Virus record (IMG/VR): IMGVR_UViG_3300026097_000876
Location: 186,001 to 250,000 of that record
Strand: one strand, 5' to 3'
Origin: a virus
Length of the DNA: 64,000 bases
The translations under genes were made by a program, and so were the position numbers. The notes under the pieces were generated by a model that was given only the letters and a program-made list of their open reading frames with translations, had not been told where the DNA came from and searched no databases. Below are positions 1 to 64,000 of this stretch, one piece after another; the stretch's first letter is position 1; the number at the start of each line of letters is the position of its first letter.

Positions 1-381
1 CGGAGGAAAATTTAATTTTACTCTCGTATCAGCAACAGTCTTAGGATTTTTCTTGCGTCCTGGCTCTTCTGGAATGTGATCAAACGTCATAATTCGAAAG
101 ATAAGTTCGTCTTTCGAAATCTTTTTGTAATCAACTTCGTACTCGGCAAGTTTTACTTTCAGACCTTCGGCTTTTGCAGCTTCAAACCGTTGTTGTTGTA
201 GCCTTTTAGCTTTGTTACGTTTTGCTTCTGCAATAGTTCTAACGTTAATTTTTTCAACATCTGGTAAAATAATATCGTACTGATGATACTCTTTATCGAT
301 ATAACTACAAAACGTATTTTTTGATCTGTGTATTTCTTTTAATATATCTTTATTATTAAGATAGTTAACTCTTTTAGTCAT
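1..381 (-). CDS. Conserved phage protein of unknown function, 3' end outside window
   Basis: An open frame of 127 codons runs from an ATG (complement of 379-381) to the window edge without a stop, so the C-terminus is missing. The product starts MTKRVNYLNNKDILKEIHRS and has a basic, Gln/Arg-rich helical middle (KRNKAKRLQQQRFEAAKAE), followed by a segment ending in a Lys-rich loop. I recognise no enzyme motif. An N-terminus of this style recalls short hypothetical proteins of marine T4-like phages, but this is memory, not a search. A perfect sigma70-type promoter lies just upstream on the same strand, and CTGGAGAAATC in front of the ATG supplies a ribosome binding site. It is divergent from the late tail operon, which suggests early or middle expression. 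Confidence 0.75.
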   Translation of the reverse strand, partial: MTKRVNYLNNKDILKEIHRSKNTFCSYIDKEYHQYDIILPDVEKINVRTIAEAKRNKAKRLQQQRFEAAKAEGLKVKLAEYEVDYKKISKDELIFRIMTFDHIPEEPGRKKNPKTVADTRVKLNFPP

Positions 382-403
382 GATTTCTCCAGGTTATATC
401 CAT

Positions 404-432
404 ATTATAAACTATGCACATAACTTTGTCAA
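404..432 (-). promoter_or_regulatory. Sigma70-type promoter, perfect consensus
   Basis: Read on the minus strand: -35 TTGACA (427-432), 17-nt spacer, -10 TATAAT (404-409). It lies 22 bases upstream of the ATG at 381. This is an exact match to the bacterial housekeeping consensus with ideal spacing, as expected of a phage early promoter served by unmodified host polymerase. Position and orientation fit the minus-strand gene only. Confidence 0.85.
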
Positions 433-439
433 CTAAATA
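432..439 (+). promoter_or_regulatory. Possible T4-type late promoter octamer
   Basis: ACTAAATA, a variant of the NATAAATA late -10 element of T4-like phages, followed by ATGTATAGGAG. It lies 22 bases ahead of the tail-tube gene. The trailing GTATAG is shared with the elements at 7475 and 26001. It overlaps the -35 of the divergent minus-strand promoter, so early and late transcription from this spot would compete. Confidence 0.45.
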
Positions 440-461
440 ATGTATAGGAGACAACATAGCT

Positions 462-1349
462 ATGGCAAAAAATTGGAACAATGGTCGCATTGTAGCAGAC
501 AAAGTTGTACGAGCAACAGGTGCAGCTGGACAAAGTATAGCCGCAGGCGGCATTCCTGATATAGCGTCCAACATTCCAAAAAATGTAAAAGACATTGGAC
601 AGAAAGTGTTCAGTGGAATAGAAGGAGCATCTGGAAATTTTATGAGCGCACTTCGCGGAAAAAATTTACCAGGGCAAATAACTTCCGGTCCAACAGCAAC
701 AGCTTCTTTTTCTTCAGCAAATGTAGAAGAAAAAGACTGGCGTGTTTCGTTAAGTTTGCCAGCGGGTGTTGTTGCATATAATGAATCTGAACTTTTAGAA
801 CCTCTTAAGAGTACAGGCAATCGAATGGTTTTCCCCTTCACTCCAACAATCATTATTCAGCATAGTGCAAATTATAATTCTTCTGCACCGATACATAATA
901 ATTATCCTTTTTTCTCTTATCAAAACTCACAAGTGAACGAATTAGTTATTACAGGACAATTTTTTGTACAAAACTCGTTAGAAGCAAAATATTGGACATC
1001 GTGCTTACATTATTTAAGATCAGTAACTAAAATGGATTTTGGCGAAGGCAGTAATCCAGGTGCTCCGCCGCCTATTGTAAAACTAAATGGTTACGGAGAC
1101 TATGTGTTTAATAATGTTCCTGTAATAATTACAACATTTACTGTAGATATGCCTAACGAAGTAGATTATATTGCAACCGGAATAAATTCAGAAACTGGTA
1201 ATCCTGCAGACAGTAGAAACATAAGCTGGGCTCCTGCAGAATCGCAATTTAGTGTTAGCGTCCAGCCAATTTATAGCAGAAGTAAACAAACAGTATTCAA
1301 CTACGATAACTTTATTAAAGGCAATGATATCGGCCAAGGATATATTTAA
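462..1349 (+). CDS. Baseplate tail-tube cap/initiator protein, gp48/gp54-like
   Basis: A 295-residue protein. The first 90 residues are Gly/Ala-rich; from about residue 95 on it has the signature of the T4-like tail-tube cap family: LLEPLKSTGNRMVFPFTPTI, then HNNYPFFSYQNSQVNELVITG, LHYLRSVTKMDFG, PPPIVKLNGYGDYVFNNVPV and a final VDMPNEVDYIATG. These proteins sit on top of the baseplate and nucleate the tail tube. T4 has two paralogues, gp48 and gp54; which one this corresponds to cannot be settled by eye, though the pattern is the one I associate with marine gp48. The start has a good AGGAGA site 11 bases upstream. The stop overlaps the next start (TAATG), implying translational coupling. Confidence 0.8.
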   Translation: MAKNWNNGRIVADKVVRATGAAGQSIAAGGIPDIASNIPKNVKDIGQKVFSGIEGASGNFMSALRGKNLPGQITSGPTATASFSSANVEEKDWRVSLSLPAGVVAYNESELLEPLKSTGNRMVFPFTPTIIIQHSANYNSSAPIHNNYPFFSYQNSQVNELVITGQFFVQNSLEAKYWTSCLHYLRSVTKMDFGEGSNPGAPPPIVKLNGYGDYVFNNVPVIITTFTVDMPNEVDYIATGINSETGNPADSRNISWAPAESQFSVSVQPIYSRSKQTVFNYDNFIKGNDIGQGYI

Positions 1350-1639
1350 TGGCAAACGGACCCTACGATAAAACTAAACTTGATAGTAATGGATCACTAG
1401 GATATTTTAGAATACGTCCAGTACCAGCATACACTGATGACCCATTATATACTGTAGAACCTCAATACACCCATAGACCAGATCTTTTAGCATATGACCT
1501 ATATGGCGATCAAAGTCTTTGGTGGGTATTTGCACAAAGAAATTTAAATGTAATTGAAGATCCAATATATGATTTAGTTCCAGGAAAACAAATTTATCTT
1601 CCCAATGCCGAACGAATCAAACAAGATTTAGGAGAATAA
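1349..1639 (+). CDS. 53: Baseplate wedge protein gp53-like, LysM-type
   Basis: Only 96 residues. The core RPDLLAYDLYGDQSLWWVF followed by NVIEDPIYDLVPGKQIYLP is the LysM-like gp53 pattern (arrive at a YG/WW turn, then a 'DP..dl..G..i.iP' strand). T4 gp53 is about twice as long; the short version here is essentially the LysM domain plus a YTDDPLY/YTHRPD lead-in. gp53 bridges neighbouring wedges during baseplate assembly. It starts at the overlapping TAATG of the previous gene and ends two bases before the GTG of the next. Confidence 0.75.
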   Translation: MANGPYDKTKLDSNGSLGYFRIRPVPAYTDDPLYTVEPQYTHRPDLLAYDLYGDQSLWWVFAQRNLNVIEDPIYDLVPGKQIYLPNAERIKQDLGE

Positions 1640-1641
1640 CT

Positions 1642-4485
1642 GTGCCATATGTTTTTCCGTTAGGCACTGCATTAAAAAAAGATCCAGTAACTGGCAAGTT
1701 GTTAGGAGGAAAATATATACCTCCTAGTGACGAGGATGAAACATCTGAAGTTGAAGGCGATCCTGAAGCTGCAAAAGCTGTATTAAATGGATTAGGACTG
1801 CCTTGGATGTCTACAATGATAGATCAAGCCCAAGCCGGACAAAATCCTTTAAGTTCTAATGTATCTATTCTTGCAGAAAACTCTGTTGTAGATACATTGT
1901 CTACAGCAACTATCGGATCTGCTTCGAACATTATTACCTCTGACGACGCAGGACTTATAACAGAAAGAGAAACAACGGCACTACCACTAACTAACGAATT
2001 AGAAGATTTTGCATCTGTAAATTGTATTTTTGGACTAGGATGTTTAAGTCCAGAAGAATTAAATTTTCCCGACGAAACATATCGCAAGACAGGCATACGT
2101 TCAGGACAAATTGTATTACGATCAGGTCAAACACCGCAAGGAAAACCAAGAACATTTGCTGAAAAAGAATATAACCTTGATGCAGGTTATTTTATTAACA
2201 ATGTTGAAATACAGACAGTTATTGCACCAAATCCTAAAAGCAGAGCAACTAATTTTCATCAAATATCTTTTGAAGTAACTGAACCTTATAGCATGGGACA
2301 GTTGTTACAAACTATGCAAATATGTTCTAAGAATGCCGGGTATTCAAACTATTTAGAGTCGCCGTGGCTATTACAACTAGATTTTGTAGGGCAACTACAG
2401 ACAGCAACTGGTAATACTGAAATACCTAATATGCTAACTAGCACTACAAAAAAACTTCCTTTAAAACTTGTTTCAGTAAATTTTAACGTAGACACTAATG
2501 GCAGTCACTATAGTTTTATTTGCAGCGCATTTAATGACGAAGCATTTTCAGATACAAATCAGTCACTACCAGTAGATATTACTCTTTCGGGTAGATCATT
2601 ACAAGAAGCTGTACAGACTGGTTTTAATAGTTTGTCTAGTCACCTTAATACTCATTTGTTAAATCGAAAAAAAGAAACAAAAGAAAAGGTAGAAGTAGAT
2701 GAATATATTTTTGCATTTCCGTCTGATACTTCTAGCGTAGGATTGCAGAGAGCTTTTAAAACAGCAAGTATAGAAAACACAGCAACCAGTGGTGATTTAC
2801 AATTTAAAGAATTTGACGATTCTGCTATCGAATATGCATTCAAGAGTAGAGGCGGCTTTGATGATTATGTACAAGACAATAGTGATTTTGGCGCAAGGGT
2901 TATCGAACAAAAAAGAGATTATGTTGAAAATAGATTAGGGTATTCTGTAAAAAGGGGAAAACTTAGTGAAAGTATTAAAAAAGCAATTGCTTCTCCAACA
3001 GTAACACCTAACAAAATTGGTAGTTCTAAAATACTTCCGAACGATCCCCTTTCTCCAGGTAATTTAAATTTTGGATTAAGTCAATTTTCTTGGAATCCTG
3101 ACAACGGACTATTAGAAAGAGGCGGAACTGTTATTAATCCAGAAGTAAGAACAATTACATTTAAGGCTGGTACTAAAATACAAAAAATCTTAGAAGAACT
3201 TGTTCTTTTGAGCGATTTTGGAAAAAAATTAACTAAAAACGGAGTTCCAGATAAAAACGGATTCGTTGATTGGTTTAGAATTGAATCAAGCGTTTATCTT
3301 ATTAATGATAAAAAAGCAGAAGCAGTAATGGGTAGACTTCCTAGGATTTATTTGTACAAAGTAGTTCCGTATAAAGTACATAAAAGTCAGTTTATGATGC
3401 CAAATGATCCGCCACCGGGCTATGATAATTTAGTATCACAGGCAGTCAAAGAATACAATTATATGTACACTGGCAAAAATACAGATATCATTAACTTTGA
3501 TATTAAATTTGATAATGCATTTTATGCTGCTGTTTCTACAGATAGAGGAAATCGTTCTGGAAATAACGATCCTTCCGAACAAGGAAATACAGATGTAGAG
3601 GAAGGTGTTGAAGTAACGGGCAATGCAGCAGGTTATCAAGGTGATGGATTAACATCTGCTAATGTTAATAGAAGCATTGGCACTGAAACAGCTGCTGCTA
3701 TGCAAGAAGACAGCGAACTACAAATTGCCAGACAGTTTAACGAAGCAATTGTAAATTCAGACGGAGATTTAGTTAGCATTGAAATGGAAATTTTAGGCGA
3801 TCCGTATTACATTGCTGATAGTGGAGTAGGTAACTATAATGCAGAAGCTACAAATTATACTAATCTTAATATCGATGGAACAATAAATCACCAATCAAGT
3901 GAAGTTGATATTTTAATTAATTTCAGAACACCTGTTGACATTGATCCCGAAACTGGTGCATATTTAATGGACGGACCAGGAATAGGTGTAAAAGATTTTA
4001 GTGGACTATATAAAGTTAATACAGTAATTAATCAGTTTAGAGATAATCTTTTTACTCAAACTTTGCAATGTGTTAGAAGAAGAAATTACCAGTTGAAAGA
4101 CGCAGAAGCAGAAGTGCAAGATGCACTATACGAGCAAAAACGTAGATACGAAAAACGAGTTGAAGAAGCTAGGGAAACTGGCGATCAAGACCAAATTGAT
4201 TTTGCAATTGCAGACAAAAATGCTGATGGTAAACTACAAGTTTGGGAGACTCAACAAAATCCTAATGCTACTGATTTAGCCACTGGAAAAAGAGGTAAGT
4301 CGGTGCAACCTACTACAGAAGAATCTGAAACTAATGCACCTGCTGGCAACACAACCCCTGTGCCTACAGAACAAACTACAACTCCTGCTACTACAACTCC
4401 GCCACCGTCGAGAACAGGCGGTACCGGGTCCGGAAATAACGATCCATACTATAATTACGGAGTAAGAAGAAGAAATGACCAATAA
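1642..4485 (+). CDS. Large baseplate hub/tail structural protein with EF-hand loop
   Basis: A 947-residue protein starting at GTG, with GGAG nine bases upstream. The N-terminal 130 residues are acidic and flexible. Residues about 180-300 contain INNVEIQTVIAPNPKSRATN and a long hub-like beta region; about 500-680 hold TFKAGTKIQKILEELVLLSD and the RIYLYKVVPYKVHKSQF segment. The C-terminal part carries a coiled, Arg/Glu-rich helix, then DKNADGKLQVWE, a textbook 12-residue EF-hand calcium loop (D1, N3, D5, G6, L8, E12). A Thr/Pro-rich tail of about 60 residues ends it. Its place before the spike gene fits a gp27/gp44-like hub subunit that holds the spike, but I assign this by position and style. 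It overlaps the next gene by 11 bases. Confidence 0.65.
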   Translation: MPYVFPLGTALKKDPVTGKLLGGKYIPPSDEDETSEVEGDPEAAKAVLNGLGLPWMSTMIDQAQAGQNPLSSNVSILAENSVVDTLSTATIGSASNIITSDDAGLITERETTALPLTNELEDFASVNCIFGLGCLSPEELNFPDETYRKTGIRSGQIVLRSGQTPQGKPRTFAEKEYNLDAGYFINNVEIQTVIAPNPKSRATNFHQISFEVTEPYSMGQLLQTMQICSKNAGYSNYLESPWLLQLDFVGQLQTATGNTEIPNMLTSTTKKLPLKLVSVNFNVDTNGSHYSFICSAFNDEAFSDTNQSLPVDITLSGRSLQEAVQTGFNSLSSHLNTHLLNRKKETKEKVEVDEYIFAFPSDTSSVGLQRAFKTASIENTATSGDLQFKEFDDSAIEYAFKSRGGFDDYVQDNSDFGARVIEQKRDYVENRLGYSVKRGKLSESIKKAIASPTVTPNKIGSSKILPNDPLSPGNLNFGLSQFSWNPDNGLLERGGTVINPEVRTITFKAGTKIQKILEELVLLSDFGKKLTKNGVPDKNGFVDWFRIESSVYLINDKKAEAVMGRLPRIYLYKVVPYKVHKSQFMMPNDPPPGYDNLVSQAVKEYNYMYTGKNTDIINFDIKFDNAFYAAVSTDRGNRSGNNDPSEQGNTDVEEGVEVTGNAAGYQGDGLTSANVNRSIGTETAAAMQEDSELQIARQFNEAIVNSDGDLVSIEMEILGDPYYIADSGVGNYNAEATNYTNLNIDGTINHQSSEVDILINFRTPVDIDPETGAYLMDGPGIGVKDFSGLYKVNTVINQFRDNLFTQTLQCVRRRNYQLKDAEAEVQDALYEQKRRYEKRVEEARETGDQDQIDFAIADKNADGKLQVWETQQNPNATDLATGKRGKSVQPTTEESETNAPAGNTTPVPTEQTTTPATTTPPPSRTGGTGSGNNDPYYNYGVRRRNDQ

Positions 4486-6970
4486 TAGCAAAGACAAAAG
4501 ATCTAGCGGTGCTGCCGCTATTCCAATGCCACCGGGCCCTTATATTGCCAAGGTTGTAAGTCATCTTGATCCAAGACGTACTGGTGCGTTGAAAGTAGAG
4601 CTTTTAAAAAATGCTACAGCCGGCAATGATGCAGGTTTTGAACCAGGACAACTCTTTACAGTAAGATACTGTATGCCGTTTTATGGAGTTACTGATGTTT
4701 CAAGCAACAGAGCTGATAATCAATATAGTAGTACTCAACAGAGTTATGGATTTTGGGCCGTGCCGCCTGACCCGGGCACAAAAGTACTTGTAATATTTGC
4801 AGAAAATCAATCAAATCAAGGATTTTGGATTGGATGCATACCAGACGAATATATGAATCATATGGTGCCAGGAGGATATGCGGCAGCTAAAAGTAACCGA
4901 GTTATCCAAGAAGGTTTAATTGAAGATTATAAAAACAAACCTTTACCTACTGGAGAATATAATAAAGCATCTAATACTAATAAAGGAAATGACCCTGATA
5001 AGTTTTTAAAACCTCACAATCCTTTAATGGTGCAAACATTGGCTTCACAAGGGTTATTAGACGACACTATTAGAGGGCTTACTAGTAGTAGTGCTAGAAG
5101 AGATATACCTAATACAGTATATGGATGGAACACACCAGGTCCGTTGGATAAAAGAGACGGAGCACCTAAGGGAAAATACGGAACAAAAAATGATCAAGTT
5201 GATTATTTTAGAAGTAGACTAGGCGGATCGTCATTTGTAATGGACGACGGAGATCCGACTATACTTAGGTCAGGACTAGCTTCAGATCAAGGACCGGTAT
5301 ACTACGATATAAGCAAAGTTCCTAGTGCTACAAATAGTTCAAATCCGACTCTATTGTTTAATGAACATGTTAGACTTAGGACAAGAACTGGTCATCAAAT
5401 ACTTTTACATAATACAGAAGATTTAATTTATATCGGAAATGCTAGAGGTAGTACTTGGGTAGAATTAACTTCAAACGGTAAAATAGACATCTATGCAGAT
5501 GATAGTATTAGTATTAGAAGTGGCAACGATATTAATTTACATGCCGACAGAGATTTCAATTGGAGTGCCGGCAGAGATGTTAATATCAACGGCGGACGAG
5601 ATATAAAAGTTACCGCATCTAATAACATGGACACTAAAGTAGGTGTTGATGCAAAACTAGATGTTGGAACCAACTATGATCAGTTTGTTGGTGCGAATCA
5701 ACAAGTGTTTGTAGGTGCCGAAGGACATTTGAATGTTGCTGGAGCACATAGCATTACTAGCCAAACAACGTTAGATATACTAACAGGCGGCTCTAGGAAA
5801 GATAAACAAGCAACACTTGATGTCTCTACTACAGGCGCAAATAAATTTACAGCTGGCAACAACACTGAAATTTTGAGCGGTGGCGAACATAGAGAAACAG
5901 CACCTAATATACATATGAACACAAGCGGCAACGCTGCATCAAATGCAGAGGAAGCAGAGTCTGCTAGTATAGCAGAAGTTGCATTACCTGCACTATTTCC
6001 TCGACGAGTACCTAAAAGAGAACCTTGGCTAGAACATGAAAATTTAAATCCCTTGGCGCATACTCCGTCAGAAACACAAGCAATTACAAGTCCACCAGAG
6101 GCTGTAAGAATTGTTAATACAGTTATTAATAGTTCTAGTGATCAAGGCCAATATACTGGATTATCTGGACCTGTACAAGCCAATACATCTGGACCACAAA
6201 CAGTTGTTCCAGGTGCAACAGGCCCTTCCGACGGAAATCAACCTGCGGCTCCTGTTCCTGTTAATGATATGCAAAGATTTTTCTTAAATGAACTCATTGT
6301 TAAATTGGGATTAGATCCGTCAACTTGTTTGAATAGTGCTACAGCGTCACCTACTCCAGGTAACGCAGAAGCATTAGCAATGGCAATGGCACAACCTCAA
6401 GCAGAATGCGGATTTAAACCACGTAGTGAAAATATGAATTATTCTGCATCTAGACTGAGGGCTGTTTATCCTAGCAGAGTAAAATCAGATGCGTTCGCTC
6501 AGCAATTGGTAGCAGCAGGACCTGCTGCTATCGGTAATACTTTATACGGAAATAGATACGGTAATGCTCAAGACGAAGGTTACAAATATAGAGGTAGAGG
6601 ATTAATTCAATTAACATTTAAATCTAATTACGAAACATACGGAAAATTAGCAGGAGTTGATGTTGTTAATAATCCTGAAATGGCTAACGATCCTGAAGTA
6701 GCTACAAAACTAGCTGTAGCTTATATTAATAGTAAAAGTGTCACTTGGTCAAGTCCTAGTTTTTCAAGTTTAGGAGAAGAATTTCGCAAAGCTGTAGGTT
6801 ATGCTAATCAAGGTGGCAAAGAAACATCTCGCAGAATAGGTATTGCTCGAGGATTCTATCAAAAAATTATTAATGGTGAATTAACACCATTATCGTCTTT
6901 AACTAAAACAGAATATCCAGGTACAGGTCAAACAACAATTATCGAAGAACCTCCAACAGGTCCGTTTTAG
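4475..6970 (+). CDS. 5: Tail spike/hub lysozyme, gp5-like, with C-terminal GH19-type domain
   Basis: An 831-residue protein. The N-terminal OB-fold (residues 10-150; PYIAKVVSHLDPRRTGALKV, then GFWAVPPDPGTKVLVIFAEN) is that of gp5/VgrG spikes. A repetitive segment around residues 330-480 (ISIRSGNDINLHADRDFNW, GRDVNINGGRDIKVTAS) is the triple-stranded beta-helix needle. The last 210 residues are a GH19/chitinase-like lysozyme: QAECGF with candidate catalytic Glu644, then YRGRGLIQLT (Arg706) and a C-terminal NQGGKETSRRI. In T4 gp5 the lysozyme (a different fold) sits between the OB-fold and the needle; here it follows the needle. It should pierce the outer membrane and cut peptidoglycan during injection. 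Confidence 0.85.
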   Translation: MTNNSKDKRSSGAAAIPMPPGPYIAKVVSHLDPRRTGALKVELLKNATAGNDAGFEPGQLFTVRYCMPFYGVTDVSSNRADNQYSSTQQSYGFWAVPPDPGTKVLVIFAENQSNQGFWIGCIPDEYMNHMVPGGYAAAKSNRVIQEGLIEDYKNKPLPTGEYNKASNTNKGNDPDKFLKPHNPLMVQTLASQGLLDDTIRGLTSSSARRDIPNTVYGWNTPGPLDKRDGAPKGKYGTKNDQVDYFRSRLGGSSFVMDDGDPTILRSGLASDQGPVYYDISKVPSATNSSNPTLLFNEHVRLRTRTGHQILLHNTEDLIYIGNARGSTWVELTSNGKIDIYADDSISIRSGNDINLHADRDFNWSAGRDVNINGGRDIKVTASNNMDTKVGVDAKLDVGTNYDQFVGANQQVFVGAEGHLNVAGAHSITSQTTLDILTGGSRKDKQATLDVSTTGANKFTAGNNTEILSGGEHRETAPNIHMNTSGNAASNAEEAESASIAEVALPALFPRRVPKREPWLEHENLNPLAHTPSETQAITSPPEAVRIVNTVINSSSDQGQYTGLSGPVQANTSGPQTVVPGATGPSDGNQPAAPVPVNDMQRFFLNELIVKLGLDPSTCLNSATASPTPGNAEALAMAMAQPQAECGFKPRSENMNYSASRLRAVYPSRVKSDAFAQQLVAAGPAAIGNTLYGNRYGNAQDEGYKYRGRGLIQLTFKSNYETYGKLAGVDVVNNPEMANDPEVATKLAVAYINSKSVTWSSPSFSSLGEEFRKAVGYANQGGKETSRRIGIARGFYQKIINGELTPLSSLTKTEYPGTGQTTIIEEPPTGPF

Positions 6971-7000
6971 TATTAAAGTTTTTGCAGGCAGATAACATAA

Positions 7001-7008
7001 GATAAATA
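7001..7008 (+). promoter_or_regulatory. Possible T4-type late promoter octamer
   Basis: GATAAATA in the 43-base gap before the gp25-like gene. It ends only 5 bases before the ATG, so a transcript starting at the usual late distance would have almost no leader; no ribosome binding site is visible. It may be a chance match in AT-rich sequence. Confidence 0.35.
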
Positions 7009-7013
7009 TTAGT

Positions 7014-7445
7014 ATGGTAGACTTATATAAAGAAATTAAAATTAGAGGTCCAAAAGTACCTAAACCTCCTGTAAAACAAAAAGCCTACAGGGGATTTAGT
7101 ACTGTAAATGTTGAAAATACGTCTTTTCAGCAATACGATTTGAGTTTGATCAAACAAGATTTAATCAATCATTTTAATATTAGGCAAGGCGAAAAATTGT
7201 CTAATCCTGCATTTGGATGTATTATTTGGGATGCTTTATATGAGCCGTTAACAGAAGAATTAAAAGAAGCAATTGCTACTAACGTAACGAATATTGTAAA
7301 TTATGATCCTAGAACTAGCGCAACAGAAATACAAATTACTGAATATGAACAAGGACTTCAAATCGAGTGCACAATAACTTATTTAGATTACAACATTAGC
7401 GAAAATTTGCAACTACAGTTCGACAAATCCATTGGATTATCGTGA
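7014..7445 (+). CDS. 25: Baseplate wedge protein gp25-like
   Basis: A 143-residue protein of the gp25/IraD-GpW family, the wedge component that contacts the sheath and gp6. The body matches the family: IKQDLINHFNIRQGEKLSNP, then FGCIIWDALYEPLTEELKEA, and a final ITYLDYNISENLQLQFD. The first 45 residues are basic and Pro-rich (GPKVPKPPVKQK), a short extension compared with T4 gp25. No Shine-Dalgarno precedes the ATG, so the start is the least certain part. Its position directly before gp6 is the T4-like order. Confidence 0.85.
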   Translation: MVDLYKEIKIRGPKVPKPPVKQKAYRGFSTVNVENTSFQQYDLSLIKQDLINHFNIRQGEKLSNPAFGCIIWDALYEPLTEELKEAIATNVTNIVNYDPRTSATEIQITEYEQGLQIECTITYLDYNISENLQLQFDKSIGLS

Positions 7446-7474
7446 CATAATTAACTGTTACTATAACTCAATAT

Positions 7475-7482
7475 AATAAATA
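7475..7482 (+). promoter_or_regulatory. T4-type late promoter octamer
   Basis: AATAAATA followed by CTGTATAG, 23 bases ahead of the gp6 start, with an AAAGAGGAT ribosome binding site in between. The same composite, AATAAATAC.GTATAG, recurs at 26001, which argues for a real element. Confidence 0.65.
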
Positions 7483-7505
7483 CTGTATAGTAAAGAGGAT
7501 CGCCG

Positions 7506-10500
7506 ATGTCATCCACAGATAGACAAAATAGACTGCTGCTAGCAGAAGATTGGAAAAAAGTATATCAAAGCTATCGAAATGCAGAGTTCCGTAGTTACGA
7601 CTTTGACACTTTAAGAAGAGCAATGATTAACTACCTCCGTCAGAACTATCCGGAGGATTTTAACGATTATATTGATACATCGGAATATCTTGCACTTATT
7701 GACATGATTGCCTTCTTAGGGCAAAATATTAGTTATCGTGTTGATCTTAACTCTCGAGAAAACTTTTTAGAACTTGCTGAACGTCGAGAAAGTGTGTTAA
7801 GACTTGCTCGAATGCTGTCTTACAATCCAAAAAGAAATCAGTCAGCTAATGGATTATTAAAATTTGAAACTATTTCAACTACTGAAAGTGTTGTAGATAG
7901 CAACGGATTTAATCTTGCAGATCAAACAATTATATGGAATGATCCTAGTAACTCAAATTGGGCAGAACAATTTAGACGAGTACTAAATTCTGCACTACCT
8001 AACAACAATACTATTGGTAAGCCGGCAAAGAGTGCTTCTGTTAACAGTGTATTGACACAGCAATACAGATTAAAAAGCTCCAATACAGATGTACCAATTT
8101 TTAACTTTAACAAGTCAGTAAACGGACTACCTACACAATTTGAAATTGTATCAACTGATATTGATGTTAATCGGTCAGCCATTACTGAAGAGAATCCTGT
8201 ACCAGGAAACAGTCTTGCATTTTTATATAGAGAAGATGGCAGAGGAAATGCAAGTGCTAACACTGGATATTTTGTACATTTTAGACAAGGAACATTAAAT
8301 AGTTCTCAATTTAATGTTGACAATCCTAGTTCTAATCAAAGAATATCTATTGAAACAGAAAATATTAATGATTCAGATGTTTGGTTATACGCACTAAACG
8401 AATCAGGACAAGAAGATTCGCTATGGACAAAGGTTAGCTCAACTGAAGGCAACAATGCAATTTATAATAGTATTGCTAAAGGAGTTAGAAACTACTACGT
8501 TGTCCAAACAAGACAAAATGATGAAATTACTTTAGTATTTGCTGACGGCACGTTTGGTAATGTGCCTAATGGAAATTTTAGAGTTTATTATAGAACTAGT
8601 GCTAATCGTTCTTTAAGAGTCAAACCTTCAGAACTAACAAACATTACGTTTTCAGTAAATTATATTTCTGCTGCTGGCACGTCAGAAACATTAACTATAG
8701 GTGTTGAGCTAAAAGAACAAGTTACTAATGCTACTACTAGTGAAACTACTCCAAGCATTAGAAACAATGCTCCGCAAACATATTATACGCAGAACAGAAT
8801 GATTACTGGCGAGGATTATAATATTATTCCTCTCACAACTAATCAAGAGATTGTTAAAGTAAAATCTGTTAATAGAACTACTAGCGGTATTAGTAGATAT
8901 TTTGATTTAAAAGATGTAACTGGAAAATATTCTAGTACTAATTTGTATGGTAACGACGGTGTAATCTATAATCAATTTTACGAAAATAAACAAACATTTA
9001 CATTTGCTACACAAACAGATATTGAAGGAACAATAGAAAATACAGTATTACCTATTATTCAAAATCGAGCCGTAAGCAACTTCTATTTTGCAAACTATGC
9101 AAAAATTATTGTAAGCGATCTAAATGCAACATGGACACAATCAACCAAGGGTACTAATACCAGTACAGGATTTTTGAAAAATCTAAATGACATTCCTTAT
9201 GAAACAGGAACATTTACAGGCGGTTCGTTAAAATTCTTAGAACCGGACGCCTTATTAAAATTTGTTCCTCCTGCAGGATTTTATTTTATTAATGATGGAG
9301 AATTAACTTCTGACGCTACGGCTAAAGGTGCAAGCACTTACAAGTGGGTTAAAGTTATTAGCGTAAACGGCGCCGGCACAACGGTTGATAGTGTAACAGG
9401 CGAAGGTCCGATTGTGTTCAATGAAATTTTACCTGCAAACAGTGTTCTCGAAGAAGTAAAACCAAAACTCGTAAAAGACATTTCAGCAGATGTTAGAGCA
9501 CAAATTATCGACCAAGTATTTGCATACAAAACATTTGGTTTGCGTTATGATCAAACACAGCGACAGTGGCGAGTAATTATTAATGAAAACTTAAATGTTA
9601 ACGATGTGTTTAGTAACGGTAAAACTGGCGATGTTACAAATAACCAATTAGATGCTAGTTGGATTTTATTATTTCAAACAAATGGTGAACAGTACACAAT
9701 AACTAATAGAGGGTTAAGATATGTTTTTGAAAGTGACAAAGAATTAAGTTTTTATTTCGATAACCAAAATAAAATTTATGACTCGTCAACAGGACAACTT
9801 GTAAAAGACAAAATTGGAGTTTTAAATTTTAATACCAAACCTGATAGTCTTGAATCATTTAATAATGATATTAATTGGGAAATCGTTGACGTATATAGAA
9901 ATCCAGACGGATACATTAATAGTAAAAAAATTGAAGTTAGTTTCTTTGATCTTAATGACGACGGTAGTGTAGACGATCCTGATATTTTTGACGTTATTGT
10001 TGCACCGCTTGTAAACGAAAATACAAAATACGTTTTTTTAAAGAGAGAGCAGAGCGATCAAGGATTTACAAAATATAATTATTACAGCGCCGGAGATACT
10101 ATAAACGTTGTAGACAGAGAAATAGAAATTGGTGCATACAGTCAGTATGATGACGGGCAAGTCTTTTACATTAAAGAAAACGAAAACTTTAAAGTTTTAA
10201 ACAACAGTCTGTTAACTTTAACATCTGACTATCAAGCATATATTGGCCGATCAAATTTAAGATTCCAATATGTACATAGCGCAGATGAAAGCAATAGAAT
10301 CGACGCTAGTGCAAGTAATATTATTGATGTATACATGTTAACAAGGTCTTATGATATTGAATATAGAAAATATCTTGCTGGCACACTAGCTACTAGACCG
10401 TTACCTCCGAGTAACGATGAGTTGTTTCAAAACTACGGTGCAACAATTAATCAATTTAAATCTATAAGTGACGAAGTAATTTATCATCCAGTAACTTATA

Positions 10501-11045
10501 AATCATTATTTGGCAAGCACTCTCAAGAGAATCTACAAGCAACATTCAAAATTGTAAAAAATACAAACGAAGTTATTAATGATAATGAACTTAAGACAAG
10601 AGTTATTAGTGCAATTAATCAATTCTTTTCATTACAAAACTGGGACTTTGGCGATACTTTCCATTTTTCAGAACTAGTTGCATATGTAATGAATCAAGCG
10701 GCGCCTGATATTTCTAATTTATTACTAGTTCCTAAACAAACAACACAAGCATTTGGTAGTTTGTACGAAATCAAAGCAGAAAATAATGAAATTTTTATTA
10801 ACGATGCAACAGTTGACGATGTTGAAATTATTGATGCAGTCACAGCGTCAAGAATCCAAGCTTCAGGAAATGTAGTTACCGATACGAGTACAAATAATAC
10901 AGGCATTCAAAGTCAGGCATTGTCTGCAACAGGCACAAGTACAAGTACAAGTACAAGCACAAGTACAAGTACAACAAATAGTTCTAGTAGTTCTAGTTCA
11001 AGCGGATCTAGCGGTTCGGGTAGTAGTGGAGGATATAGTTACTAA
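7506..11045 (+). CDS. 6: Baseplate wedge protein gp6-like
   Basis: A 1179-residue protein, longer than T4 gp6 (about 660). The N-terminus is diagnostic: EFRSYDFDTLRRAMINYLRQ, NYPEDFNDYIDTSEYLALID and FLGQNISYRVDLNSRENFLE. The middle contains NAPQTYYTQNRMITGEDYN, the J-like/gp6 core seen in all contractile baseplates. The C-terminus has the paired-helix region (QFFSLQNWDFGDTFHFSELV) and then a low-complexity tail of Thr-Ser, Ser and Ser-Gly repeats ending GGYSY. gp6 forms the heterotrimer scaffold that ties wedges into a ring. It is preceded by a late promoter; its stop overlaps the giant gene's start (TAATG). Confidence 0.9.
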   Translation: MSSTDRQNRLLLAEDWKKVYQSYRNAEFRSYDFDTLRRAMINYLRQNYPEDFNDYIDTSEYLALIDMIAFLGQNISYRVDLNSRENFLELAERRESVLRLARMLSYNPKRNQSANGLLKFETISTTESVVDSNGFNLADQTIIWNDPSNSNWAEQFRRVLNSALPNNNTIGKPAKSASVNSVLTQQYRLKSSNTDVPIFNFNKSVNGLPTQFEIVSTDIDVNRSAITEENPVPGNSLAFLYREDGRGNASANTGYFVHFRQGTLNSSQFNVDNPSSNQRISIETENINDSDVWLYALNESGQEDSLWTKVSSTEGNNAIYNSIAKGVRNYYVVQTRQNDEITLVFADGTFGNVPNGNFRVYYRTSANRSLRVKPSELTNITFSVNYISAAGTSETLTIGVELKEQVTNATTSETTPSIRNNAPQTYYTQNRMITGEDYNIIPLTTNQEIVKVKSVNRTTSGISRYFDLKDVTGKYSSTNLYGNDGVIYNQFYENKQTFTFATQTDIEGTIENTVLPIIQNRAVSNFYFANYAKIIVSDLNATWTQSTKGTNTSTGFLKNLNDIPYETGTFTGGSLKFLEPDALLKFVPPAGFYFINDGELTSDATAKGASTYKWVKVISVNGAGTTVDSVTGEGPIVFNEILPANSVLEEVKPKLVKDISADVRAQIIDQVFAYKTFGLRYDQTQRQWRVIINENLNVNDVFSNGKTGDVTNNQLDASWILLFQTNGEQYTITNRGLRYVFESDKELSFYFDNQNKIYDSSTGQLVKDKIGVLNFNTKPDSLESFNNDINWEIVDVYRNPDGYINSKKIEVSFFDLNDDGSVDDPDIFDVIVAPLVNENTKYVFLKREQSDQGFTKYNYYSAGDTINVVDREIEIGAYSQYDDGQVFYIKENENFKVLNNSLLTLTSDYQAYIGRSNLRFQYVHSADESNRIDASASNIIDVYMLTRSYDIEYRKYLAGTLATRPLPPSNDELFQNYGATINQFKSISDEVIYHPVTYKSLFGKHSQENLQATFKIVKNTNEVINDNELKTRVISAINQFFSLQNWDFGDTFHFSELVAYVMNQAAPDISNLLLVPKQTTQAFGSLYEIKAENNEIFINDATVDDVEIIDAVTASRIQASGNVVTDTSTNNTGIQSQALSATGTSTSTSTSTSTSTTNSSSSSSSSGSSGSGSSGGYSY
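10935..10970 (+). repeat. Six tandem ACAAGT hexamers inside gp6 tail
   Basis: Six head-to-tail copies of ACAAGT, one with a C for the last T, encode an alternating Thr-Ser tract. It leads straight into a Ser-only then Gly-Ser tract (to about 11040). In-frame hexamer units allow length change by slippage without a frameshift. Confidence 0.9.
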
Positions 11046-14000
11046 TGGCTCAAGATGAAAACGGAATTCCAGTTGGCGACGATAACATCAAAAGAAAAAC
11101 CGCTGATTTCTTACCTCGTTATTTTAGAACAGTAGCAAACAAAAAGTTTCTAAGCAGCACTATTGATCAAATGATGCAACCCGGAGTTGTAGAAAAAGTT
11201 GACGGATTTATTGGTAGAAAAGATGCAAAAGCATGGTCTAGCTCAGACAATTATGTTTCTGATGTAAGTGCTGACAGAGAAAATTATCAGTTAGAACCTG
11301 TAGCAGTAGTTGAAGACACCCTTGGCAATACTATTTTGCATAGAGATTATCGCGACTATATGAACAGTGCAAAAATTAGAAATGCACAAGTTGGTAATCA
11401 TAGTTTAACCAATAGTCAAGAATTTTATTCTTGGGATCCGCACATTAACTGGGACAAATTTACAAACTTTAGAGAGTATTATTGGCTACCACAAGGTCCT
11501 GATTCTATTCCAGTATTTGGCGCAGCTAGGGACATTAAAAGTACTTATAATGTAAATTCTTTAGATAATGTAGATAACTTTGCATATTCTTTTAATACCA
11601 CTAATCCTACCGCTAACCCTACGCTAACGTTGTATAGAGGCCAAACATATGTTTTTGATCTCAACACAGTAGATATGCCTTTTACTATTAGAACTTCTAG
11701 AAGTTTAAGTAACGATACAAACTTATATAATACAGGTGTTAGTGAACAAAAAGTAGAAACAGGAACAGTTACGTTTGAAGTAGATTTAGAAGCACCTGAT
11801 TACCTTTATTATATCAACAATAATGATATCGAAGCTTCTGGATTAATTATAATTAAAGACATTAGAGACAACACACAGTTAGATGTAGGATCTGATATTG
11901 TTGGTAAAAAAACATATACTATGCAAAATGGTTACGAAATGACCAATGGCATGAAAGTAAAATTCTACGGAGAAATTACACCTGCTGAATACGCAATAGG
12001 AAATTGGTATGTTGAAGGTGTAGGCGAAAGTATTCGTCTTGTATCTGAAGACGATGTTCTTATAACTGCAGATTATTTGTTAGATAATGCAACAGAATTT
12101 GATGAGCAAGGATTTTCTACTTTGCCCTTTGACAACGCTACATCTTATGCTAGCGAAAAAGATTATATTGTAATTAATCGTGCTTCGCCAGATAACAATC
12201 AATGGTCGAGATATAATAGATGGACACATAGATCTGTTATTGAAACTACTGCTACTATTAATAACGTTCCAGTAATGTTAGATCAAACGTTTCGTGCTGT
12301 ACGACCGATTATCGAATTTGAAGCAGGATTAAAATTATATAATAGTGGAACTTTCGCAAAACAATCTGTTGATCTAGTAGACACTAGGACTACAGACGTA
12401 TTCAGTCAAATTGAAGGACAAGTTGGTTATTTTGTTGACGGTGTTGAATTAGTGTCAGGAATGCGTGTATTGTTTACAGCAGATCCGGATAGTTTAGTAT
12501 CTGGTAAAATTTATGAAGTAAACTTTATCTCGCACAATGGTAGCACACAAATTACTCTTGTGGAAACTACAGACACAGCTCCTTTAGAAAACGAAACTGT
12601 ACTTGTCAAGGCTGGAACAAACTTCAAAGGTAAAATGTTCTATTATGACGGAACAGACTGGAAACAATCTCAAGATAAAACAGGAGTAAATCAACAACCG
12701 TTATTTGATTTATATAATGATGAAGGAACCGCATTATCAGATTTAGACGGTAGTTCGTTCGTTGGTAACAAATTGTTTAGTTATAAAGTAGGCAACGGAT
12801 CGAATGATACTGAATTAGGATTTCCTTTATCTTATAGAACAATTGAAAATAGCGGCGATATTGTTTTTGATTTTAATTTACTAGCCGATACATACACATA
12901 CGATCAATTAACTGACGTAATTACATCAAGTACTGATACGGCTGTTCTAAGAAAGTATACATCAAGATCCTCATTTAATAGTGTGTCTGGATGGACTACA
13001 GCGAGTAAAAAATCAGAGCAATGGGTTGTGCAACAGCCAGAAGTAAAAACTAGAACAAATAACTTTAAAATCGATGTTTATGATCGTAGCGGAGACTTAA
13101 CAGATCTAGCTATCAAAGTTTATGTAAACAACACTCGTTACACAGAAAATGATCAGTATACTATTGTTAAAGTAAACGGTTTTGCATACGTAACGTTTTC
13201 TAACAACTTAACTTCTGGTGATAAACTTGTAATTAAAACAAATACTAGTGCAACTAAAAATGAAAAAGGTTTCTACGAGTTTCCTATCAACTTTGAAAAA
13301 AATCCTCAAAATGAAAATGTTACAACATTTACTTTAGGAGAAGTTTTAGATCATGTTAGTAGTATTGTTGACAACAACGACGAAGTCACTGGAACATTCC
13401 CAGGAGTAGGAAACTTAAGAGACGTTGGACAACTTTCAAAATACGGATTAAAATTTGTAAAACATAGTGGACCGATAAACCTTGCATTGTATAACCTGAC
13501 AAATAAAGATTACGACGCAATCGGAGCTATTCGCTATGCAGGACTTGAATATATAAAATTTAAAAGAGAATTCTTAAGAATAGCTAATGAACTAGGTTTC
13601 GACGGAGTAGACAAAGTACACGTTGACAAAATTCTTACCACATTAAATAGCACAAAAACAAATCAAGATTCATTTTATTTTAGCGATATGGTTCCTTATG
13701 GCAATGATTCGCTAACTACGCACAATATTGACGACCCATCAGAAACTATTTTTTCGTTAACAAGAGGCATCGATTTTACTACTCTTAATGAATATGCAGT
13801 ACTACCTTATCTAAACAATAAGTTGCTAACTAAGGATAAAGACTATTCAATTAGCACATCAGGATTCTTAACACTAGAAATACCAGTTAAGGCAAATGAT
13901 GTATTGGATGTTTATGAATTTGAATCTACTGATGGCTGTTGGATCCCTCCAACTCCTACTAAACTAGGACTGTATCCGAAATATAGACCTGAAGCATATT

Positions 14001-17000
14001 TAGATGACACATACATTTATGTTACACCAGAGTCTACGGGTCCTTATAAGATATACGGAAGAGACGAAACAACTACTGATACATCTTATAAAAATAAATT
14101 AGGTTGGTTTTATCCATTATACACTTCAGAAGAAGATGCACAAAATGCAGATAGAGCAAATGGTGGCACCGGTATGGCACATGATCATGTGTTTGCTGGA
14201 TATAACAAAATCTTCTATATGCCTAACTCTGCAATGAATCATGCAACTGCTGATGACAATCGTTTTGAAGAATGGCCTGCAGCACAACCTATAATCCAAG
14301 GACACGACGGATCTCGTTGGAGATGTTTCGGAGACTATAGAGATCATTTATTATTAGATTTAGAAAGACGAATCTATAATAATATTAAACAACCGTATAA
14401 CGAAACAATTTTAGATATTGCTGACTTTGTTGAAACTAAAGGACGTCAAACACAATTCGGACGTTACAAAGTTACAAAAACAATGATTTCAGATTTTAAT
14501 CGTTGGAGTGAAACTGTAGGAAATCCAGACTACTCTACAAATACTTACTTTGATAGAACTAATGGGTTTACGTTTAATTACAGCAAATTTGCAGATCCGA
14601 ATAATAATTCGTTACCTGGATTTTGGAGAGCTGTTTATAAAGATTTTTATAATACTGATAGACCGCATAGTCACCCTTGGGAAATTTTAGGATTAACTGA
14701 AAAACCAGACTGGTGGGAAGAAGTGTACGGCGAAGCACCATACACTCGCAATAACTTAATTCTATGGGAAGATTTGTCAAAAGGTATAGTAAAAGAACCT
14801 GGTAAGAAAATTGTTTATAGAAACAAATTTAAAAACAGTTTAATTTACACTTATATTCCGGTCGACGATCAAGGAAACTTGCTAGATCCAGCTAATTGTG
14901 GATTAGCCAAAGACGGTATTGATTCTACTTATTCAGAACCATTTGTATTTGGCGACGAAGGTCCTGTTGAAACAGCATGGCGTCGAAGCTCTCATTATCC
15001 GTTTTCTTTAATTACAGCGTGGGCATTACATCAGCCTGCTCAGTTTTTTGGATTAGCTTTTGATAGAAGCAGAATTGCTAGAAATAGTGCAGGTCAGTTA
15101 GTTTACACCGATACTTCAAAAACAATTGAACTAGATCAGTTAAAATTTCCAAACAGCTCGACTGATAGTAGTAGAGTGCTTACAGCAGGAATTGTAAACT
15201 ATATACAAGGATATCTTGCGCAAAATCAAACAGTACAATTTTCTCAATATCAAACAGAAATAAAAAGTTTGCAAAATAAAATTGGCGCAAAACTTGGAGG
15301 ATTTACACAGAAGGATAAGTTTAAATTAATCCTTGATTCTAGAACTCCTACTAATGAAGGAAATATATTCGTCCCAGAAGAAAACTATAAAATTAACCTA
15401 GTAAAAAGTGTACCAATTAATGTGTATACATATAGCGGGGTAATTATCGAAATAGTGCCGTCTGGGTATATTATTAGAGGATACGATAAAGAGAACCCAT
15501 ATTTCAAAACGTATAGTACTATTAAGAAGAATGCAGATCCTCTTATTTCAGTTGGCGGAACAAGCGAATCATTTTTAGCCTGGACATCAAGAAAATTTTA
15601 TGAAGTTGGACAAATTGTTGAACTTAATGAAGTATATTATAGAGTTAAAGTTTCCCATACTAGTGGAGATAACTTTAATTTAGATAACTTCCAAAAATTA
15701 GCCGAACTTCCTGAAGAAGGCGGAGCTAAGGCATTTTTCAGAAAAAACTTTGATCGCACTGAAGTAATTGAAATTCCATATGGAACACTGTATAGAGAAA
15801 TACAAGACGTTGTTGACTTTATTTTAGGTTATGAACAATACTTAATTAGTGTAGGATTTACGTTTGATAGCTTTAACCAAGACCTAGAAGAAGTAGAAAA
15901 TTGGTCATTATCTGCTAAAGAATATATGTTTTGGACGACGCAAAACTGGGAATCAGGCACAGTATTAACATTAAGTCCAAGTGCTAGACAAGTTAACTTT
16001 GAAGAAGAATATGTTGTAGCAGATGACATCTATAATAATTTTTACGATTACAGTTTATTAAAATCAGACGGTAAAAGATTATTAGCCGATTTTGCAACTA
16101 CTGAACGAGATAATACAAATTCTTTTGGAATCTATGTTAAAAATACTGAAGATGGTATTTACAATTTAAAGGTTCCGGTTGTCCAACACGAACACGTTAT
16201 TATTTTAGATAACAGAACAGTATTTGGTGATGTAATCTACAACAGACCTCAAGGATACCGTCAAGAAAGAATTAAAGTAAAGGGTTATAGATCAGACGAT
16301 TGGAACGGATCTTATAATATTCCTGGATTTATCTTTGACGATGCTACTGTAAACGAGTGGCAATCTTATCAAGATTATTCCATAGGTTCTTTGATTAAAC
16401 ACAAGCAATATTATTATGTAGCAAAAGCAAATATAACAGGTACAGAGTTTTTTGAAGATACTAATTATGTTAGATTAAATGAAAAACCTGAGCAAGCTCT
16501 ATTGCCAAACTGGGATTATAAAGCTAAACAGTTTTTAGATTTTTATGATTTAGACAGCGACAATTTTGATACAGAGCAACAAAGACTAGCACAACATCTA
16601 ATTGGATATCAGAACCGAACATATTTAGAAAACATTATTAATGATGATGTGTCTCAATTTAAGTTTTTCCAAGGGGCTATTCAAGACAAAGGTACAAAAA
16701 ATGTTCTTACAAAGTTGTTTGATAAATTAGGAAGTGCAAGTAAAGACAGTTTAGAATTTTACGAAGAATGGGCTGTGCGTGTAGGACGCTACGGAGCAAC
16801 TACAGGCGATGATCAATTTGAAGTATTATTAGATGAAGAAAAATATAGATTGAGCCCACAGCCTGTAGAACTTGTTGAAGTAGTAGATCCTCAAGATACT
16901 TCTTTAGTTTATAGATTAGATCGAAACAATATTCTTGTTAAGTCTCAAAATTATGATCATAAGCCGTTTCCGGTTAAATATTTCAACGATAATAACAGTT

Positions 17001-20000
17001 ACACCAAAACAGCAGGATATGTAAATAGTTCTGATGTAAGCATGTCGTTGCTAAATTATGATGAAATTTTAGATAAAACATTAAGCGAAATCCCAGGAAA
17101 TAGCTATCTATGGGTAGCTCTTCAAAAAAATCAACAAACTTGGGCTGTTTATAAACACACACAAACTGAATTTAAAATCACAAGTATATCTGATAGCAAT
17201 AATACTACGTTTGATATTACATTAAATCGAGCTCCTAATTTTGAAATAGGAGACATTATTGGAGTAAACGACGTTAATGATGATGTAGATAAATTTTATA
17301 AAATTTCTAATATTTCTTTAAACGTTGTTTCGTTATTAACAACTGACAGTATTACAGCAGACGATGAGATTTCTGGATATATCACAGAGTTTAAGAACAC
17401 ACGGTTAGCAAGGTTGTCAGAAGCTAATTCCTTAATTGATAGTGCAAAACGTTTTGATATCGATAACAATAGTGTTGCATCTGACATTATTTGGGTTGAC
17501 GATGACGATACTGGAAAATGGATTGTACTAGAAAATAATCAAGTATTTGAATTAAAGCCAGACATTAAAAATACACTCGCTGGACTTTTTGATTCTACGC
17601 AAAAAGACTTTGGATCTAATATCTCAGTTTCAAATGATAACAATTTAATTGCAATTTCTGCTCCTAAAGACCTAAACGGAAGTGTATACATTTATCAAAG
17701 ACCAAGCGACAACACAGATTTCGGATATTTACAGCAAATTGACGAGCAAACACTAATATCTGATCAGCAAGGAGGATTCGGCTCAAGTGTTGCAATGAGT
17801 CCAGATAAAAAATATCTTGCAATCGGATCACCAAATGCTTCTAATGTAAAGACAAAATTTAAAGGTGATTATAGAAGTAGTAACGCATATGTTGCAAATG
17901 ATATAGTTCTACACGATACTCAGCTATGGAAGGCTAAACGTACAATTGAAAGTGAATTATCTCGCATATTTGACACACATGCATCTAATCAACAAAGTAT
18001 TGAAGACGACTATGATTCTACTGATCAGTCTTATCCAGAAATTCCTTTTATGATTCGAGGAGATTATTCTTTAGGAGCTGATGAATCAACTGATCATATT
18101 TTGATCAGAGCAGAAACTGACCAATGGGAAGGAACAAAAGCCGGAGATCGATTGTTCTTAAAGTGGAACAAATATACTACAACTAATAAGTTAGGTACAC
18201 AGCCTTTTAATAATGACAGTGTACTAACAGAAACATTTATAAACGGCGAACATACAATTGTAAATAAAGTTTCGGCAATATGTCACGTACAGAGTACCTT
18301 GCTAGTACCAGAGGTAGGTAGCGAAATTACAACAGATGTTGGTAAAGCAACCGTAGTATATAGAAAAGTAAACGACGAAAATCAAATGACACTTTATTTG
18401 TCTAATATCAATGGCCAAATTGGAGACGTTGGAACATTTTTGCAAAATGGTGTTACTGTAGGTGATTATGAGCTAGTACTACCTATTAGAGATGACTATC
18501 ATAGCGGATGGTGGTATATCAATGTAGGATCAACGTTTACATCATCCAATCTTACTGAAACTAATGCAAATCTTGTAGTACAGACAATTAAGTTAGAAAA
18601 TGATTTTTCTACACCTACTCCGTATTTTACAAATATTTTAGATGTTGTACAAAATAGAGATCAAACTAAGCCTACGCAACCGTCATACCTGGGTGTATTA
18701 TCACATACTCAAGGACAAACACTAATAGATATTATCGATTCAAGGTGGTACTTTAGAACAGAATTAACACATGGAAGTAATGTTCAAGTGGGTGACAATG
18801 CTAATTTTTGGTTGAATAGCATAAAGGTAAATGATTTAGTTCAAGATCCGTCTGCAATTAATTTAAGTTTTGATTATCTAAACAACACACAACATACAGT
18901 AGATGATATTTGGGACGGCTGGACAGAAGTTAGATTAACAAATTTTGATCTTAATGGAGATCCGTTTTTACCACTTGTTGGAGACACACTATCTGATACA
19001 GCTACTGGAGAAACAGCTGAAATTGCATTTATTGAAAGAGCATTTGGTACAGCAAAAATATATCTAAAAAATAGATCAGGAGCATGGGCGTTAGGCAGCG
19101 ACTTTGGAGAACCTAGTAATGCTACGTTTATCCAAAACGATTCTACACTAAGGACTATTGGTCCTATTAATTCTACGCATATGCAAAATAGTATTTCCGG
19201 ACCAATTATTGTTATAGATAAAGCTGAAAATATTGCAATACCTTCTACAAATTATATACAAGATTTAGAATACTGGCACTACAGTGTTAGTGCTGTCCAA
19301 GGAATAATTGATTCTACTACTCCCCCTTCGAGTATTAATCTAGACTGGACTCGAGTATTTAATATTCCAGCATCACCCGAAGGAACTCAGTCAGGATTAA
19401 CTAACGAAGGTATGTTTGCAATATACGAATTTAGTGGATCAACGTATCAATTAATTAATTACTTTACGGTACCTAACAGTGCTTCTTATAGGCAACTTGG
19501 TACTAATATGATGTTTTCTCAAACAAATGACAATTATAGATTATTTGTACATGCATCCGGTAATAACACAGAACTTAACCAAGGTAGAATTTATTATTTT
19601 GATAAGTCAGACACAGAAAACTGGTCAATCGGTACAGAGCCTAATTATAGAGGATTGTATAGAACATCTGGAACATATTTTGAAGGAGAATATACAAAAT
19701 TTGGCGACACAGTTTATGAAGCAAAAACTAATTTAATTCCTGGAATATTTAATCCTTCTCAATGGACGGAAATAGGATCAGGAATTGATTTATTAGGATA
19801 TGTTCCAAACGACACTAATTTTTCAATATCAGAAAGTACACTTTCGCAAGATATGCTGGAAGAATTCGGATCGGTGTTTGACGTTAGCAATGACGGAAAT
19901 GTATTAATCGCCGCAGCCAGATACACTAATACTCAAGATAGTAGTGTTCCTAATATTAAAATTGTTGTTTACAGAAAAATAAATGACCAATATGTTTATA

Positions 20001-23000
20001 GTCAATTATTAGAACCATCTGATTTAACTGAAAACTTTGGTGAAGATATTGCTATTTCAAATGACGGTAAAAAAATTGCTGTCGGTGCGTCATATAACAG
20101 TAATGTTAGTAGTGCTAACGGAGCCGTTTATATTTACATGCAACACGGCGACAGCTTTGTTTATAATCAAACAATTAGACCTAAGGATGTTTCGCCAAAT
20201 ACCCGATTTGGCGCTAGATTAGACTTTGATGGCAACACTTTAGCTGTGACAGCCAAAGGAGGCGACATTGTTATAGCTACTTTAGTAGATAGCGGATCAA
20301 CAACGTTTGACAATAATAATACAGAATTTACTACTGTTGATAATAATAGTGGATTAGTTAGTGTATACGAAACAGTAAATGATACATTATTGTACGGACA
20401 AGATTTTAGTTACGACCGAGATACTGAAGATTTTGGAAATGTTATTAAAGTAAAAAATAATCACGTGTATATCGGATTACCAACACAAGCTGTTAGTACA
20501 AATAATATTGTAGACAGAGGCGTTGTTTCTGAATTTAGAAAACCAGCAAATTCTACTACTTGGAGCATAACACGAAGCCCAGTACTACCTGCAGACCTAA
20601 GCAAATTTAAAGGTGTATTTTTATACAATAAAAATGATAACAGCTTAGTGTCGTATGTCGACTATATTGATCCGATCCAAGGAAAAATCGCCGGGCCAGC
20701 TGAACAAGAAATTAGTTTTAAAACTAGTTATGATCCTGCTAGGTATTCTAACAGTACAACTACTTCTGTAGTTTCAAATACCTTAGACTTTACAAGCGAT
20801 AAATGGATCGGTAAACTTTGGTGGGATATCGGAAGTGCTAGATTTATCAATCACCACCAAGGCGATATTATTCAGTCAACTGCAAACTTTAATAAATTAT
20901 TCCCTGGTACACAAGTAGATGTTTATGAATGGGTAGAAACTACCCTTACTCCGTCCGAATGGGACGAGCAAAGCGGAACCGAATCGGGCCTAACTAACGG
21001 TATTAGTGGTACTACAAAGTACGGAAATACAGCATACTCTGTCAGAAGAAGATACAACTCTGCCTCGCAAACATTTACAAACTATTATTATTACTGGGTA
21101 AGAAACAAACAAACCTTACCAAATATAGATTCTAATAGAGTTACAACAGCATTTGATGTAGCAAGGTATATTAGCGATCCTGCTGGAATTAATCACAAGT
21201 TTGTTGCAATTTTAGGTGATAACAGATTTAGCATTTACAATTGCGAATCTCTTATACAAGACAAAGATATTGCAATTAGCTTCAATTGGTGGACTATTGA
21301 AAACCAACAACAAAATGTTCATAATGAGTATCAACTTATTAGTGACGGATTATCTACAAGCACTCCAAATAACGAAATTGAACAAAAATGGTTTGATAGC
21401 TTAGTTGGATTTGATACAAATGATAGACCTGTTCCGGATATCAACCTTCCAATGAAACAACGATATGGTTCTTTAAACGAACCGCGACAAAGTTGGTTTA
21501 TTAATAAAACAGAAGCAAGAAAACAGTTTATTGAAAGAACTAACAAGGTTTTATCACAAAACTTAATTGTTGATGATTTTGATCTGTCAGGATTAACAGA
21601 ATTTGATCCATTGCCGACAGTTGCTACAGGCATATTTGATACTACTTCTGATAGTTTTGCAGAACTTTCGTTTGTTAGTATTGCAAGAGTAAAACCTGCT
21701 ACACTTACTTTAGAAATTGAAAACGGTGTTATTATTAATGTTCTTATTACAGATCCAGGCGAAGGATATATTAATTCTCCAACTTATGTAATTAGTGATA
21801 GTCAAGGCACTGAAGGAGAGTTAGAATTTACATTAGACTCTAATGGTAAAATTAATAACGTTAATATTATTAACGGAGGTAAGAATTATTCTCAAAATGC
21901 AAGAATTAGTATTAGAAAATTTGCTGTCCTAGTAAAAAATGACGAAAACATTAATGGTAAATGGAGTGTATTCCAGTGGGACGGAAGTGAGTGGTTAAGA
22001 ACACTTACACAAAGCTATGATGTAAACCTTTATTGGAAATACATTGACTGGTACCAAACCGGGTATAATCAGTTTACATTAATAAATCATTTAATCAATA
22101 GCAGCTACGAGTTATTTGGTCTTGACGATCAAATCGGCGAAGTTGTTAAGATTAAATCTATTGGAACTGGCGGTTGGCTGTTATTAAGAAAAGTTGATAA
22201 CCAAGATGTTACTGATTACAGTATTAACTACCAAACTATCGGTAGAGAAAACGGCACCATAGAATTTTTAGATAGCTTGTATGATGTTAATAGTGAAAAT
22301 ATTGCATTCGATGGTGCAAACTATGATAAGATTTTTTATGATACAGAGCCAGTTGAAGAATTTAGAAAAATAATTTCAATTATTAAAAATAATATATTTG
22401 TTGATCAATTGCAGCTGCATTGGAACGAATTATTCTTTGCTGGGCTTAGATATGTGTTTACAGAACAGCCAAATGTCGACTGGGCGTTTAAAACAAGTTT
22501 TGTAAAAGCAAAACATAATATTGGTGAACTGGCGCAAAAAATTACATTCCAAAACGATAGTCTTCCCAGCTATCAAGACTATGTTGAAGAAATGAAACCG
22601 TATAAAACTAAGATTAGAGAATATTTAAGTTCGTACGAAAAAATCGATCCTGCCAATAATGTAGTAACTGATTTCGATCTTCCGCCAGTATACGATGAAC
22701 TTGAAGGAAAAATTGTTCCGCAAAGTGTACAAATTATAAACGACGAAGTTGTTTCAGGAACATCAGACTTAACAGTTTATCCTGCAAAACACTGGTTGGA
22801 CAATGTAGGATTTGAAATTACAAAGATTAATATTGCATCAGCAGGCAATGGATACGTAGAAGCCCCAATTATTAATATTACCGGCGGCGGCGGATCCGGC
22901 GCAACAGCAAAAGCCTTTATTGGTAATGGACAAGTTGTGTCAATAGAAGTTACAAATCCTGGACAAGGTTATCTGTCCCAACCTACAATTGAAGTAATTG

Positions 23001-26000
23001 GGTCAATTGAAGAAGGTGGCTCAGTAGCAAGACTAAGCCCTGTGTTTGGAAACGGAAAAGTTAAATCTGCACACCTTAGATGCAAATTTGATCGAGTAAC
23101 GGGCACATACTTATTCCAAACATTAGAAGAAACAGAAACATTTACATCGTCAATAGATCAATTGTTTATTGATCTTAAATGGCCTATGGAATTAAAATCT
23201 ACTAATATTACTGTTACAGTTGACGGACTTGAATCTTTAAGAAGTGAATATACATTTGAGAATGTAGAAGATACTTCTAAAGGTTACACTCGATACTACG
23301 GTAGAATTAATTTTACAAATGCATTAAGTTTAGGCAGATCAGTTTCTATAAAGTATAATAAAGCACCAGATCTGTTACAAGCACAAGATAGAATTAATCT
23401 TTATTATAATCCTTCAACAGGAATGTTTGGTAATGAGTTAGGACAATTATTAGACGGAATAGACTACGGCGGAGTAGAAGTTACTAGCTTTGATTTCGGT
23501 GCAGGTTCTGGATGGGATTCAGACTCGTGGTTTACAAGTACCTATGATACATTTGATACTACTTACGAAGATGAAATATTCCAGTTAGATGGTAGTACAG
23601 AAGTATTTGCGTTAAGTCGGCCATTAGAAGACGGGGTTGAATATAATATCTATCTAAATGGTGTAAAAATTGATGATCCAAATTTTGGAGATGACGATAG
23701 CTCCCTAGTTACAAATGAAAATGCTGTTATAAGAAGTATTACCGGAGACGGAGTAACTACTACGGTTACTATTTTAAATGATGTACAACGTTTTAAAGCT
23801 AATGACGTAGTTGTTATTAGAAAGAATACATCCGACGGGTCATTTTTACCAGATCCGAGATCTTATGACACTGTATTAAGCGGCGGAAATTTACAATTTT
23901 CTACAGCAAAAGGTATTAATCCAGAAGAAATAATTATCGACGGCGATGGATTTGTTACACCTACAACGTCTAAAGGTCCTGAAGAGCAAGTACCTGGGCA
24001 GGTTTTAGATACAGTTGATATTAAAGTATTCCATAGGCCTGAAGAGGGAGGTAGCACTCTTTCAAGCAATACTTACAGAGCAAACGGTACCCGGGATACG
24101 TTTGCATTCGGAATTCAGCCACAAAACAAAGAAGGTTTAATTGTAAAACTTGACGAAAACATTCAACGTCAATCCTTATACACTGTCGATTACAAAAATA
24201 AGACTGTTAAATTTAACACAGTCCCTTCTATTAACGCAACAATTAATATTGTTTCAATTAGTGGTAATGGTAAAAATGTATTAGAACAAAGTGAAACAAT
24301 CGGCGACGGATCTTCTATATCCTATGTTACAAAAGCAAGATATACTAGTACGCTTGATTACTATGCTACAGTAAACGGAGTTGCTGTTGAATCGGTTCTA
24401 GTATCAAGTGACGACGGAAGTACTGAAGATTCTAATCCAAAAGCTACTATACTTTTTGGTAGTCCTCCGCCCGATAATAGCGTTATTAGTTATGCAATTT
24501 ACAGTGCTGTAGATTCTTTTAGTAAAATTGAAACTACAGAATTTATAGGTGACGGAAGCACAAAAACATTCGACTTAGAAACAACACCATACAGTGCTCT
24601 TCCAAACAGTCACAATGTAATTGTTAAACAAGGAAATAGAATACTAAATCCTGGGTTTAATCAACAATACAATATTACAGCATCTCAAAGAGAATATTTC
24701 TTAGAAATTTGGCAATCGCCAATTGGAAGTTTTGATACTTCTGATGTACTTGTATTGATTAACGGTGTAGAACAAACTATTGCTGTAGACTATAATATCC
24801 GTCCTGCAAATAGTAGTATTATTCTTGAGCCTGGCATTGGCGCAGACGGTGATATTTTGGAAGTGTATTTAAGAACCGACGGAGACTATGCGTTTGGTAG
24901 TATACAGATTGTTAATAATCAAAATACTTGGATAGACAGCGGGTCAACTCTGCAGTTAGACTCGGCTCCTCCTGAAGGAGAAATATTAACAGTTTATACG
25001 TTTAACAAACACGACGATATGGACTTTGAAAGAATTAACTATGATGTTGTTGCTAGAACAACTCTTGTGGTTGGTTCTGAAGACGACATACAATACAATC
25101 ACATAAAAGGTGGTTTAGTTAAATTAAGATATGCAGCTGTTGATGCACAATATGTATGGTTAACAGTAAATGGGTTATTACAAACTCCGAGCGTTGATTA
25201 CATTCTAACTGACGATAAACAGTACTTAAGATATAAAGGTAGTTTTGCAGATAATGATGTTGTTGAATTAATTCAATTTAGCTCATTAGGCCCACTAACA
25301 CCTAAGTTTGGATTTAGTCAGTTTAAAGATATATTGAATAGAAATATATATAAACGTTTAGGAGATGTTGCACCATTAAAACTTGCTCGTGATTTAAATA
25401 CATTTGATAAAGAAATAATATTAGAAGACGCTTCTACAATAAGTGCTCCAGACAAAAATAGTAAAGTTCCAGGAATTATTTTTATTAACGGAGAACGTAT
25501 TGAGTATTTGATCAAACAAGAAAATACACTAAGGCAAATCCAGCGAGGCACATTAGGAACTGGAGTTCCGCAAACACACTTGTCAGGTAGCGATGTTTAT
25601 AATGCTGCAAGTACACAAACAGCACCGTATGCAGATAATACTATCGTTGACGAAATCGACGGCGACGGTTCGACTTTTGTATTCGAATTAGGATTTACTC
25701 CAGCAAGTGTAAATGAGTTTGAAGTATTTGTTGCAGGTAGAAGATTGCGTAAAAATGAAATTCAAGTATTTGATGCTACTTTAGATCAAGACTCTCCCGA
25801 AGGGGATGTTACTGCACCTGCTGAGTTTAGTGTTGATGGAATAACACCATTTGTAACTTTGTTAAATAAGCCAGCAGACGGTACAAAAATAAAAATTGTT
25901 AGAAGACAAGGAACCTTGTGGACAGATCCAGGAACACCGCTTAATAATTCAGAAAGTTTAGTTGCACGTTTCTTTAAAGCCGAAAAGGTGGAGCTACCCA

Positions 26001-26005
26001 AATAA
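11045..26005 (+). CDS. Giant virion structural protein in gp7 position (4986 aa)
   Basis: A single 14.96-kb frame. The N-terminus (NIKRKTADFLPRYFRTVANK, then GFIGRKDAKAW and EFYSWDPHINWDKF) is of a kind I associate with very large tail proteins of marine myophages. Visible modules: aromatic, CBM5/12-like segments near residues 1510, 1768, 2275 and 2870 (pattern Y..G..V......Y.AK); FG-GAP/beta-propeller blades near 2190-2265 and again 2938-3150 (FGEDIAISNDGKKIAVGASY); GxGY..P repeats near 3569, 3930 and 3970 with a GGGGSGATA turn; many 'NG...DY.I' beta modules over the last 1000 residues. Between gp6 and a small wedge gene it occupies the place of T4 gp7 (about 1030 aa), the wedge core and peripheral arm. 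Assignment to gp7 is positional; host-surface binding by the modules is inferred. Confidence 0.7.
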   Translation: MAQDENGIPVGDDNIKRKTADFLPRYFRTVANKKFLSSTIDQMMQPGVVEKVDGFIGRKDAKAWSSSDNYVSDVSADRENYQLEPVAVVEDTLGNTILHRDYRDYMNSAKIRNAQVGNHSLTNSQEFYSWDPHINWDKFTNFREYYWLPQGPDSIPVFGAARDIKSTYNVNSLDNVDNFAYSFNTTNPTANPTLTLYRGQTYVFDLNTVDMPFTIRTSRSLSNDTNLYNTGVSEQKVETGTVTFEVDLEAPDYLYYINNNDIEASGLIIIKDIRDNTQLDVGSDIVGKKTYTMQNGYEMTNGMKVKFYGEITPAEYAIGNWYVEGVGESIRLVSEDDVLITADYLLDNATEFDEQGFSTLPFDNATSYASEKDYIVINRASPDNNQWSRYNRWTHRSVIETTATINNVPVMLDQTFRAVRPIIEFEAGLKLYNSGTFAKQSVDLVDTRTTDVFSQIEGQVGYFVDGVELVSGMRVLFTADPDSLVSGKIYEVNFISHNGSTQITLVETTDTAPLENETVLVKAGTNFKGKMFYYDGTDWKQSQDKTGVNQQPLFDLYNDEGTALSDLDGSSFVGNKLFSYKVGNGSNDTELGFPLSYRTIENSGDIVFDFNLLADTYTYDQLTDVITSSTDTAVLRKYTSRSSFNSVSGWTTASKKSEQWVVQQPEVKTRTNNFKIDVYDRSGDLTDLAIKVYVNNTRYTENDQYTIVKVNGFAYVTFSNNLTSGDKLVIKTNTSATKNEKGFYEFPINFEKNPQNENVTTFTLGEVLDHVSSIVDNNDEVTGTFPGVGNLRDVGQLSKYGLKFVKHSGPINLALYNLTNKDYDAIGAIRYAGLEYIKFKREFLRIANELGFDGVDKVHVDKILTTLNSTKTNQDSFYFSDMVPYGNDSLTTHNIDDPSETIFSLTRGIDFTTLNEYAVLPYLNNKLLTKDKDYSISTSGFLTLEIPVKANDVLDVYEFESTDGCWIPPTPTKLGLYPKYRPEAYLDDTYIYVTPESTGPYKIYGRDETTTDTSYKNKLGWFYPLYTSEEDAQNADRANGGTGMAHDHVFAGYNKIFYMPNSAMNHATADDNRFEEWPAAQPIIQGHDGSRWRCFGDYRDHLLLDLERRIYNNIKQPYNETILDIADFVETKGRQTQFGRYKVTKTMISDFNRWSETVGNPDYSTNTYFDRTNGFTFNYSKFADPNNNSLPGFWRAVYKDFYNTDRPHSHPWEILGLTEKPDWWEEVYGEAPYTRNNLILWEDLSKGIVKEPGKKIVYRNKFKNSLIYTYIPVDDQGNLLDPANCGLAKDGIDSTYSEPFVFGDEGPVETAWRRSSHYPFSLITAWALHQPAQFFGLAFDRSRIARNSAGQLVYTDTSKTIELDQLKFPNSSTDSSRVLTAGIVNYIQGYLAQNQTVQFSQYQTEIKSLQNKIGAKLGGFTQKDKFKLILDSRTPTNEGNIFVPEENYKINLVKSVPINVYTYSGVIIEIVPSGYIIRGYDKENPYFKTYSTIKKNADPLISVGGTSESFLAWTSRKFYEVGQIVELNEVYYRVKVSHTSGDNFNLDNFQKLAELPEEGGAKAFFRKNFDRTEVIEIPYGTLYREIQDVVDFILGYEQYLISVGFTFDSFNQDLEEVENWSLSAKEYMFWTTQNWESGTVLTLSPSARQVNFEEEYVVADDIYNNFYDYSLLKSDGKRLLADFATTERDNTNSFGIYVKNTEDGIYNLKVPVVQHEHVIILDNRTVFGDVIYNRPQGYRQERIKVKGYRSDDWNGSYNIPGFIFDDATVNEWQSYQDYSIGSLIKHKQYYYVAKANITGTEFFEDTNYVRLNEKPEQALLPNWDYKAKQFLDFYDLDSDNFDTEQQRLAQHLIGYQNRTYLENIINDDVSQFKFFQGAIQDKGTKNVLTKLFDKLGSASKDSLEFYEEWAVRVGRYGATTGDDQFEVLLDEEKYRLSPQPVELVEVVDPQDTSLVYRLDRNNILVKSQNYDHKPFPVKYFNDNNSYTKTAGYVNSSDVSMSLLNYDEILDKTLSEIPGNSYLWVALQKNQQTWAVYKHTQTEFKITSISDSNNTTFDITLNRAPNFEIGDIIGVNDVNDDVDKFYKISNISLNVVSLLTTDSITADDEISGYITEFKNTRLARLSEANSLIDSAKRFDIDNNSVASDIIWVDDDDTGKWIVLENNQVFELKPDIKNTLAGLFDSTQKDFGSNISVSNDNNLIAISAPKDLNGSVYIYQRPSDNTDFGYLQQIDEQTLISDQQGGFGSSVAMSPDKKYLAIGSPNASNVKTKFKGDYRSSNAYVANDIVLHDTQLWKAKRTIESELSRIFDTHASNQQSIEDDYDSTDQSYPEIPFMIRGDYSLGADESTDHILIRAETDQWEGTKAGDRLFLKWNKYTTTNKLGTQPFNNDSVLTETFINGEHTIVNKVSAICHVQSTLLVPEVGSEITTDVGKATVVYRKVNDENQMTLYLSNINGQIGDVGTFLQNGVTVGDYELVLPIRDDYHSGWWYINVGSTFTSSNLTETNANLVVQTIKLENDFSTPTPYFTNILDVVQNRDQTKPTQPSYLGVLSHTQGQTLIDIIDSRWYFRTELTHGSNVQVGDNANFWLNSIKVNDLVQDPSAINLSFDYLNNTQHTVDDIWDGWTEVRLTNFDLNGDPFLPLVGDTLSDTATGETAEIAFIERAFGTAKIYLKNRSGAWALGSDFGEPSNATFIQNDSTLRTIGPINSTHMQNSISGPIIVIDKAENIAIPSTNYIQDLEYWHYSVSAVQGIIDSTTPPSSINLDWTRVFNIPASPEGTQSGLTNEGMFAIYEFSGSTYQLINYFTVPNSASYRQLGTNMMFSQTNDNYRLFVHASGNNTELNQGRIYYFDKSDTENWSIGTEPNYRGLYRTSGTYFEGEYTKFGDTVYEAKTNLIPGIFNPSQWTEIGSGIDLLGYVPNDTNFSISESTLSQDMLEEFGSVFDVSNDGNVLIAAARYTNTQDSSVPNIKIVVYRKINDQYVYSQLLEPSDLTENFGEDIAISNDGKKIAVGASYNSNVSSANGAVYIYMQHGDSFVYNQTIRPKDVSPNTRFGARLDFDGNTLAVTAKGGDIVIATLVDSGSTTFDNNNTEFTTVDNNSGLVSVYETVNDTLLYGQDFSYDRDTEDFGNVIKVKNNHVYIGLPTQAVSTNNIVDRGVVSEFRKPANSTTWSITRSPVLPADLSKFKGVFLYNKNDNSLVSYVDYIDPIQGKIAGPAEQEISFKTSYDPARYSNSTTTSVVSNTLDFTSDKWIGKLWWDIGSARFINHHQGDIIQSTANFNKLFPGTQVDVYEWVETTLTPSEWDEQSGTESGLTNGISGTTKYGNTAYSVRRRYNSASQTFTNYYYYWVRNKQTLPNIDSNRVTTAFDVARYISDPAGINHKFVAILGDNRFSIYNCESLIQDKDIAISFNWWTIENQQQNVHNEYQLISDGLSTSTPNNEIEQKWFDSLVGFDTNDRPVPDINLPMKQRYGSLNEPRQSWFINKTEARKQFIERTNKVLSQNLIVDDFDLSGLTEFDPLPTVATGIFDTTSDSFAELSFVSIARVKPATLTLEIENGVIINVLITDPGEGYINSPTYVISDSQGTEGELEFTLDSNGKINNVNIINGGKNYSQNARISIRKFAVLVKNDENINGKWSVFQWDGSEWLRTLTQSYDVNLYWKYIDWYQTGYNQFTLINHLINSSYELFGLDDQIGEVVKIKSIGTGGWLLLRKVDNQDVTDYSINYQTIGRENGTIEFLDSLYDVNSENIAFDGANYDKIFYDTEPVEEFRKIISIIKNNIFVDQLQLHWNELFFAGLRYVFTEQPNVDWAFKTSFVKAKHNIGELAQKITFQNDSLPSYQDYVEEMKPYKTKIREYLSSYEKIDPANNVVTDFDLPPVYDELEGKIVPQSVQIINDEVVSGTSDLTVYPAKHWLDNVGFEITKINIASAGNGYVEAPIINITGGGGSGATAKAFIGNGQVVSIEVTNPGQGYLSQPTIEVIGSIEEGGSVARLSPVFGNGKVKSAHLRCKFDRVTGTYLFQTLEETETFTSSIDQLFIDLKWPMELKSTNITVTVDGLESLRSEYTFENVEDTSKGYTRYYGRINFTNALSLGRSVSIKYNKAPDLLQAQDRINLYYNPSTGMFGNELGQLLDGIDYGGVEVTSFDFGAGSGWDSDSWFTSTYDTFDTTYEDEIFQLDGSTEVFALSRPLEDGVEYNIYLNGVKIDDPNFGDDDSSLVTNENAVIRSITGDGVTTTVTILNDVQRFKANDVVVIRKNTSDGSFLPDPRSYDTVLSGGNLQFSTAKGINPEEIIIDGDGFVTPTTSKGPEEQVPGQVLDTVDIKVFHRPEEGGSTLSSNTYRANGTRDTFAFGIQPQNKEGLIVKLDENIQRQSLYTVDYKNKTVKFNTVPSINATINIVSISGNGKNVLEQSETIGDGSSISYVTKARYTSTLDYYATVNGVAVESVLVSSDDGSTEDSNPKATILFGSPPPDNSVISYAIYSAVDSFSKIETTEFIGDGSTKTFDLETTPYSALPNSHNVIVKQGNRILNPGFNQQYNITASQREYFLEIWQSPIGSFDTSDVLVLINGVEQTIAVDYNIRPANSSIILEPGIGADGDILEVYLRTDGDYAFGSIQIVNNQNTWIDSGSTLQLDSAPPEGEILTVYTFNKHDDMDFERINYDVVARTTLVVGSEDDIQYNHIKGGLVKLRYAAVDAQYVWLTVNGLLQTPSVDYILTDDKQYLRYKGSFADNDVVELIQFSSLGPLTPKFGFSQFKDILNRNIYKRLGDVAPLKLARDLNTFDKEIILEDASTISAPDKNSKVPGIIFINGERIEYLIKQENTLRQIQRGTLGTGVPQTHLSGSDVYNAASTQTAPYADNTIVDEIDGDGSTFVFELGFTPASVNEFEVFVAGRRLRKNEIQVFDATLDQDSPEGDVTAPAEFSVDGITPFVTLLNKPADGTKIKIVRRQGTLWTDPGTPLNNSESLVARFFKAEKVELPK

Positions 26006-26008
26006 ATA
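26001..26008 (+). promoter_or_regulatory. T4-type late promoter octamer overlapping a stop codon
   Basis: AATAAATA followed by CAGTATAGGG, 17 bases before the ATG at 26026. The giant gene's TAA stop (26003-26005) lies inside the octamer. The composite closely matches that before gp6. Confidence 0.65.
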
Positions 26009-26025
26009 CAGTATAGGGAAAAGAT

Positions 26026-26637
26026 ATGATTGATACTATCAACGAACAAAATGGAGTAATGCTCCAAGGACATATTAAGATAACAGATCCGACATCGGGC
26101 GAAGTCTTAATTGATAAACGTAACGCTATTCATTACGAAAATATGAGTATTAGTCTTGCAGAAAGTTTAGCTAATGCAGGACAGGGATTTGTTTATGAAA
26201 TGGCATTTGGCAATGGTGGAACAAGCATCGATCCAACTGGTATTATTACATATCTTACTCCTAACAGTACAGGCACCAACGCAAGTTTGTATAATCAAAC
26301 TTTTATTAAAGTAGTAGATGACAGAAGTGTTAACAACACTGATCCTGCTAGAAATAAAATTGAATCAAGACACGTAAGTGGTACTAACTATACTGACATT
26401 GTTGTTACTTGCCTACTTGACTATGGTGAACCTAGCGGGCAAGATGCTGTTGATAATGCAACTAATGCTGATAGTTTGTATGTGTTTGACGAACTTGGTT
26501 TAGTTAGTTATTCACCGTCAGGGCAAGGCAGGCTTTTGACACATGTTATTTTTCACCCGGTGCAAAAATCATTGAATAGACTTATTCAAATTGATTACAC
26601 AGTTAGGGTACAAAGTTTATCGGGGTTTAATGAATAA
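26026..26637 (+). CDS. Small baseplate/tail structural protein, unassigned
   Basis: A 203-residue, beta-rich protein without transmembrane or signal segments. It begins with a short helix-free lead (NGVMLQGHIKITDPTSGEVL) and contains FVYEMAFGNGGTSID, a TNYTDIVVTCLLDYGEP strand pair and a C-terminal LNRLIQIDYTVRVQSLSG. The VYEMAFGNGG and 'HV.FHPV.KS.NR.I.I.Y.v' patterns recall proteins of marine T4-like tails at this position. It sits where gp8 would be in T4, but it is shorter (T4 gp8 is 334 aa) and I do not see enough to name it. Late promoter upstream; TAATGG overlap couples it to the first fibre. Confidence 0.6.
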   Translation: MIDTINEQNGVMLQGHIKITDPTSGEVLIDKRNAIHYENMSISLAESLANAGQGFVYEMAFGNGGTSIDPTGIITYLTPNSTGTNASLYNQTFIKVVDDRSVNNTDPARNKIESRHVSGTNYTDIVVTCLLDYGEPSGQDAVDNATNADSLYVFDELGLVSYSPSGQGRLLTHVIFHPVQKSLNRLIQIDYTVRVQSLSGFNE

Positions 26638-28718
26638 TGGCATATACAATTAACTATTCCGACACGAACAAAGGTACTATTGCAATTGAAGATAGTACAA
26701 TTAATCAGCAAACTAGTTTAGATTTACCTGGACGTAATACAACTAGTTATGGATCTGTTATTGCAGAAAGTTTTTTAAAAGTTTTAGAAAATTTTGCAAA
26801 TGACACAGCACCTAGGAATCCGGTTCAAGGACAATTGTGGTATGATAGTTCGACTGGTATTAATACGTTAAAGTTATATGACGGAACAGGATGGGTCAGT
26901 GCTAGCGGATTAAAAAAGGGAAATACAGCTCCAGAAGTTGCAAATGCTCTTGCAGGAGATTTATGGAGCGATACTGATAATAATCAGCTATACATTTTTA
27001 CTGGAAGTGGATGGACACTTGTAGGACCTGAATATAGTGACGGTTTATTAACTGGCGCAAAGCCTGCTGTGGTAACAGGTAAAGATGATATCCTATATAC
27101 TATTCTACAAATAGAAGTAGGCGGATCACCAATTGCAATTTATAGCACTAAAACATTTCAACCAAAAAGCACTATTGCAGGATTTACAAGCATAAGACCG
27201 GGTCTTAACTTATCTAGTTTAAATATTGGCGGCTCGGGCATTAGTAAGTATTTTGGTACTAGCGAAAAAGCAGAAAGTTTAGTTGTAAATAACGAAGTAG
27301 TTATTGCAAGCAAGTTTTTAAGAAACGATGTAACAAGTACATCGAACGAACAAATTATTATTAGCAATAACAAAGGCATACAAGTTGGTCAGACAGCAAC
27401 TGTTACATTTGACGTTCAGGGAACATCTGGAGTCGTTACAAATTTAACATCAGGTGCACCTATTGACTTTAAAGTTAATAATTTAGGTGTACAAAAAAAT
27501 GTTATCAGAATTGACTCAACAGAAAAAGTTGGTATTAACACACTGTCTCCTGCAGAAGCATTAGACGTTAACGGCTCTATACAAACAAGCGATAATTTAA
27601 TTGTTCAAGGAACAACTGATAGCGCAAGCATTGGTACTGGATCAGTTAAAATTAGTGGCGGAGTTGGTATTGCTAAAAAACTATTCATCGGCACTGATCT
27701 AAATGTAGCCGGAACTAGCACAACAGGATCAATTTTACCTGCCGCAACCCAAACGTCATCGTTGGGATCAACTGAAAAACGTTGGTCTGCAGTTCATGCA
27801 GTTGAATTTAGAGGAAACTTAATTGGTAATATTACAGGTACAGTAACAGGTGGTGCCACAAACGCAAACAAATTAACTAGTGCTACAACATTTGAAATAA
27901 CAGGAGATGTTAGTTCTAATCAAATTACATTTGATGGACAAGTAGGCGGAACCTCAAAAACATTTTCCACAGAAATTAGCAACACATTTATTGCGGCAAA
28001 AACACCAGTAACTACGCCCAACGACGATGACGAAATTATTATTAATAGAATTTCAGGAGATGAAACTGGCGTATTTAAAATCTCTCAACAAGCATTAGTA
28101 AGTAGTGTTCCGGTTATTCCAATTGGTACAATTATTCCTTTTGCAGGCATTAATCTTCCAGGAGGTTGGTTGTTATGCGATGGCAGCGAAGTTAGGATTT
28201 CAGATTATTTAACACTGTATAATACTATCTTATACCAATTCAAAGACCAGAGTCAAGTAGCTTCAGGATTCTTTGGATTGCCAGATCTTAGAGGTAGATT
28301 CCCACTAGGTGCAGATAACATGGGCGGCACAAGTGCAAATCGTGTAACTGATGTTAACGCAGATACTGTTGGTCTTGCATCAGGTGTAGAAAGTAGATCA
28401 ATTGATGTTAGAAATCTACCAGAGCATGAACACGATCTAAGATCGCCAAAAGGCGCTCAGTTTTATGTTATTCTTGATGACAGTGGTGTACAACAAGATG
28501 CTGATACTATTCCATATGACGCTCCTACAGGTTCTCAAGCAGGACAAGCAAGAACTAGTTCAGGCGGCGTGTTGAACAGAAGAAATATTACTTATAATGC
28601 TGAAACAGGACTAGAAGAATTTCAAACATTTGATATTACAGAATTAGGGACACCGTTTAATGTATTAAACCCATTCTTAACAGTCAAATATATTATCTAT
28701 ACGGGAGTTGGGGGCTAA
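26637..28718 (+). CDS. Tail fibre/short-tail-fibre-like protein with collar domain
   Basis: A 693-residue fibre, first of three tandem paralogues. The N-terminal 135 residues (attachment module) share GQLWYD, GDLWSD and a 'QLYIFTGSGWTLVGP' motif with the next two genes. The middle is repetitive beta structure with 'GGVGIAKKLFIGTDLNVAGT' type strands. Residues about 493-565 are a phage tail-collar domain: IPIGTIIPFAGINLPGGWLL, CDGSEVRISDYLTLY and FFGLPDLRGRFPLGADNMGG. T4 gp12 ends in this domain, which supports a receptor-binding role. Its TAATGG start overlaps the previous stop, and its own stop overlaps the next start. Confidence 0.85.
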   Translation: MAYTINYSDTNKGTIAIEDSTINQQTSLDLPGRNTTSYGSVIAESFLKVLENFANDTAPRNPVQGQLWYDSSTGINTLKLYDGTGWVSASGLKKGNTAPEVANALAGDLWSDTDNNQLYIFTGSGWTLVGPEYSDGLLTGAKPAVVTGKDDILYTILQIEVGGSPIAIYSTKTFQPKSTIAGFTSIRPGLNLSSLNIGGSGISKYFGTSEKAESLVVNNEVVIASKFLRNDVTSTSNEQIIISNNKGIQVGQTATVTFDVQGTSGVVTNLTSGAPIDFKVNNLGVQKNVIRIDSTEKVGINTLSPAEALDVNGSIQTSDNLIVQGTTDSASIGTGSVKISGGVGIAKKLFIGTDLNVAGTSTTGSILPAATQTSSLGSTEKRWSAVHAVEFRGNLIGNITGTVTGGATNANKLTSATTFEITGDVSSNQITFDGQVGGTSKTFSTEISNTFIAAKTPVTTPNDDDEIIINRISGDETGVFKISQQALVSSVPVIPIGTIIPFAGINLPGGWLLCDGSEVRISDYLTLYNTILYQFKDQSQVASGFFGLPDLRGRFPLGADNMGGTSANRVTDVNADTVGLASGVESRSIDVRNLPEHEHDLRSPKGAQFYVILDDSGVQQDADTIPYDAPTGSQAGQARTSSGGVLNRRNITYNAETGLEEFQTFDITELGTPFNVLNPFLTVKYIIYTGVGG

Positions 28719-30550
28719 TGGCATATCAAATTAACAAAACAAGTGGCGCACTACTTGTTAACTTGGCAGATGGACAAATTGATGTAACATCATCAGATAT
28801 TACACTAATTGGTAGAGGATACTCGGGGTTTGGTGAAGCAGTTAACGAAAACTTCGTTAAGATGTTAGAAAATTTTGCAAGTCCATCTGCACCTACACAA
28901 CCGTTAGCTGGGCAACTATGGTGGGATACATCTGCATCTCGTTTAAAGGTTTATACAGGGACAAACTGGACAACTGGCGGCGGACCTATTGTACAATCAA
29001 CACAACCTGTTATGGTCGCCGGCGATCTTTGGATTAATAACGAAGCTAATCAACTTTATTTCTTTGACGGAACAGACTTAACACTAGCAGGCCCTGTATA
29101 TAATGCGTTCCAGGGAATATCAGGACCTGAAGTAATCACAGTACTTGACAATACAGGAACAAGCAGAACTATTGTTAAGTATTGGGTAGGCGGAACATTA
29201 GTAGGACTATGGAGTAAGATTGGCTTTACTCCGCAAAATATAGATACTATTCCAAACTTTAGTGGAGACGTTGTTAAAGGATTTAACGTTGTTGATGACG
29301 ACTTTATTTTTGCAGGCACAGCAAGTAGAACTGAAACACTTGTTGACTCTAATAATGTTGCAAGAACAGCAGCTCAGTTTTTAGCTAGTGATAGTGATGA
29401 TGCAACTTCGGGTGCGTTAACAGTTAGAAACAACAACGGTTTAACAATTGGATTAACAGACAATCACGTTACAAAGGTTACTAGCGTAGGAGTAGTTGCC
29501 GAAAACAACATTAGTAATCAAGACTTTATTGTTAGGATGACTAATTCGGGTGGTAAACAAGATGCAATAACTATTAAATCACAAACAAATCGAGTTGGAA
29601 TCTACAATGAATCTCCTGCATACACTCTTGATGTAGGCGGCGATGCTAGAATTGGCGGAGACTTAATAGTTGACGGTGATACAGTTTCGATTAATGTTAC
29701 TGAGTTAAATGTAGAAGATAAGAGCATTACACTTGCTAAGCCAAGCGATAGCACAGGACTTGGCGATACTGACGTCGACGAATCAGGAATTATAGTCGCC
29801 TCAGTAGACGGTGACAAAGAATTCCTCTGGAGAACATCGACTAGTTCTTGGACAACAAACCAAAGTATAAATTTAACAAATGGAGCAAAACTTAAATCCA
29901 ACGGAGTGGATCTAATTGACGGTACATCTGCACCAGGTATTACTTCATTAGGTAGTTTATCAAGTGCAACTATTGGTAATATGACATTTGACGGTGTTAG
30001 AATACAATCTAGTTCAACCGATCTTGATGGAAACGGATTTACTTTAAATATTGCTGGCCCTGTTAGTTTAACTACAACGCAGACTATTAAAAATGTTTCT
30101 GATCCTGTGGATCTCCAAGATGTTGCTACAAAAAATTATGTAGACAGTCAAATCAACTTAGAAGTTATTCCTTTAGCACTAGATATCACTGGACTAGGAA
30201 CAGGCGCAACATTGCAATCAAATATTGCAGTAATTCTTAATGATATAGCACCTACTAGTATTAAAGAAGACGGAACTGAAGCAAGAGTACACTGTACAAC
30301 TACTACTGGTGCTACAGCAACACTTACAGGAACTTCTTTGAATACAGCGTTTAACGAAAGTACAGCTATTGTACAGCAATTAGACGGAGGAGGAAATGAC
30401 GATGGATCAGTTGGTGTCATTCAAAGTGCTACATTTAACGATGCAACAGGTTCAATTTCTTCTACAGTATCAAGATCATTAAAATTATTTAGAGTGATTA
30501 GCGGATCATGGACTTATGTACAAGACCTAACTCCGGGCGTATTAGTATAA
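28718..30550 (+). CDS. Tail fibre protein, second paralogue
   Basis: 610 residues. The attachment module (first 135 residues: NENFVKMLENFASPSAP, GQLWWDTS, GDLWINNEANQLYFFDG) is clearly homologous to the flanking genes. Residues about 305-350 contain a head-fibre strand repeat (GGDARIGGDLIVDGD, VNVTELNVEDKSITLAK style), and VATKNYVDSQINLEVI near 470 is a trimeric fibre linker motif. The last 130 residues lack a collar domain and resemble neither neighbour's tip. It starts at a TAATGG overlap and ends with a stop embedded in a late promoter. Confidence 0.8.
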   Translation: MAYQINKTSGALLVNLADGQIDVTSSDITLIGRGYSGFGEAVNENFVKMLENFASPSAPTQPLAGQLWWDTSASRLKVYTGTNWTTGGGPIVQSTQPVMVAGDLWINNEANQLYFFDGTDLTLAGPVYNAFQGISGPEVITVLDNTGTSRTIVKYWVGGTLVGLWSKIGFTPQNIDTIPNFSGDVVKGFNVVDDDFIFAGTASRTETLVDSNNVARTAAQFLASDSDDATSGALTVRNNNGLTIGLTDNHVTKVTSVGVVAENNISNQDFIVRMTNSGGKQDAITIKSQTNRVGIYNESPAYTLDVGGDARIGGDLIVDGDTVSINVTELNVEDKSITLAKPSDSTGLGDTDVDESGIIVASVDGDKEFLWRTSTSSWTTNQSINLTNGAKLKSNGVDLIDGTSAPGITSLGSLSSATIGNMTFDGVRIQSSSTDLDGNGFTLNIAGPVSLTTTQTIKNVSDPVDLQDVATKNYVDSQINLEVIPLALDITGLGTGATLQSNIAVILNDIAPTSIKEDGTEARVHCTTTTGATATLTGTSLNTAFNESTAIVQQLDGGGNDDGSVGVIQSATFNDATGSISSTVSRSLKLFRVISGSWTYVQDLTPGVLV

Positions 30551-30553
30551 ATA
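30546..30553 (+). promoter_or_regulatory. T4-type late promoter octamer, exact TATAAATA
   Basis: TATAAATA, identical to the T4 late consensus. The stop codon of the second fibre gene (TAA, 30548-30550) is inside it. It lies 26 bases ahead of the third fibre's ATG, with TTAGGGG in the leader as ribosome binding site. Confidence 0.75.
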
Positions 30554-30579
30554 CATGTAACACAATTAGGGGTTTATAA

Positions 30580-32070
30580 ATGGCGTATATAATTAATTTA
30601 ACAAATGGAGTACAGTTAGCCACTGTCGAAGATGGAACCATTGACCAGAGTACTACACTCAAATTAGTTGGTAAAAATTATGCCGGCTACGGTGAAATTC
30701 AAAATGAAAATTTTGTTCATTTAATGGAAAATTTTTCTAGTGCAAATTCACCAGCAAACCCATTATCAGGGCAAATTTGGTTTGATAGTGCTGTAAGAAA
30801 ATTAAAGTTTTACGACGGATCTAAATTTAGAACCACAGGCGGTGCCGAAGTTTCCACAACTCAACCAGTGGGATTAACAACAGGTGACTTTTGGTGGGAT
30901 AGCGACAACAGTCAACTATATGCCCAAAATGCTGATGGAGGATTTGTCCTAATTGGTCCTCAAAGTATTGGCGATACAGTCAGTGCAATGGTAACAGCAC
31001 AAGTAAGAGATAACGCTCAAAATAATAGAACAATTATTAAAGGTACAGTTGACGACGGTGTTGTTTTTATTGTTAGTAATGCAGAATTTACAATTGATCA
31101 AACAGACCCAGCTAACGTAATTACTGGTTTTGATGTTATACGTCAAGGTCTTACACTAAGAAATACAACAAGCGGCACAGATGGTGTAACATCAACTGCA
31201 CATCGATTCCACGGCACAGCTACTAATGCTGAACGCCTTGGCGGAGTATCAGCAGAAAACTTTGTACAAAATACTCCGGGGCAAGAAAGTTCCTTTGGTG
31301 ACATTGTTAGATTTGCTGATGTAGGACTTACAGTAGGCGCAGCAAACGACCTTGCAATTTATATTGATCAAGCCAATACCGGCGACGAAGGCGTGATTGA
31401 AAATACTACAGGTAAAAAGATTAGATTTAAAGTAAAATCTACGGGCGGAGTTACAACAGAACCATTGCATATTGCTGCAGAAGGAATTGTTCCTACAGCA
31501 ACAACAACATACGATATTGGTAATGCAAGTTTCAAATTTAGAAATATGTATGCTACGTCATTTAACGGTCTAGCAACAAATGCAACAAACTTACAAGTTG
31601 GCTCAAATTATAGAACCGGTGATGTGAATGCTACAAATAACACAGTAGCAGTTCGTGATTCTAGTGGTAATTTAGCAGCTAACGTATTTAATGGTATTTC
31701 GACTAGTGCTAGGTACGCTGACTTAGCAGAAAAATATACAACTGAAATCGATCATCCAGTAGGAACAATAATGGCTATTTGCGTTCACGAAGATCACGAA
31801 GCAGATATTGCAAATATAGGTGATGTAGTTGTTGGAGTAATCAGTGATAAACCTGCATATTTAATGAATGCAGAAGCTGAAGGACAAGCACTTGCCCTCA
31901 AAGGACGAGTGCCTGTAAGAACAGTAGGACCGGTCGTCAAAGGACAATCAATTTATGTTAGTCAAGACGGTATTGCTTCAGCAGAAGGCAACGGCGACCT
32001 AGTAGGAATTGCATTAGAATCAAATAATAACACTGCCGAAAAATTAATCGAGTGTGTATTAAAAGTATAA
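30580..32070 (+). CDS. Tail fibre protein, third paralogue
   Basis: 496 residues. The same N-terminal module as the two upstream fibres is present (NENFVHLMENFSSANSP, GQIWFDS, GDFWWDSDNSQLYAQ). The C-terminal 120 residues are a distinct tip: ARYADLAEKYTTEIDHPVGT, then VVVGVISDKPAYLMNAE and VPVRTVGPVVKGQSIYVS, a domain common at the ends of marine phage fibres and sometimes following a chaperone-type region. Three shared bases with three different tips suggest assembly on a common socket. It has its own exact late promoter. Confidence 0.8.
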   Translation: MAYIINLTNGVQLATVEDGTIDQSTTLKLVGKNYAGYGEIQNENFVHLMENFSSANSPANPLSGQIWFDSAVRKLKFYDGSKFRTTGGAEVSTTQPVGLTTGDFWWDSDNSQLYAQNADGGFVLIGPQSIGDTVSAMVTAQVRDNAQNNRTIIKGTVDDGVVFIVSNAEFTIDQTDPANVITGFDVIRQGLTLRNTTSGTDGVTSTAHRFHGTATNAERLGGVSAENFVQNTPGQESSFGDIVRFADVGLTVGAANDLAIYIDQANTGDEGVIENTTGKKIRFKVKSTGGVTTEPLHIAAEGIVPTATTTYDIGNASFKFRNMYATSFNGLATNATNLQVGSNYRTGDVNATNNTVAVRDSSGNLAANVFNGISTSARYADLAEKYTTEIDHPVGTIMAICVHEDHEADIANIGDVVVGVISDKPAYLMNAEAEGQALALKGRVPVRTVGPVVKGQSIYVSQDGIASAEGNGDLVGIALESNNNTAEKLIECVLKV

Positions 32071-32073
32071 ATA
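32066..32073 (+). promoter_or_regulatory. T4-type late promoter octamer, exact TATAAATA
   Basis: TATAAATA whose inner TAA (32068-32070) is the stop of the third fibre gene. It lies 28 bases upstream of the next ATG, with AAAGAGGAAG as ribosome binding site. Confidence 0.75.
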
Positions 32074-32101
32074 TATACGTAGTTAAAGAGGAAGTATTAC
32101 T

Positions 32102-33016
32102 ATGGCAGTCGGCAACGATATTACCGCAGCGAGATATAACAACATACGTTCAAGAATAGCAGCCGTCCTTGGTTTAGGATCAGGCGATGAAGGATATGGT
32201 CAATCAGTAAAAAGTGAAACAATAGCAGTCGGTGCAACTGTTAGTGCTGTTGACATGGAAAATTTGTTTGATGATATGACTAAAATTAGATTGCATCAAA
32301 CAGGACTTGCACCTAGCGAAATTGCCAAGCCTTCGATAGGCGATACTGTAGAAGATTCTAATGTCACTTCGAAAGAAGGATACGTACAGTACGAAGATCT
32401 TAGTATTACTTGTCAAAGCGCAAGGCTAAATGCAGCTAGTAATCAGCTAGGATTGCAAGCAGGGACTTCTAGTGTTAGATCGGCCGCTTGGTCAACAGAT
32501 ATTAATCATTTATTTACTGTTACTTTTGGCGGATATAGTGTTACAAATGGCGATGGATCGACAACAACTGTCTCTGGAGCAGATCATATGCGTGTATTCT
32601 TTAATGCAGGCGGATCTATTAATATCAGCGGGTCAATTGGTAGCGGAAATTCTACAATTAATAATGACTGGCGTAACCTAATGTCAAGTGTAGGTACTGT
32701 AGTATTTGATAGAGATAATACTAGTAACGGATCAACAGGAACTAATTTTGGATATGCAAATCTACCTGGGTCGTACACAACTATCTTTAATAAAACAGCA
32801 ACAGCATATAGTGCTAACGATTATTTAATTGAAGCCTACAAAAGCGGTAATGTACTGTACTTTAGAGTAACATTTAATGAAGACAAAGGACCTAATCCAA
32901 ATTTTGACGAAGCGGTCACGGCTACAACTACAAGTACGGTTCAAATGAACAGGCCTAACAACAGTGCAAGTGTAGACATTACAGCGCCATCTTTTGCAAC
33001 AACTAATAACCTTTAA
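32102..33016 (+). CDS. Tail structural protein, unassigned
   Basis: 304 residues without cysteine-rich, signal or membrane segments. The N-terminus (ITAARYNNIRSRIAAVLGLG, GYGQSV and VDMENLFDDMTKIRLHQTG) forms two helices; the rest is Ser/Thr/Gly/Asn-rich beta sequence, with INISGSIGSGNSTINNDWRN and a C-terminal tract of Thr. The N-terminal pattern recurs in structural proteins next to the fibres in marine T4-like phages. It has its own late promoter, so it is expressed with the virion genes. A fibre-hinge or fibre-tip role is possible but not shown. Confidence 0.6.
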   Translation: MAVGNDITAARYNNIRSRIAAVLGLGSGDEGYGQSVKSETIAVGATVSAVDMENLFDDMTKIRLHQTGLAPSEIAKPSIGDTVEDSNVTSKEGYVQYEDLSITCQSARLNAASNQLGLQAGTSSVRSAAWSTDINHLFTVTFGGYSVTNGDGSTTTVSGADHMRVFFNAGGSINISGSIGSGNSTINNDWRNLMSSVGTVVFDRDNTSNGSTGTNFGYANLPGSYTTIFNKTATAYSANDYLIEAYKSGNVLYFRVTFNEDKGPNPNFDEAVTATTTSTVQMNRPNNSASVDITAPSFATTNNL

Positions 33017-33017
33017 A

Positions 33018-33025
33018 CGTAAATA
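33018..33025 (+). promoter_or_regulatory. Weak late-promoter-like octamer
   Basis: CGTAAATA directly after the tail gene's stop, followed by GTTATACTATAAACTAGGAG. It matches the late octamer at six of eight bases. The ATG at 33053 has an AGGAG site. If active it would place the whole 33-45.7 kb operon under late control. Confidence 0.35.
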
Positions 33026-33052
33026 GTTATACTATAAACTAGGAGTATAACT

Positions 33053-33400
33053 ATGGATGACGCTCTAGAAAAGGCACTTGAATTCTCAAATTTTACAGCA
33101 ACCTTAAATAATCAAAAAAGAATACTTCATGAAAAATATACTGAAGAGCTTGGACTTTACTATTGCGGCGGTAAGTTTACAGTAACAAAAGAATTATTAA
33201 CGTTTTGTCATTTGCTTTTAAGTAAAGACATTTCAAAAACTGTAGTAATAGACGATAATAATTCTCCTATCCAAATTGATGACATTGATGATTTTATGAC
33301 AGTGTCATTACAACAATACGCAACTGCCGCTAACAAATATTTTGCGCATTATAAAGAACTTAGTACTAAACGGAGTGTTGAAGGTTTAGCAGATGTCTGA
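33053..33400 (+). CDS. Small conserved phage protein, unassigned
   Basis: A 115-residue, mostly helical, acidic protein (MDDALEKALEFSNFTATLNN; FTVTKELLTFCHLLLSKD; VVIDDNNSPIQIDDIDDFMT). It has no enzyme motif, signal peptide or membrane segment. Proteins of this look occur beside the fibre genes in marine T4-like phages and may be virion-associated. A good AGGAG site precedes its ATG. It is the first gene of the coupled operon and overlaps the first glycosyltransferase-like gene by 8 bases. Confidence 0.65.
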   Translation: MDDALEKALEFSNFTATLNNQKRILHEKYTEELGLYYCGGKFTVTKELLTFCHLLLSKDISKTVVIDDNNSPIQIDDIDDFMTVSLQQYATAANKYFAHYKELSTKRSVEGLADV

Positions 33401-34220
33401 CGGAGTATTATGTTTTGCTCATAATAATGGATCTATTGACTATATAAAGCAAGCGGCGTTCTTGGCAAAAAGAGTAAAACAACATTTAGACATACCAGTG
33501 TCTGTTGTTACATCAACACCTGACAAAATTAATAAAAAACACAGTAAACTATTTGATAATATTATTTTTATTGATGATGACAATACAAATTCTAAAAGAT
33601 ATAATGACGGACAGAACACACATCAAAATCTTTATTTTAAAAACAACGGAAGAATAAACAGTTACGACCTTACTCCGTATGATAGAACACTAGTTTTAGA
33701 TACAGATTACATTATTTGTAATGATGTTTTTAAAAATGCATTTGGAAATGGTAAATTTCAAATATATAGAGATGGGGTTGATTTATGTAGCTGGCGAAAA
33801 CATGCAGAGTTTGATTATATTAACAATAAAGGCATTCCTTTCTATTGGGCAACTTGTTTCTATTTTGAAAAAGATCTAGAAAATAAGATATTTTTTGATA
33901 CTCTAAAACAATTACAATCAAATTGGAGCTACTATAGCACAGTTTATGATTTAGGAAGTCGTAATTTTAGAAATGATCATATTTTTAGTATGGGTATTCA
34001 TATCATGAATGGATTTTCAGATAGCCACTGGGCTAAGTTATTACCGGGTAAAATGTTTTACACACTAGATAGAGATAAATTATACAAACTAGACAATGAT
34101 AAATTAGTTTTTATGTTAGAAAAAGAAAGTCGAGTTAATGAATATGTTCTGTCTTCGACAGATCGATGTAATGTACATGTAATGAATAAATTTAGCTTGG
34201 AGCGTGTTTTAGATGTCTAA
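33393..34220 (+). CDS. GT-A glycosyltransferase-like protein with DTD motif
   Basis: 275 residues resembling GT8-type or related nucleotide-sugar transferases. The N-terminal Rossmann-like half opens with GVLCFAHNNGSIDYIKQAA and continues through IPVSVVTST. The metal-binding motif is LDTDYI (Asp103-Thr-Asp105), preceded by YDRTLVLD. The second half carries ATCFYFEKD and a conserved NDHIFSMGIHIM. A paralogue follows immediately. Phage enzymes of this type can glycosylate DNA, virion proteins or host glycans; the target here is unknown. It overlaps both neighbours by 8 bases, so translation is coupled. Confidence 0.7.
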   Translation: MSDGVLCFAHNNGSIDYIKQAAFLAKRVKQHLDIPVSVVTSTPDKINKKHSKLFDNIIFIDDDNTNSKRYNDGQNTHQNLYFKNNGRINSYDLTPYDRTLVLDTDYIICNDVFKNAFGNGKFQIYRDGVDLCSWRKHAEFDYINNKGIPFYWATCFYFEKDLENKIFFDTLKQLQSNWSYYSTVYDLGSRNFRNDHIFSMGIHIMNGFSDSHWAKLLPGKMFYTLDRDKLYKLDNDKLVFMLEKESRVNEYVLSSTDRCNVHVMNKFSLERVLDV

Positions 34221-35022
34221 AGGATACGTAATGATGGCTTCGGGTGCCGAATACGTTAAACAAGCATATTTGTGTGCTAAAAGTATTAGAGAAACTCAAA
34301 CCATCAATAATGTGTCATTGCTTACTAATGACACAGTGCCGCAAGAATATAAATCAGTATTCGACAAAATAATTGAAGTCCCTAACAGTCAAACAGATTT
34401 TTATCGTACAGACTTTCGCTGGAAAGTATTTCATATTACTCCGTATGACGAAACAATTGTATTAGACACTGATATGATATTTCTTACTGATGTTAGTCAT
34501 TGGTGGAATTATCTCAGAAAATACGATATCTGTTTTACAAAAAACACAAGAACATATCGTAATACTCTGATAACAAACAATTATTATAGAAAGGCATTTG
34601 AAGATAATTATCTTCCTAATATTTATTGTGCATTTCATTATTTTAAAAAAACTGACATAGCTTTAAATTATTACTTAAAGTTAAAACAAATTTGTAAAAA
34701 CTATAAAGAATTTTATAAAATCTATGTTCCGAAACAAACACCTAAACTAAGTAGTATGGACATTAATCATGCCATTACAGTATTGGATCAACAAATAGAA
34801 AATTATATTTTTGAACCTGCTAGTTTTGTACACATGAAAAGCAATGTACAAGATTGGAAAAACCCAACAGAAAATTGGACAGATACTATTCCTTTTTATT
34901 TTTCACAAGATTTTACTCTTAAAGTTGGAAATTATTTACAACACGGAATCTTTCATTATACCGAAAACAGTTTTTGCAACACTATAATACAACAACTAGG
35001 AAAACAAAATGAAGTATATTGA
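34213..35022 (+). CDS. GT-A glycosyltransferase-like protein, paralogue of upstream gene
   Basis: 269 residues with the same plan as the preceding gene: YVMMASGAEYVKQAYLCAKS at the N-terminus, then a TPYDETIVLDTDMIF strand with the metal-binding Asp85-Thr-Asp87, an IYCAFHYFKKTD acceptor-side segment and SSMDINHAITVL. The pair differs enough in the second half to suggest different acceptors. It overlaps both neighbours (8 and 14 bases). No signal or membrane segment, so it acts in the cytoplasm. Confidence 0.7.
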   Translation: MSKGYVMMASGAEYVKQAYLCAKSIRETQTINNVSLLTNDTVPQEYKSVFDKIIEVPNSQTDFYRTDFRWKVFHITPYDETIVLDTDMIFLTDVSHWWNYLRKYDICFTKNTRTYRNTLITNNYYRKAFEDNYLPNIYCAFHYFKKTDIALNYYLKLKQICKNYKEFYKIYVPKQTPKLSSMDINHAITVLDQQIENYIFEPASFVHMKSNVQDWKNPTENWTDTIPFYFSQDFTLKVGNYLQHGIFHYTENSFCNTIIQQLGKQNEVY

Positions 35023-35527
35023 AGTACCTACTCCACAATATGTTTGTTATAATAAAAATACTGGAGAAATTTTTAGCATTGGACCTAGCATTGACGATGA
35101 ATATTCTTATATTGAAATTGCAGAAGAGCAATCTCAATTATTTAAAAATTTTACAGAAAGAATGGTTGAATGGAAAGTACTGTATAATAAAAGATCTAAA
35201 AAATTTGAACTTCGTAAAGATATAGAAAAAACAGAAAACGAATTTCCTCTTAAAAAAATTACAAAAGCAGTAGATGAATACGCCGATGTTGAATTAATAA
35301 TTGACAAACTAAAAAACTTGTGTTACATTAATATTAATGATCTTCCTGTTAACATAGACAAAGAAATAGAGTTTTTTATAACTAAAGAAAACGATCCACA
35401 TTTTTTGTATCAATCTTTAAAGTTTAATTTAGGAAGTGCTGATAAAATACATATTGAGATAGCACATACATACAGTGTATATTCTAATAATATGTTTGTA
35501 GAGTGTGCTGTAAAGGAGATAGTTTGA
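35009..35527 (+). CDS. Hypothetical protein of glycosyltransferase operon
   Basis: 172 residues that I do not recognise. It begins MKYIEVPTPQYVCYNKNTGE and has an 'IFSIGP' strand, a long Lys/Glu-rich central part (KKFELRKDIEKTENEF) and a beta-rich C-terminus (FNLGSADKIHIEIAHTYSVY). It looks like two small beta domains joined by a charged linker, and may be structural rather than enzymatic. The end overlaps the TTG start of the next gene (TTGA). Confidence 0.6.
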   Translation: MKYIEVPTPQYVCYNKNTGEIFSIGPSIDDEYSYIEIAEEQSQLFKNFTERMVEWKVLYNKRSKKFELRKDIEKTENEFPLKKITKAVDEYADVELIIDKLKNLCYININDLPVNIDKEIEFFITKENDPHFLYQSLKFNLGSADKIHIEIAHTYSVYSNNMFVECAVKEIV

Positions 35528-36426
35528 AATTAAAAATTGCAGAACAAGACATTATCTATTTGTCGTACGACGAACCAAATGCAGAAAAAAATTATGCAGA
35601 CTTGTTATCTAAGGTTCCGTGGGCAAAACGAATTCACGGAGTCAAAGGTTCAGATGCGGCACATAAAGCCTGTGCAGAAATTAGCGAAACTGACAGATTT
35701 ATTACTGTAGACGGTGATAATATTGTTGATCAAAAATTTTTAGATCAAGTCATTGATTTAGATCAACATACTGATTTAAAGAAAAGTGTTATTAGCTGGT
35801 GCGGGCGTAATGTTATTAATGGACTTGTATACGGCAACGGTGGACTTAAATGTTGGCCTAAAGATTATGTTTTAAATATGCGTACACACGAAGCAGCAGA
35901 TCCTAACGATATTAATGCACAAGTTGAATTTTGTTGGGATGCAGAATACATTCAAATGTCTGACTGTTATAGCACAGTACACAACAATGCAAGTCCAAAA
36001 CAAGCGTGGCGAGCAGGTTTTCGTGAAGGTGTAAAACTTGCATTAGACCGAGGCGTAAAAGTAGACAAAGAATTATTTTTACAAAGCCATGAAAAAAATT
36101 TACATATGTTATATATTTGGCTTATGGTAGGATATGATGTTCCGAACGGGCATTTTTCAGTGTATGGTGCCAGAGAAGGACTTATGATGACTATGCTAAG
36201 TGATTGGGATTATGTTCAGGTCCGTGACTTTGATTATTTAGATAGTCATTGGGAGGGTATTAGTAGCATGCCTATGGATGTTCTTTATAGTGAAATTAAT
36301 AATAACGGATTTATGTTAAGAGATGAGTTAGGTATTCCGATTGCACCTGAACCATTATCAGAAGATCAGAGTGAATTTTTTAAAGCAGTTCACCACAGCT
36401 TCGGAAGAGGTAAACATCTTAAATGA
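35524..36426 (+). CDS. Nucleotide-diphospho-sugar transferase-like protein
   Basis: 300 residues. I place the start at TTG 35524 because AAGGAG sits at 35513-35518 and the upstream stop interlocks with it; a GTG at 35503 would add seven residues but lacks a site. The protein opens with IIYLSYDEPNAEKNYADLL, has HGVKGSDAAHKACAE and the metal-site-like ITVDGDNIVD, then GNGGLKCWPK and QAWRAGFREGVKLALDRG. The layout is that of a GT-A fold with DGD in place of DxD. A shorter paralogue lies at 37750. The function is probably glycosyl transfer; acceptor unknown. Confidence 0.65.
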   Translation: MKLKIAEQDIIYLSYDEPNAEKNYADLLSKVPWAKRIHGVKGSDAAHKACAEISETDRFITVDGDNIVDQKFLDQVIDLDQHTDLKKSVISWCGRNVINGLVYGNGGLKCWPKDYVLNMRTHEAADPNDINAQVEFCWDAEYIQMSDCYSTVHNNASPKQAWRAGFREGVKLALDRGVKVDKELFLQSHEKNLHMLYIWLMVGYDVPNGHFSVYGAREGLMMTMLSDWDYVQVRDFDYLDSHWEGISSMPMDVLYSEINNNGFMLRDELGIPIAPEPLSEDQSEFFKAVHHSFGRGKHLK

Positions 36427-37757
36427 ATAAAAATGAAGTAAAACAAAAATTAGATTCGGTTGGTTGCGGATTTTGTCTAGCTAAATGGACGCAAGTTACA
36501 ATTCATCTTGGATCCGGAATCAATCATAGTTGTCATCATGTCAGAGCACATGCAATTCCATTAAAAGATCTTGCTGACAATCCTAATGTTTTACACAACA
36601 CAGGATTCAAAAAGAATACCAGAAAGCAAATGCTAAACAACGAACGTCCTGATGAATGTGACTATTGTTGGAGAATCGAAGATAATACAGATAAACTTAG
36701 TGACAGAGTATTAAAAAGTGCAGATTCCTGGTCTTGGCCTGAATACGATATAATTAGTAAATCTTCAGGAGACGAGGATGTTTATCCTAAATATGTAGAA
36801 GTCAGTTTTAGTAATGTGTGTAATTTTAAATGTGGGTATTGCGGACCTGCATTTAGCAGCAAGTGGGCTGAAGAAATTAATCAACATGGTCCGTACACAT
36901 TTGATAAAACTAATTGGAAATATAATTTGATTGACGAATATCAACAACAAATTCCTACTAGAGAACATAATCCTTATATTGAAGCATTTTGGAAATGGTT
37001 TCCGGAAGCTGTTGAACACATGCATACCTTTCGAATTACAGGTGGAGAACCATTACTAAGTAAACATACTGACAAAGTTTTACAACATTTATTAGAAAAC
37101 CCCCAACCAGAATTAGAATTTAGTATTAATACTAATGCATGTCCCCCGAATAATTTGTGGAAAGAATTTACTAAAAAAATAAAAGTTTTAGAAGAAAAAA
37201 ACTGTATTAAAAGATTTGTATTATTTGTAAGTGCAGAAGCCAAAGGAAAACAACAAGAATATAACAGACACGGAATGAATTGGCAATTGTTTGTAGATAA
37301 TGTAGAATACTTTCTTGAAAATACTAATGGGCGGCTTAGTTTTATGAGTGCATTTAATATTTTAAGTGTACCAACATTTTTGCCTTTTTTAAAATATGTA
37401 TCTAGTCTCAAAGGAAGATTTGATAATGATGTAAATATTGATATTCCATATGTAAGAAATCCTCATTTTCTAGATTGTATGATTGCAACTGAAGAACTTG
37501 TACAAACATATTTACATCCTTGTCTTAAATTTATGCAAGAAAAAAACTTTGAAGCGTTTGAGATACAAAAATTTGAAAGAATTCTCGAAGATTTAGATGG
37601 TCGTTTTAAAAATCCAGATAAATTTAAACAAATATCAAATGAAGGACGAAGAATGTTTTACGACTGGATTAGAGAACACGATAAGCGTCGAGGAACAAAT
37701 TTTGAAAAAACTTTTCCAGAACTGATAACATTTTATAGAGATTGCTTGTATGTATGA
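36423..37757 (+). CDS. Radical SAM enzyme, twitch/SPASM type
   Basis: 444 residues. The 4Fe-4S site is CNFKCGYC (Cys133, Cys137, Cys140) after a VEVSFSNV strand, followed by FRITGGEPLLSKHTDKVL, the SAM-binding GGEP motif, and FSINTNACPP. The first 90 residues hold extra cysteines (GCGFCLAKWTQ; a HSCHHVRAHAIP; DECDYCWRIEDN), the twitch-type N-terminal iron-sulfur domain seen in a group of phage and marine bacterial radical SAM proteins. It sits between two GT-A-like paralogues with ATGA overlaps on both sides. The reaction cannot be predicted; family members act on peptides and sugars. Confidence 0.85.
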   Translation: MNKNEVKQKLDSVGCGFCLAKWTQVTIHLGSGINHSCHHVRAHAIPLKDLADNPNVLHNTGFKKNTRKQMLNNERPDECDYCWRIEDNTDKLSDRVLKSADSWSWPEYDIISKSSGDEDVYPKYVEVSFSNVCNFKCGYCGPAFSSKWAEEINQHGPYTFDKTNWKYNLIDEYQQQIPTREHNPYIEAFWKWFPEAVEHMHTFRITGGEPLLSKHTDKVLQHLLENPQPELEFSINTNACPPNNLWKEFTKKIKVLEEKNCIKRFVLFVSAEAKGKQQEYNRHGMNWQLFVDNVEYFLENTNGRLSFMSAFNILSVPTFLPFLKYVSSLKGRFDNDVNIDIPYVRNPHFLDCMIATEELVQTYLHPCLKFMQEKNFEAFEIQKFERILEDLDGRFKNPDKFKQISNEGRRMFYDWIREHDKRRGTNFEKTFPELITFYRDCLYV

Positions 37758-38433
37758 TATTGTGTTTATAAGTTATCATGAATCTAATGCAGAACAAAAC
37801 TTTGATAAATTGCATCAAAGATTTAACAATATAGGCGTTTTTGGAGATAGAATAAAACGGGTATCTAATGTTAAGGGAATACATAATGCACATATCGAAG
37901 CTGCTAAGATAGTTAATACAAACTATTTTTATGTAGTCGATGGAGATGCTGATATTGTAAGTGACTTTAAATTTGATTATGAAACTATTGATAGTGATGT
38001 AGTACATGTATATTCCAGTATTAATCCTATTAATAATCTTGAATACGGCTACGGTGGAGTAAAATTACTACCAACACAACTTACTAAAAATATAGATACT
38101 ACTACACACGATATGACCACAAGTATATCAAAAAAATTTAAAGTTTTAGATGAAATATCAAATATTACAGCATTTAATACAGATGAATTTAGCACTTGGC
38201 GTTCGGCATTTAGAGAATGTGCAAAATTATCGAGTAGAACAATACAAGGACAAATCGATGAAGAAACCGAACAAAGACTCAAAATTTGGACAACCGTGGG
38301 ACACGATAGAGACTTCGGTGAACATGCCATTAACGGTGCTAGGGCCGGTATGGAGTTTGGCCTTTCTAACCAGTCTGATATATCATTAATAAACGATTTT
38401 GATTGGCTAAAAGAGCAATTCAATAATGATTAA
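37750..38433 (+). CDS. Nucleotide-diphospho-sugar transferase-like protein, short paralogue
   Basis: 227 residues, homologous to the gene at 35524: DIVFISYHESNAEQNFDKL against IIYLSYDEPNAEKNYADLL, VKGIHNAHIEAAKIV against VKGSDAAHKACAE, VVDGDADIV against TVDGDNIVD, and EYGYGGVKLLP against VYGNGGLKCWP. The C-terminal INGARAGMEFGL matches VYGAREGLMM. About 70 residues of the longer copy are missing. The pair brackets the radical SAM gene. Confidence 0.65.
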   Translation: MYDIVFISYHESNAEQNFDKLHQRFNNIGVFGDRIKRVSNVKGIHNAHIEAAKIVNTNYFYVVDGDADIVSDFKFDYETIDSDVVHVYSSINPINNLEYGYGGVKLLPTQLTKNIDTTTHDMTTSISKKFKVLDEISNITAFNTDEFSTWRSAFRECAKLSSRTIQGQIDEETEQRLKIWTTVGHDRDFGEHAINGARAGMEFGLSNQSDISLINDFDWLKEQFNND

Positions 38434-39277
38434 TATCGTTGTTACAAGTAAACCAGTAGATGGACTTCTTTATTATAGTTACGAATACTGTGATATGCTT
38501 AACAAAGCAGGCTATCCTGCTAAGGTTGTTATTATATGTCACCAAAAATTTAGTGTACTAGATTATATGGAAGTCCTAACCACCAAATACACATATGTAG
38601 ATAATGTTGTGTATAACAATTTAAATGTAGGCAATGACGATGTAACACTTGTTATGGGCAGGAGTATGATTACACTGTCTTGGATCAATTACAACGATTA
38701 TACAGAAGAACAAAAACAAACACTGCATAGTGTATTTGCTAATAAAGTAATAAGTGTGTATTCAGAAAATCATCCTGCACAATATCCGCAGGCAGTAGAG
38801 TTTTATAGCCCTAAACAAATTGTAGACCTATGCGACACTGAAGTGTATCCTAATGGCGTAGGAGAACACTTTGAAAAAACAATTAATTTTAGTATATATA
38901 AACCGCACACAGACAACATACAATTTAAACATTTATTTCTAGGAACAAACGACAAATACTACGCAACAGTAGAAAAGGTAATTGACCAATTTCCTGATCA
39001 CGGGATCTTGACATATGACGAAAAGTATGTTAATATTAAAAATAATAACGTATTTGCACCTGTAGGAAATCTAATGGGCATGTTCGAAACATATGTTTAC
39101 ACAAAAGAAACATTTGATCCGGCTCCTAGAATCTTTCAAGAGTGCAAATATTATGGAAAGGATGTGATTTACTTGAGAGACAAAAACATACAAGACGGCG
39201 GCAGTGTGTACTGGAAACGAGATCTAAAAGAACCAGATGTAACAGCAATCATAAATGCTATAAAGGAATTTAAATGA
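38426..39277 (+). CDS. Possible GT-B glycosyltransferase-like protein
   Basis: 283 residues. The N-terminal half has a Rossmann-like start (INIVVTSKPVDGLLYYSYEY) and the strand-turn SMITLSWINYND. The C-terminal part contains APRIFQECKYYGKDVIYLRD and then DGGSVYWKRDL, which resembles the Glu-helix-plus-strand that grips the nucleotide sugar in GT-B enzymes (E..yyG..Viy). Overlaps by 8 bases upstream and ATGA downstream. If not a glycosyltransferase it is still likely a two-Rossmann-domain protein. Confidence 0.5.
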   Translation: MINIVVTSKPVDGLLYYSYEYCDMLNKAGYPAKVVIICHQKFSVLDYMEVLTTKYTYVDNVVYNNLNVGNDDVTLVMGRSMITLSWINYNDYTEEQKQTLHSVFANKVISVYSENHPAQYPQAVEFYSPKQIVDLCDTEVYPNGVGEHFEKTINFSIYKPHTDNIQFKHLFLGTNDKYYATVEKVIDQFPDHGILTYDEKYVNIKNNNVFAPVGNLMGMFETYVYTKETFDPAPRIFQECKYYGKDVIYLRDKNIQDGGSVYWKRDLKEPDVTAIINAIKEFK

Positions 39278-39633
39278 AAATTGATCCAAAATGTCTAAAA
39301 TTTAATACCCCAAAAAATAAAGGTGCGGCATATACTTCTGATGGATTTATGCTGCCCTGCTGTTGGATAGACGATCCGCCAGTTTATAGATATCTTGTAG
39401 AAATGGGTATGAAAGATCCGGAATTAGCATTAGAAAATAACGATTGCTTAGAAGACATTTTTACATCAGATCAATGGGAGAACTTCTTCCAAAAATTATA
39501 CGATGATCCTGATCGGTGTTCATATATGTGTAAGAAAAAATGCGGCGTTGAACTTACCGACGGCGAAACTGAAATTCGTAAAGTAGAAGAAAGACTAGAG
39601 GTTTTAAAACAAAGTGAAGGAAAGAATTACTGA
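39274..39633 (+). CDS. Stand-alone SPASM-like auxiliary Fe-S domain
   Basis: A 119-residue protein with the SPASM signature and no radical SAM core: Cys7, then TSDGFMLPCCWIDD (Cys29-Cys30), an 'EDIFTSDQWENFFQKL' helix and the DRCSYMCKKKC cysteines near the end. In full-length enzymes such a domain follows the barrel and binds one or two auxiliary clusters. Here it overlaps the 5' end of a short radical SAM gene by 20 bases, which suggests a split two-chain enzyme. A second split pair at 44075-45045 has the reverse order. Confidence 0.7.
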   Translation: MKIDPKCLKFNTPKNKGAAYTSDGFMLPCCWIDDPPVYRYLVEMGMKDPELALENNDCLEDIFTSDQWENFFQKLYDDPDRCSYMCKKKCGVELTDGETEIRKVEERLEVLKQSEGKNY

Positions 39634-40357
39634 TACCTATGTAAAATATCAGAAAAATTGCAGGATTAATGTCGATACCTCGCATCGTTGTCCCTTTCGG
39701 TGCCCTCAGTGCGTGAGACAAAAGACAATAAGCCAAGATATGATACGTAGAAGTTTTGATTTGGAAGAACATAACTTTCAAAAAATATTAGATTATTACG
39801 ATAATGGTCCTACATTTTGTGGACAAATTTCTGACCCTATCTATCATCCTAGATTTTTAAATTTTTTAAAAATGTGCAATGGACGAAATAGAGCTGTTCG
39901 TATTGCCACAGTAGGTAGTGGTAAAAGCGACGAGTGGTGGGACGAGGCTTATAGCTATGGTCTTGGAGAAAATCAGTGGACTTTCGGAGTAGACGGTATA
40001 GACGAAAAGAGCGAACTGTATCGCGTTGGTAGTAATTTCAAAGATCAATGGCGTCGAATGCAACAGGGTAGAGATCTAGGACATGTAATTGTTTGGCAGT
40101 ATATTATATTTGGTTATAATGAACACGAAATAGATCAGGCAGTAGAAATTGCAAAGAAAGAAGATTTTACTCTGCTTTTTGTTAACACAAACAGGGGATT
40201 TAATCCAGAAAGTGATACCCTGAGAAAGAATGTTAATTTTAAAATAAACAGTCCCGATCCAAAGCATCTTACTGATCGTCTTAAGAAAGAATGGTATGCT
40301 CATACCACAGATGTATTTCAGGCCTGGCGTGATCTTCCTCCTTGGAGTCCGAAATGA
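39614..40357 (+). CDS. Short radical SAM enzyme lacking C-terminal domain
   Basis: 247 residues from GTG (39614), a start I accept with reserve since no ATG is close and the site is weak. The cluster motif is CPFRCPQC (Cys26, Cys30, Cys33). The rest is a partial barrel with FCGQISDPIYHPRFLNFLK in place of the usual GGEP, then TFGVDGIDEKSELYRVG and IVWQYIIFGYNEHEIDQAVE, the conserved last strands. The same 'FCGQ.SDP..HP.F..FLK' occurs in the gene at 44075, so the two are paralogues. The SPASM-like part is the separate gene immediately upstream. Confidence 0.8.
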   Translation: MKERITDTYVKYQKNCRINVDTSHRCPFRCPQCVRQKTISQDMIRRSFDLEEHNFQKILDYYDNGPTFCGQISDPIYHPRFLNFLKMCNGRNRAVRIATVGSGKSDEWWDEAYSYGLGENQWTFGVDGIDEKSELYRVGSNFKDQWRRMQQGRDLGHVIVWQYIIFGYNEHEIDQAVEIAKKEDFTLLFVNTNRGFNPESDTLRKNVNFKINSPDPKHLTDRLKKEWYAHTTDVFQAWRDLPPWSPK

Positions 40358-40923
40358 AAAGTAAAAAGAATAGCCTAGTTAAATGTGAGCATTATCCAAC
40401 ATTATTTTATGATACGCAATCTGATACTTTTGTAAAGTATTATAGTGATCGAGCTCCTTTTGAAAAATGGTGGAGTGTTTATAGAGAGTATCAAAATTTT
40501 GAACATAGAACTGTGCAGGTTTTAGACGTAAATTTCAAAAAGAAATACTTTGTAATGGAGTCAATAAAAGGTATTAATCTTGAGCACGAGATGATTAAAC
40601 TAGATTTTGAGGATACAAAGAAAGTTCTGACACAGACTTTAGAAATTTTTAGTAATAAATTTAGTTTTGCATGCGAAGCTATGCATGACACAGAGATATT
40701 TTTCCATAAAGACTTTCGAACTGAAAATCTCATGTTTGACGAAAATAAAAATGTGAGACTAGTAGACCCTGATAGTTTCAGTGTTTTGCCACTTGATAGA
40801 ATGAATAATTTATTGTTTTTTGGAAGGTACATGGATACTCTTACATCCATTCGAGAACGCCTTAGTTTTGCAGAGCTTACCGAAGAGCAAAAATATCGAT
40901 TAGGAAGAGGATATTTATACTAA
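40354..40923 (+). CDS. Small kinase-like phosphotransferase
   Basis: 189 residues from the ATG at 40354 (GGAG seven bases upstream; overlaps the previous stop as ATGA). The catalytic loop is HKDFRTENLMF (His118, Asp120, Asn125), and the metal site is LVDPDSF, where DPD (138-140) stands for the DFG motif. The N-terminal lobe has a 'KKKYFVMESIKGINLEHEM' strand-hinge. This is a minimal protein-kinase-like fold as in small-molecule and sugar kinases (APH, HipA, LPS kinases). In a glycan operon a sugar or lipid acceptor is more likely than protein. Confidence 0.7.
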   Translation: MKSKKNSLVKCEHYPTLFYDTQSDTFVKYYSDRAPFEKWWSVYREYQNFEHRTVQVLDVNFKKKYFVMESIKGINLEHEMIKLDFEDTKKVLTQTLEIFSNKFSFACEAMHDTEIFFHKDFRTENLMFDENKNVRLVDPDSFSVLPLDRMNNLLFFGRYMDTLTSIRERLSFAELTEEQKYRLGRGYLY

Positions 40924-41996
40924 TGATTTCTTATGACGGCTGGGATAAGGAGTATCAAGAAAATCGAGAAGAATACTTGGAAGTGTTTGATCGTTTTATG
41001 AGTCAAATGAATTACGAAAATAATGAAGACTGGGAGCGTAGTTTTGCAGAACGTGTAGGTCGTAAACATTGTGTTAGTGTTGCTAGTGCCACAGATGCAC
41101 TACACTTTACGCTATTAGCACACGGTATTGGTACAGACGACGAAGTACTAGTAACAGACTTTAGTTGGATTAGTAGTTCAGCTTGCGTAAGTATGGTAGG
41201 TGCCACTCCAGTATTTTGCGACATTGACTTAGATACATATCATATGAGCTTAGACAGCATACAGCGCATGTACAGCAGTAAGACTAAGGCAATTGTATAT
41301 GTACACCTATTTGGTAACATGACTGACACAAGCGCAATACAAGCGTTCTGTGCAGAAAAAAATATACTGTTTATCGAAGATGCTGCACAGAGTTTAGGTA
41401 GTAGTCTCAACGGTGTTAGAGCAGGCACTATTGGCGATTGCAGTGTGTACAGTTTTAACTCAAACAAAGTTATTGCAGGCATCAACGGCGGCGGCGTTGT
41501 GTTAACCGACAACGAAGATATTGCAAAACGTGTAAAGCAGATTCGCAGACACGGCAAAGACAAAACATTCGACACGCTAGGCTACAACAGTCGCATGTAT
41601 GTGCTTAATGCAGAAATTATTAATCTGCGATTACAACGTGCAGAAGAAAATCAATCAAAGCGTCAAGATATTGCAAAACGTTACAACGAAGCATTTGCAG
41701 AGTTGTCTGTAGTAACACAAGCAATGTCAAACGGATTAAATCACAACTATCACAAATACGTAGTAAGATTCAAAGACAAGGACACTAGAAAGCGTGTTAA
41801 AGACGCCTTAAATGCTAGTATACACTACGAGACTCCGTTGAGTGCTAACGGTATGTACGACACACTACAGTGCAGGAGAGACGCTTGTACAGCGTCTGTG
41901 ACGGCATCTAATACTGTTTTATCGTTGCCGATACACGCTTGGTTAACTGAGGATGAAATAAGTAATATTATCAAACTAGTTAAGGATAACATATGA
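40923..41996 (+). CDS. DegT/DnrJ/EryC1 PLP-dependent aminotransferase
   Basis: 357 residues, full length for the family. The N-terminal ASATDALHFTLLAHGIGTDD is the cofactor-phosphate loop, VTDFSWISSSACVSMVGATP and VFCDID follow. IEDAAQSLGS carries Asp153 that contacts the pyridine nitrogen, and SFNSNKVIAGINGGGVV contains the PLP lysine, Lys182 (the family normally has 'F...K.....GGG'). The late LPIHAWLTEDEISNII is the usual C-terminal signature. These enzymes put amino groups on keto-sugars, or build other amino products. It starts at the overlapping stop of the kinase-like gene and ends with ATGA into a nitroreductase-like gene. Confidence 0.9.
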   Translation: MISYDGWDKEYQENREEYLEVFDRFMSQMNYENNEDWERSFAERVGRKHCVSVASATDALHFTLLAHGIGTDDEVLVTDFSWISSSACVSMVGATPVFCDIDLDTYHMSLDSIQRMYSSKTKAIVYVHLFGNMTDTSAIQAFCAEKNILFIEDAAQSLGSSLNGVRAGTIGDCSVYSFNSNKVIAGINGGGVVLTDNEDIAKRVKQIRRHGKDKTFDTLGYNSRMYVLNAEIINLRLQRAEENQSKRQDIAKRYNEAFAELSVVTQAMSNGLNHNYHKYVVRFKDKDTRKRVKDALNASIHYETPLSANGMYDTLQCRRDACTASVTASNTVLSLPIHAWLTEDEISNIIKLVKDNI

Positions 41997-42712
41997 TAGA
42001 AGAATTATTTGGTAAAAGAAAACATGTTGTACATTATGATACAGAAATTATTCCTACACGATCCGAAGTAGAAGAAATACTAAGAGTAGGGTATTCTCTA
42101 GCAACATCCAAACAGAAGGCTTATGCCTATAAGTTTTGGATATTAGGACCAAATAAAGAACGCAGTCACATGTTATGGGAAATGGCTGAAGGTAGGAAAA
42201 TTGATGTGGATTACGAAGCATACGGTACTACTACAAAAGATAAAAAATATGTTGCTAATCCCGCTTTGTTCCATCTAAAAAGTTCTCCGTGGACTTTTTT
42301 GGTTACTCCGAGAACTTCGTCCCCTAATCCGCATTTTAAGTATGCATTTGAAACTGCTGGCAGTAAATGGCAGTTAGAAGACAGGGACTTTGTTAATACA
42401 AAAAACAGAGAATCAAATGCCATAGATGTAGGAATGGTGGCAAAAACAATCAGCGGAGCCGCATTTGAAAAAGGTTGGGATGTATCATACAATATCTGTT
42501 TTGAAAACGACAAAACAAAATGGCCAAAGTGTCTTCCATTCATTAGTGACCATGCTACAGGTTTTAGGCCTGTAATGATGATGACCTTAGGAAAAGGAAA
42601 AAAATATTATTATGAAAGATTGATTAGTGACGGCACAATCGCAAATGATCCTAAATATAATGCAGATCCTCCTTTTGAAACTATTTTCGAATTTTTTGAC
42701 GAGAACAAATGA
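41993..42712 (+). CDS. Nitroreductase-like protein, paralogue 1 (degenerate)
   Basis: 239 residues. It aligns by eye with the three other copies in this cluster: GYSLATSKQKAYAYKFWILG corresponds to the 'PSKQN..PYKVHV.GP' block, SSPWTFLVTPRTSSPNP to the 'APYV..F..R....P' block, and the C-terminal TLGKGKKYYYERL to 'G.GK..Y.R'. The proline of PSKQN is replaced and the N-terminal Arg pair that binds FMN phosphate is absent (KRKHVVHYD). It may have lost or changed flavin binding. It overlaps both neighbours by 4 bases. Confidence 0.6.
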   Translation: MIEELFGKRKHVVHYDTEIIPTRSEVEEILRVGYSLATSKQKAYAYKFWILGPNKERSHMLWEMAEGRKIDVDYEAYGTTTKDKKYVANPALFHLKSSPWTFLVTPRTSSPNPHFKYAFETAGSKWQLEDRDFVNTKNRESNAIDVGMVAKTISGAAFEKGWDVSYNICFENDKTKWPKCLPFISDHATGFRPVMMMTLGKGKKYYYERLISDGTIANDPKYNADPPFETIFEFFDENK

Positions 42713-43398
42713 TGGAAAATTATAAGTATGTTTTAGAGTATGATAATTCTGCATTTATTGATCCTACTCATATTGATAATGCATTAGAATATGCTTGGAA
42801 GGTAACTCCGTCAAAACAAAATTTTATGCCTTATAAGGTGCATGTTCTCTCACCCGAAGCTGAAGGGCATAAACAAATTTTATACAACAAAGCACTCATT
42901 CAACAAGCGCGAGGATCAGGAATTAAGATAAAAAATTCTAAAGCCTTGCAAAAATATGATCAGCGATTAAAGAATGATGACATGCAACCTTTTTTTCGTA
43001 ATTTAAAAACAGCTCCGTATGTTTTTATATTTGCACAGCGGGTTGAAGACGAACCTAATCCATTCCAGCAACATAATATCAATTATGGATTAACATATTG
43101 TCAAACAGAGAATAGCGACCCCGGACATGCACACGGTAAAGATATTGCAAGAATTGAAATAGGCATGTTCAGTGCAAATCTTGCATCGCATTTGTTAACT
43201 AATAAGATAGATGTTTCTTTTACACAGTGTTTTCCTGGTGAGCTTGACACTTGGACTGAAAAAGAATTTAAATTTTTAAAAGATGACGTTCTTTTAATTA
43301 TGACGGCAGGCAAAGGCAAAATATATAGAAGAGATCTTAAATCACAAGAAAAAGATCTAAAACCAAATTTTAAAAGAATAGTAAACAAGGAAGTATAA
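42709..43398 (+). CDS. Nitroreductase-like protein, paralogue 2
   Basis: 229 residues. The nitroreductase-fold anchor is present: ALEYAWKVTPSKQNFMPYKV, HVLSPEAEGHKQILY, then APYVFIFAQRVEDEPNPF. The C-terminal half has DIARIEIGMFSANLASHLL, the helix that forms the dimer/FMN pocket, and LIMTAGKGKIYRR. The N-terminus (NYKYVLEYDN) lacks the RxxR FMN-phosphate motif. No other copy than the fourth keeps this motif. FMN-dependent redox or dehydrogenation is the family role; the substrate is unknown. Confidence 0.65.
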   Translation: MMENYKYVLEYDNSAFIDPTHIDNALEYAWKVTPSKQNFMPYKVHVLSPEAEGHKQILYNKALIQQARGSGIKIKNSKALQKYDQRLKNDDMQPFFRNLKTAPYVFIFAQRVEDEPNPFQQHNINYGLTYCQTENSDPGHAHGKDIARIEIGMFSANLASHLLTNKIDVSFTQCFPGELDTWTEKEFKFLKDDVLLIMTAGKGKIYRRDLKSQEKDLKPNFKRIVNKEV

Positions 43399-44078
43399 TG
43401 ATTAAAAAGATTTTAGACAAATGGAAATATGTTCTTGCATTCGATACTGAACACAGAACAGACAAAACTGTTATTAAAGACATAATGCATACAGCTTGGC
43501 AGACAACGCCGAGCAAAAACAGTTTCATGCCTTATAGAGTTCATGTATTTGGCCCAGGAGAAGAAAAGTCAAAAAGAATAATATATGAAACAAGTGCCGC
43601 AAAAGAGAAAAATTCAAACAGCAGAAATTCGAACCCCGATCAATGGGAAGTTAATTCAAATAAAGCAAGTTTATTAACAGCTGAATATATCCTGGTATTC
43701 ACTCCGAGAGCAGAAGATAATCCTAGTCCTTGGCAAATTCATCTACACAACGGCGGGTGCTACATGGATGCATGGTACGAAGACAAATTAAAAAAATATA
43801 GGGCAACAATTTTAGTAGAAGTTGGGTTATTTGCACAAGCAGTCTCTACATTGTGTTTAGAACAAGGTCTGCATACTAACTACATTTCATCATTTGAATC
43901 AGATTTAGAATACTGGAAAGATCTTGACTTTATAAAGCATCCACCTTGTCTAATTATGGGAATAGGTAAGGCTAAGTATTTTCGTAGAGAATGGATGAAA
44001 AAAATCGGATGGGACGAAGGTGATCATAAACCGAGCTTCAGCAGTGTAGTTAATTTCCATGGAATTGATACCGAATGA
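43398..44078 (+). CDS. Nitroreductase-like protein, paralogue 3
   Basis: 226 residues, closest by eye to paralogue 2: TAWQTTPSKNSFMPYRVHVF, EYILVFTPRAEDNPSPW, ATILVEVGLFAQAVSTLCLE and a final LIMGIGKAKYFRREW. The N-terminal Arg motif is again missing (KWKYVLAFDTE). It starts at the overlapping TAATG of paralogue 2 and ends ATGATG into the split radical SAM gene. Tandem duplication followed by divergence explains copies 1 to 3. Confidence 0.65.
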   Translation: MIKKILDKWKYVLAFDTEHRTDKTVIKDIMHTAWQTTPSKNSFMPYRVHVFGPGEEKSKRIIYETSAAKEKNSNSRNSNPDQWEVNSNKASLLTAEYILVFTPRAEDNPSPWQIHLHNGGCYMDAWYEDKLKKYRATILVEVGLFAQAVSTLCLEQGLHTNYISSFESDLEYWKDLDFIKHPPCLIMGIGKAKYFRREWMKKIGWDEGDHKPSFSSVVNFHGIDTE

Positions 44079-44713
44079 TGTCAACCGATCAAATGGAAAA
44101 TAATTTTTTTAACCGAACTGAAGTAAATGTGGATATTGCATATAGATGTGCTCTTGACTGTCCGAGATGTCAACGTTGGAGGGTCTATAGAAAGCATAAC
44201 AAGAAAGTTCCAGGTTATGACATGACCATGACTGAGTTTAAAAGAATTGTCTCACACTTTACTGAAGTTAGTTTTTGCGGACAGTATTCTGATCCAATTC
44301 ATCATCCGAAATTTATTGATTTTCTAAAACTATGCAAGGATAAAGGTATAAAAGCATCTGTGCATAATGCATCATCTGCTAAATCAGAAGATTGGTATAT
44401 TCAAGCATTTAAAGCAAATCCCAATGCTCAATGGTTTTTTGGAATAGACGGGTTGCCTCATCAGAGCCATCAGTATAGAATTAATCAAGATGGCGTAAAA
44501 CTTTATAATATTATGCTAGAAGCAAAAAAGTATTTAAAAACAAAACCAATATGGCAGTACATCATTTTTAATTACAATGAAAATCATGTCGAAGAAGCTA
44601 AAAAAATGGCTGACGACGACGACGTCTATTTTATGTTAGTAAGATCTTCTAGGTGGGACCGAGACGATCCATTAATGCCTACTCTTAAAGAATATAAGTT
44701 AAATAGATTATGA
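44075..44713 (+). CDS. Short radical SAM enzyme, second split pair
   Basis: 212 residues. The cluster motif is CALDCPRC (Cys25, Cys29, Cys32), with FCGQYSDPIHHPKFIDFLKL, FGIDGLPHQSHQYRINQDG and IWQYIIFNYNENHVEEAKK. These match the gene at 39614 block by block, so both come from one duplication. It lacks a C-terminal auxiliary domain, which is encoded by the next gene with a 4-base overlap. Sandwiched between nitroreductase-like paralogues, it probably acts on the same substrate as these. Confidence 0.8.
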   Translation: MMSTDQMENNFFNRTEVNVDIAYRCALDCPRCQRWRVYRKHNKKVPGYDMTMTEFKRIVSHFTEVSFCGQYSDPIHHPKFIDFLKLCKDKGIKASVHNASSAKSEDWYIQAFKANPNAQWFFGIDGLPHQSHQYRINQDGVKLYNIMLEAKKYLKTKPIWQYIIFNYNENHVEEAKKMADDDDVYFMLVRSSRWDRDDPLMPTLKEYKLNRL

Positions 44714-45045
44714 CTGTAGAATTAAAACCAAAATGTTTTGAAGATCAGCAGATGGCTGTAACTAATAGAGGTCATTTAATACCTTGTTGTTATTGCGATA
44801 CTCAGCATACTATGAATGATTTAGAATTTCAAAAACTATTGAAAGTTAGCAAAATAAGCGACTATAACAGTATAGAAGAAATTTTGAATACAAACGAATG
44901 GAAAGAGTTTTATAAAAATCTGCAACAAAATATTGGGCCTCGTGCTTGTCAGACTGTCTGTGCTAAAAATAAAAAAGACCCGTTAAATATTAAAGAAATA
45001 GAAGACGGTCGAACAGGAAAAATTATACATACTAGAATTGCATAG
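44710..45045 (+). CDS. Stand-alone SPASM-like auxiliary Fe-S domain, second copy
   Basis: 111 residues. Cys9, then TNRGHLIPCCYCDT (Cys26, Cys27, Cys29), a central 'IEEILNTNEWKEFYKNL' helix and RACQTVCAKNKKD (two more cysteines). The pattern and helix match the SPASM-like gene at 39274. Here it follows its radical SAM partner, the normal N-to-C order of a fused enzyme, with an ATGA overlap. The pair could be the ancestral arrangement, split by a stop. Confidence 0.7.
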   Translation: MTVELKPKCFEDQQMAVTNRGHLIPCCYCDTQHTMNDLEFQKLLKVSKISDYNSIEEILNTNEWKEFYKNLQQNIGPRACQTVCAKNKKDPLNIKEIEDGRTGKIIHTRIA

Positions 45046-45064
45046 CAACATATGGAAGATTAAA

Positions 45065-45736
45065 ATGTTAGAAGAGTTAATGCTGAAAAGGCAACAAGTA
45101 AGATTTTTTGATAGAGAAAACTATCCTAGCGAAAAAATAATTTACTCAATCTTAGAAAAAACTTATCAAATAGTTCCATCTAAACAAAATTTAGTGCCTT
45201 ACAAAGTCCATGTGTTAGGTCCAAGCATGGAAGAACATAAAAGAGAGTTATATCTTTTATCTTCTAAACAACAGCTAGGTGACAAGTTAAATTATAACGA
45301 ACTTGCCAAACGTAATAGCGGAAATACACAGTTGTTGGCTCCTTATGTTCTACTTTTTGAAAAAAGATTACCAGAACCTAACGATTTTGTAAAAAAAGAA
45401 ATGCTCCTAGGACATAAATTTAATGAATGTTTGCCCGAACAACAAAGAAATCAAAGGATAGCTACAGCTATCGAGGTGGGTATGTTTACAGCAATGCTAT
45501 CTGGGTTTTGTATGGAGGAAGATATTTCTCTAAGTTATATAGGATGCCTTCCTGGAAACCCAGAAACCTACAAAAATAATCCTTCTGTCAATTTTGATTT
45601 TATCGAACAACACATTTTTTTAGGGATAGGCATAGGTTACCAAGACTATTCTATCGAAGAAAATCTTAGATTATCTCGTTTACAAAATTGTGGAGAGATA
45701 AAACCTAAAAGTGATAATGTAATTGTTAAACATTAA
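45065..45736 (+). CDS. Nitroreductase-like protein, paralogue 4 (most canonical)
   Basis: 223 residues from the ATG at 45065 (GGAAGA ten bases upstream); an upstream TTG would add nine residues without a site. It has the FMN-phosphate motif lost in the other copies (MLKRQQVRFFDRENYPS), then QIVPSKQNLVPYKVHVLGP, APYVLLFEKRLPEP, ATAIEVGMFTAMLSGFCMEE and ISLSYIGCLPGNPE, ending LGIGIGYQD. This is close to typical nitroreductases, and I expect it to bind FMN. It is the last gene before the perfect sigma70-type promoter. Confidence 0.75.
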   Translation: MLEELMLKRQQVRFFDRENYPSEKIIYSILEKTYQIVPSKQNLVPYKVHVLGPSMEEHKRELYLLSSKQQLGDKLNYNELAKRNSGNTQLLAPYVLLFEKRLPEPNDFVKKEMLLGHKFNECLPEQQRNQRIATAIEVGMFTAMLSGFCMEEDISLSYIGCLPGNPETYKNNPSVNFDFIEQHIFLGIGIGYQDYSIEENLRLSRLQNCGEIKPKSDNVIVKH

Positions 45737-45741
45737 TGGTG

Positions 45742-45770
45742 TTGACAATTCATATTAATTAGTGTATAAT
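45742..45770 (+). promoter_or_regulatory. Sigma70-type promoter, perfect consensus
   Basis: TTGACA (45742-45747), 17-nt spacer, TATAAT (45765-45770), in the 62-base gap between two genes of the same strand. The exact match to housekeeping consensus is rare by chance. It is placed for the radical SAM, carbamoyltransferase and methyltransferase genes, and divides the island into separately controlled parts. Confidence 0.9.
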
Positions 45771-45798
45771 ATAAGAAAATAAGTATAGGAAAATAAAA

Positions 45799-46635
45799 AT
45801 GTTTCTAACCCTTGAAGATTTAAAAGGTTCAGAATATCGTACAGTAGACTTTTATATGACAAAAAGTTGTAATAAGAGTTGCCATTATTGTACTGCATGG
45901 ACTCTTGAAATGCGTAATCTTGATGTTGACATGGATTTTTTGCGTACTATTTTAGAAGGTCTTGCTCCTTATAAAACACGTATTTGTTTGCTCGGCGGTG
46001 AACCTGGACTTGTTAAGAACTTAAGAGAAGTTATTGCCGAAATTAAAAAGTATCCCAATCTAGTAGTACAGGTACTTTCTAACAGTCTTATACGTAAATT
46101 TTATCCAGAAGTATTAGAAGATCCTGAGATTATTTACATCGAACATTTAGTGTTGGACTTTTACGAAGATCGAATTGAAAAGTTAGGTAACTATGATTTC
46201 TTTGAACCTAATGATCTAAACAATTATAATCTTATAATTGAAACACCTGGATACTTTGATTACAGAGACAAACATGATTTGTCTTATCTTATGCACAAAA
46301 ATACAGAATTTAAAGAATATAATTCACGCTCTCCGGATTTCTTTTCAGATCATAAAATTGTACAAGCGCCAGAAATTGAAAGACGAGTATGTGCTAAGTT
46401 TCCGCAAGTTCCTGTGTTTGATTTTGAAATACAAAAAATTAGACATTGTAGCAGGAAAGTTATTAACGGTAGCCGTCAATTTGATGTTACTAAAGAAAAT
46501 ATTGAAAAGATGATGAACTACGAACTTTTTGAATTCGAAAACTATTGCAAAGGTTGTATGGATATTATTCCTCCGAGGCCAGTAGCACGTAGATTAGAAA
46601 TATTAGAAAAAATAGCATTAGAAGATATCACATGA
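45799..46635 (+). CDS. Radical SAM enzyme with C-terminal Cys domain
   Basis: 278 residues. DFYMTKSCNKSCHYCTAW holds Cys24, Cys28, Cys31; ICLLGGEPGLVKNLREVI is the SAM-binding GGEP; VVQVLSNSLI the next strand. The C-terminal 90 residues carry a compact SPASM/twitch-like set (VCAKFPQVPVFDFEIQKIRH, then CSRK and ENYCKGCMDI). Small for a radical SAM-SPASM enzyme. Preceded by its own perfect promoter, with TAGGAAA as ribosome site. It overlaps the carbamoyltransferase by 4 bases, suggesting sequential steps. Confidence 0.85.
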   Translation: MFLTLEDLKGSEYRTVDFYMTKSCNKSCHYCTAWTLEMRNLDVDMDFLRTILEGLAPYKTRICLLGGEPGLVKNLREVIAEIKKYPNLVVQVLSNSLIRKFYPEVLEDPEIIYIEHLVLDFYEDRIEKLGNYDFFEPNDLNNYNLIIETPGYFDYRDKHDLSYLMHKNTEFKEYNSRSPDFFSDHKIVQAPEIERRVCAKFPQVPVFDFEIQKIRHCSRKVINGSRQFDVTKENIEKMMNYELFEFENYCKGCMDIIPPRPVARRLEILEKIALEDIT

Positions 46636-48095
46636 AGTTTTATGCAGTAGCCTTAAATATGCACGATCATAATACATATGACGGTGTAACACACTATCAA
46701 CTAGAAAGACACACCCGTGCTAAACATAATCTAAATTATAAAAATGTTCATGATCCAGAACCGAGTAAACGTTTTTTTGATAATTTTGTAAAGACTAATG
46801 ATAAAGTACTTTGCTTTACTGTTTCTAATCTAGGACAAGAATTTGTATTAGACCGGATTGAAAAAAAATTCGGAAAAGACTTTTTAAACTTCAGACCTAG
46901 CCATATCTGGGATTGTTATCATACCGATGATTTTTATTATATCGATCATCATCAAAGTCATGCTACCTATGCTCTTCTAAGTTCAGGATTTCCGGAAAGT
47001 GACATTCTTGCTATCGACGGCAGAGGTTGGCAATTTAATTGTATTTTTGTTAACAAAGAAGGAAGAATAAAAGATCTTACAGATGAATTATCTATTGGCG
47101 GACTTTGGAATAGGCTATCGCAAGATCTTGGTTTTGGATATTTAGGCGCAGGTAAAGTAATGGGTCTTGCTGGTTACGGTAAGTATGATCATAGGGTTCA
47201 CGCTATGTTAGAAGTATATCTCACTAATGATAATAACCTTCCTAACTGGTATAAAAAAATTATCGACAGCTGCAACAAAGAAGATATTGCTTTTACTCTA
47301 CAATATGTTACAGAAGAATTAATTAAAAAATATGTATATCCTCTCAAAACTAGTGACAATTTGTGTGTAGCAGGCGGAGTAGCATATAATGGCTACATGA
47401 ATGAGGAATTTACTAAACATTATAAAAACGTACATGTACCGCCTGCTGTTGGTGACGAAGGTCAGGCAATAGGTACTTACATGCATGCCGAATATGTAGT
47501 AAACGGAAATGTACACATTCCTTGTGTATACTCTGGTGTTGAACATAAGTACACACTACCAGATACATTTGAAGATTTGAATATCCCTAAACTGGCACAA
47601 CAAATAGCAGATGGCAAAATAGTAGGATGGTTCCAAGGAAAGAGTGAAAGTGGTAATAGAGCACTAGGCAATCGTAGTATACTTGCAGATCCACGCAATC
47701 CCGATATTAAAGATATTATTAACAGTAAGATTAAACTACGTGAAGACTTTAGACCGTTTGCTCCTAGCGTACTAGAAGAACATTATACAGAATATTTTGA
47801 TACTAATCAGCCATCGCCTTATATGAGCAGGATTGTAAAAGTTAAAGGTAACATCATACCGGGCGTAACTCACGTAGACAGTACAGCAAGGATTCAAACT
47901 GTTAATAAAACACAGAATCAAAAATTTTATGATTTAATTAACGAATTTTATAAAATTACAGGAGTTCCTATGTTACTTAACACAAGTTTTAACTGTCAAG
48001 AACCTATTGTAGAAACTCCGCACGAAGCATATGAAACTTATAACAAAACTTCTTTGGATATTCTTGTTATTAATGATAAAGTGATTGAAAAATGA
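46632..48095 (+). CDS. NodU/CmcH-type carbamoyltransferase
   Basis: 487 residues with the family's two-domain layout. The N-terminal Kae1-like part has YYIDHHQSHATYA (metal-site His106, His107, His110), DILAIDGRGW and VMGLAGYGKYD; the C-terminal YrdC-like/carbamoyltransferase domain has LCVAGGVAYNGYMNEEF, GDEGQAIGTYMHAE, GKSESGNRALGNRSILADPR and RPFAPSVLEEH. Relatives move carbamoyl from carbamoyl phosphate through carbamoyl-AMP onto hydroxyls of antibiotics and nodulation factors. Marine T4-like phages are known to carry such genes. The acceptor here is not evident; it is slightly shorter than typical (about 550). Confidence 0.9.
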   Translation: MKFYAVALNMHDHNTYDGVTHYQLERHTRAKHNLNYKNVHDPEPSKRFFDNFVKTNDKVLCFTVSNLGQEFVLDRIEKKFGKDFLNFRPSHIWDCYHTDDFYYIDHHQSHATYALLSSGFPESDILAIDGRGWQFNCIFVNKEGRIKDLTDELSIGGLWNRLSQDLGFGYLGAGKVMGLAGYGKYDHRVHAMLEVYLTNDNNLPNWYKKIIDSCNKEDIAFTLQYVTEELIKKYVYPLKTSDNLCVAGGVAYNGYMNEEFTKHYKNVHVPPAVGDEGQAIGTYMHAEYVVNGNVHIPCVYSGVEHKYTLPDTFEDLNIPKLAQQIADGKIVGWFQGKSESGNRALGNRSILADPRNPDIKDIINSKIKLREDFRPFAPSVLEEHYTEYFDTNQPSPYMSRIVKVKGNIIPGVTHVDSTARIQTVNKTQNQKFYDLINEFYKITGVPMLLNTSFNCQEPIVETPHEAYETYNKTSLDILVINDKVIEK

Positions 48096-48697
48096 TAGAC
48101 GAAATTATTTTTAGAAATGTACTAAAAGAAATTAAACAAAATTCAGAATATGCTGACGATATTATTGATTCATTCAGTGACAATCAGTTTATTGCTAAAC
48201 GCAAAGTTTTAGAATATGCTAATAGATTAAATATACTAGATAAAGATTCAGAAGTAATTATTTTTGGATCTTGGTACGGAAGTATTTTAATTCCTGGATT
48301 AGTTGATAAAGTAAAAAAAATTAGTTGTATTGATATTGACAAACGAGTTTTACAAACTGCAAAAAATAGATTCTTCAAAGATTATACCAATATAGATTAT
48401 ATTGCAGGCAACGTATTTGATTTAGATCTCAAAAGATATCACACGGCTAATCTTTTTATAAACACGTCGTGCGAACATATGCCGTCGATGAAGGAATTTT
48501 TATACTGGCCTGACCAAACCCATTTTGTCTTCACAAGTAATGATATGTTCAACATCGAAGGACACATAAATTGTGTAAACAGTTTAGATGAATTTAAAGA
48601 ACAATTGCCCGAACGTGCAGAAGTATTGTATGAAGAAGAAGTAGAGGATACCAGAGGCACACGTTATATACTAGTCGGAAAAATTAACGGTATTTAA
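48092..48697 (+). CDS. Class I SAM-dependent methyltransferase-like protein
   Basis: 201 residues with a Rossmann core: DSEVIIFGSWYGSILIPGL (motif I, with G.WYGS for the Gly loop), KISCIDIDKRVLQTAK (acidic loop Asp) and IDYIAGNVFDLDL. A later FINTSCEHMPSMKEFLYWPD provides the active-site side. The gene overlaps the carbamoyltransferase by 4 bases. Its 3' end runs 14 bases into the convergent ATP-grasp gene, so no terminator fits between. It should methylate O, N or C of a small molecule; target unknown. Confidence 0.75.
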   Translation: MIDEIIFRNVLKEIKQNSEYADDIIDSFSDNQFIAKRKVLEYANRLNILDKDSEVIIFGSWYGSILIPGLVDKVKKISCIDIDKRVLQTAKNRFFKDYTNIDYIAGNVFDLDLKRYHTANLFINTSCEHMPSMKEFLYWPDQTHFVFTSNDMFNIEGHINCVNSLDEFKEQLPERAEVLYEEEVEDTRGTRYILVGKINGI

Positions 48698-49931
48698 TTC
48701 GTATACTTCTTGTAAACTGATCTAATTTTTGATAAATTTCTTCTACAGTTTTGCCTAGTAGAATTAATTGTCCGTTTTGATGCCCTATACTTGCATTCCA
48801 ATTGTCTGGTATTACACTCTTAGAAGTTAGTGTGCTACTAAAATGATGTACACTTTCATCTGCCTCAGGCCAGTCGATACTTTCAATTGTTCCGGGTGCA
48901 AATCTAAATTGTTTTCCTAAAGAATAATTAAACTGCGTATCATGTTTTTGCGTAAAGTCTGAAATATAGTCTTTCGAATTTAGCTTAACTAATTCTCGAG
49001 TTACATTATAACCGTATATTTTATGAAAACTTGTTGCAGTATGACTACTACCAGGACGCAAATTAGTTTCAATTACGTTAATTACATTTAAATCTTTATC
49101 GTAAAAAAATTCTGTTCGTAGAGCACCGTTTTTGATTTCGAGAACATCTGTTAGTTGTTGTAAAATTGATAGTACTTCGTCTGTTAAGAATTTTGGATCA
49201 CTAGGGAACAATGCTTCTTCGTAATAGAAATAAGGTAATCTTTCTTGCTCTAATTTGCTTTTTTGATCTCTAGCATAATGTGTGTAAGGTTTAATTATAC
49301 CGTCTTGTACATAACAGTTTACACCACTAAAATAATCAGCATCTGTATATTGTTGAACTAGATAATAATCATATTTCTTATCTAAATTCCATCCATTTGA
49401 ACGATCTTGATCATCCATGAATGATTTTAATTCAGCTGCATTATGTATTTGTTTAATTCCGTTGCTTCCTGCCCCGTAGTTAGGTTTTACAATACAGGGA
49501 TACTCCAATGTTGATAAGTCTTTAATTTCGTCATATCGATAGGACCAGTCTGGTCTAGGCAAATTTTGATTTTCTAATAATTTATGCCATGCTTCTTTAC
49601 TTGCACAGTGTGTTGCAGCAACTTCTCCAATGCCCTTAAATCCCATACGAGTGTTTACACATGCCATAGCCATGCTAGCATCGTTAGTACATGGGTGTGT
49701 AACAGTCATACTAGCGCCACTAGTTTTTGCAAGATTTACTAATGCATCGATATCCATATAACTTATAATATGAAATTCGTCTATCATGTCTTTTACTGTG
49801 TCGTAATAGTATTTGCTAGTAATATCCATAGGATGTGTTGCTACTATTTTATATCCAAGTGCTTGTGCTTCTCGCATATAAAGATAACTATCATCAAAAA
49901 CACCAATGTGTAATGCTACTTTATCCGCCAT
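48684..49931 (-). CDS. ATP-grasp ligase
   Basis: 415 residues in the carbamoyl-phosphate-synthase-like branch. YPCIVKPNYGAGSNGIKQI is the ATP-grasp loop (near residues 145-165), YYLVQQYTDADYFSGVNCYV the second ATP strand, and INVIETNLRPGSSHTA provides the metal-binding Glu-x-Asn. The first 110 residues are a pre-ATP-grasp Rossmann domain (VALHIGVFDDSYLYMREAQA). Such enzymes join a carboxylate to an amine or thiol via acyl phosphate. It is the last of the six-gene minus operon and overlaps the B12-type radical SAM gene by 11 bases. Confidence 0.85.
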   Translation of the reverse strand: MADKVALHIGVFDDSYLYMREAQALGYKIVATHPMDITSKYYYDTVKDMIDEFHIISYMDIDALVNLAKTSGASMTVTHPCTNDASMAMACVNTRMGFKGIGEVAATHCASKEAWHKLLENQNLPRPDWSYRYDEIKDLSTLEYPCIVKPNYGAGSNGIKQIHNAAELKSFMDDQDRSNGWNLDKKYDYYLVQQYTDADYFSGVNCYVQDGIIKPYTHYARDQKSKLEQERLPYFYYEEALFPSDPKFLTDEVLSILQQLTDVLEIKNGALRTEFFYDKDLNVINVIETNLRPGSSHTATSFHKIYGYNVTRELVKLNSKDYISDFTQKHDTQFNYSLGKQFRFAPGTIESIDWPEADESVHHFSSTLTSKSVIPDNWNASIGHQNGQLILLGKTVEEIYQKLDQFTRSIRIKYR

Positions 49932-51375
49932 AAATATCTCTTATATCTTTGCCTGTAATTTTTTTATATCGTTCTACTAGAAATGTTGGTGAGTCTAACG
50001 CAAATTTGTAACCTAAATCTCTGCAATGATTGCGTAATCTAAACCATCTTTCAATTCTTACTTTTTGTGTGTTATCACCGATTTCCCATGCTCCTACATC
50101 GTCATAGTCTACACCCATTTCTTGAAACTGATCGAATAGCGGCGTGCCTGGATAGATTCGCATAGTTGCTCCGAGACTGACTTGAAAAACTGTTCCATCT
50201 TTTGCATACTTGGCATTTCGAGTAAACATGTCCATAGTTTCTTGAAATTCTTCCTCGCCTTCGCCCGGGTATCCAATTAGCATCATCATTACAGTATCGA
50301 TGCCGTTTTTAGAACATTGTTCCAAAGTGTAGTCAATATCAACAGCTCTAGCACCCTTTTTCATTGCATTAAGAACTTTTTGACTGCCGCTCTCGATACC
50401 TAACAGCATTCTAGTACATCCGCTCTTTGATAACTTTTCGTATATTTCTGGACCTTGCGAATTAGGAGGTCTCACAATAAATTGTCCTCCCCATTTTACA
50501 CCATCTAAATTTTCTTCAATGAGTGTGTCCATCATTGCATCCATTTGGGGAATATTACCGTTTAGTAAACTATCTGTAAAATAAAACTCTTTTATTCCTG
50601 GATGCGTCTTAACTTGATGTATAATTTCTTTTGCAATAGTTACTCCGCTTTTACTAGTAAAAGATGGCCAGCGTTTGCCTACATCACAAAACTTACAACG
50701 TCTAATACACCCTCTACTTCCAGTTAAGTATAACAGATCTGTTCCTTTTGGATCTTCAAATGGATCTCTAAACAAATGACTATATTGTGACAAGTCATAA
50801 TCTGTATAATCAGCAAACGGAAGTGAATCTAACTCTTTCATCTGTATAGGAAACTTTCCGTTTATTCCTGGATAGTCTGTATTTCCGTTAAGCAGATGTA
50901 GTATAGGATTTTCTCCTTCTGCTTCCACATATGCATAAATTCTATCTTGTTTAAGATTAGTAGGCCCGTAATCAGGTGATGCACCCGGTCCTCCTAATAT
51001 AACTTTAACTTCGGGCAATCTAATAAGTATTTCGTCTAAGAACAAGTCACACATTACAAGTTGCCAATGACTTAATAATGTTATACCAACAAACTTTGGA
51101 TTATAACCTGCAATTTTCTCTACAGCCTGTTCTACTAACGGAACAAATATATGTTTAACTTTTTCAAAATATTTCTTGTTAATTAGTGTTTGGTCGTTGT
51201 CTAGCCAAAGATGAGCATATTCGTCTTTTACAATATTCCAAAATTCTACATTAAAGTCAATACATTTACTAGTATAACCATGTTCTTCGACAACTGCCTT
51301 TAGTGCTGCTGGCCCAATAAGAGGGCTTTGTACTTCAAATTTTGGAATACTAATAAAAACAATATCTTTATTCAT
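49921..51375 (-). CDS. B12-binding-type radical SAM protein
   Basis: 484 residues. The N-terminal 190 residues form a cobalamin-binding-like domain (VFISIPKFEVQSPLIGPAAL, HGYTSKCIDFN, VGITLLSHWQLVM, VILGGPGASPDYGP), without an obvious DxHxxG. The radical SAM centre is GCIRRCKFC (Cys223, Cys227, Cys230), followed by KEFYFTDSLLNGNIPQMD, MLLGIESGSQKVLNAMKKGA and IDTVMMMLIGYPGEGEEEF. It is a paralogue of the gene at 56271, with cysteines at the same residue numbers. B12-type enzymes methylate unactivated carbons or rearrange skeletons. It overlaps the permease gene by 8 bases. Confidence 0.85.
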   Translation of the reverse strand: MNKDIVFISIPKFEVQSPLIGPAALKAVVEEHGYTSKCIDFNVEFWNIVKDEYAHLWLDNDQTLINKKYFEKVKHIFVPLVEQAVEKIAGYNPKFVGITLLSHWQLVMCDLFLDEILIRLPEVKVILGGPGASPDYGPTNLKQDRIYAYVEAEGENPILHLLNGNTDYPGINGKFPIQMKELDSLPFADYTDYDLSQYSHLFRDPFEDPKGTDLLYLTGSRGCIRRCKFCDVGKRWPSFTSKSGVTIAKEIIHQVKTHPGIKEFYFTDSLLNGNIPQMDAMMDTLIEENLDGVKWGGQFIVRPPNSQGPEIYEKLSKSGCTRMLLGIESGSQKVLNAMKKGARAVDIDYTLEQCSKNGIDTVMMMLIGYPGEGEEEFQETMDMFTRNAKYAKDGTVFQVSLGATMRIYPGTPLFDQFQEMGVDYDDVGAWEIGDNTQKVRIERWFRLRNHCRDLGYKFALDSPTFLVERYKKITGKDIRDIYGG

Positions 51376-52114
51376 AAGTTCGATTTACCCTTCCTAAGTA
51401 TATGAGAACAGCATATACTATAGTAGTTATCACACTTACTGATAAGACACTTGGACTAATGATGTCAGTAACATAACTCCACATAATAATTGGAAGAGTT
51501 TGAGTACTATGATCTAATAACAACAACGCTACAATAAACTCGTCAAAACTAGTAATAAACGCAAGAGAACATCCTGCAAGCAATCCGGGCAACATAACTG
51601 GAAGTTGTATATCTTTTAATATTTGAAAACTATTTGCACCGCATAGTCTAGCACTTTTTGCAATATTTTCATCATAGTTATTTAGACTACTTAGCGTCAT
51701 TAAAATTACATAAGGAACACATAAAACAGTATGTGCTATAATAAGATTGATAAAACTGTTAGTAAACCCTATATCATTAAAAAAGAAAATCCAGCCAAGG
51801 CCAATAATGATACTCGGTATTACAATAGGACTGATTATTACACTTAGAACTATTCCGTTTCTATATTGGTTCAACCACAACGCCGCAGGAACAGATAGTA
51901 GTATACAACTAATAACAGTATATGCTCCTACTTGAAAACTAGTTACAATACTTTTATACCACATAGGATCTGTAAATAATTGGTTATACCATTTCAAGCT
52001 GAACTCAAAATCAGAAATTTTAAAATAGTTTCCACCGTCAACGCTAAACAAAATAATAACCAACATAGGCATTAACAAATATAAGAACATGCCATAAGCA
52101 AATAATCTAAGCAC
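51368..52114 (-). CDS. ABC transporter permease, PotC-like
   Basis: 248 residues from the GTG at 52112-52114, chosen because AAAGGAG lies just before it and it interlocks with the previous gene's stop; a longer frame from ATG 52150 has no site. About six transmembrane segments. The EAA loop is in DENIAKSARLCGANSFQILK, followed by DIQLPVMLPGLLAG. The SFDEFIVALLLLD strand is typical of PotC. With its neighbours it forms the inner-membrane pore of a polyamine-class (MOI/PotABCD) importer. Confidence 0.85.
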   Translation of the reverse strand: MLRLFAYGMFLYLLMPMLVIILFSVDGGNYFKISDFEFSLKWYNQLFTDPMWYKSIVTSFQVGAYTVISCILLSVPAALWLNQYRNGIVLSVIISPIVIPSIIIGLGWIFFFNDIGFTNSFINLIIAHTVLCVPYVILMTLSSLNNYDENIAKSARLCGANSFQILKDIQLPVMLPGLLAGCSLAFITSFDEFIVALLLLDHSTQTLPIIMWSYVTDIISPSVLSVSVITTIVYAVLIYLGRVNRTYE

Positions 52115-53093
52115 GGGCGTCTCCTTTAAAGTTAATACGATAATAAACATAAAACAACATTAAACTAGTTGATAGCATAATAACTGTTAGCGCACTTGCT
52201 AGGCCCCAGTTTAATGTATATTGAACTTGTCTAATTATTTGTTCTGTAACAAACAGGCCTTTACTTCCACCTAACAGACTTGGAGTAATATAGTATCCAG
52301 TAACACTCATAAATGTTAGTATGGTGCTGTTTGCAATACCTTTGATTGTTTGCGGCAAATACACATATCTAAATGTTTGAAATTTATTAGCACCTGAAAT
52401 TGTACTTACTTTAATTAAATCGTTATTAACATTTTTCATAGCAAGATATATAGGTAATACACTTAGTGGCAGTGCGATATATACACTGCCTATATAAATT
52501 GCTGTAATTGTATTCATAAGATCGAAAGGTTGTAACAATAATATCCAACTAACTGTACGACTTAAGAAGCTACTAAACAGCGGAATCAACACAACAAATA
52601 GTGCAATCTTAGCTGCTTTGCCTTTTAGTTTAGTAAGATAATATGCAAGAGGATACGCTACTACTAAGCAAATGGCTGTAATAATTGCACTAAGAAGATA
52701 TGTCCTTCCTATAACTTTTAAGTATAAGTCGTTAAATGCACGTTTAAAATTAGCAAATGTATAAGGCTTTACTTCTTGTTCTATTACACTCCAAAATGCA
52801 GGGTCTTGCCATCCAGGGTGTTCTAAACCTTTTCTAAACATACTTCGTGTTTTGTGATAGTGATGATTAAGGTAGGTGATAGATCTACGACTGTCCTCAC
52901 GGGCTAAGTCACTTTTTATAGCTTCAGTCCGGTCTCCGCCGTTAACTACGTAGTCGGTTATGTTTGGAAGATAACGTTCAACAGTTGTGTTGTAAACACT
53001 ATTTTTAAGAATTTCACCTAGTGGAAGGAGAAAGAACACTGCTAGAAAAAATACTAGCGGTATAATCTTTCCATGTTTCGCAAACAAATTCAT
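52107..53093 (-). CDS. ABC transporter permease, PotB-like
   Basis: 328 residues. A first hydrophobic segment (residues 10-30) is followed by a long periplasmic loop (about 35-110), then five more membrane segments (e.g. TYLLSAIITAICLVVAYPLA) and the coupling loop LIKVSTISGANKFQTFRYV. The extended loop is a known feature of PotB-like proteins in marine alphaproteobacteria. The start overlaps the ATPase gene by 80 bases, unusually long, but AGGAG ten bases before the ATG supports it. Stop and next start interlock. Confidence 0.85.
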   Translation of the reverse strand: MNLFAKHGKIIPLVFFLAVFFLLPLGEILKNSVYNTTVERYLPNITDYVVNGGDRTEAIKSDLAREDSRRSITYLNHHYHKTRSMFRKGLEHPGWQDPAFWSVIEQEVKPYTFANFKRAFNDLYLKVIGRTYLLSAIITAICLVVAYPLAYYLTKLKGKAAKIALFVVLIPLFSSFLSRTVSWILLLQPFDLMNTITAIYIGSVYIALPLSVLPIYLAMKNVNNDLIKVSTISGANKFQTFRYVYLPQTIKGIANSTILTFMSVTGYYITPSLLGGSKGLFVTEQIIRQVQYTLNWGLASALTVIMLSTSLMLFYVYYRINFKGDARA

Positions 53094-53757
53094 TTACAAA
53101 ATCACTCCTAGGATTATCAAGAATTTCTGTAGGACTGCCTACTTGCTCTACTTTTCCTTGATTCATAATAACAATAGTGTCGCACATATTAAATGCTTCA
53201 GTGAAGTCGTGTGTGACGTACACTACTGTTGTATTTTTAAGTAGCTGTTTAATATCTTTTTGTAATTTAATTCTTAGCTTTAAGTCTAGCGATGCTAAAG
53301 GTTCGTCCATTAGTATAACATCTGGATTATATACTAATGCCCTTGCAATTGCAACTCGCTGTTGTTGCCCACCGCTTAATTGTTTAGGATATTTATCAGC
53401 ATGTTCTTCCATTCCTATAACATTTAAAATATTAGATACAGCGGATGTATTCTTGCCTTTTACTCTCAATGGATATGCTATATTTTCATAAGCAGTCATA
53501 TTAGGAAATAAACTAAAGTTTTGAAACACCATTCCTAGTGGTCTTTTATTACTACTTAGGCTAGTAATATCCAAACCGTTAACTATTACTTGTCCACAGT
53601 CTGGTGTTTCAAACCCTGTAATGCAATTAAGTAGGGTACTTTTGCCGCTGCCACTAGGTCCTAGAACAGCGACATTCGATCCAGAAGAAACATTAAAAGT
53701 TACATCATCGAGAACTTTATCTCGAAATGTTTTGCTAATGTTCTTTATTTCTAGCAT
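53014..53757 (-). CDS. ABC transporter ATP-binding protein, PotA-like
   Basis: 247 residues, a complete nucleotide-binding domain: Walker A GPSGSGKST (residues about 33-41), Q-loop GMVFQNFSLFPNMTAYEN, signature LSGGQQQR, Walker B VILMDEPLASLD and H-loop VYVTHDFTEAF. It is shorter than typical PotA (about 370) because the C-terminal OB regulatory domain is absent; the last 20 residues are Ser-rich. All catalytic residues are intact, so transport is expected to be active. It starts at a TAATG overlap with the binding-protein gene. Confidence 0.9.
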   Translation of the reverse strand: MLEIKNISKTFRDKVLDDVTFNVSSGSNVAVLGPSGSGKSTLLNCITGFETPDCGQVIVNGLDITSLSSNKRPLGMVFQNFSLFPNMTAYENIAYPLRVKGKNTSAVSNILNVIGMEEHADKYPKQLSGGQQQRVAIARALVYNPDVILMDEPLASLDLKLRIKLQKDIKQLLKNTTVVYVTHDFTEAFNMCDTIVIMNQGKVEQVGSPTEILDNPRSDFVNEFVCETWKDYTASIFSSSVLSPSTR

Positions 53758-54842
53758 TAGTCTAAGAGCCAGGCTTCCCAGCGTTCATTGATGCGTTCGC
53801 CATTGTCAGCCCACCATGCGCCGTCACGTGGAATGCTACCAGTATAGTTATTAGGGTTAGTAACCATTTCGGCTTCCATGTCTGATCCAGTGTCTACCGA
53901 AGTCCAGTTGCCTGAATTTAAATCAATTGAACTCTTACGTGTAGGCGAGTAAGGAATAATACGACTAATTAGTGCTAGTGTTTCTGTACTAGTAGCATGT
54001 TGCAAAAACGCCTTTACTTCAGGAGTCATTTGTCCTTTTGCTACTACCCAAGGAGAAACTGTATAAATTTGTGCATCCCAAATTTGCTCAATGCTTTGTC
54101 CGTCTACGTTCTTGGCTTTCCAAAAACGTCCATTATAGCTTGCTAAAATTTGTACTTGTCCTGCACTCAATTGTTGAATACCAGCGGCTGCTTTGTCCCA
54201 CCATACAATATGATCTTTAATAGTATCTAACTTAGCAAATGCACGATCGAGTCCTTCGTCAGTTGCTAGTACATCACGTACAATGTTTCGATCCACTCCA
54301 TCGGCAATCAGTGCCCATTCTAAGTTATTGTAAGGACGGCGTTGTAATCCTCGCTTTCCTGGAAACTGTTCAACATCAAATACATCGTAAATTGTTTGTG
54401 GTGCGTTGTTAGCGTATGTTTCTGGATCGTATCCAAACTGAATACTGTATACTGCCTGTGGTGCCACACAATCTTTTAGCATACCAGGAAGAAAGTCCTC
54501 ACTAGGTAGTGTACCGTCTGGTGCAGGCAGCAACACATCGTCGTGATTAAAGTTTTCTACTAAACCGTCTTCGCATGCAATAGCAAGTGCTTCCTGAGGA
54601 ATATCAATTACATCATATGTAATGTTTCCTGTTTCAATTTGTGTACGCAATGCTGCTAGTGCAGAGTGTGCATTTTTGATAACGTTTACAGTTACATCTG
54701 GATTCTGCTCAATAAACGGATCAATTGCTGCTCTTTGTTGTGCTTCGCCCCATGCACCGCCATAATTTACAATATTTACAGTACTGTCAGCATATGCTGA
54801 ACTTGCAACAAGTGCTAGAACTGTCATAAAGGTATATTTCAT
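53757..54842 (-). CDS. Periplasmic substrate-binding protein, PotD-like
   Basis: 361 residues beginning with a short Sec signal (TFMTVLALVASSAYA, cleavage after residue 18). The mature start STVNIVNYGGAWGEAQQRAA and the following DVIDIPQEALAIACEDGLV are typical of PotD/PotF family 1 solute-binding proteins; IVWWDKAAAGIQQLSAGQVQ and PWVVAKGQMTPEVKAFLQHA are later family landmarks. It would capture a cationic or amino compound in the periplasm and deliver it to the two permeases. First gene of a six-gene minus operon; AGGAG precedes the ATG and a near-consensus promoter lies upstream. Confidence 0.9.
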   Translation of the reverse strand: MKYTFMTVLALVASSAYADSTVNIVNYGGAWGEAQQRAAIDPFIEQNPDVTVNVIKNAHSALAALRTQIETGNITYDVIDIPQEALAIACEDGLVENFNHDDVLLPAPDGTLPSEDFLPGMLKDCVAPQAVYSIQFGYDPETYANNAPQTIYDVFDVEQFPGKRGLQRRPYNNLEWALIADGVDRNIVRDVLATDEGLDRAFAKLDTIKDHIVWWDKAAAGIQQLSAGQVQILASYNGRFWKAKNVDGQSIEQIWDAQIYTVSPWVVAKGQMTPEVKAFLQHATSTETLALISRIIPYSPTRKSSIDLNSGNWTSVDTGSDMEAEMVTNPNNYTGSIPRDGAWWADNGERINERWEAWLLD

Positions 54843-54916
54843 TTCATCTCCTGTAAGTCTTACTATAGTAATTATCTACGTATATAACTTAGATATTTAC
54901 TTCTGACATACTAATA

Positions 54917-54945
54917 ATAATACTACAATCAGCTCTAGTAGTCAA
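54917..54945 (-). promoter_or_regulatory. Sigma70-type promoter for transporter operon
   Basis: Minus-strand TTGACT (54940-54945), 17-nt spacer, TATTAT (54917-54922). One mismatch per hexamer and ideal spacing. It is 75 bases upstream of the PotD-like ATG, leaving a leader of about 70 bases that holds AT-rich sequence but no hairpin I can see. Confidence 0.75.
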
Positions 54946-54962
54946 CTGTTTTATCGAGCATA

Positions 54963-54968
54963 TATAAT
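54963..54968 (+). promoter_or_regulatory. -10 element for a possibly leaderless transcript
   Basis: TATAAT ends five bases before the ATG at 54974. A transcript starting at the usual 7 bases downstream would begin at or next to the start codon. There is no Shine-Dalgarno and no good -35 at 17 bases (AGTCAA). It faces away from the transporter promoter. Confidence 0.45.
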
Positions 54969-54973
54969 ATACA

Positions 54974-55828
54974 ATGTCATATAAAGTAACACATAATCAC
55001 CATCTTAGCGTTCGCAAAACAACAGATTATATTGTAAAATTAGGTCGTTGTGAGAACATGCCTATGGATTTTAAATCTGAAGCATTACGAGCTGCTAAGT
55101 TAATAGCAAAAGAATCTAATAATATATGGATTAGTTACAGCGGCGGTATAGACAGTGAGTTTATTATTCAAGTGTTTCTTGAAGCAGGCATCCAATTTAG
55201 AGTTGCCACAATTGTTATGAAAGACGGATCTAACGATTACGATCTACAGCACAGTAGAAATTTTTGTAAACGTATGGGTATCAAGCTACACGAATTTGAA
55301 ATTGATTTAGAAGAGTTTTATAAAAATGATCTAGAAACATATGCTGTTGCAACTAATTGTATTAGTCCACAGTTTCCGGTGCATATGTGGTTATGGGATC
55401 AACTAGATGGATTTATAGTTGCAGGCCACGGTGATCCAATCTTTAAACGTAAAGATTCTAGATGGTATCTTCAAATTCAAAAAAAAGAAGACAGCGTATT
55501 TAGATATGCTCAGTGGAGAAATAGAAACATGGCTCCGGGATTTTACGTATATACTCCGGAACTTCTACTAAGTTTTATGCTAGAAAAAGAAGTAAGTAAT
55601 ATGTTTATTGCTCCTAAGTTAGCAGGGTTAAGAGATATTGCACAAGTCAAACATCTGGTTTATTCTAAATATTACGATATGGTCGAAAGAGAAAAAAGAA
55701 CTGGCTTTGAGTTAGTAGATAACTTAAACAATGAATATAAAATACATTTAGAAAATACAATACCCGGACATGGCGTATTTCTACAATCAGTAGAAGACCT
55801 ATTACATAGAATTTGGCCTAAACTATGA
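54974..55828 (+). CDS. PP-loop (N-type) ATPase, asparagine-synthase/QueC-like
   Basis: 284 residues. The P-loop is ISYSGGIDSEFIIQVFLEAG (SGGxDS near residues 57-62), with VATIVMKDGSNDYDL as the second strand and IKLHEFEIDLEEFY as the third. PP-loop enzymes adenylate a carbonyl or carboxylate, allowing amide, guanidino or nitrile formation. WLWDQLDGFIVAGHGDPIF is the late family region. No glutaminase domain is attached. Start: no ribosome site, -10 adjacent, probably leaderless. The last codons overlap the GNAT gene (ATGA). Confidence 0.8.
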   Translation: MSYKVTHNHHLSVRKTTDYIVKLGRCENMPMDFKSEALRAAKLIAKESNNIWISYSGGIDSEFIIQVFLEAGIQFRVATIVMKDGSNDYDLQHSRNFCKRMGIKLHEFEIDLEEFYKNDLETYAVATNCISPQFPVHMWLWDQLDGFIVAGHGDPIFKRKDSRWYLQIQKKEDSVFRYAQWRNRNMAPGFYVYTPELLLSFMLEKEVSNMFIAPKLAGLRDIAQVKHLVYSKYYDMVEREKRTGFELVDNLNNEYKIHLENTIPGHGVFLQSVEDLLHRIWPKL

Positions 55829-56274
55829 TTATTAAACAAGTAGATTTTGAAACAGTGTTACCTGCGTGGGAAAACAATCTTTGGCCTAATCGCAAAGATC
55901 CTATTAAACCTACAAATAATATTTGTTATCTAGGTGGAAGAGATAAAGATATTAATAATCAAACACCTGTATTTTTTGCCGTGTACGATAATAAAACTAT
56001 AGTAGGTGTAAACAGCGGCTTTCCTACACTACACGGAGGATTTCGTAGTAGAGGTATTTGGGTTGATCCGGCATATAGAGAAAAAGGTGTTGGGGCAATG
56101 TTGCTAAATGCTGTAATTGATTATGCTCGAGAGAATGAATATTCTTATGCATGGAGTATGCCAAGACAAAGTGCTCTATCAGCATATACTAATGTAGGCT
56201 TTGAGCAAACAAGCGATTTTTTTGACGAAGGCGTAGAGTTTGGTCCTAACTGTTTTGTAAGGATTGATCTATGA
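55825..56274 (+). CDS. GNAT-family N-acetyltransferase
   Basis: 149 residues, full GNAT length. RSRGIWVDPAYREKGVGAML holds the acetyl-CoA pyrophosphate loop (R.KGVG), preceded by a FFAVYDNKTIVGVNSG strand pair; YSYAWSMPRQSALSAYTNVG, then FEQTSDFF, is the C-terminal arm. It would acetylate an amine. Overlaps of 4 bases on both sides place it in one transcript with the PP-loop and radical SAM genes. Confidence 0.8.
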   Translation: MIIKQVDFETVLPAWENNLWPNRKDPIKPTNNICYLGGRDKDINNQTPVFFAVYDNKTIVGVNSGFPTLHGGFRSRGIWVDPAYREKGVGAMLLNAVIDYARENEYSYAWSMPRQSALSAYTNVGFEQTSDFFDEGVEFGPNCFVRIDL

Positions 56275-57743
56275 CTGATGTAGTTTTAGTTACTTTACCT
56301 AAAATGGAAATTAGAGCACCCTTAATTGGCCCGGCTGCTCTTAAAAGTATATGCGAAGCAGATGGGTACTCTGTACATTGCGTTGACTTTAATATCGAAC
56401 TATATCATCAATTGCGAACACAAGTTCCTGAATGGTGGATTTATAATGATCAAACATTTATGCAAGACGATTTATTTGACGAAGCATGGACTACTATATT
56501 AGAACCTATAGTTCACAGCTGGTGTAAAAAACTACAAGACCTAAATCCTAAAGTAATTGGTGTTACAGTATTAAGCATGTGGACCGAACGTATCTGTAAT
56601 AAGTTTTTGCAAACACTAGAATTATATTGTCCAGATACCCGTGTAGTATTAGGGGGACCGGGAACACAGCCAGCATATGGTCCAAAGATGCTAGAAGCAA
56701 AAAAAATTGATGCATACATTACAGGCGAAGGCGAAGTTAGTTTTTTAGAATATCTTAGAGGCAACAAATATTATCCTGGAATAAATGGCAATCCTGCTGA
56801 ACAGATTGGAGATATGAATACATTACCGTTTCCTGACTATAGTGATTTTGATTTATCAAAATATAGCAGCACTTGGTGGGAACCTCACAAAGAGCCAACA
56901 GGGTGTAAATGGTTGTATATTACAGGCACTCGGGGGTGTATTAAGCGATGCACTTTTTGTAATGTAGGATCAATATGGCCAAAGTTTGTTAGCAAAACAG
57001 GTGAAACTATTGCTAAAGAAATAAAACATTATATGGATACTACAGGAGTAACTCACTATTATTTTACTGACAGTTTACTCAATGGTAATGTAAAGAATCT
57101 AGAAGAAATGGTAGACGCTATTATTTCTTTAGGTATTAAGCCTACTATAAAAGGACAATGGATTGCTCGTGGTAAAGATTTAATTAATAGTGAGCTATGG
57201 AAAAAGATGGGCAGAGCAGGTTTCAAACAACTCTTAGTGGGTATCGAAAGTGGAAGTTATAAAACACGCAACGAAATGAAAAAGGGTGTTAGAGAAGAAG
57301 ATATAGAATATACATTTGAACAAGCAAGCAAAAACAAAATTAGATGTATACCGTTGCTTATGGTAGGATATCCAACAGAGACAGCAGAAGATTTTGAGGA
57401 AAATATTAAATTTTGGACTAGGTATAAAAAATATAATGACAATGGTACTATTCTAAAACCTAGTGTGATGGCAACGAATATTTTACCAGACACTCCTCTA
57501 CATCATAAATTTACCGGAAACGGACTAGAGTATGACGATTTAGGTAACTGGGTATATAAAGACAACACTATGAAAGTTCGAATCGAACGCTGGTTTAGAT
57601 ATCGAGACGAGGCACATCGCTTAGGTTATGAACTTACTTTAGATACTCCTAAACATCTCATAAGAGAATACAAGCGTATTACTGGAATAGATCTTAGTGA
57701 AGAATACAAACTCAAAGATACAGAAGAAATATGGAATGATTGA
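56271..57743 (+). CDS. B12-binding-type radical SAM protein, paralogue
   Basis: 490 residues, homologous over its length to the minus-strand gene at 49921: VTLPKMEIRAPLIGPAALKS, YSVHCVDFNIELYHQ, VVLGGPGTQPAYGP, GTRGCIKRCTFCNVGSIWPK (Cys223, Cys227, Cys230), THYYFTDSLLNGN, LLVGIESGSYKTRNEMKKG and RCIPLLMVGYPTETAEDF. The C-termini also match (RIERWFRYRDEAHRLGYEL). Two copies on opposite strands in one island suggest consecutive or alternative carbon modification steps. It overlaps the GNAT gene by 4 bases. Confidence 0.85.
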   Translation: MTDVVLVTLPKMEIRAPLIGPAALKSICEADGYSVHCVDFNIELYHQLRTQVPEWWIYNDQTFMQDDLFDEAWTTILEPIVHSWCKKLQDLNPKVIGVTVLSMWTERICNKFLQTLELYCPDTRVVLGGPGTQPAYGPKMLEAKKIDAYITGEGEVSFLEYLRGNKYYPGINGNPAEQIGDMNTLPFPDYSDFDLSKYSSTWWEPHKEPTGCKWLYITGTRGCIKRCTFCNVGSIWPKFVSKTGETIAKEIKHYMDTTGVTHYYFTDSLLNGNVKNLEEMVDAIISLGIKPTIKGQWIARGKDLINSELWKKMGRAGFKQLLVGIESGSYKTRNEMKKGVREEDIEYTFEQASKNKIRCIPLLMVGYPTETAEDFEENIKFWTRYKKYNDNGTILKPSVMATNILPDTPLHHKFTGNGLEYDDLGNWVYKDNTMKVRIERWFRYRDEAHRLGYELTLDTPKHLIREYKRITGIDLSEEYKLKDTEEIWND

Positions 57744-57770
57744 TACATATTTAATAAAGGATTAAACAAT

Positions 57771-58373
57771 ATGATAAACACACTTTATAAAGTACCAATT
57801 TGGATACAAGACAATACATTGCCGCAAGATAAATTAGATATGCTAGAACAAGCATGCTACGACAAGTGTCAACCATTGTCAGATTATCCAGATGAATTTA
57901 ATCCTGATATTTTTAAATTTTCTCGTTCTAACAAAATAAATGTTCATACGGAGCCTGAATTTAAAGAAGTTACTAACTTAATGTTAACAGCCGCAAGAAA
58001 TATGATGTTAGAAATGAGTTACACACAAGAACAGGCTCAGCGTCTTAGAATTGTTAACAGCTGGTTTGCAATATATAAAAATAAAGATAATCTACCTATG
58101 CATACACACCGTGATAGTTTCTTTTCAGGAGCATATTATATTAAAGATGTTACAGATTGTAAATTACGATTTATTCATGACATCTATAGAAATACACCTT
58201 ACCCAGAAGATTTACATAATGAATGGGGCAAAAATGTTACAGACTTTGATTGTAAAGACGGACGAATTATTATATTTCCTAGTGACTGTATACACGGAAT
58301 TGATCAGCTTAATAGTAATAAGCCCGATAATGAACCTATTAAAGTTATGTTATCGTATAATTTTAATTTTTAA
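57771..58373 (+). CDS. 2-oxoglutarate/Fe(II) oxygenase-like protein
   Basis: 200 residues of the phage/bacterial 2OG-Fe(II) family with the TIGR02466-like layout. The metal site is likely the His and Asp of MHTHRDSFFSGAYYIKD (HxD) and the distal His in IIFPSDCIHGI; the co-substrate side is near PIKVMLSYNFNF. Such enzymes hydroxylate or desaturate; phage copies are frequent in marine T4-like genomes. ATAAAGGATT precedes the ATG. Its TAA shares TTAA with the stop of the convergent minus-strand gene. Confidence 0.75.
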   Translation: MINTLYKVPIWIQDNTLPQDKLDMLEQACYDKCQPLSDYPDEFNPDIFKFSRSNKINVHTEPEFKEVTNLMLTAARNMMLEMSYTQEQAQRLRIVNSWFAIYKNKDNLPMHTHRDSFFSGAYYIKDVTDCKLRFIHDIYRNTPYPEDLHNEWGKNVTDFDCKDGRIIIFPSDCIHGIDQLNSNKPDNEPIKVMLSYNFNF

Positions 58374-58864
58374 ACACAGGCAACAATATGAATTCGATCC
58401 TCAAAACTTCCGTTTAATGCTAGGTGCTTTAATCTAGTATCTAACCAATATAAATGACCTACTGATTCCATTCTTAATATTTCTTCGTCTACTATAAACA
58501 TACAATTATTATTTGTAGTTACAGGAATATGCATTCGCGGGGTTGGATCTGTGTGATATGAATAACATTCTTTAGAGCGCAGTGTCATTACTCTAGTTCT
58601 ATATAAATTATTTTCTTTAATAATACTATTAATATATGGTATATCGTAGTAACATTCGGTAATATCTGTTTCTTCAAAATGTGTTTTAGCAGTTCTTTCT
58701 TTGTTTATAGGATCAAACACATCAAAATCACCTCTCCATGTTTGTAGATTATTGTTAGAATTTATAGCGTAGTTAATACTTTCTAATTCACTAATAATCT
58801 TTTCAACATCATATTTTTTGCCTGTTTTTATAAATTTATTCACGTACCTTTTCCCTTCGGACAT
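58370..58864 (-). CDS. Asp/Asn beta-hydroxylase-like 2OG oxygenase
   Basis: 164 residues. YSYHTDPTPRMHIPVTTNNN is the metal and co-substrate block (HxD plus the RxHIP that binds 2-oxoglutarate), HLYWLDTRLKHLALNGSFED supplies the distal His, and RIHIVACV ends it. This is the compact phage form of the Asp/Asn hydroxylase family (PF05118-like). It probably hydroxylates a small molecule. The 5' end overlaps the SDR gene by 25 bases; its ATG is preceded by CCGAAGGGAAAAGG. Confidence 0.75.
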   Translation of the reverse strand: MSEGKRYVNKFIKTGKKYDVEKIISELESINYAINSNNNLQTWRGDFDVFDPINKERTAKTHFEETDITECYYDIPYINSIIKENNLYRTRVMTLRSKECYSYHTDPTPRMHIPVTTNNNCMFIVDEEILRMESVGHLYWLDTRLKHLALNGSFEDRIHIVACV

Positions 58865-59292
58865 ACAGTTAATTCTTTTACTCTATACGGCTGGTCCAAT
58901 ACCCATTCAATTATACCTACTACATATTCTAAATCCATTTTAGGAGTGTCAATGTCTGCTACTCGTTCGGTATCAAAAAAACCAAAATTTAAACATGTAG
59001 TATCGTAATAATTATCAAAAAGTTGGCTGTTTGCATCACGCAGAGCTTTCTTTTCTACGCCATATCTATATGTTTTTTTTCCTGGATGATAAATCCAGTC
59101 ACTTGCTGAACTTCCTATATTAATTACTTTTTTGTTTTTTTCTATTGCTTTGTAGAGTAATTTTACTTGAGAAAATTCGTCATGCTTACAGTTAATAAAC
59201 ACATCGCATTCGTCTAACGATTCGCAATTGCCGTATTTTTCTTCAAGAACTTTTCCTAGACCTCGTCTTGTTCCTGTGATATAAAATTTCAT
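58840..59292 (-). CDS. Short SDR-family oxidoreductase
   Basis: 150 residues. TGTRRGLGKVLEEKYG is the TGxxxGxG nucleotide loop, VINIGSSASDW carries the catalytic Ser and RYGVEKKALRDAN the YxxxK pair. The usual 240-250 residue body is cut: after the first helix only about 20 residues remain before strand 4, so one or two Rossmann units are missing. All catalytic motifs are present, so it may still work, perhaps as a dimer. It faces divergently from speD; no clear promoter. Confidence 0.75.
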   Translation of the reverse strand: MKFYITGTRRGLGKVLEEKYGNCESLDECDVFINCKHDEFSQVKLLYKAIEKNKKVINIGSSASDWIYHPGKKTYRYGVEKKALRDANSQLFDNYYDTTCLNFGFFDTERVADIDTPKMDLEYVVGIIEWVLDQPYRVKELTVCPKGKGT

Positions 59293-59359
59293 TAGTAAGT
59301 TCCTTGGCTATAACACTATTATAAGTATATATACACTTATATTAGAAAGGACATATATT

Positions 59360-59713
59360 ATGGCATGGGGCTATCATTTATTAGTGGACTGTAAGCAAGG
59401 CGACATTCCTAGTATTACTAGCAAAGAAAATGTATCTACTTTTGTTAGGAAATTAGTAAAAGGAATTGACATGGTAGCATACGGTGATTTAATGATTGAA
59501 CGCTTTGCTACACATGATCCTGATAAAGCCGGTATTAGTTTTTGTCAAATGATTGAAACGTCAAACATTACAGGACATTTCGTCGAACTTAATGGAAACT
59601 TTTATATTGATGTTTTTAGTTGTAAACCTTATGATACTCATACAGTGCTGGATTTAATACAAGAATATTTTAATCCAGCATCTGTTAGCACAACTTTTAT
59701 TAATAGAGATTAA
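59360..59713 (+). CDS. speD: S-adenosylmethionine decarboxylase-like protein, SpeD
   Basis: 117 residues, the size and pattern of the class 1 SpeD copies of marine T4-like phages: WGYHLLVDC, DLMIERFATHDPDKAGISF, then QMIETSNITGHF and FYIDVFSCKPYDT. By ungapped alignment with bacterial SpeD, the self-cleavage Glu-Ser-His becomes Thr67-Ser68-Asn69, while His73 and Cys88 are kept. The enzyme makes its own pyruvoyl cofactor from the Ser and supplies decarboxylated SAM for spermidine synthesis. Some SpeD relatives have changed to ornithine or arginine decarboxylation, so the substrate needs checking. AGAAAGGAC is its ribosome site. Confidence 0.85.
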   Translation: MAWGYHLLVDCKQGDIPSITSKENVSTFVRKLVKGIDMVAYGDLMIERFATHDPDKAGISFCQMIETSNITGHFVELNGNFYIDVFSCKPYDTHTVLDLIQEYFNPASVSTTFINRD

Positions 59714-60705
59714 GCAACTAAGTTGACCCAAGCGCCGTTTTCGTAGCCTTGGAATTTATTGTCAGTTGTATTATAGATAACCATGCCATTGGCAGCAGTT
59801 AATGCATCTCTTTCAGTAGTAGTTAAGCTACCAAACTGTACAAATCCTGTAAAAGAACCGTTTCCTCTAATGTCTAGTTCATTTTGAGGAAAGTATGTAC
59901 CATAAGCAATACCTTCGTATGTAATTGTAGTAGTAGTTTCTTGTACCCAGTTACCTGGATTTCCAGTAGCAAAGTCGTTTTGTATAAACAAACCATATCT
60001 ACCACCGACAAGTTTTAATCCTTGTCCTTTTAGACCAGTAGTTGTTCTACCAGAAAAAATAACTTCCCCATATGACTGATCTAAGTCGCCCATGTTGTCA
60101 TACACAAGTTCTACTATAGCTCTATTACCATCCTCGCTGTAGAGTGTTTTACTTCCACTCATATTAGGAGCATGCAATGTACCGTTAATAGCATCTAATA
60201 AAAGACTAGAATCATCAGCAAACACACTACCTTCAATATCACCGACAACATTTCCAAAGTGAGATCCTGTCGTATTACCGATTACGCTACCAGTAACACT
60301 ACCAGTTACATCACCTATTAAGTCGCCTACAATATTACCAGAACTTATAACTGACGTAGTATTAACAGGCCCAAGTATTTGTCCATTGATTGCATCTACT
60401 AACAATGTAGAATCGTCAGCGTAAATATTACCACGTAAGTCTAGTGCAGGATTGTCAGTAGGAGCCCAATTTGAACCATTATAAACAAGGATTTGATCTT
60501 TCTGCGGTGCTAATGCTTGCACATTGCCTAAATCTTCTAAATCTTGCGTAGATACTGAAACTGGAACACCGCCTACTGTTGCTCCATCGCCTACAAAAAC
60601 TTCTTTAGAATCCGTAGTGTAAACGAGTTCACCTTCTGCAGGAGTAAATCCCGGACTGTCTTGTAATGCAGTCTTAGTTCCTCGTTTAATTCTTAACGTA
60701 CCCAT
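59710..60705 (-). CDS. Fibre/structural protein with Mtd-N-like head
   Basis: 331 residues. The N-terminal MGTLRIKRGTKTALQDSPGF and PAEGELVYTTDSKEVFVGDG resemble the major-tropism-determinant N-terminal domain found at the base of phage receptor proteins. The middle has two copies of 'ADDS.LL.DAING' (IYADDSTLLVDAINGQILGP and VFADDSSLLLDAINGTLHAP), joined by a VTGSVTGSVIGNTTGSHFGN strand ladder. A C-terminal ERDALTAANGMVIYNTTDN, then KFQGYENGAWVNL, is a common fibre tip. It has a late-type octamer and TAGGAGC upstream, consistent with a virion part. Confidence 0.75.
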   Translation of the reverse strand: MGTLRIKRGTKTALQDSPGFTPAEGELVYTTDSKEVFVGDGATVGGVPVSVSTQDLEDLGNVQALAPQKDQILVYNGSNWAPTDNPALDLRGNIYADDSTLLVDAINGQILGPVNTTSVISSGNIVGDLIGDVTGSVTGSVIGNTTGSHFGNVVGDIEGSVFADDSSLLLDAINGTLHAPNMSGSKTLYSEDGNRAIVELVYDNMGDLDQSYGEVIFSGRTTTGLKGQGLKLVGGRYGLFIQNDFATGNPGNWVQETTTTITYEGIAYGTYFPQNELDIRGNGSFTGFVQFGSLTTTERDALTAANGMVIYNTTDNKFQGYENGAWVNLVA

Positions 60706-60732
60706 TTAATGCTCCTAAATCGTTGTTATATG

Positions 60733-60740
60733 TATTTATG
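60733..60740 (-). promoter_or_regulatory. T4-type late promoter octamer
   Basis: On the minus strand CATAAATA followed by CATATAAC, 27 bases upstream of the fibre gene's ATG. It fits the NATAAATA pattern. Confidence 0.6.
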
Positions 60741-60755
60741 CCATAATCAGAAATA

Positions 60756-61070
60756 TCATCTTCTTTTTTTAGTAGGATTTTTTAAAAAGGCTCTAGTTTT
60801 TTTAATAACATCTTTTTTAACTTTCTGCGTATTCAAACGAAAATCAACATGGAGAATTTCATCTCCATACTCATCAAATAACCCAGCTACAGTTTCGTCA
60901 AGATTTGCACCTGTTTCTTTTTTGGCATTACAATCTATTTCCCATACAGTACCTTCTTTAAATTCTATTCGAATCGTACTAAGATAGTTAATGGGAATAG
61001 TGTGTATATCAATGTCTTTAAAGACTTCGGGCCAATGTTTAATTACATCCTCAGGAAGTCTTTTATTCAC
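60756..61070 (-). CDS. Conserved small phage protein, unassigned
   Basis: 104 residues: MNKRLPEDVIKHWPEVFKDI, then a YLSTIRIEFKEGTVWEIDC strand pair and a basic C-terminus (LKNPTKKRR). The 'Pedv...wPevf' start recalls conserved proteins of marine T4-like phages. No catalytic motif. The very basic tail could touch nucleic acid. It overlaps the next upstream gene by 8 bases and belongs to a three-gene unit with it. Confidence 0.65.
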   Translation of the reverse strand: MNKRLPEDVIKHWPEVFKDIDIHTIPINYLSTIRIEFKEGTVWEIDCNAKKETGANLDETVAGLFDEYGDEILHVDFRLNTQKVKKDVIKKTRAFLKNPTKKRR

Positions 61071-61707
61071 TTTTGACTTTCTTTTTTGTAGGGACTAATT
61101 CTTCTGCCTGCTTTCTTAACGCTTGTGCTTCTTTAAACAATCTGTCAGCTTGTGATCTATAACTTGCAGCTAAGTCGTCGTCTGAAAGAACTCCGTCTGT
61201 CGGCGCTTGTAAGTTTGCAGCTTGCGATTCTGCCACTACAGGAGAGGGTTTGCTAGGCATCTCATTAACAGATCCCGCTTCTTGAATAGTAGTACCTTCG
61301 GGAAGTTCGTTAGGATCCTTAAGTGCTAAGTCGGCTATTGTTACACCACGCTGGTCTGCAATAATTTTATTAAGTTCATCAAGACCGATACTAGTTGTTG
61401 TGTTAGGAGTCATTTCGATTTGACTCATTGGAATCTTTTGTAACTTTCCAGTTGCATGGAAACGTGCAAGCATATTAGCGCCATCACTTAATTGTGAGCG
61501 TGACATCACTTCTACAAACTCAAATGCACTCTGTCCTGCATTGCTTTCAACAGTTCTAATTACGGTATCATGATCAGAATCTGATAAACTAGCTGTGTCA
61601 ATTACAAGTGCGTTAGTTGGAGGATTTTCACCGGGGATAACTCGGTAAGCAACAATAACTTTACGTTGATTTGCTTTAAGTCTTCCTACATGTTTAATTT
61701 CGCTCAT
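61063..61707 (-). CDS. Conserved phage protein, unassigned
   Basis: 214 residues. The first 140 are a mixed fold (HVGRLKANQRKVIVAYRVIP, NALVIDTASLSDSDHDTVIR, GANMLARFHATGKLQKIPM), the last 70 are an Ala/Gln-rich helix with a Lys-rich end. Conserved alongside its neighbours in marine T4-like phages as far as I recall; function not known to me. It starts on the TAATG overlap of the preceding gene. Confidence 0.65.
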   Translation of the reverse strand: MSEIKHVGRLKANQRKVIVAYRVIPGENPPTNALVIDTASLSDSDHDTVIRTVESNAGQSAFEFVEVMSRSQLSDGANMLARFHATGKLQKIPMSQIEMTPNTTTSIGLDELNKIIADQRGVTIADLALKDPNELPEGTTIQEAGSVNEMPSKPSPVVAESQAANLQAPTDGVLSDDDLAASYRSQADRLFKEAQALRKQAEELVPTKKKVKSE

Positions 61708-61949
61708 TACTTGTCTCCTTGTGCCTCGTCGGCTTGGGCCTTAGCTTCTTCTTCCGCTTTTTGTACAGTCTGCAAGAAAGTATCAAGTTTGTTAAACGTT
61801 TTACCAACTGCTTCTAGCTCATTAGCTTTGAATGCACCCCGCTGAGATGCAACATCAATAATAGATCTTAATACACCAAGATCTTGTACAGTAAGCTCAA
61901 CTGCTGTTTGAGTTGTTTCTGCTTCCTGAGTTGCTGTTTCTGTAGACAT
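61707..61949 (-). CDS. Small acidic helical phage protein
   Basis: 80 residues: a Thr/Glu-rich start (STETATQEAETTQTAVELT), a helix VQDLGVLRSIIDVASQRGAF, then a coiled end rich in Ala, Glu and Gln. No cysteine or membrane segment. Preceded by AAGGAG and an exact TATAAATA on the minus strand, so it is probably late-expressed as head of the three-gene unit reaching 60756. Confidence 0.7.
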   Translation of the reverse strand: MSTETATQEAETTQTAVELTVQDLGVLRSIIDVASQRGAFKANELEAVGKTFNKLDTFLQTVQKAEEEAKAQADEAQGDK

Positions 61950-61985
61950 ATTAATACTCCTTCTAGTTATATATGTACTTAATAT

Positions 61986-62267
61986 TTATTTATATTTTAG
62001 GAAAGGACATGCAAGAACGAAATAGGAAAGCTCTTTTGGATCTTCAAATCCGACTCTTACAATGTTATCTATTTTATTTTCGCTAGTAACTCCTACGCTT
62101 TTACTAAGAAAATATCTTTTTTTAAGATTAGCTTCTATCCATTTTTCTAATGCTTTTTCTATATTATATGTGTAAGCTAAGTCAATAGTTTCAAGGTGGG
62201 GAGGCTGATGAGAAAGCCTCCTTATCTTAAATAAATTTTCTGGTGTAGTAGCAGACTTAATTGACAT
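61986..62267 (-). CDS. Small conserved phage protein
   Basis: 93 residues from the ATG at 62265-62267, which overlaps the VWA gene's stop by 11 bases; a longer frame would run through the VWA gene and is rejected. The body is helix-strand (NIEKALEKWIEANLKKRYFL, then VGVTSENKIDNIVRVGFEDP and ELSYFVLACPFLKYK). Function unknown. Its stop codon lies in the late promoter of the next gene. Confidence 0.65.
   Translation of the reverse strand: MSIKSATTPENLFKIRRLSHQPPHLETIDLAYTYNIEKALEKWIEANLKKRYFLSKSVGVTSENKIDNIVRVGFEDPKELSYFVLACPFLKYK
61987..61994 (-). promoter_or_regulatory. T4-type late promoter octamer, exact TATAAATA
   Basis: Minus-strand TATAAATA (continuing AATATTAAG), 37 bases upstream of the ATG at 61949. 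It overlaps the previous gene's TAA, the same arrangement as at 26001, 30546 and 32066. Confidence 0.7.
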
Positions 62268-63573
62268 GTTCGTCGTACAGTGCCGTTTGTCCAAATGGTG
62301 CCTGAATGTTCTTGTCGTGGTGAGAGTGAATAACAAATACTGTATCACAGTAGTCCTCGTCGCCCCAGCTGTTCCAAGCATAACCATCTGTAAACATAAT
62401 AAACTTCTTAGGAACAATGTTATTTTCTTTCATGTAATCCCAGTTACACATAAAGTCAGTACCACCGCCACCTACAATTTCGTAGTCTAGCAAGTCATCT
62501 CCTCCGTCTGCACTAAAGTCTTGCTCATTATATACCTTAGTGTCAAAACACCACAATTTAATATTGTAGTCTTTATACTCTTCCATAATACCTTTGATTT
62601 CGCTAAGAAAGTCCTGAGCTTGATCATTACCAATTGACCCGCTCATATCAAGAGATACAGCAATATCAATTGTCTCTGAGAAATTCATACCAGGTAGTAC
62701 TGCACCAGTATGCCAACCTTTACGTGACGGACGTTGAAACGTAAAGTCGTTTCGAATAGTGCTCTGGATTTGTTGACGTAACAGTTCACGCCAGTTCATC
62801 TTAGGCTCTGTAAGCTCTTTAATCATCCTAGCAACTTCGCCTGGAATATTTCCTGCTCCGGCACTTTGCGCTGCACTAAGCATGTTCTCTTTGATCTCGT
62901 CTTTGATCTGCTTCATTTCTTCTTCAGAGAACTTAGGCCTACGCTTGCTTACATCGTTGCCGTTACTGTCTTCGCCTTCTGCATCACCTTCACTGTCATT
63001 GTCGTCTTCGCCTTCACCGTCAAGGTGTTCATCTAGCATTTCGCCTAACTTTTCTAAGAACTCTTCGCCGTTTTTTTCAGCTTGCTCGAATAAGTCATCA
63101 TACACTTCTTCCGAACTCCAGCCGTCGTATTTAAAGTCTTGGAAACAGTCTACAATCTTAGGAGTTTCGCCGATGCGATCACGTACTAGAGTATTGTTTA
63201 CAATATAGTCAGCTGCAATATTATACAGCATGGGATTACGTTCTTCACGTCGCCCTAAGTGATCAAACACCATGTGTAGAATTTCGTGTGCAACAACAAA
63301 CTCGATCTCCTTGTTTGACATTGCATTAAAGAATTGTGTGTTATAATATAAGTTACGTCCGTCTACAGCGGCTGTCGGAAGCCAGTCATCAGCCGCTAGT
63401 ACACGCAATCGTGTTGCCATATTACCAAAGAATGGATGACGTAGTAGCAAGCCGACTCGTGCAATAATAATACGATCGTATACTTCTACACGCATTTTTT
63501 CTAATTCTTCTTGCGTGATATCCGGGTCGGGTGTCCAGTTTTTAAGTTTACTTGCTGTATCTTTAGCCGCCAT
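62257..63573 (-). CDS. Metallopeptidase-like/VWA-like protein (DUF2201 type)
   Basis: 438 residues. Residues 96-105 are HEILHMVFDH, a HExxHxxxxH zinc motif, in the metallopeptidase-like N-terminal domain (RHPFFGNMATRLRVLAADDW, PTAAVDGRNLYYN). A strongly acidic linker (about 170-215) follows. The C-terminal VWA-like domain has the MIDAS DMSGSIG (Asp309, Ser311, Ser313) and IVGGGGTDFMC. Proteins of this type pair with MoxR-type AAA+ ATPases as chaperone or cofactor-insertion systems; the partial gene upstream may be that ATPase. Own sigma70-type promoter. Confidence 0.85.
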   Translation of the reverse strand: MAAKDTASKLKNWTPDPDITQEELEKMRVEVYDRIIIARVGLLLRHPFFGNMATRLRVLAADDWLPTAAVDGRNLYYNTQFFNAMSNKEIEFVVAHEILHMVFDHLGRREERNPMLYNIAADYIVNNTLVRDRIGETPKIVDCFQDFKYDGWSSEEVYDDLFEQAEKNGEEFLEKLGEMLDEHLDGEGEDDNDSEGDAEGEDSNGNDVSKRRPKFSEEEMKQIKDEIKENMLSAAQSAGAGNIPGEVARMIKELTEPKMNWRELLRQQIQSTIRNDFTFQRPSRKGWHTGAVLPGMNFSETIDIAVSLDMSGSIGNDQAQDFLSEIKGIMEEYKDYNIKLWCFDTKVYNEQDFSADGGDDLLDYEIVGGGGTDFMCNWDYMKENNIVPKKFIMFTDGYAWNSWGDEDYCDTVFVIHSHHDKNIQAPFGQTALYDEHVN

Positions 63574-63605
63574 ATTGCACCTTATTTGTTAATTTCTATA
63601 GTATA

Positions 63606-63634
63606 ACTATAACAGTATTTACAGAGTAAGTCAA
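63606..63634 (-). promoter_or_regulatory. Sigma70-type promoter for VWA gene
   Basis: Minus-strand TTGACT (63629-63634), 17-nt spacer, TATAGT (63606-63611), 33 bases ahead of the ATG at 63573, with AAGGTGCA as ribosome binding site. It lies directly behind the upstream gene's terminator. Confidence 0.7.
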
Positions 63635-63639
63635 GAGAT

Positions 63640-63660
63640 TAAGGGGCATTATGCCCCTTA
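63640..63660 (-). terminator. Hairpin, probable intrinsic terminator
   Basis: TAAGGGGCAT and ATGCCCCTTA form a perfect inverted repeat with a single central base, one base after the stop of the upstream gene. On the minus strand it is followed by ATCTCTTGAC, so the U-run is poor. It may act as a terminator or as an mRNA end stabiliser. Confidence 0.7.
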
Positions 63661-63661
63661 G

Positions 63662-64000
63662 TTATGCACTTTGTGCTGCTTGGATATACTTGCCAAACCG
63701 CTCGTGGAATTCATCAAAACATTCAATGGAGTCCGGATCAATAGGCAATGAGTATTGCGTAAGAGCAAGTTTAATGCCCATCACTACAAGCTCTGTATCA
63801 AAATTGTCCATAGCAAAACGCAAGAAGTTATTTACTTTGTTATCAAACTTCTTGTCATCTTTATCACAAGCATCTTTTAACTCGTAGCATAGCGATACTG
63901 TCAACGAGTACAATGCACTAATTTCTTTAGTCTTAATATCTTTGACTTTGCCGTTTAAAATATCTGTTGGATTAGGGAGTTTGCTAGCAACTTTTCGATG
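63662..64000 (-). CDS. C-terminal part of a phage protein, possibly MoxR-type ATPase
   Basis: The frame is open to the window edge, so the 5' end is outside; the visible 112 residues read HRKVASKLPNPTDILNGKVK, then KEISALYSLTVSLCYELKDA, a helical Asp/Lys-rich stretch and FHERFGKYIQAAQSA. A TTG at 63911-63913 could start a shorter protein but upstream codons continue in frame with no break. The helical C-terminal layout and the downstream VWA gene suggest the lid part of a MoxR-type AAA+ ATPase; no Walker motifs are visible here. A hairpin follows the stop. Confidence 0.65.
   Translation of the reverse strand, partial: HRKVASKLPNPTDILNGKVKDIKTKEISALYSLTVSLCYELKDACDKDDKKFDNKVNNFLRFAMDNFDTELVVMGIKLALTQYSLPIDPDSIECFDEFHERFGKYIQAAQSA

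Follow-up and report, generated by a model that had tools for sequence, protein, structure and literature searches.

Islands in the tail-fiber region of ocean phages are known for glycosyltransferase and radical SAM genes. The closest described system is the host recognition cluster (HRC) of pelagimyophages, a large hypervariable island in that region that carries glycosyltransferases and radical-SAM cassettes, lies between VrlC and gp14 and has been suggested to change the O-chain of the host (Zaragoza-Solas et al. 2020, PMC7029224). Also rich in radical SAM genes is the T4-like marine virus TARA_ERS488813_N000010, whose 12 such genes are discussed as Fe-S metabolism, with no sugar cassette described in the available part of that source (PMC5332604). 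Aminoglycoside pathways, for their part, combine ketone formation by a radical SAM enzyme (BtrN of butirosin), transamination by a DegT enzyme (also of butirosin) and O-carbamoylation (TobZ); BtrN is an aminocyclitol dehydrogenase with a fully ligated twitch cluster (PMC9012708).

Here we describe an island of 34 tightly packed ORFs, flanked by tail-fiber and core phage genes, in virus record IMGVR_UViG_3300026097_000876 (261.8 kb). All positions refer to the window, the 64,000-nucleotide stretch of this record that was analyzed. Like the HRC, the island is variable, adjoins tail-fiber genes and contains both glycosyltransferases and radical SAM genes, a likeness of position and content; unlike the HRC as defined in the available part of its description (PMC7029224), it holds a DegT/radical SAM/carbamoyltransferase cassette and split SPASM pairs. 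The earlier note on this DNA knew of no described phage system with this combination: the general kind is in fact described, in the HRC, whereas for the specific enzyme set of the central unit (unit B, 38426-48697) and its co-occurrence we found no description in the literature searched, as far as the sources were available.

Unit B is shared, in the same gene order, with Pelagibacter phage Mosig EXVC030M (MT647606), at 53-59% identity for the GT-B protein, one short radical SAM protein, DegT, the core radical SAM protein, the carbamoyltransferase and the methyltransferase. Mosig lacks unit C, little else is common to the two phages at this identity, and the Mosig genome announcement makes no mention of the unit B genes. 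The baseplate hub of the present phage is closest to the group of Pseudomonas jumbo phage PA5oct. We regard the likeness of unit B to the butirosin and TobZ pathways as analogy and not as homologous membership; the sequences are distant, no cyclitol synthase was seen, and nitroreductases and split SPASM subunits are present here.

Anatomy of the island

The island is real at positions 33053-59713 (Table 1), with its gene count, formerly given as about 25, and some family calls corrected. Same-strand neighbors overlap in 27/29 cases, exceeding the phage background (66/169 in genome positions 1-186000 and 8/36 in the tail region). A second virus record, which may not stem from a separate sample, matches at 100% identity over 26423-64000, and the junctions between tail genes, unit A and unit B recur in other contigs, which excludes an assembly join of host and phage sequence. 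Among relatives, the site is empty in L067 and L079, carries an inverted cassette in L126 and is filled in others; because some relatives have an empty site, we read it as a cargo locus like the pelagimyophage HRC. That the island occupies a fixed cargo locus next to the tail fibers of large marine T4-type myoviruses, taken jointly with the amino-sugar reading of unit B given below, is in our judgment somewhat probable. The island consists of three units (A, B and C) with differing distributions and without one common pathway.

Most family assignments of the earlier note held. All six radical SAM proteins have an intact CX3CX2C motif, the two SPASM-like fragments are 39274 and 44710, and the DegT, carbamoyltransferase, ATP-grasp, GNAT, ABC importer, SpeD and two 2OG-type oxygenase calls were confirmed. 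Four nitroreductase folds were recovered, one by Pfam alone (43398) and three through a common profile, which matches PDB nitroreductases (E 7.6e-7). Of the 4-5 glycosyltransferases proposed, 33393 and 34213 have a profile match to glycogenin (GT8, E 1.4e-6) and 38426 is a GT-B protein by its model, while 35503 and 37750 match GT2 weakly, in 2/30 members. The kinase call is likewise weak, as is that of the PP-loop protein (22.1 bits, cut-off 21). For the methyltransferase there is no Pfam match, and the call stands on 56% identity to a Mosig protein annotated as such; for the SDR call (58840) there is likewise no Pfam support, and that protein is left unassigned.

Table 1. Features of the island and its left border (window positions).
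Feature	Position	Strand	Basis or remark
Tail-fiber/structural genes 30580, 32102	30580..33016	+	Left border of island; order kept in relatives
Unit A: 33053, 33393, 34213, 35009, 35503, 36423, 37750	33053..38433	+	GT-like + twitch radical SAM
GT-B-fold glycosyltransferase	38426..39277	+	AlphaFold + Foldseek
Split pair: stand-alone SPASM-like 39274 + short radical SAM 39614	39274..40357	+	
Weak kinase-like protein, optional in unit B	40342..40923	+	Pkinase 23.8 bits, below cut-off 31.7
DegT sugar aminotransferase	40923..41996	+	PF01041 E 1.7e-86
Three nitroreductase-fold flavoproteins	41993..44078	+	Pfam (43398) / common profile
Second split pair: short radical SAM 44075 + SPASM 44710	44075..45045	+	
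Fourth nitroreductase-fold protein	45038..45736	+	Common profile
Perfect sigma-70 consensus TTGACA-17-TATAAT	45742..45770	+	12/12 positions
Core radical SAM, BtrN-like twitch cysteines	45799..46635	+	Motif + Foldseek
Core O-carbamoyltransferase (TobZ/GdmN/NodU family)	46632..48095	+	PF16861 E 7e-67, PF02543 E 3e-20
Core methyltransferase-like	48092..48697	+	Likeness to Mosig protein
Unit C: ATP-grasp ligase 48684 + B12-binding radical SAM 49921	48684..51375	-	
PotABCD-type importer: PotC-like 51368, PotB-like 52107, ATPase 53014, binding protein 53757	51368..54842	-	
Unit C: PP-loop 54974, GNAT 55825, second B12-radical SAM 56271	54974..57743	+	
Right edge: 2OG oxygenase 57771, Asp/Arg-hydroxylase-like 58370, 58840, SpeD 59360	57771..59713		

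Unit A travels with the tail fibers

At the left border, 30580 matches a PHROG tail fiber and 32102 has no PHROG match. Unit A begins with a small protein (33053) and includes an N-terminal-twitch radical SAM enzyme (36423), which scores 310 bits against NF033640 (N_Twi_rSAM; curated cut-off 170). Where 6.5 kb or more of sequence precedes 36423 (56 contigs), 35503 was retained in 47 contigs, 33393 in 43 and tail gene 30580 in 40. Unit A thus travels with the tail fibers whether unit B is present or absent.

Unit B occurs as a cassette

Using the core radical SAM gene of unit B, we collected 43 contigs with enough flanking sequence; the carbamoyltransferase and the methyltransferase were found in 43/43 each, both downstream and all on the same strand, with DegT nearby in 42/43 and the GT-B gene in 36/43. 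In an independent set of 53 contigs, picked by a different gene, the radical SAM and carbamoyltransferase genes occurred together in 12, were both missing from 41 and were never found singly (Fisher p 4e-12, the contigs not being independent). In the four-gene pattern, none of the genes was present in 41 contigs, all four in 8, three in 2 and two in 2. Unit B is therefore a real cassette with all-or-none co-occurrence, and it is independently orientable. The co-selected biosynthetic set proposed earlier accordingly exists for unit B and not for the entire 26 kb, over which the three units are distributed differently. The data single out the GT-B, DegT, radical SAM, carbamoyltransferase and methyltransferase genes as a minimal set, the nitroreductases and split radical-SAM/SPASM pairs being optional members and 40342 being rare among relatives. 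The sigma-70 consensus sits in the sole gap within unit B, and homologous upstream regions match it at 11/12 positions or better in 10/34 cases, against 24/1500 random 120-mers.

Enzymes of unit B

PF01041 covers the full length of the DegT protein, whose PDB matches are sugar and cyclitol transaminases, with the catalytic Lys aligned with that of 7b0d; it is both PseC-like and LegC-like. The carbamoyltransferase has both Carbam_trans N and C domains and is closest to GdmN and TobZ. The AlphaFold model of 38426 (pLDDT 93.2) points to a GT-B fold, with weak structural matches (TM 0.35-0.46) to WaaC heptosyltransferase (E 3e-4) and to a DNA glucosyltransferase, that of T4 (alpha-glucosyltransferase, E 6e-4).

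Radical SAM folds are all alike, and although Foldseek ranked BtrN first for the core enzyme 45799, TM scores of 0.44-0.52 set it barely above peptide-modifying enzymes; at TM 0.44-0.55 the matches were similar to those of CteB and MoaA, and DesII, SpeY and BlsE were also listed. In 33 sequences of this family, C24, C28 and C31 (CX3CX2C) as well as C198, C217, C250 and C253 are all invariant, and since this is what a fully ligated twitch cluster like that of BtrN should show, 45799 is a candidate BtrN-type enzyme and a predicted sugar or cyclitol alcohol dehydrogenase. No bacterial homologue was found in 385 alphaproteobacterial and 399 Pseudomonadota genomes (E 1e-8), and the same search matched 3/3 phage records. 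The SPASM domains of the two split pairs are encoded by separate genes adjacent to their radical SAM partners and not as C-terminal fusions, an arrangement seen in 52/54 SPASM homologues, which adjoin a short radical SAM gene; the seven-cysteine motif that defines SPASM (PMC6231123) is partial in both pairs.

A predicted amino-sugar cassette and its alternatives

With modest confidence, we interpret unit B as a phage-borne cassette, at a fixed tail-side cargo locus, whose enzymes make a decorated amino-sugar and transfer it. Sugar chemistry is the best reading of the DegT and carbamoyltransferase families, the twitch cysteines and the GT-B model. The gene families, their motifs, the joint occurrence and the layout of the cargo locus are observed; the step order, product and acceptor we infer as follows. 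The radical SAM enzymes (the BtrN-like twitch enzyme and cores with separate SPASM subunits) would oxidize a sugar hydroxyl to a ketone, which DegT would convert to an amine; the carbamoyltransferase and methyltransferase would cap the sugar, with the nitroreductase-like flavoproteins adjusting redox state; and the GT-B transferase would link the sugar to a glycan of the virion or of the host envelope, in the latter case keeping out rival phages. The modified glycan suggested in the earlier note thus remains the best reading for unit B only, its 26-kb single pathway apart. Tentatively, the cassette may even represent a multi-step viral amino-sugar pathway with SPASM split off and no known bacterial counterpart, which rewrites the surface glycan of host or virion.

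Against this reading, no NDP-sugar dehydratase was recognized in the island. The genome also encodes GT8 and GT25 and homologues of HldE, HldD and GmhB; as HldE was found in this phage only (1/18 long records), ADP-heptose was rejected as a common precursor of unit B. Tryptophan halogenases, present in 3/18 records, were likewise not counted as part of the system.

The position of unit B (perhaps with A) directly after the tail-fiber genes, which unit A keeps in most relatives, would also suit modification of tail-fiber or receptor-binding proteins, in which SPASM and twitch radical SAM enzymes and oxygenases would alter side chains and the transferases would add sugars, with a change in adsorption. 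Glycogenin, to which the GT8-like proteins are related, glycosylates protein, and SPASM enzymes mostly act on peptides. We consider this explanation unlikely: the families of DegT and of the carbamoyltransferase act on sugars, and no precursor-peptide gene fits the island, because its largest intergenic gap is 131 bp (no RiPP precursor gene was found in these gaps, though peptides could overlap genes). Very unlikely is the synthesis of a hypermodified DNA base, disfavored by the lack of thymidylate synthase/dCMP-hydroxymethylase (PF00303) in the record, which may be incomplete but in which the search control worked; a TET/JBP search gave no match, but neither did its control. For this reading speak the structural match to T4 alpha-glucosyltransferase and the fact that known hypermodification pathways of thymidine or cytosine use transferases together with radical SAM and PLP enzymes.

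From genes that adjoin and overlap along its full length, the earlier note took the whole 26 kb, importer included, for one pathway with its own transport. Overlap is, however, also frequent (28/37) in another, unrelated island of this genome, and because the distributions of the units differ (A staying with the tail, B separately orientable, and the importer, ATP-grasp and PP-loop genes confined to the near-identical twin), we give this proposal hardly any credence. Improbable, too, is a collection of auxiliary metabolic genes at a recombination hotspot, with no shared product; it would fit unit C and the right edge and a site that is variously empty, inverted or filled, but against it stand the all-or-none occurrence of unit B in the independent contig set and a gene order kept in the distant isolate Mosig.

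Unit C and the right edge

Unit C (48684-57743) includes a predicted complete four-gene PotABCD-type importer operon with a putative polyamine ligand. Its binding protein has a spermidine/putrescine-binding protein as best PDB match (E 5e-53), in a family that also takes GABA and opines; for the ATPase, PhnT2 is the best model, with PotA close behind, and all these matches are below the NCBIfam cut-offs. In scans of virus records, the importer, ATP-grasp and PP-loop proteins matched only the twin contig, and weak relatives of 56271 occur in some unit-B contigs; the importer genes are peculiar to this phage. As possible donors of the importer, only relatives at 28-29% identity, in Sinirhodobacter, were found, and these were rejected. 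Permease homologues in 29 records were not counted as phage importers, as 18 have no stated host and the 15 listed are all unannotated. A diversity-generating retroelement acting on the Mtd_N protein at 59710 was dismissed, as no reverse transcriptase was found in the record. Carriage of a complete ABC importer would suggest that the phage supplies its infected host with nutrients.

Significance

Dozens of other ocean phages carry unit B as one block, and its role is probably to make and attach an unusual amino-sugar. Which genes of such tail-fiber islands act together was previously not known; the co-occurrence data now point to a minimal set. Split radical SAM/SPASM enzymes would interest enzymologists, and because a cultured phage that infects the most abundant marine bacterium carries unit B, a direct search for the product of this unit is possible.

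Unit composition and distribution of the island

The window spans bases 186001-250000 of a virus record that is 261,806 bases long. The island had been read as one pathway; the data resolve it into three units with different distributions (see table; genes are named by their start positions). Its dense gene packing is genuine and exceeds a general phage habit, as same-strand neighbors overlap in 27/29 cases within the island versus 66/169 at genome positions 1-186000 and 8/36 in the tail region. Thus, the density reported in the earlier note stands, and its figure of ~25 genes is replaced by the ORF count in the table. Since overlap is likewise high (28/37) in a different metabolic island that this genome carries, gene overlap alone cannot define one pathway. 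The possibility that the region is an assembly join of host and phage sequence is rejected on the basis of contig UViG_3300007609_001041, which is 100% identical to the window across 26423-64000, and by recurrence of the tail-to-A and A-to-B junctions in clearly different contigs (e.g., the related virus contig L029).

Features of the island and its surroundings (window positions)
Feature	Positions	Remark
Baseplate hub/lysozyme	4475-6970	
4986-codon ORF	11045-26005	Single ORF, baseplate/tail region
Tail-fibre genes	30580-33016	Left border of island
Island	33053-59713	34 ORFs
Unit A	33053-38433	
Unit B	38426-48697	
Unit C	48684-57743	
Importer ORFs	52107-53757	Neighboring pairs overlap by 44 and 80 bases
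Protein with Major-tropism-determinant N-terminal domain	59710-60705	
Core phage genes	61063 onwards	Right of island

In 80 contigs carrying relatives of the unit A radical SAM gene 36423, tail genes and unit A are kept in the same order. Relatives of the unit B radical SAM gene 45799 (69 contigs) retain unit B; more specifically, the 43 contigs with sufficient flank all encode the carbamoyltransferase and the methyltransferase (43/43 each, both same-strand), together with DegT (42/43), GT-B (36/43), nitroreductase (30/43), short radical SAM (30/43), and SPASM proteins (28/43). Because these contigs were picked via a unit B gene, co-occurrence is fairly tested only in contigs picked via unit A, and we therefore examined 53 of these, each with at least 8 kb downstream. 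Of GT-B, DegT, radical SAM, and carbamoyltransferase, 41 contigs carry none, eight all four, two three, and two two; the last two genes named are never separated (Fisher p 4e-12, for contigs that are related to each other). For unit B, the co-occurrence test proposed in the earlier note thus reveals an all-or-none tendency.

Scans with the unit C binding protein, B12-radical SAM 49921, PP-loop, and ATP-grasp genes, which detect close relatives only, returned just the near-identical contig, and weak relatives of both B12-radical SAM genes were found near unit B in other contigs. One cultured isolate, Mosig, carries the cassette; the core radical SAM (45799) was not found in the 385 alphaproteobacterial and 399 Pseudomonadota genomes searched with a positive control. 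The importer overlaps may reflect mis-assigned start codons or coupled translation.

Contigs L067 and L079 represent an empty site, with unit A, one small gene, and then the 61063 homologue in succession, and in L126 the cassette occupies the same place, inverted relative to unit A and adjoining a 59710 homologue. These versions mark the region as a cargo locus, flanked by the tail-fibre block on one side and core genes on the other. The record contains no reverse transcriptase, and hence no sign of a diversity-generating retroelement for the 59710 protein.

Gene families and proposed chemistry of unit B

The family assignments of the earlier note hold in outline, except that the SDR and methyltransferase genes have no Pfam match, the kinase-like gene scores under its family cut-off, and the PP-loop match is marginal. 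The CX3CX2C motif is intact in 6/6 radical SAM proteins of the island, and 36423 can be assigned securely to the twitch radical SAM proteins (NF033640, 310 bits; cut-off 170). Glycosyltransferase assignments in unit A depended on profiles, by which 33393 and 34213 are glycogenin-like (GT8) and 35503 and 37750 weakly resemble GT2. In unit B, 38426 has a predicted GT-B fold (pLDDT 93.2), matching WaaC and T4 alpha-glucosyltransferase only weakly.

Beyond its SAM-cluster cysteines, 45799 has exactly four invariant cysteines (C198, C217, C250, and C253), the same number as in the fully ligated twitch cluster of BtrN, which converts an aminocyclitol alcohol to a ketone (PMC9012708, PMC6231123). BtrN is also its first structural match; DesII, SpeY, and BlsE are listed, but peptide-acting enzymes are too, with similar TM-scores. 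DegT is nearest to sugar and cyclitol transaminases, with its lysine aligned, and the carbamoyltransferase, complete with its two domains, is nearest GdmN and TobZ. Judged from these families, a plausible route is that the radical SAM enzyme would oxidize its substrate to the ketone needed by the DegT transaminase, with amination followed by carbamoylation, methylation, and transfer, the methyltransferase and GT-B completing the sequence. Stand-alone SPASM genes lie next to short radical SAM genes in 52/54 cases, suggesting two-subunit enzymes.

The sole gap within unit B, directly upstream of 45799, holds a perfect sigma-70 consensus; matches of at least 11/12 occur in 10/34 upstream regions of homologues versus 24/1500 random 120-mers. 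This element lends support to a core transcription unit made up of 45799, 46632, and 48092.

Relation to known phages and possible target of the product

The baseplate hub/lysozyme is nearest to PA5oct-group Pseudomonas jumbo phages (~36% identity), which suggests that this marine phage is neither a standard pelagimyophage nor a cyanophage. Elsewhere in its genome, a second island of ~35 packed genes (record positions 72220-102424, outside the window) carries glycan-related genes (GT8, GT25, and a sulfotransferase match) together with a cytidylyltransferase/cupin fusion; two nitrilase-like hydrolases and several SGNH-like proteins were assigned there by reading. Two more clusters amid structural genes (122298-127740 and 134243-145315, likewise outside) encode HldE, HldD, and GmhB homologues, three tryptophan-halogenase-family flavoproteins, a second, full-length carbamoyltransferase and, by reading, several apparent 2OG/prolyl-hydroxylase-like proteins. 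The glycan-related genes of the second island and the HldE, HldD, and GmhB homologues speak for glycans in a general way, although a GmhA-type SIS domain was not found in the genome. Heptose was rejected as a common precursor because HldE is missing from the other long records tested (0/17).

That unit B modifies DNA instead is unlikely, given that no thymidylate synthase family member was found in the record. The open-access literature searched yielded neither the specific cassette and its all-or-none behavior nor the split SPASM pairs or PotABCD-type importer. In PMC5332604, 12 radical SAM genes were reported for one T4-like marine virus. The general kind of island is already described in PMC7029224, where the pelagimyophage host recognition cluster contains glycosyltransferases and radical SAM cassettes and is proposed to alter the host O-chain. 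A glycan product of unit B would be directed at either the host envelope or the virion.

Follow-up and report, generated by a model that had tools for sequence, protein, structure and literature searches.

Genetic Organization of the Operon and Its Neighborhood

The DNA analyzed (the window) is a stretch of 64,000 nucleotides from the virus record IMGVR_UViG_3300026097_000876, and it carries six ORFs that lie intact on the minus strand between positions 48684 and 54842. The preliminary description of the sequence had reported six minus-strand genes overlapping end to start, and the ORF check bore this out; neighboring genes overlap by 11, 8, 44, 80, and 1 nt in the order from the ATP-grasp gene to the gene of the substrate-binding protein (SBP). 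The Pfam assignments agree for all six ORFs. The periplasmic SBP (53757–54842, 361 aa) is an SBP_bac_8 protein, placed by Pfam, structure, and alignment in a GABA/opine-binding subgroup with an altered pocket (S263). It adjoins the ATPase of an ABC importer (53014–53757, 247 aa), permease 1 (52107–53093, 328 aa, PotB/PotH-like), and permease 2 (51368–52150, 260 aa, PotC-like), assigned by Pfam and NCBIfam and, for the ATPase, also by motifs. These are followed by radical SAM enzyme 1 (49921–51375), with a B12-binding domain and a CxxxCxxC motif at residues 223–230, and by an ATP-grasp ligase-like enzyme (48684–49931, 415 aa), both recognized by Pfam and motif. PF13416, PF00528 (twice), and PF00005 all scored above the Pfam cut-off, and the part list of a type-I ABC importer, i.e., an SBP, two BPD_transp_1 permeases, and an ABC_tran ATPase, is complete in this one operon.

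The operon is flanked by strand switches at both ends. At the SBP end, a 131-bp intergenic region (54843–54973) separates it from divergent genes on the plus strand, which encode a PP-loop ATP pyrophosphatase (54974–55828, 284 aa), a GNAT acetyltransferase (55825–56274, 149 aa), and a second B12-type radical SAM enzyme (56271–57743, 45% identical to enzyme 1), all three with Pfam matches. A 2OG-Fe(II) oxygenase-like protein (57771–58373, plus strand) comes next, and then on the minus strand an aspartyl/asparaginyl hydroxylase-like protein (58370–58864) and a small protein (58840–59292). The latter is 57% identical to the product of positions 6900–7325 of another phage contig, L194, and this counterpart has a weak short-chain dehydrogenase match. 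Promoter-like matches on both strands of the intergenic region did not exceed chance for the stretch scanned, and promoter- and terminator-like counts were at chance level. For the T4 late-promoter octamer, 4 occurrences were counted in the window where 12.5 would be expected. Neither tRNAs nor Rfam families were matched within the 64,000 nt.

Phage Context of the Operon

Baseplate, tail, portal, and head genes are present on the same 261,806-bp record as the operon, giving the contiguity with phage structural genes that marks auxiliary cargo. A second record, IMGVR_UViG_3300007609_001041, is 100% identical to window positions 38687–64000, including both operon junctions, with the reservation that its reads may be shared with those of the window. 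The third-position GC of the operon genes is 0.20–0.27, and that of the core genes is 0.19–0.25 in eight of nine, the ninth being at 0.39. The six ORFs belong to phage DNA. They sit in a cargo zone that starts next to the tail-fibre genes and is rich in radical SAM genes, as are the corresponding zones of kin phages; tail and cargo genes are also common to the window phage and the record of L194. TARA_ERS488813_N000010, a T4-like virus from the ocean in which 12 radical SAM genes have been described (PMC5332604), is likewise large and radical-SAM-rich; it differs in that the word "transporter" is absent from the main text of that report.

ATPase and Permeases

The description of an ATPase with all motifs held good, as a pattern search found Walker A, Q loop, LSGGQ, Walker B, D loop, and H loop; the protein is, however, a short form, since no Pfam match to TOBE was obtained in its 247 residues, while TOBE_2 was found in the ATPase of phage contig L196, which served as the positive control. 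The motif calls for the ATPase, the radical SAM enzymes, and the ATP-grasp enzyme were made with patterns that we presume to be diagnostic. The EAA loop pattern had no match in permease 2. In the NCBIfam comparison, the closest models were PotB and PotC for the permeases and PhnT2 for the ATPase, with the polyamine PotA models next for the latter. All scores fell far below the curated equivalog cut-offs (PotA, 256.3 vs. 482 bits; PotB, 118.1 vs. 348; PotC, 110.7 vs. 326). Permease 1 is shorter (328 aa) than its counterpart in L196 (409 aa) and than the median of the bacterial relatives (424 aa). Both permeases and the ATPase, each represented by one distinct sequence, have very long branches in the trees, too long for the window sequences to be placed.

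The system thus resembles PotABCD of E. coli in its part list and importer type, with permeases and ATPase as distant kin, and differs from it in the TOBE-less ATPase and in NCBIfam scores under cut-off. A full importer with intact motifs in a phage is thus upheld, but the label "PotABCD-like" is not supported as a statement on the ligand.

The Substrate-Binding Protein and Its Pocket

The SBP carries a signal peptide ending in AYA|D, as judged by eye, in agreement with the earlier reading of a PotD-like protein with a signal peptide, but the protein is not PotD proper. It matched no NCBIfam model, and E. coli PotD/PotF (Z 26–27) were absent from its sequence matches at E values up to 10. The structure model of the SBP (pLDDT 93.3) and its sequence both have the SAR11 "PotD" (PDB 8jv1, GABA complex) as the closest solved relative, with 338 residues aligned at 34% identity and a Z score of 42.0. 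Other chains of the GABA/opine group, among them Atu4243, Pf622 (iGABASnFR), MotA, and AgtB, scored Z 33.7–37.1, and spermidine/putrescine-binding PotD/PotF chains about 26–28. These scores place the SBP in the GABA/opine-binding subgroup. In a published study, proteins of the SBP_bac_8 family with a predicted spermidine/putrescine specificity were better binders of GABA and 5-aminovalerate, and PA4985 showed weak spermidine binding (PMC11113362). The protein of 8jv1 has also been reported in polyamine uptake of SAR11 (PMC8437039).

The GABA site of Pf622 comprises R205, Y264, D228, W9, T13, and F100 (PMC12999171). By alignment mapping, Arg205 and Tyr264 are retained in the phage SBP as R239 and Y298, whereas D228 is replaced by S263, W9 by Y27, T13 by W31, and F100 by A130. 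The NGRF and WDAQ stretches, like the pocket Arg, are common to the SBP and 8jv1; the two differ at position 263 (Glu in 8jv1, Ser in the phage) and, as read from the alignment, at positions 27/31 (Trp/Tyr in 8jv1, Tyr/Trp in the phage). The pocket Arg is present in 88 of 91 bacterial rows. Position 263 is Asp in 85 of these rows, Glu in 5, and Asn in 1, showing that bacteria do not invariably have Asp at the amine site; the position is Thr in the phage contigs L194 and L195, and the phage SBPs of L196–L198 retain Asp. Among the 90 bacterial rows that are not gapped at positions 27 and 31, none has Y27 and one has W31. Since the Asp for the GABA amino group is replaced by Ser or Thr in the window, L194, and L195 proteins, it is likely that their specificity is changed, and owing to S263 in place of D228, GABA itself is not claimed as the ligand. 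Any ligand assignment would be a guess from homology.

The SBPs of the window, L194, and L195 form one clade (SH-aLRT 100). The nearest SBPs on other phage contigs are 57–62% identical to that of the window, and those of the bacterial loci kept reach at most 46%. Between L194 and L195, dN/dS is 0.08 for the SBP, 0.16 for the GNAT, and 0.02 for the PP-loop protein, i.e., all three are under purifying selection. The tree splits the phage SBPs into two groups, but two separate gains were not accepted, as monophyly of the seven phage SBPs was not rejected (p-AU 0.158). The first SBP, permease, and ATPase trees took in L201, a duplicate of L196 labeled as bacterial; the later SBP tree and AU test were run without L201 and without five further rows that were long or secondary (L117_7204, L121_6006, L166_5080, L158_5194, and L140_3471).

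Enzymes Adjoining the Importer

The preliminary description had assigned two genes of the operon to a B12-type radical SAM and an ATP-grasp enzyme, and both assignments were upheld. Radical SAM enzyme 1 scored 32.9 bits for the B12-binding domain (PF02310, cut-off 32.1) and 70.7 for PF04055 (cut-off 29.5), its motif being CIRRCKFC; the B12-domain score of enzyme 2 (30.8) is just under the same cut-off of 32.1. The ATP-grasp enzyme scored 30.7 for PF13535 (cut-off 27) and contains the catalytic stretches KPNYGAGS and ETNLRPG, thus having both the domain and the motifs of an ATP-grasp carboxylate-amine ligase; it reached no NCBIfam cut-off, and its single-sequence structure model (pLDDT 39) was set aside. 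Seven proteins were compared with a defence-system library, which gave only a weak match of radical SAM enzyme 2 to a candidate family.

Occurrence in Bacteria and in Other Phages

The bacterial SBP relatives are located in ordinary uptake operons. In 80 bacterial SBP loci compared by BLASTP (E 1e-6), each up to about 17 kb and several ended by contig ends, the radical SAM, ATP-grasp, GNAT, and PP-loop proteins of the window were the best match of no ORF. Within the loci compared, the six-gene order was thus not encountered in bacteria. When 369 genomes from the class of Grimontia were searched with the ATP-grasp enzyme, 65 gave weak matches, and the two with the best E-values had 26–27% identity. 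Block transfer of the six genes from bacteria was, within the reach of these searches, rejected. The surroundings of three bacterial SBP loci (L119, L118, and L116), ten proteins in all, did not point consistently to a ligand.

Scans of viral contigs with the single SBP, ATP-grasp, permease 1, and radical SAM 1 proteins returned the identical contig only; SBP relatives surfaced only with an alignment query. The SBP without a permease is present on four other virus contigs (L194, L195, L197, and L198), and a further contig, L199, ends inside its SBP gene. An alignment query with the PP-loop protein recovered only the identical contig and the records of L194 and L195. In both L194 and L195, a GNAT relative (41–43% identity) lies directly past the SBP and a PP-loop relative (51% over 213 residues) two genes past it, and a homolog of the hydroxylase-like protein directly precedes it (40% over 77 residues in L194, 29% over 119 in L195); in the window, GNAT and PP-loop stand across the divergent intergenic region from the SBP. 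The SBP, GNAT, and PP-loop genes thus constitute a recurrent cargo module. A B12-type radical SAM gene belongs to the same cluster in L194, which links it to the SBP in two of the three contigs, the window included. A permease was not found in the records of L194 and L195, both of which end inside the PP-loop gene; within contig reach, therefore, these phages have the enzymes with no importer of their own to supply them. As the cargo zones of kin phages are crowded with radical SAM genes, adjacency is in itself weak evidence for a common pathway.

The preliminary description had considered a full importer very rare in phages. It is indeed uncommon. Members of the permease family turned up in 0 of 50 related phage records (taken from 80 loci, many of them short fragments) and in one of six other virus records with a related SBP. 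A full importer is not unique to the window, as an SBP, two permeases, and an ATPase are also encoded together on L196 (IMGVR_UViG_3300027971_002725), a contig on which phage DNA polymerase and exonuclease were matched as well. The L196 system differs in gene order (SBP, permease 1, permease 2, ATPase), in the TOBE domain of its ATPase, in an SBP only 33% identical to that of the window with Asp at position 263, and in its 17-kb locus, which showed no ATP-grasp or radical SAM match. The ATP-grasp gene was found in none of the six SBP-bearing virus records in a search run without a positive control, and the six-gene order in no other phage searched. Among INPHARED phages, no match to the SBP, ATP-grasp, or PP-loop protein was obtained, and the sole phage matched by radical SAM enzyme 1 was Streptomyces phage SF3 (two records, 24%). 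Permease 1 had matches in 28 INPHARED records, with identities of up to 33.5% and in no case covering 80% of the query; being unannotated, these were counted neither for nor against rarity.

Proposed Function and Alternative Explanations

The presence of the importer itself is well supported. An infected cell would then contain a phage-made periplasmic binding protein, two phage-made membrane subunits, and a phage-made ATPase, and these four subunits may bring into it a small carboxylate with an amine group, akin to GABA, 5-aminovalerate, or an opine but of shifted specificity. The adjoining enzymes could take the imported compound as their substrate: the ATP-grasp, PP-loop, GNAT, and radical SAM proteins would between them activate, ligate, acetylate, and methylate it to give a phage-specific small molecule or modification. 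Transport activity, the transported compound, and the substrate link to the neighboring enzymes are what we infer from these data. The explanation as a whole, namely, a jumbo phage carrying as cargo a complete type-I ABC importer for an amino-carboxylate that feeds its tailoring enzymes, is judged to have about an even chance of being correct. A more specific form of it is tentative and rather unlikely: a wholly phage-encoded import-and-build pathway, in which the re-specialized importer and the ATP-grasp, PP-loop, GNAT, and cobalamin radical SAM enzymes would yield a phage-specific molecule or a modification of DNA, tail, or envelope. In this form, the SBP/tailoring module would have come first as the core, and the full importer would have been added to it later, freeing the phage from host permeases.

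The strongest competitor, a possible though less probable one, is that the operon merely raises the uptake of N- or C-rich solutes such as GABA and polyamines for host metabolism and phage growth, with the adjoining enzymes as unrelated cargo. Phage PstS is seen as a nutrient-uptake gene of this kind. The ordinary operons of the bacterial relatives, the four other virus contigs with the SBP and no permease, and the import of several polyamines as N sources by SAR11 PotABCD (PMC8437039) are consistent with it; the GNAT and PP-loop genes that adjoin the SBP in the window, L194, and L195, and the binding site altered in that same clade, speak against it. It is improbable that the importer genes were acquired and are decaying or without a role: the long branches of permeases and ATPase, the ATPase without TOBE, and the shortened permease 1 would fit, but all frames are open with motifs present, third-position GC is phage-like, and the SBP is under purifying selection in sister phages. 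An envelope role, in which the membrane or periplasmic proteins would hinder superinfection or alter the surface of the infected cell rather than feed metabolism, appears very improbable; nothing points to it directly, its one circumstantial point being that the cargo zone begins beside the tail-fibre genes, and transport is favored by the intact ATPase motifs and by the Arg and Tyr retained in the pocket. Least credible of all is a chimeric assembly or bacterial contamination. The strand switch at each operon end and the failure to find the six-gene order in another phage could be read that way, but the second contig is identical across both junctions, base composition at third positions is that of the phage, and the SBP is closer to other phage contigs than to the bacterial loci.

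Viral metabolic genes are mostly single enzymes or single binding proteins that depend on host partners, and a whole importer in one virus is unusual. The complete importer, an SBP tied to the same tailoring genes in three phage contigs, and a binding site unusual with respect to nearly all bacterial relatives compared suggest that uptake by the infected cell is, with some jumbo phages, a matter of the phage's own choice. The ligand of the SBP would offer a handle on the targets of the radical SAM arrays of such phages.

Operon Architecture and Predicted Proteins

The six minus-strand ORFs were confirmed and belong to the Pfam families of a solute-binding protein (SBP, 53757-54842), an ABC ATPase (53014-53757), two permeases (permease 1, 52107-53093; permease 2, 51368-52150), a B12-binding radical SAM protein (radical SAM 1, 49921-51375) and an ATP-grasp enzyme (48684-49931). 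Adjacent ORFs overlap by 1, 80, 44, 8 and 11 nt, in full agreement with the overlapping operon of the preliminary description. Its claim of a complete set of ATPase motifs also held, as Walker A, Q loop, LSGGQ, Walker B, D loop and H loop were located by pattern search; such patterns also identified CIRRCKFC in radical SAM 1 and KPNYGAGS and ETNLRPG in the ATP-grasp protein. The ATPase (247 aa) is devoid of a TOBE domain by Pfam scan, whereas the same library detected TOBE in the ATPase of virus contig L196 (IMGVR_UViG_3300027971_002725). Permease 1 has 328 aa, as against a median of 424 aa in bacterial relatives, for which ORF lengths were counted from the first start codon. At 53014-53093, the 3' end of the ATPase gene overlaps the start of permease 1 in a different frame. 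Residues 10-28 of this permease form its first hydrophobic segment, which a far-downstream start would remove.

Phage Context of the Operon

The window represents bases 186001-250000 of a 261,806 bp virus record and encodes baseplate, tail-lysozyme and tail-fibre proteins, while portal and major head proteins are encoded to its left on the same record. The baseplate protein matched 65 phage records, with identities of 34-37% among the 15 listed, including Atu_ph07 (490 kb) and GAP32 (359 kb). Among virus contigs, 392 relatives were confirmed, and the 80 kept showed 57-100% identity over the best segment, the 100% match being the twin contig (IMGVR_UViG_3300007609_001041; 71,988 bp). This contig is identical to window 38687-64000 and crosses both suspected junctions, which speaks against a chimeric assembly as far as its reads are independent of those of the window. 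Third-position GC of the six operon genes (0.20-0.27) was comparable to that of eight of nine core genes (0.19-0.25), the ninth having 0.39. A single ORF of 4986 aa occupies 11045-26005, with baseplate genes on one side and tail-fibre genes on the other, and the protein encoded at 59710-60705 combines a major-tropism-determinant N-terminal domain with a tail-fibre match.

The Solute-Binding Protein and Its Putative Ligand

The structure model of the SBP was confident (pLDDT 93.3), and its top Foldseek match was SAR11 PotD in complex with GABA. On structural re-alignment, this chain scored a Z of 42.0 and the remaining chains of the GABA/opine group and its near kin 33.7-37.1, while the spermidine/putrescine proteins PotD and PotF reached about 26-28. 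In the sequence search, neither PotD nor PotF of E. coli was matched, even with the E threshold at 10. The earlier label of PotD-like fits the best match by name only, the protein being closer to the GABA/opine group than to the spermidine/putrescine proteins. The GABA site of iGABASnFR2, given as W9, T13, F100, Y102, W202, R205, D228 and Y264 (PMC12999171), corresponds by alignment to Y27, W31, A130, Y132, Y236, R239, S263 and Y298. Bacterial comparison was based on 91 SBP rows (85 from 80 genome loci and six from plasmids), in which Asp occupies position 263 in 85, Glu in five and Asn in one (Vibrio plasmid L110), and R239 is conserved in 88. Among the 90 rows with a letter at the position, Y27 was absent, and W31 was seen once (L112). 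Virus contigs L194 and L195 carry Y27, W31 and T263 followed by Asp; Asp263 is retained in the SBPs of L196-L198, and the partial SBP of L199 has Gly. Because the window, L194 and L195 proteins combine S/T263 with Y27/W31 and keep R239, the amine end of their site is altered and the Arg end retained. Three Pseudomonas SBPs of the same Pfam family, predicted for spermidine/putrescine, are reported to have bound GABA and/or 5-aminovalerate, one of them binding spermidine weakly (PMC11113362). SAR11 PotABCD is credited with uptake of several polyamines (PMC8437039), which counts against a simple GABA reading. From the site, structure and published-ligand comparisons, a simple polyamine is therefore a less likely ligand than an amino-carboxylate.

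Relatives in Phages and Bacteria

Besides the identical twin, the alignment query detected a related SBP in six virus contigs (L194-L199). L194 (62% identity) and L195 (59%) share the order hydroxylase-like, SBP, GNAT and PP-loop in one direction, the PP-loop gene running off the contig end in both. Their GNAT and PP-loop proteins are 41-51% identical to the plus-strand genes diverging from the importer operon (PP-loop, 54974-55828; GNAT, 55825-56274), and dN/dS between L194 and L195 was 0.08 for SBP, 0.16 for GNAT and 0.02 for PP-loop. With the L194 record, the window also has in common five tail genes in the same order (81% for one, 33-41% for the other four), its first cargo genes, a B12-radical SAM (39%) and its two genes at 58370-59292; the genes directly after the tail fibres follow a common order. 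No B12-radical SAM was seen on the 10-kb locus of L195. Hence, SBP, GNAT, PP-loop and hydroxylase-like genes are common to three phage contigs, and a B12-radical SAM to two. In L196, an SBP (33%) is accompanied by two permeases and an ATPase, arranged otherwise than in the window; these genes make up a second complete ABC importer at 7968-12158, and the PHROGs matches of the contig include DNA polymerase and exonuclease. L197 and L198 have the SBP without a permease, the L197 record bearing a baseplate homologue at 39%, and L199 terminates within its SBP. Permeases were detected in one of six SBP-bearing virus records. None was found in 50 baseplate-bearing relatives (50 of 80 loci), an absence that is weak evidence because many loci are short; the SBP was found in none of 32 kin records, by a search without positive control.

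The SBPs of the window, L194 and L195 formed one clade (SH-aLRT 100), nearest to which by tree path were Vibrionaceae and Halomonadaceae proteins. The tree test did not reject a common origin for the seven phage SBPs (p-AU 0.158), and the permease and ATPase trees left the window unplaced. Existing phage families in PHROGs match the permeases and ATPase (phrog_1577, phrog_293).

The bacterial genome search yielded at least 597 stretches, at least 558 of them confirmed. The 80 kept (39-46% identity) were nearly all titled Alpha-/Gammaproteobacteria or their subgroups. The order ATPase-SBP-permease-permease was legible in 69, being the sole transport genes seen in 52, and the other 11 were partial or different. 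In none of the 80 did an ORF have a radical SAM, ATP-grasp, GNAT or PP-loop protein of the window as its best match, so the six-gene order, which might have proved bacterial, was not met with there. The phage order SBP-ATPase-permease-permease was likewise absent from these loci; it is annotated on one Mesorhizobium and one Rhizobium plasmid.

Radical SAM Genes and the Cargo Zone

Radical SAM 1 is 45% identical to radical SAM 2 (56271-57743, plus strand). Matches in twelve other virus loci showed 27-39% identity, as against 23-26% for plasmids (113 matches, ten of them listed); on this comparison, the nearest kin among the matches listed were found in phages rather than plasmids. The closest named families were P- and C-methyltransferases, all scoring far under cut-offs, and hence methylation can only be guessed at as the activity. 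The window's record has six radical SAM matches, four exceeding the cut-off, and a QueE-like radical SAM gene lies at L237:3888-4784 of the same phage record (G000:C1:253888-254784), which we take to be a possible sign of 7-deazaguanine chemistry. Any match occurred in 14 of 50 kin records, with up to 12 per record; L017, L044, L052 and L063 (records G010, G030, G035 and G039) have 8-12 each. Such arrays in large viruses are already known and not new, as a T4-like ocean virus with 12 radical SAM genes is described in an earlier report (PMC5332604).

The cargo zone (33053-48697 and 54974-58373) includes further radical SAM genes at 36423, 39614, 44075 and 45799 (two under the Pfam cut-off), a DegT aminotransferase (40923), nitroreductase-like genes (41993, 43398), a NodU/NolO-like carbamoyltransferase (46632), a weakly matched methyltransferase (48092) and a 2OG oxygenase (57771).

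Probable Role of the Importer

No report of a complete PotABCD-like importer encoded by a phage was found in titles and abstract openings searched with narrow terms over part of the literature, and owing to this scope no claim of a first report is made. The preliminary description had further proposed that the imported compound is the substrate of the neighbouring enzymes. The linkage of the SBP to GNAT and PP-loop speaks for such coupling; it counts against it that no permease was found in either sister record (L194, L195) and no ATP-grasp in any of the six SBP-bearing virus records, and a plain nutrient role for the importer is the main rival. Import itself, through proteins encoded by the phage, best explains the four intact subunits, the phage-like composition and the selected, altered SBP, and owing to the link of the SBP with GNAT and PP-loop, this import may serve the neighbouring enzymes.
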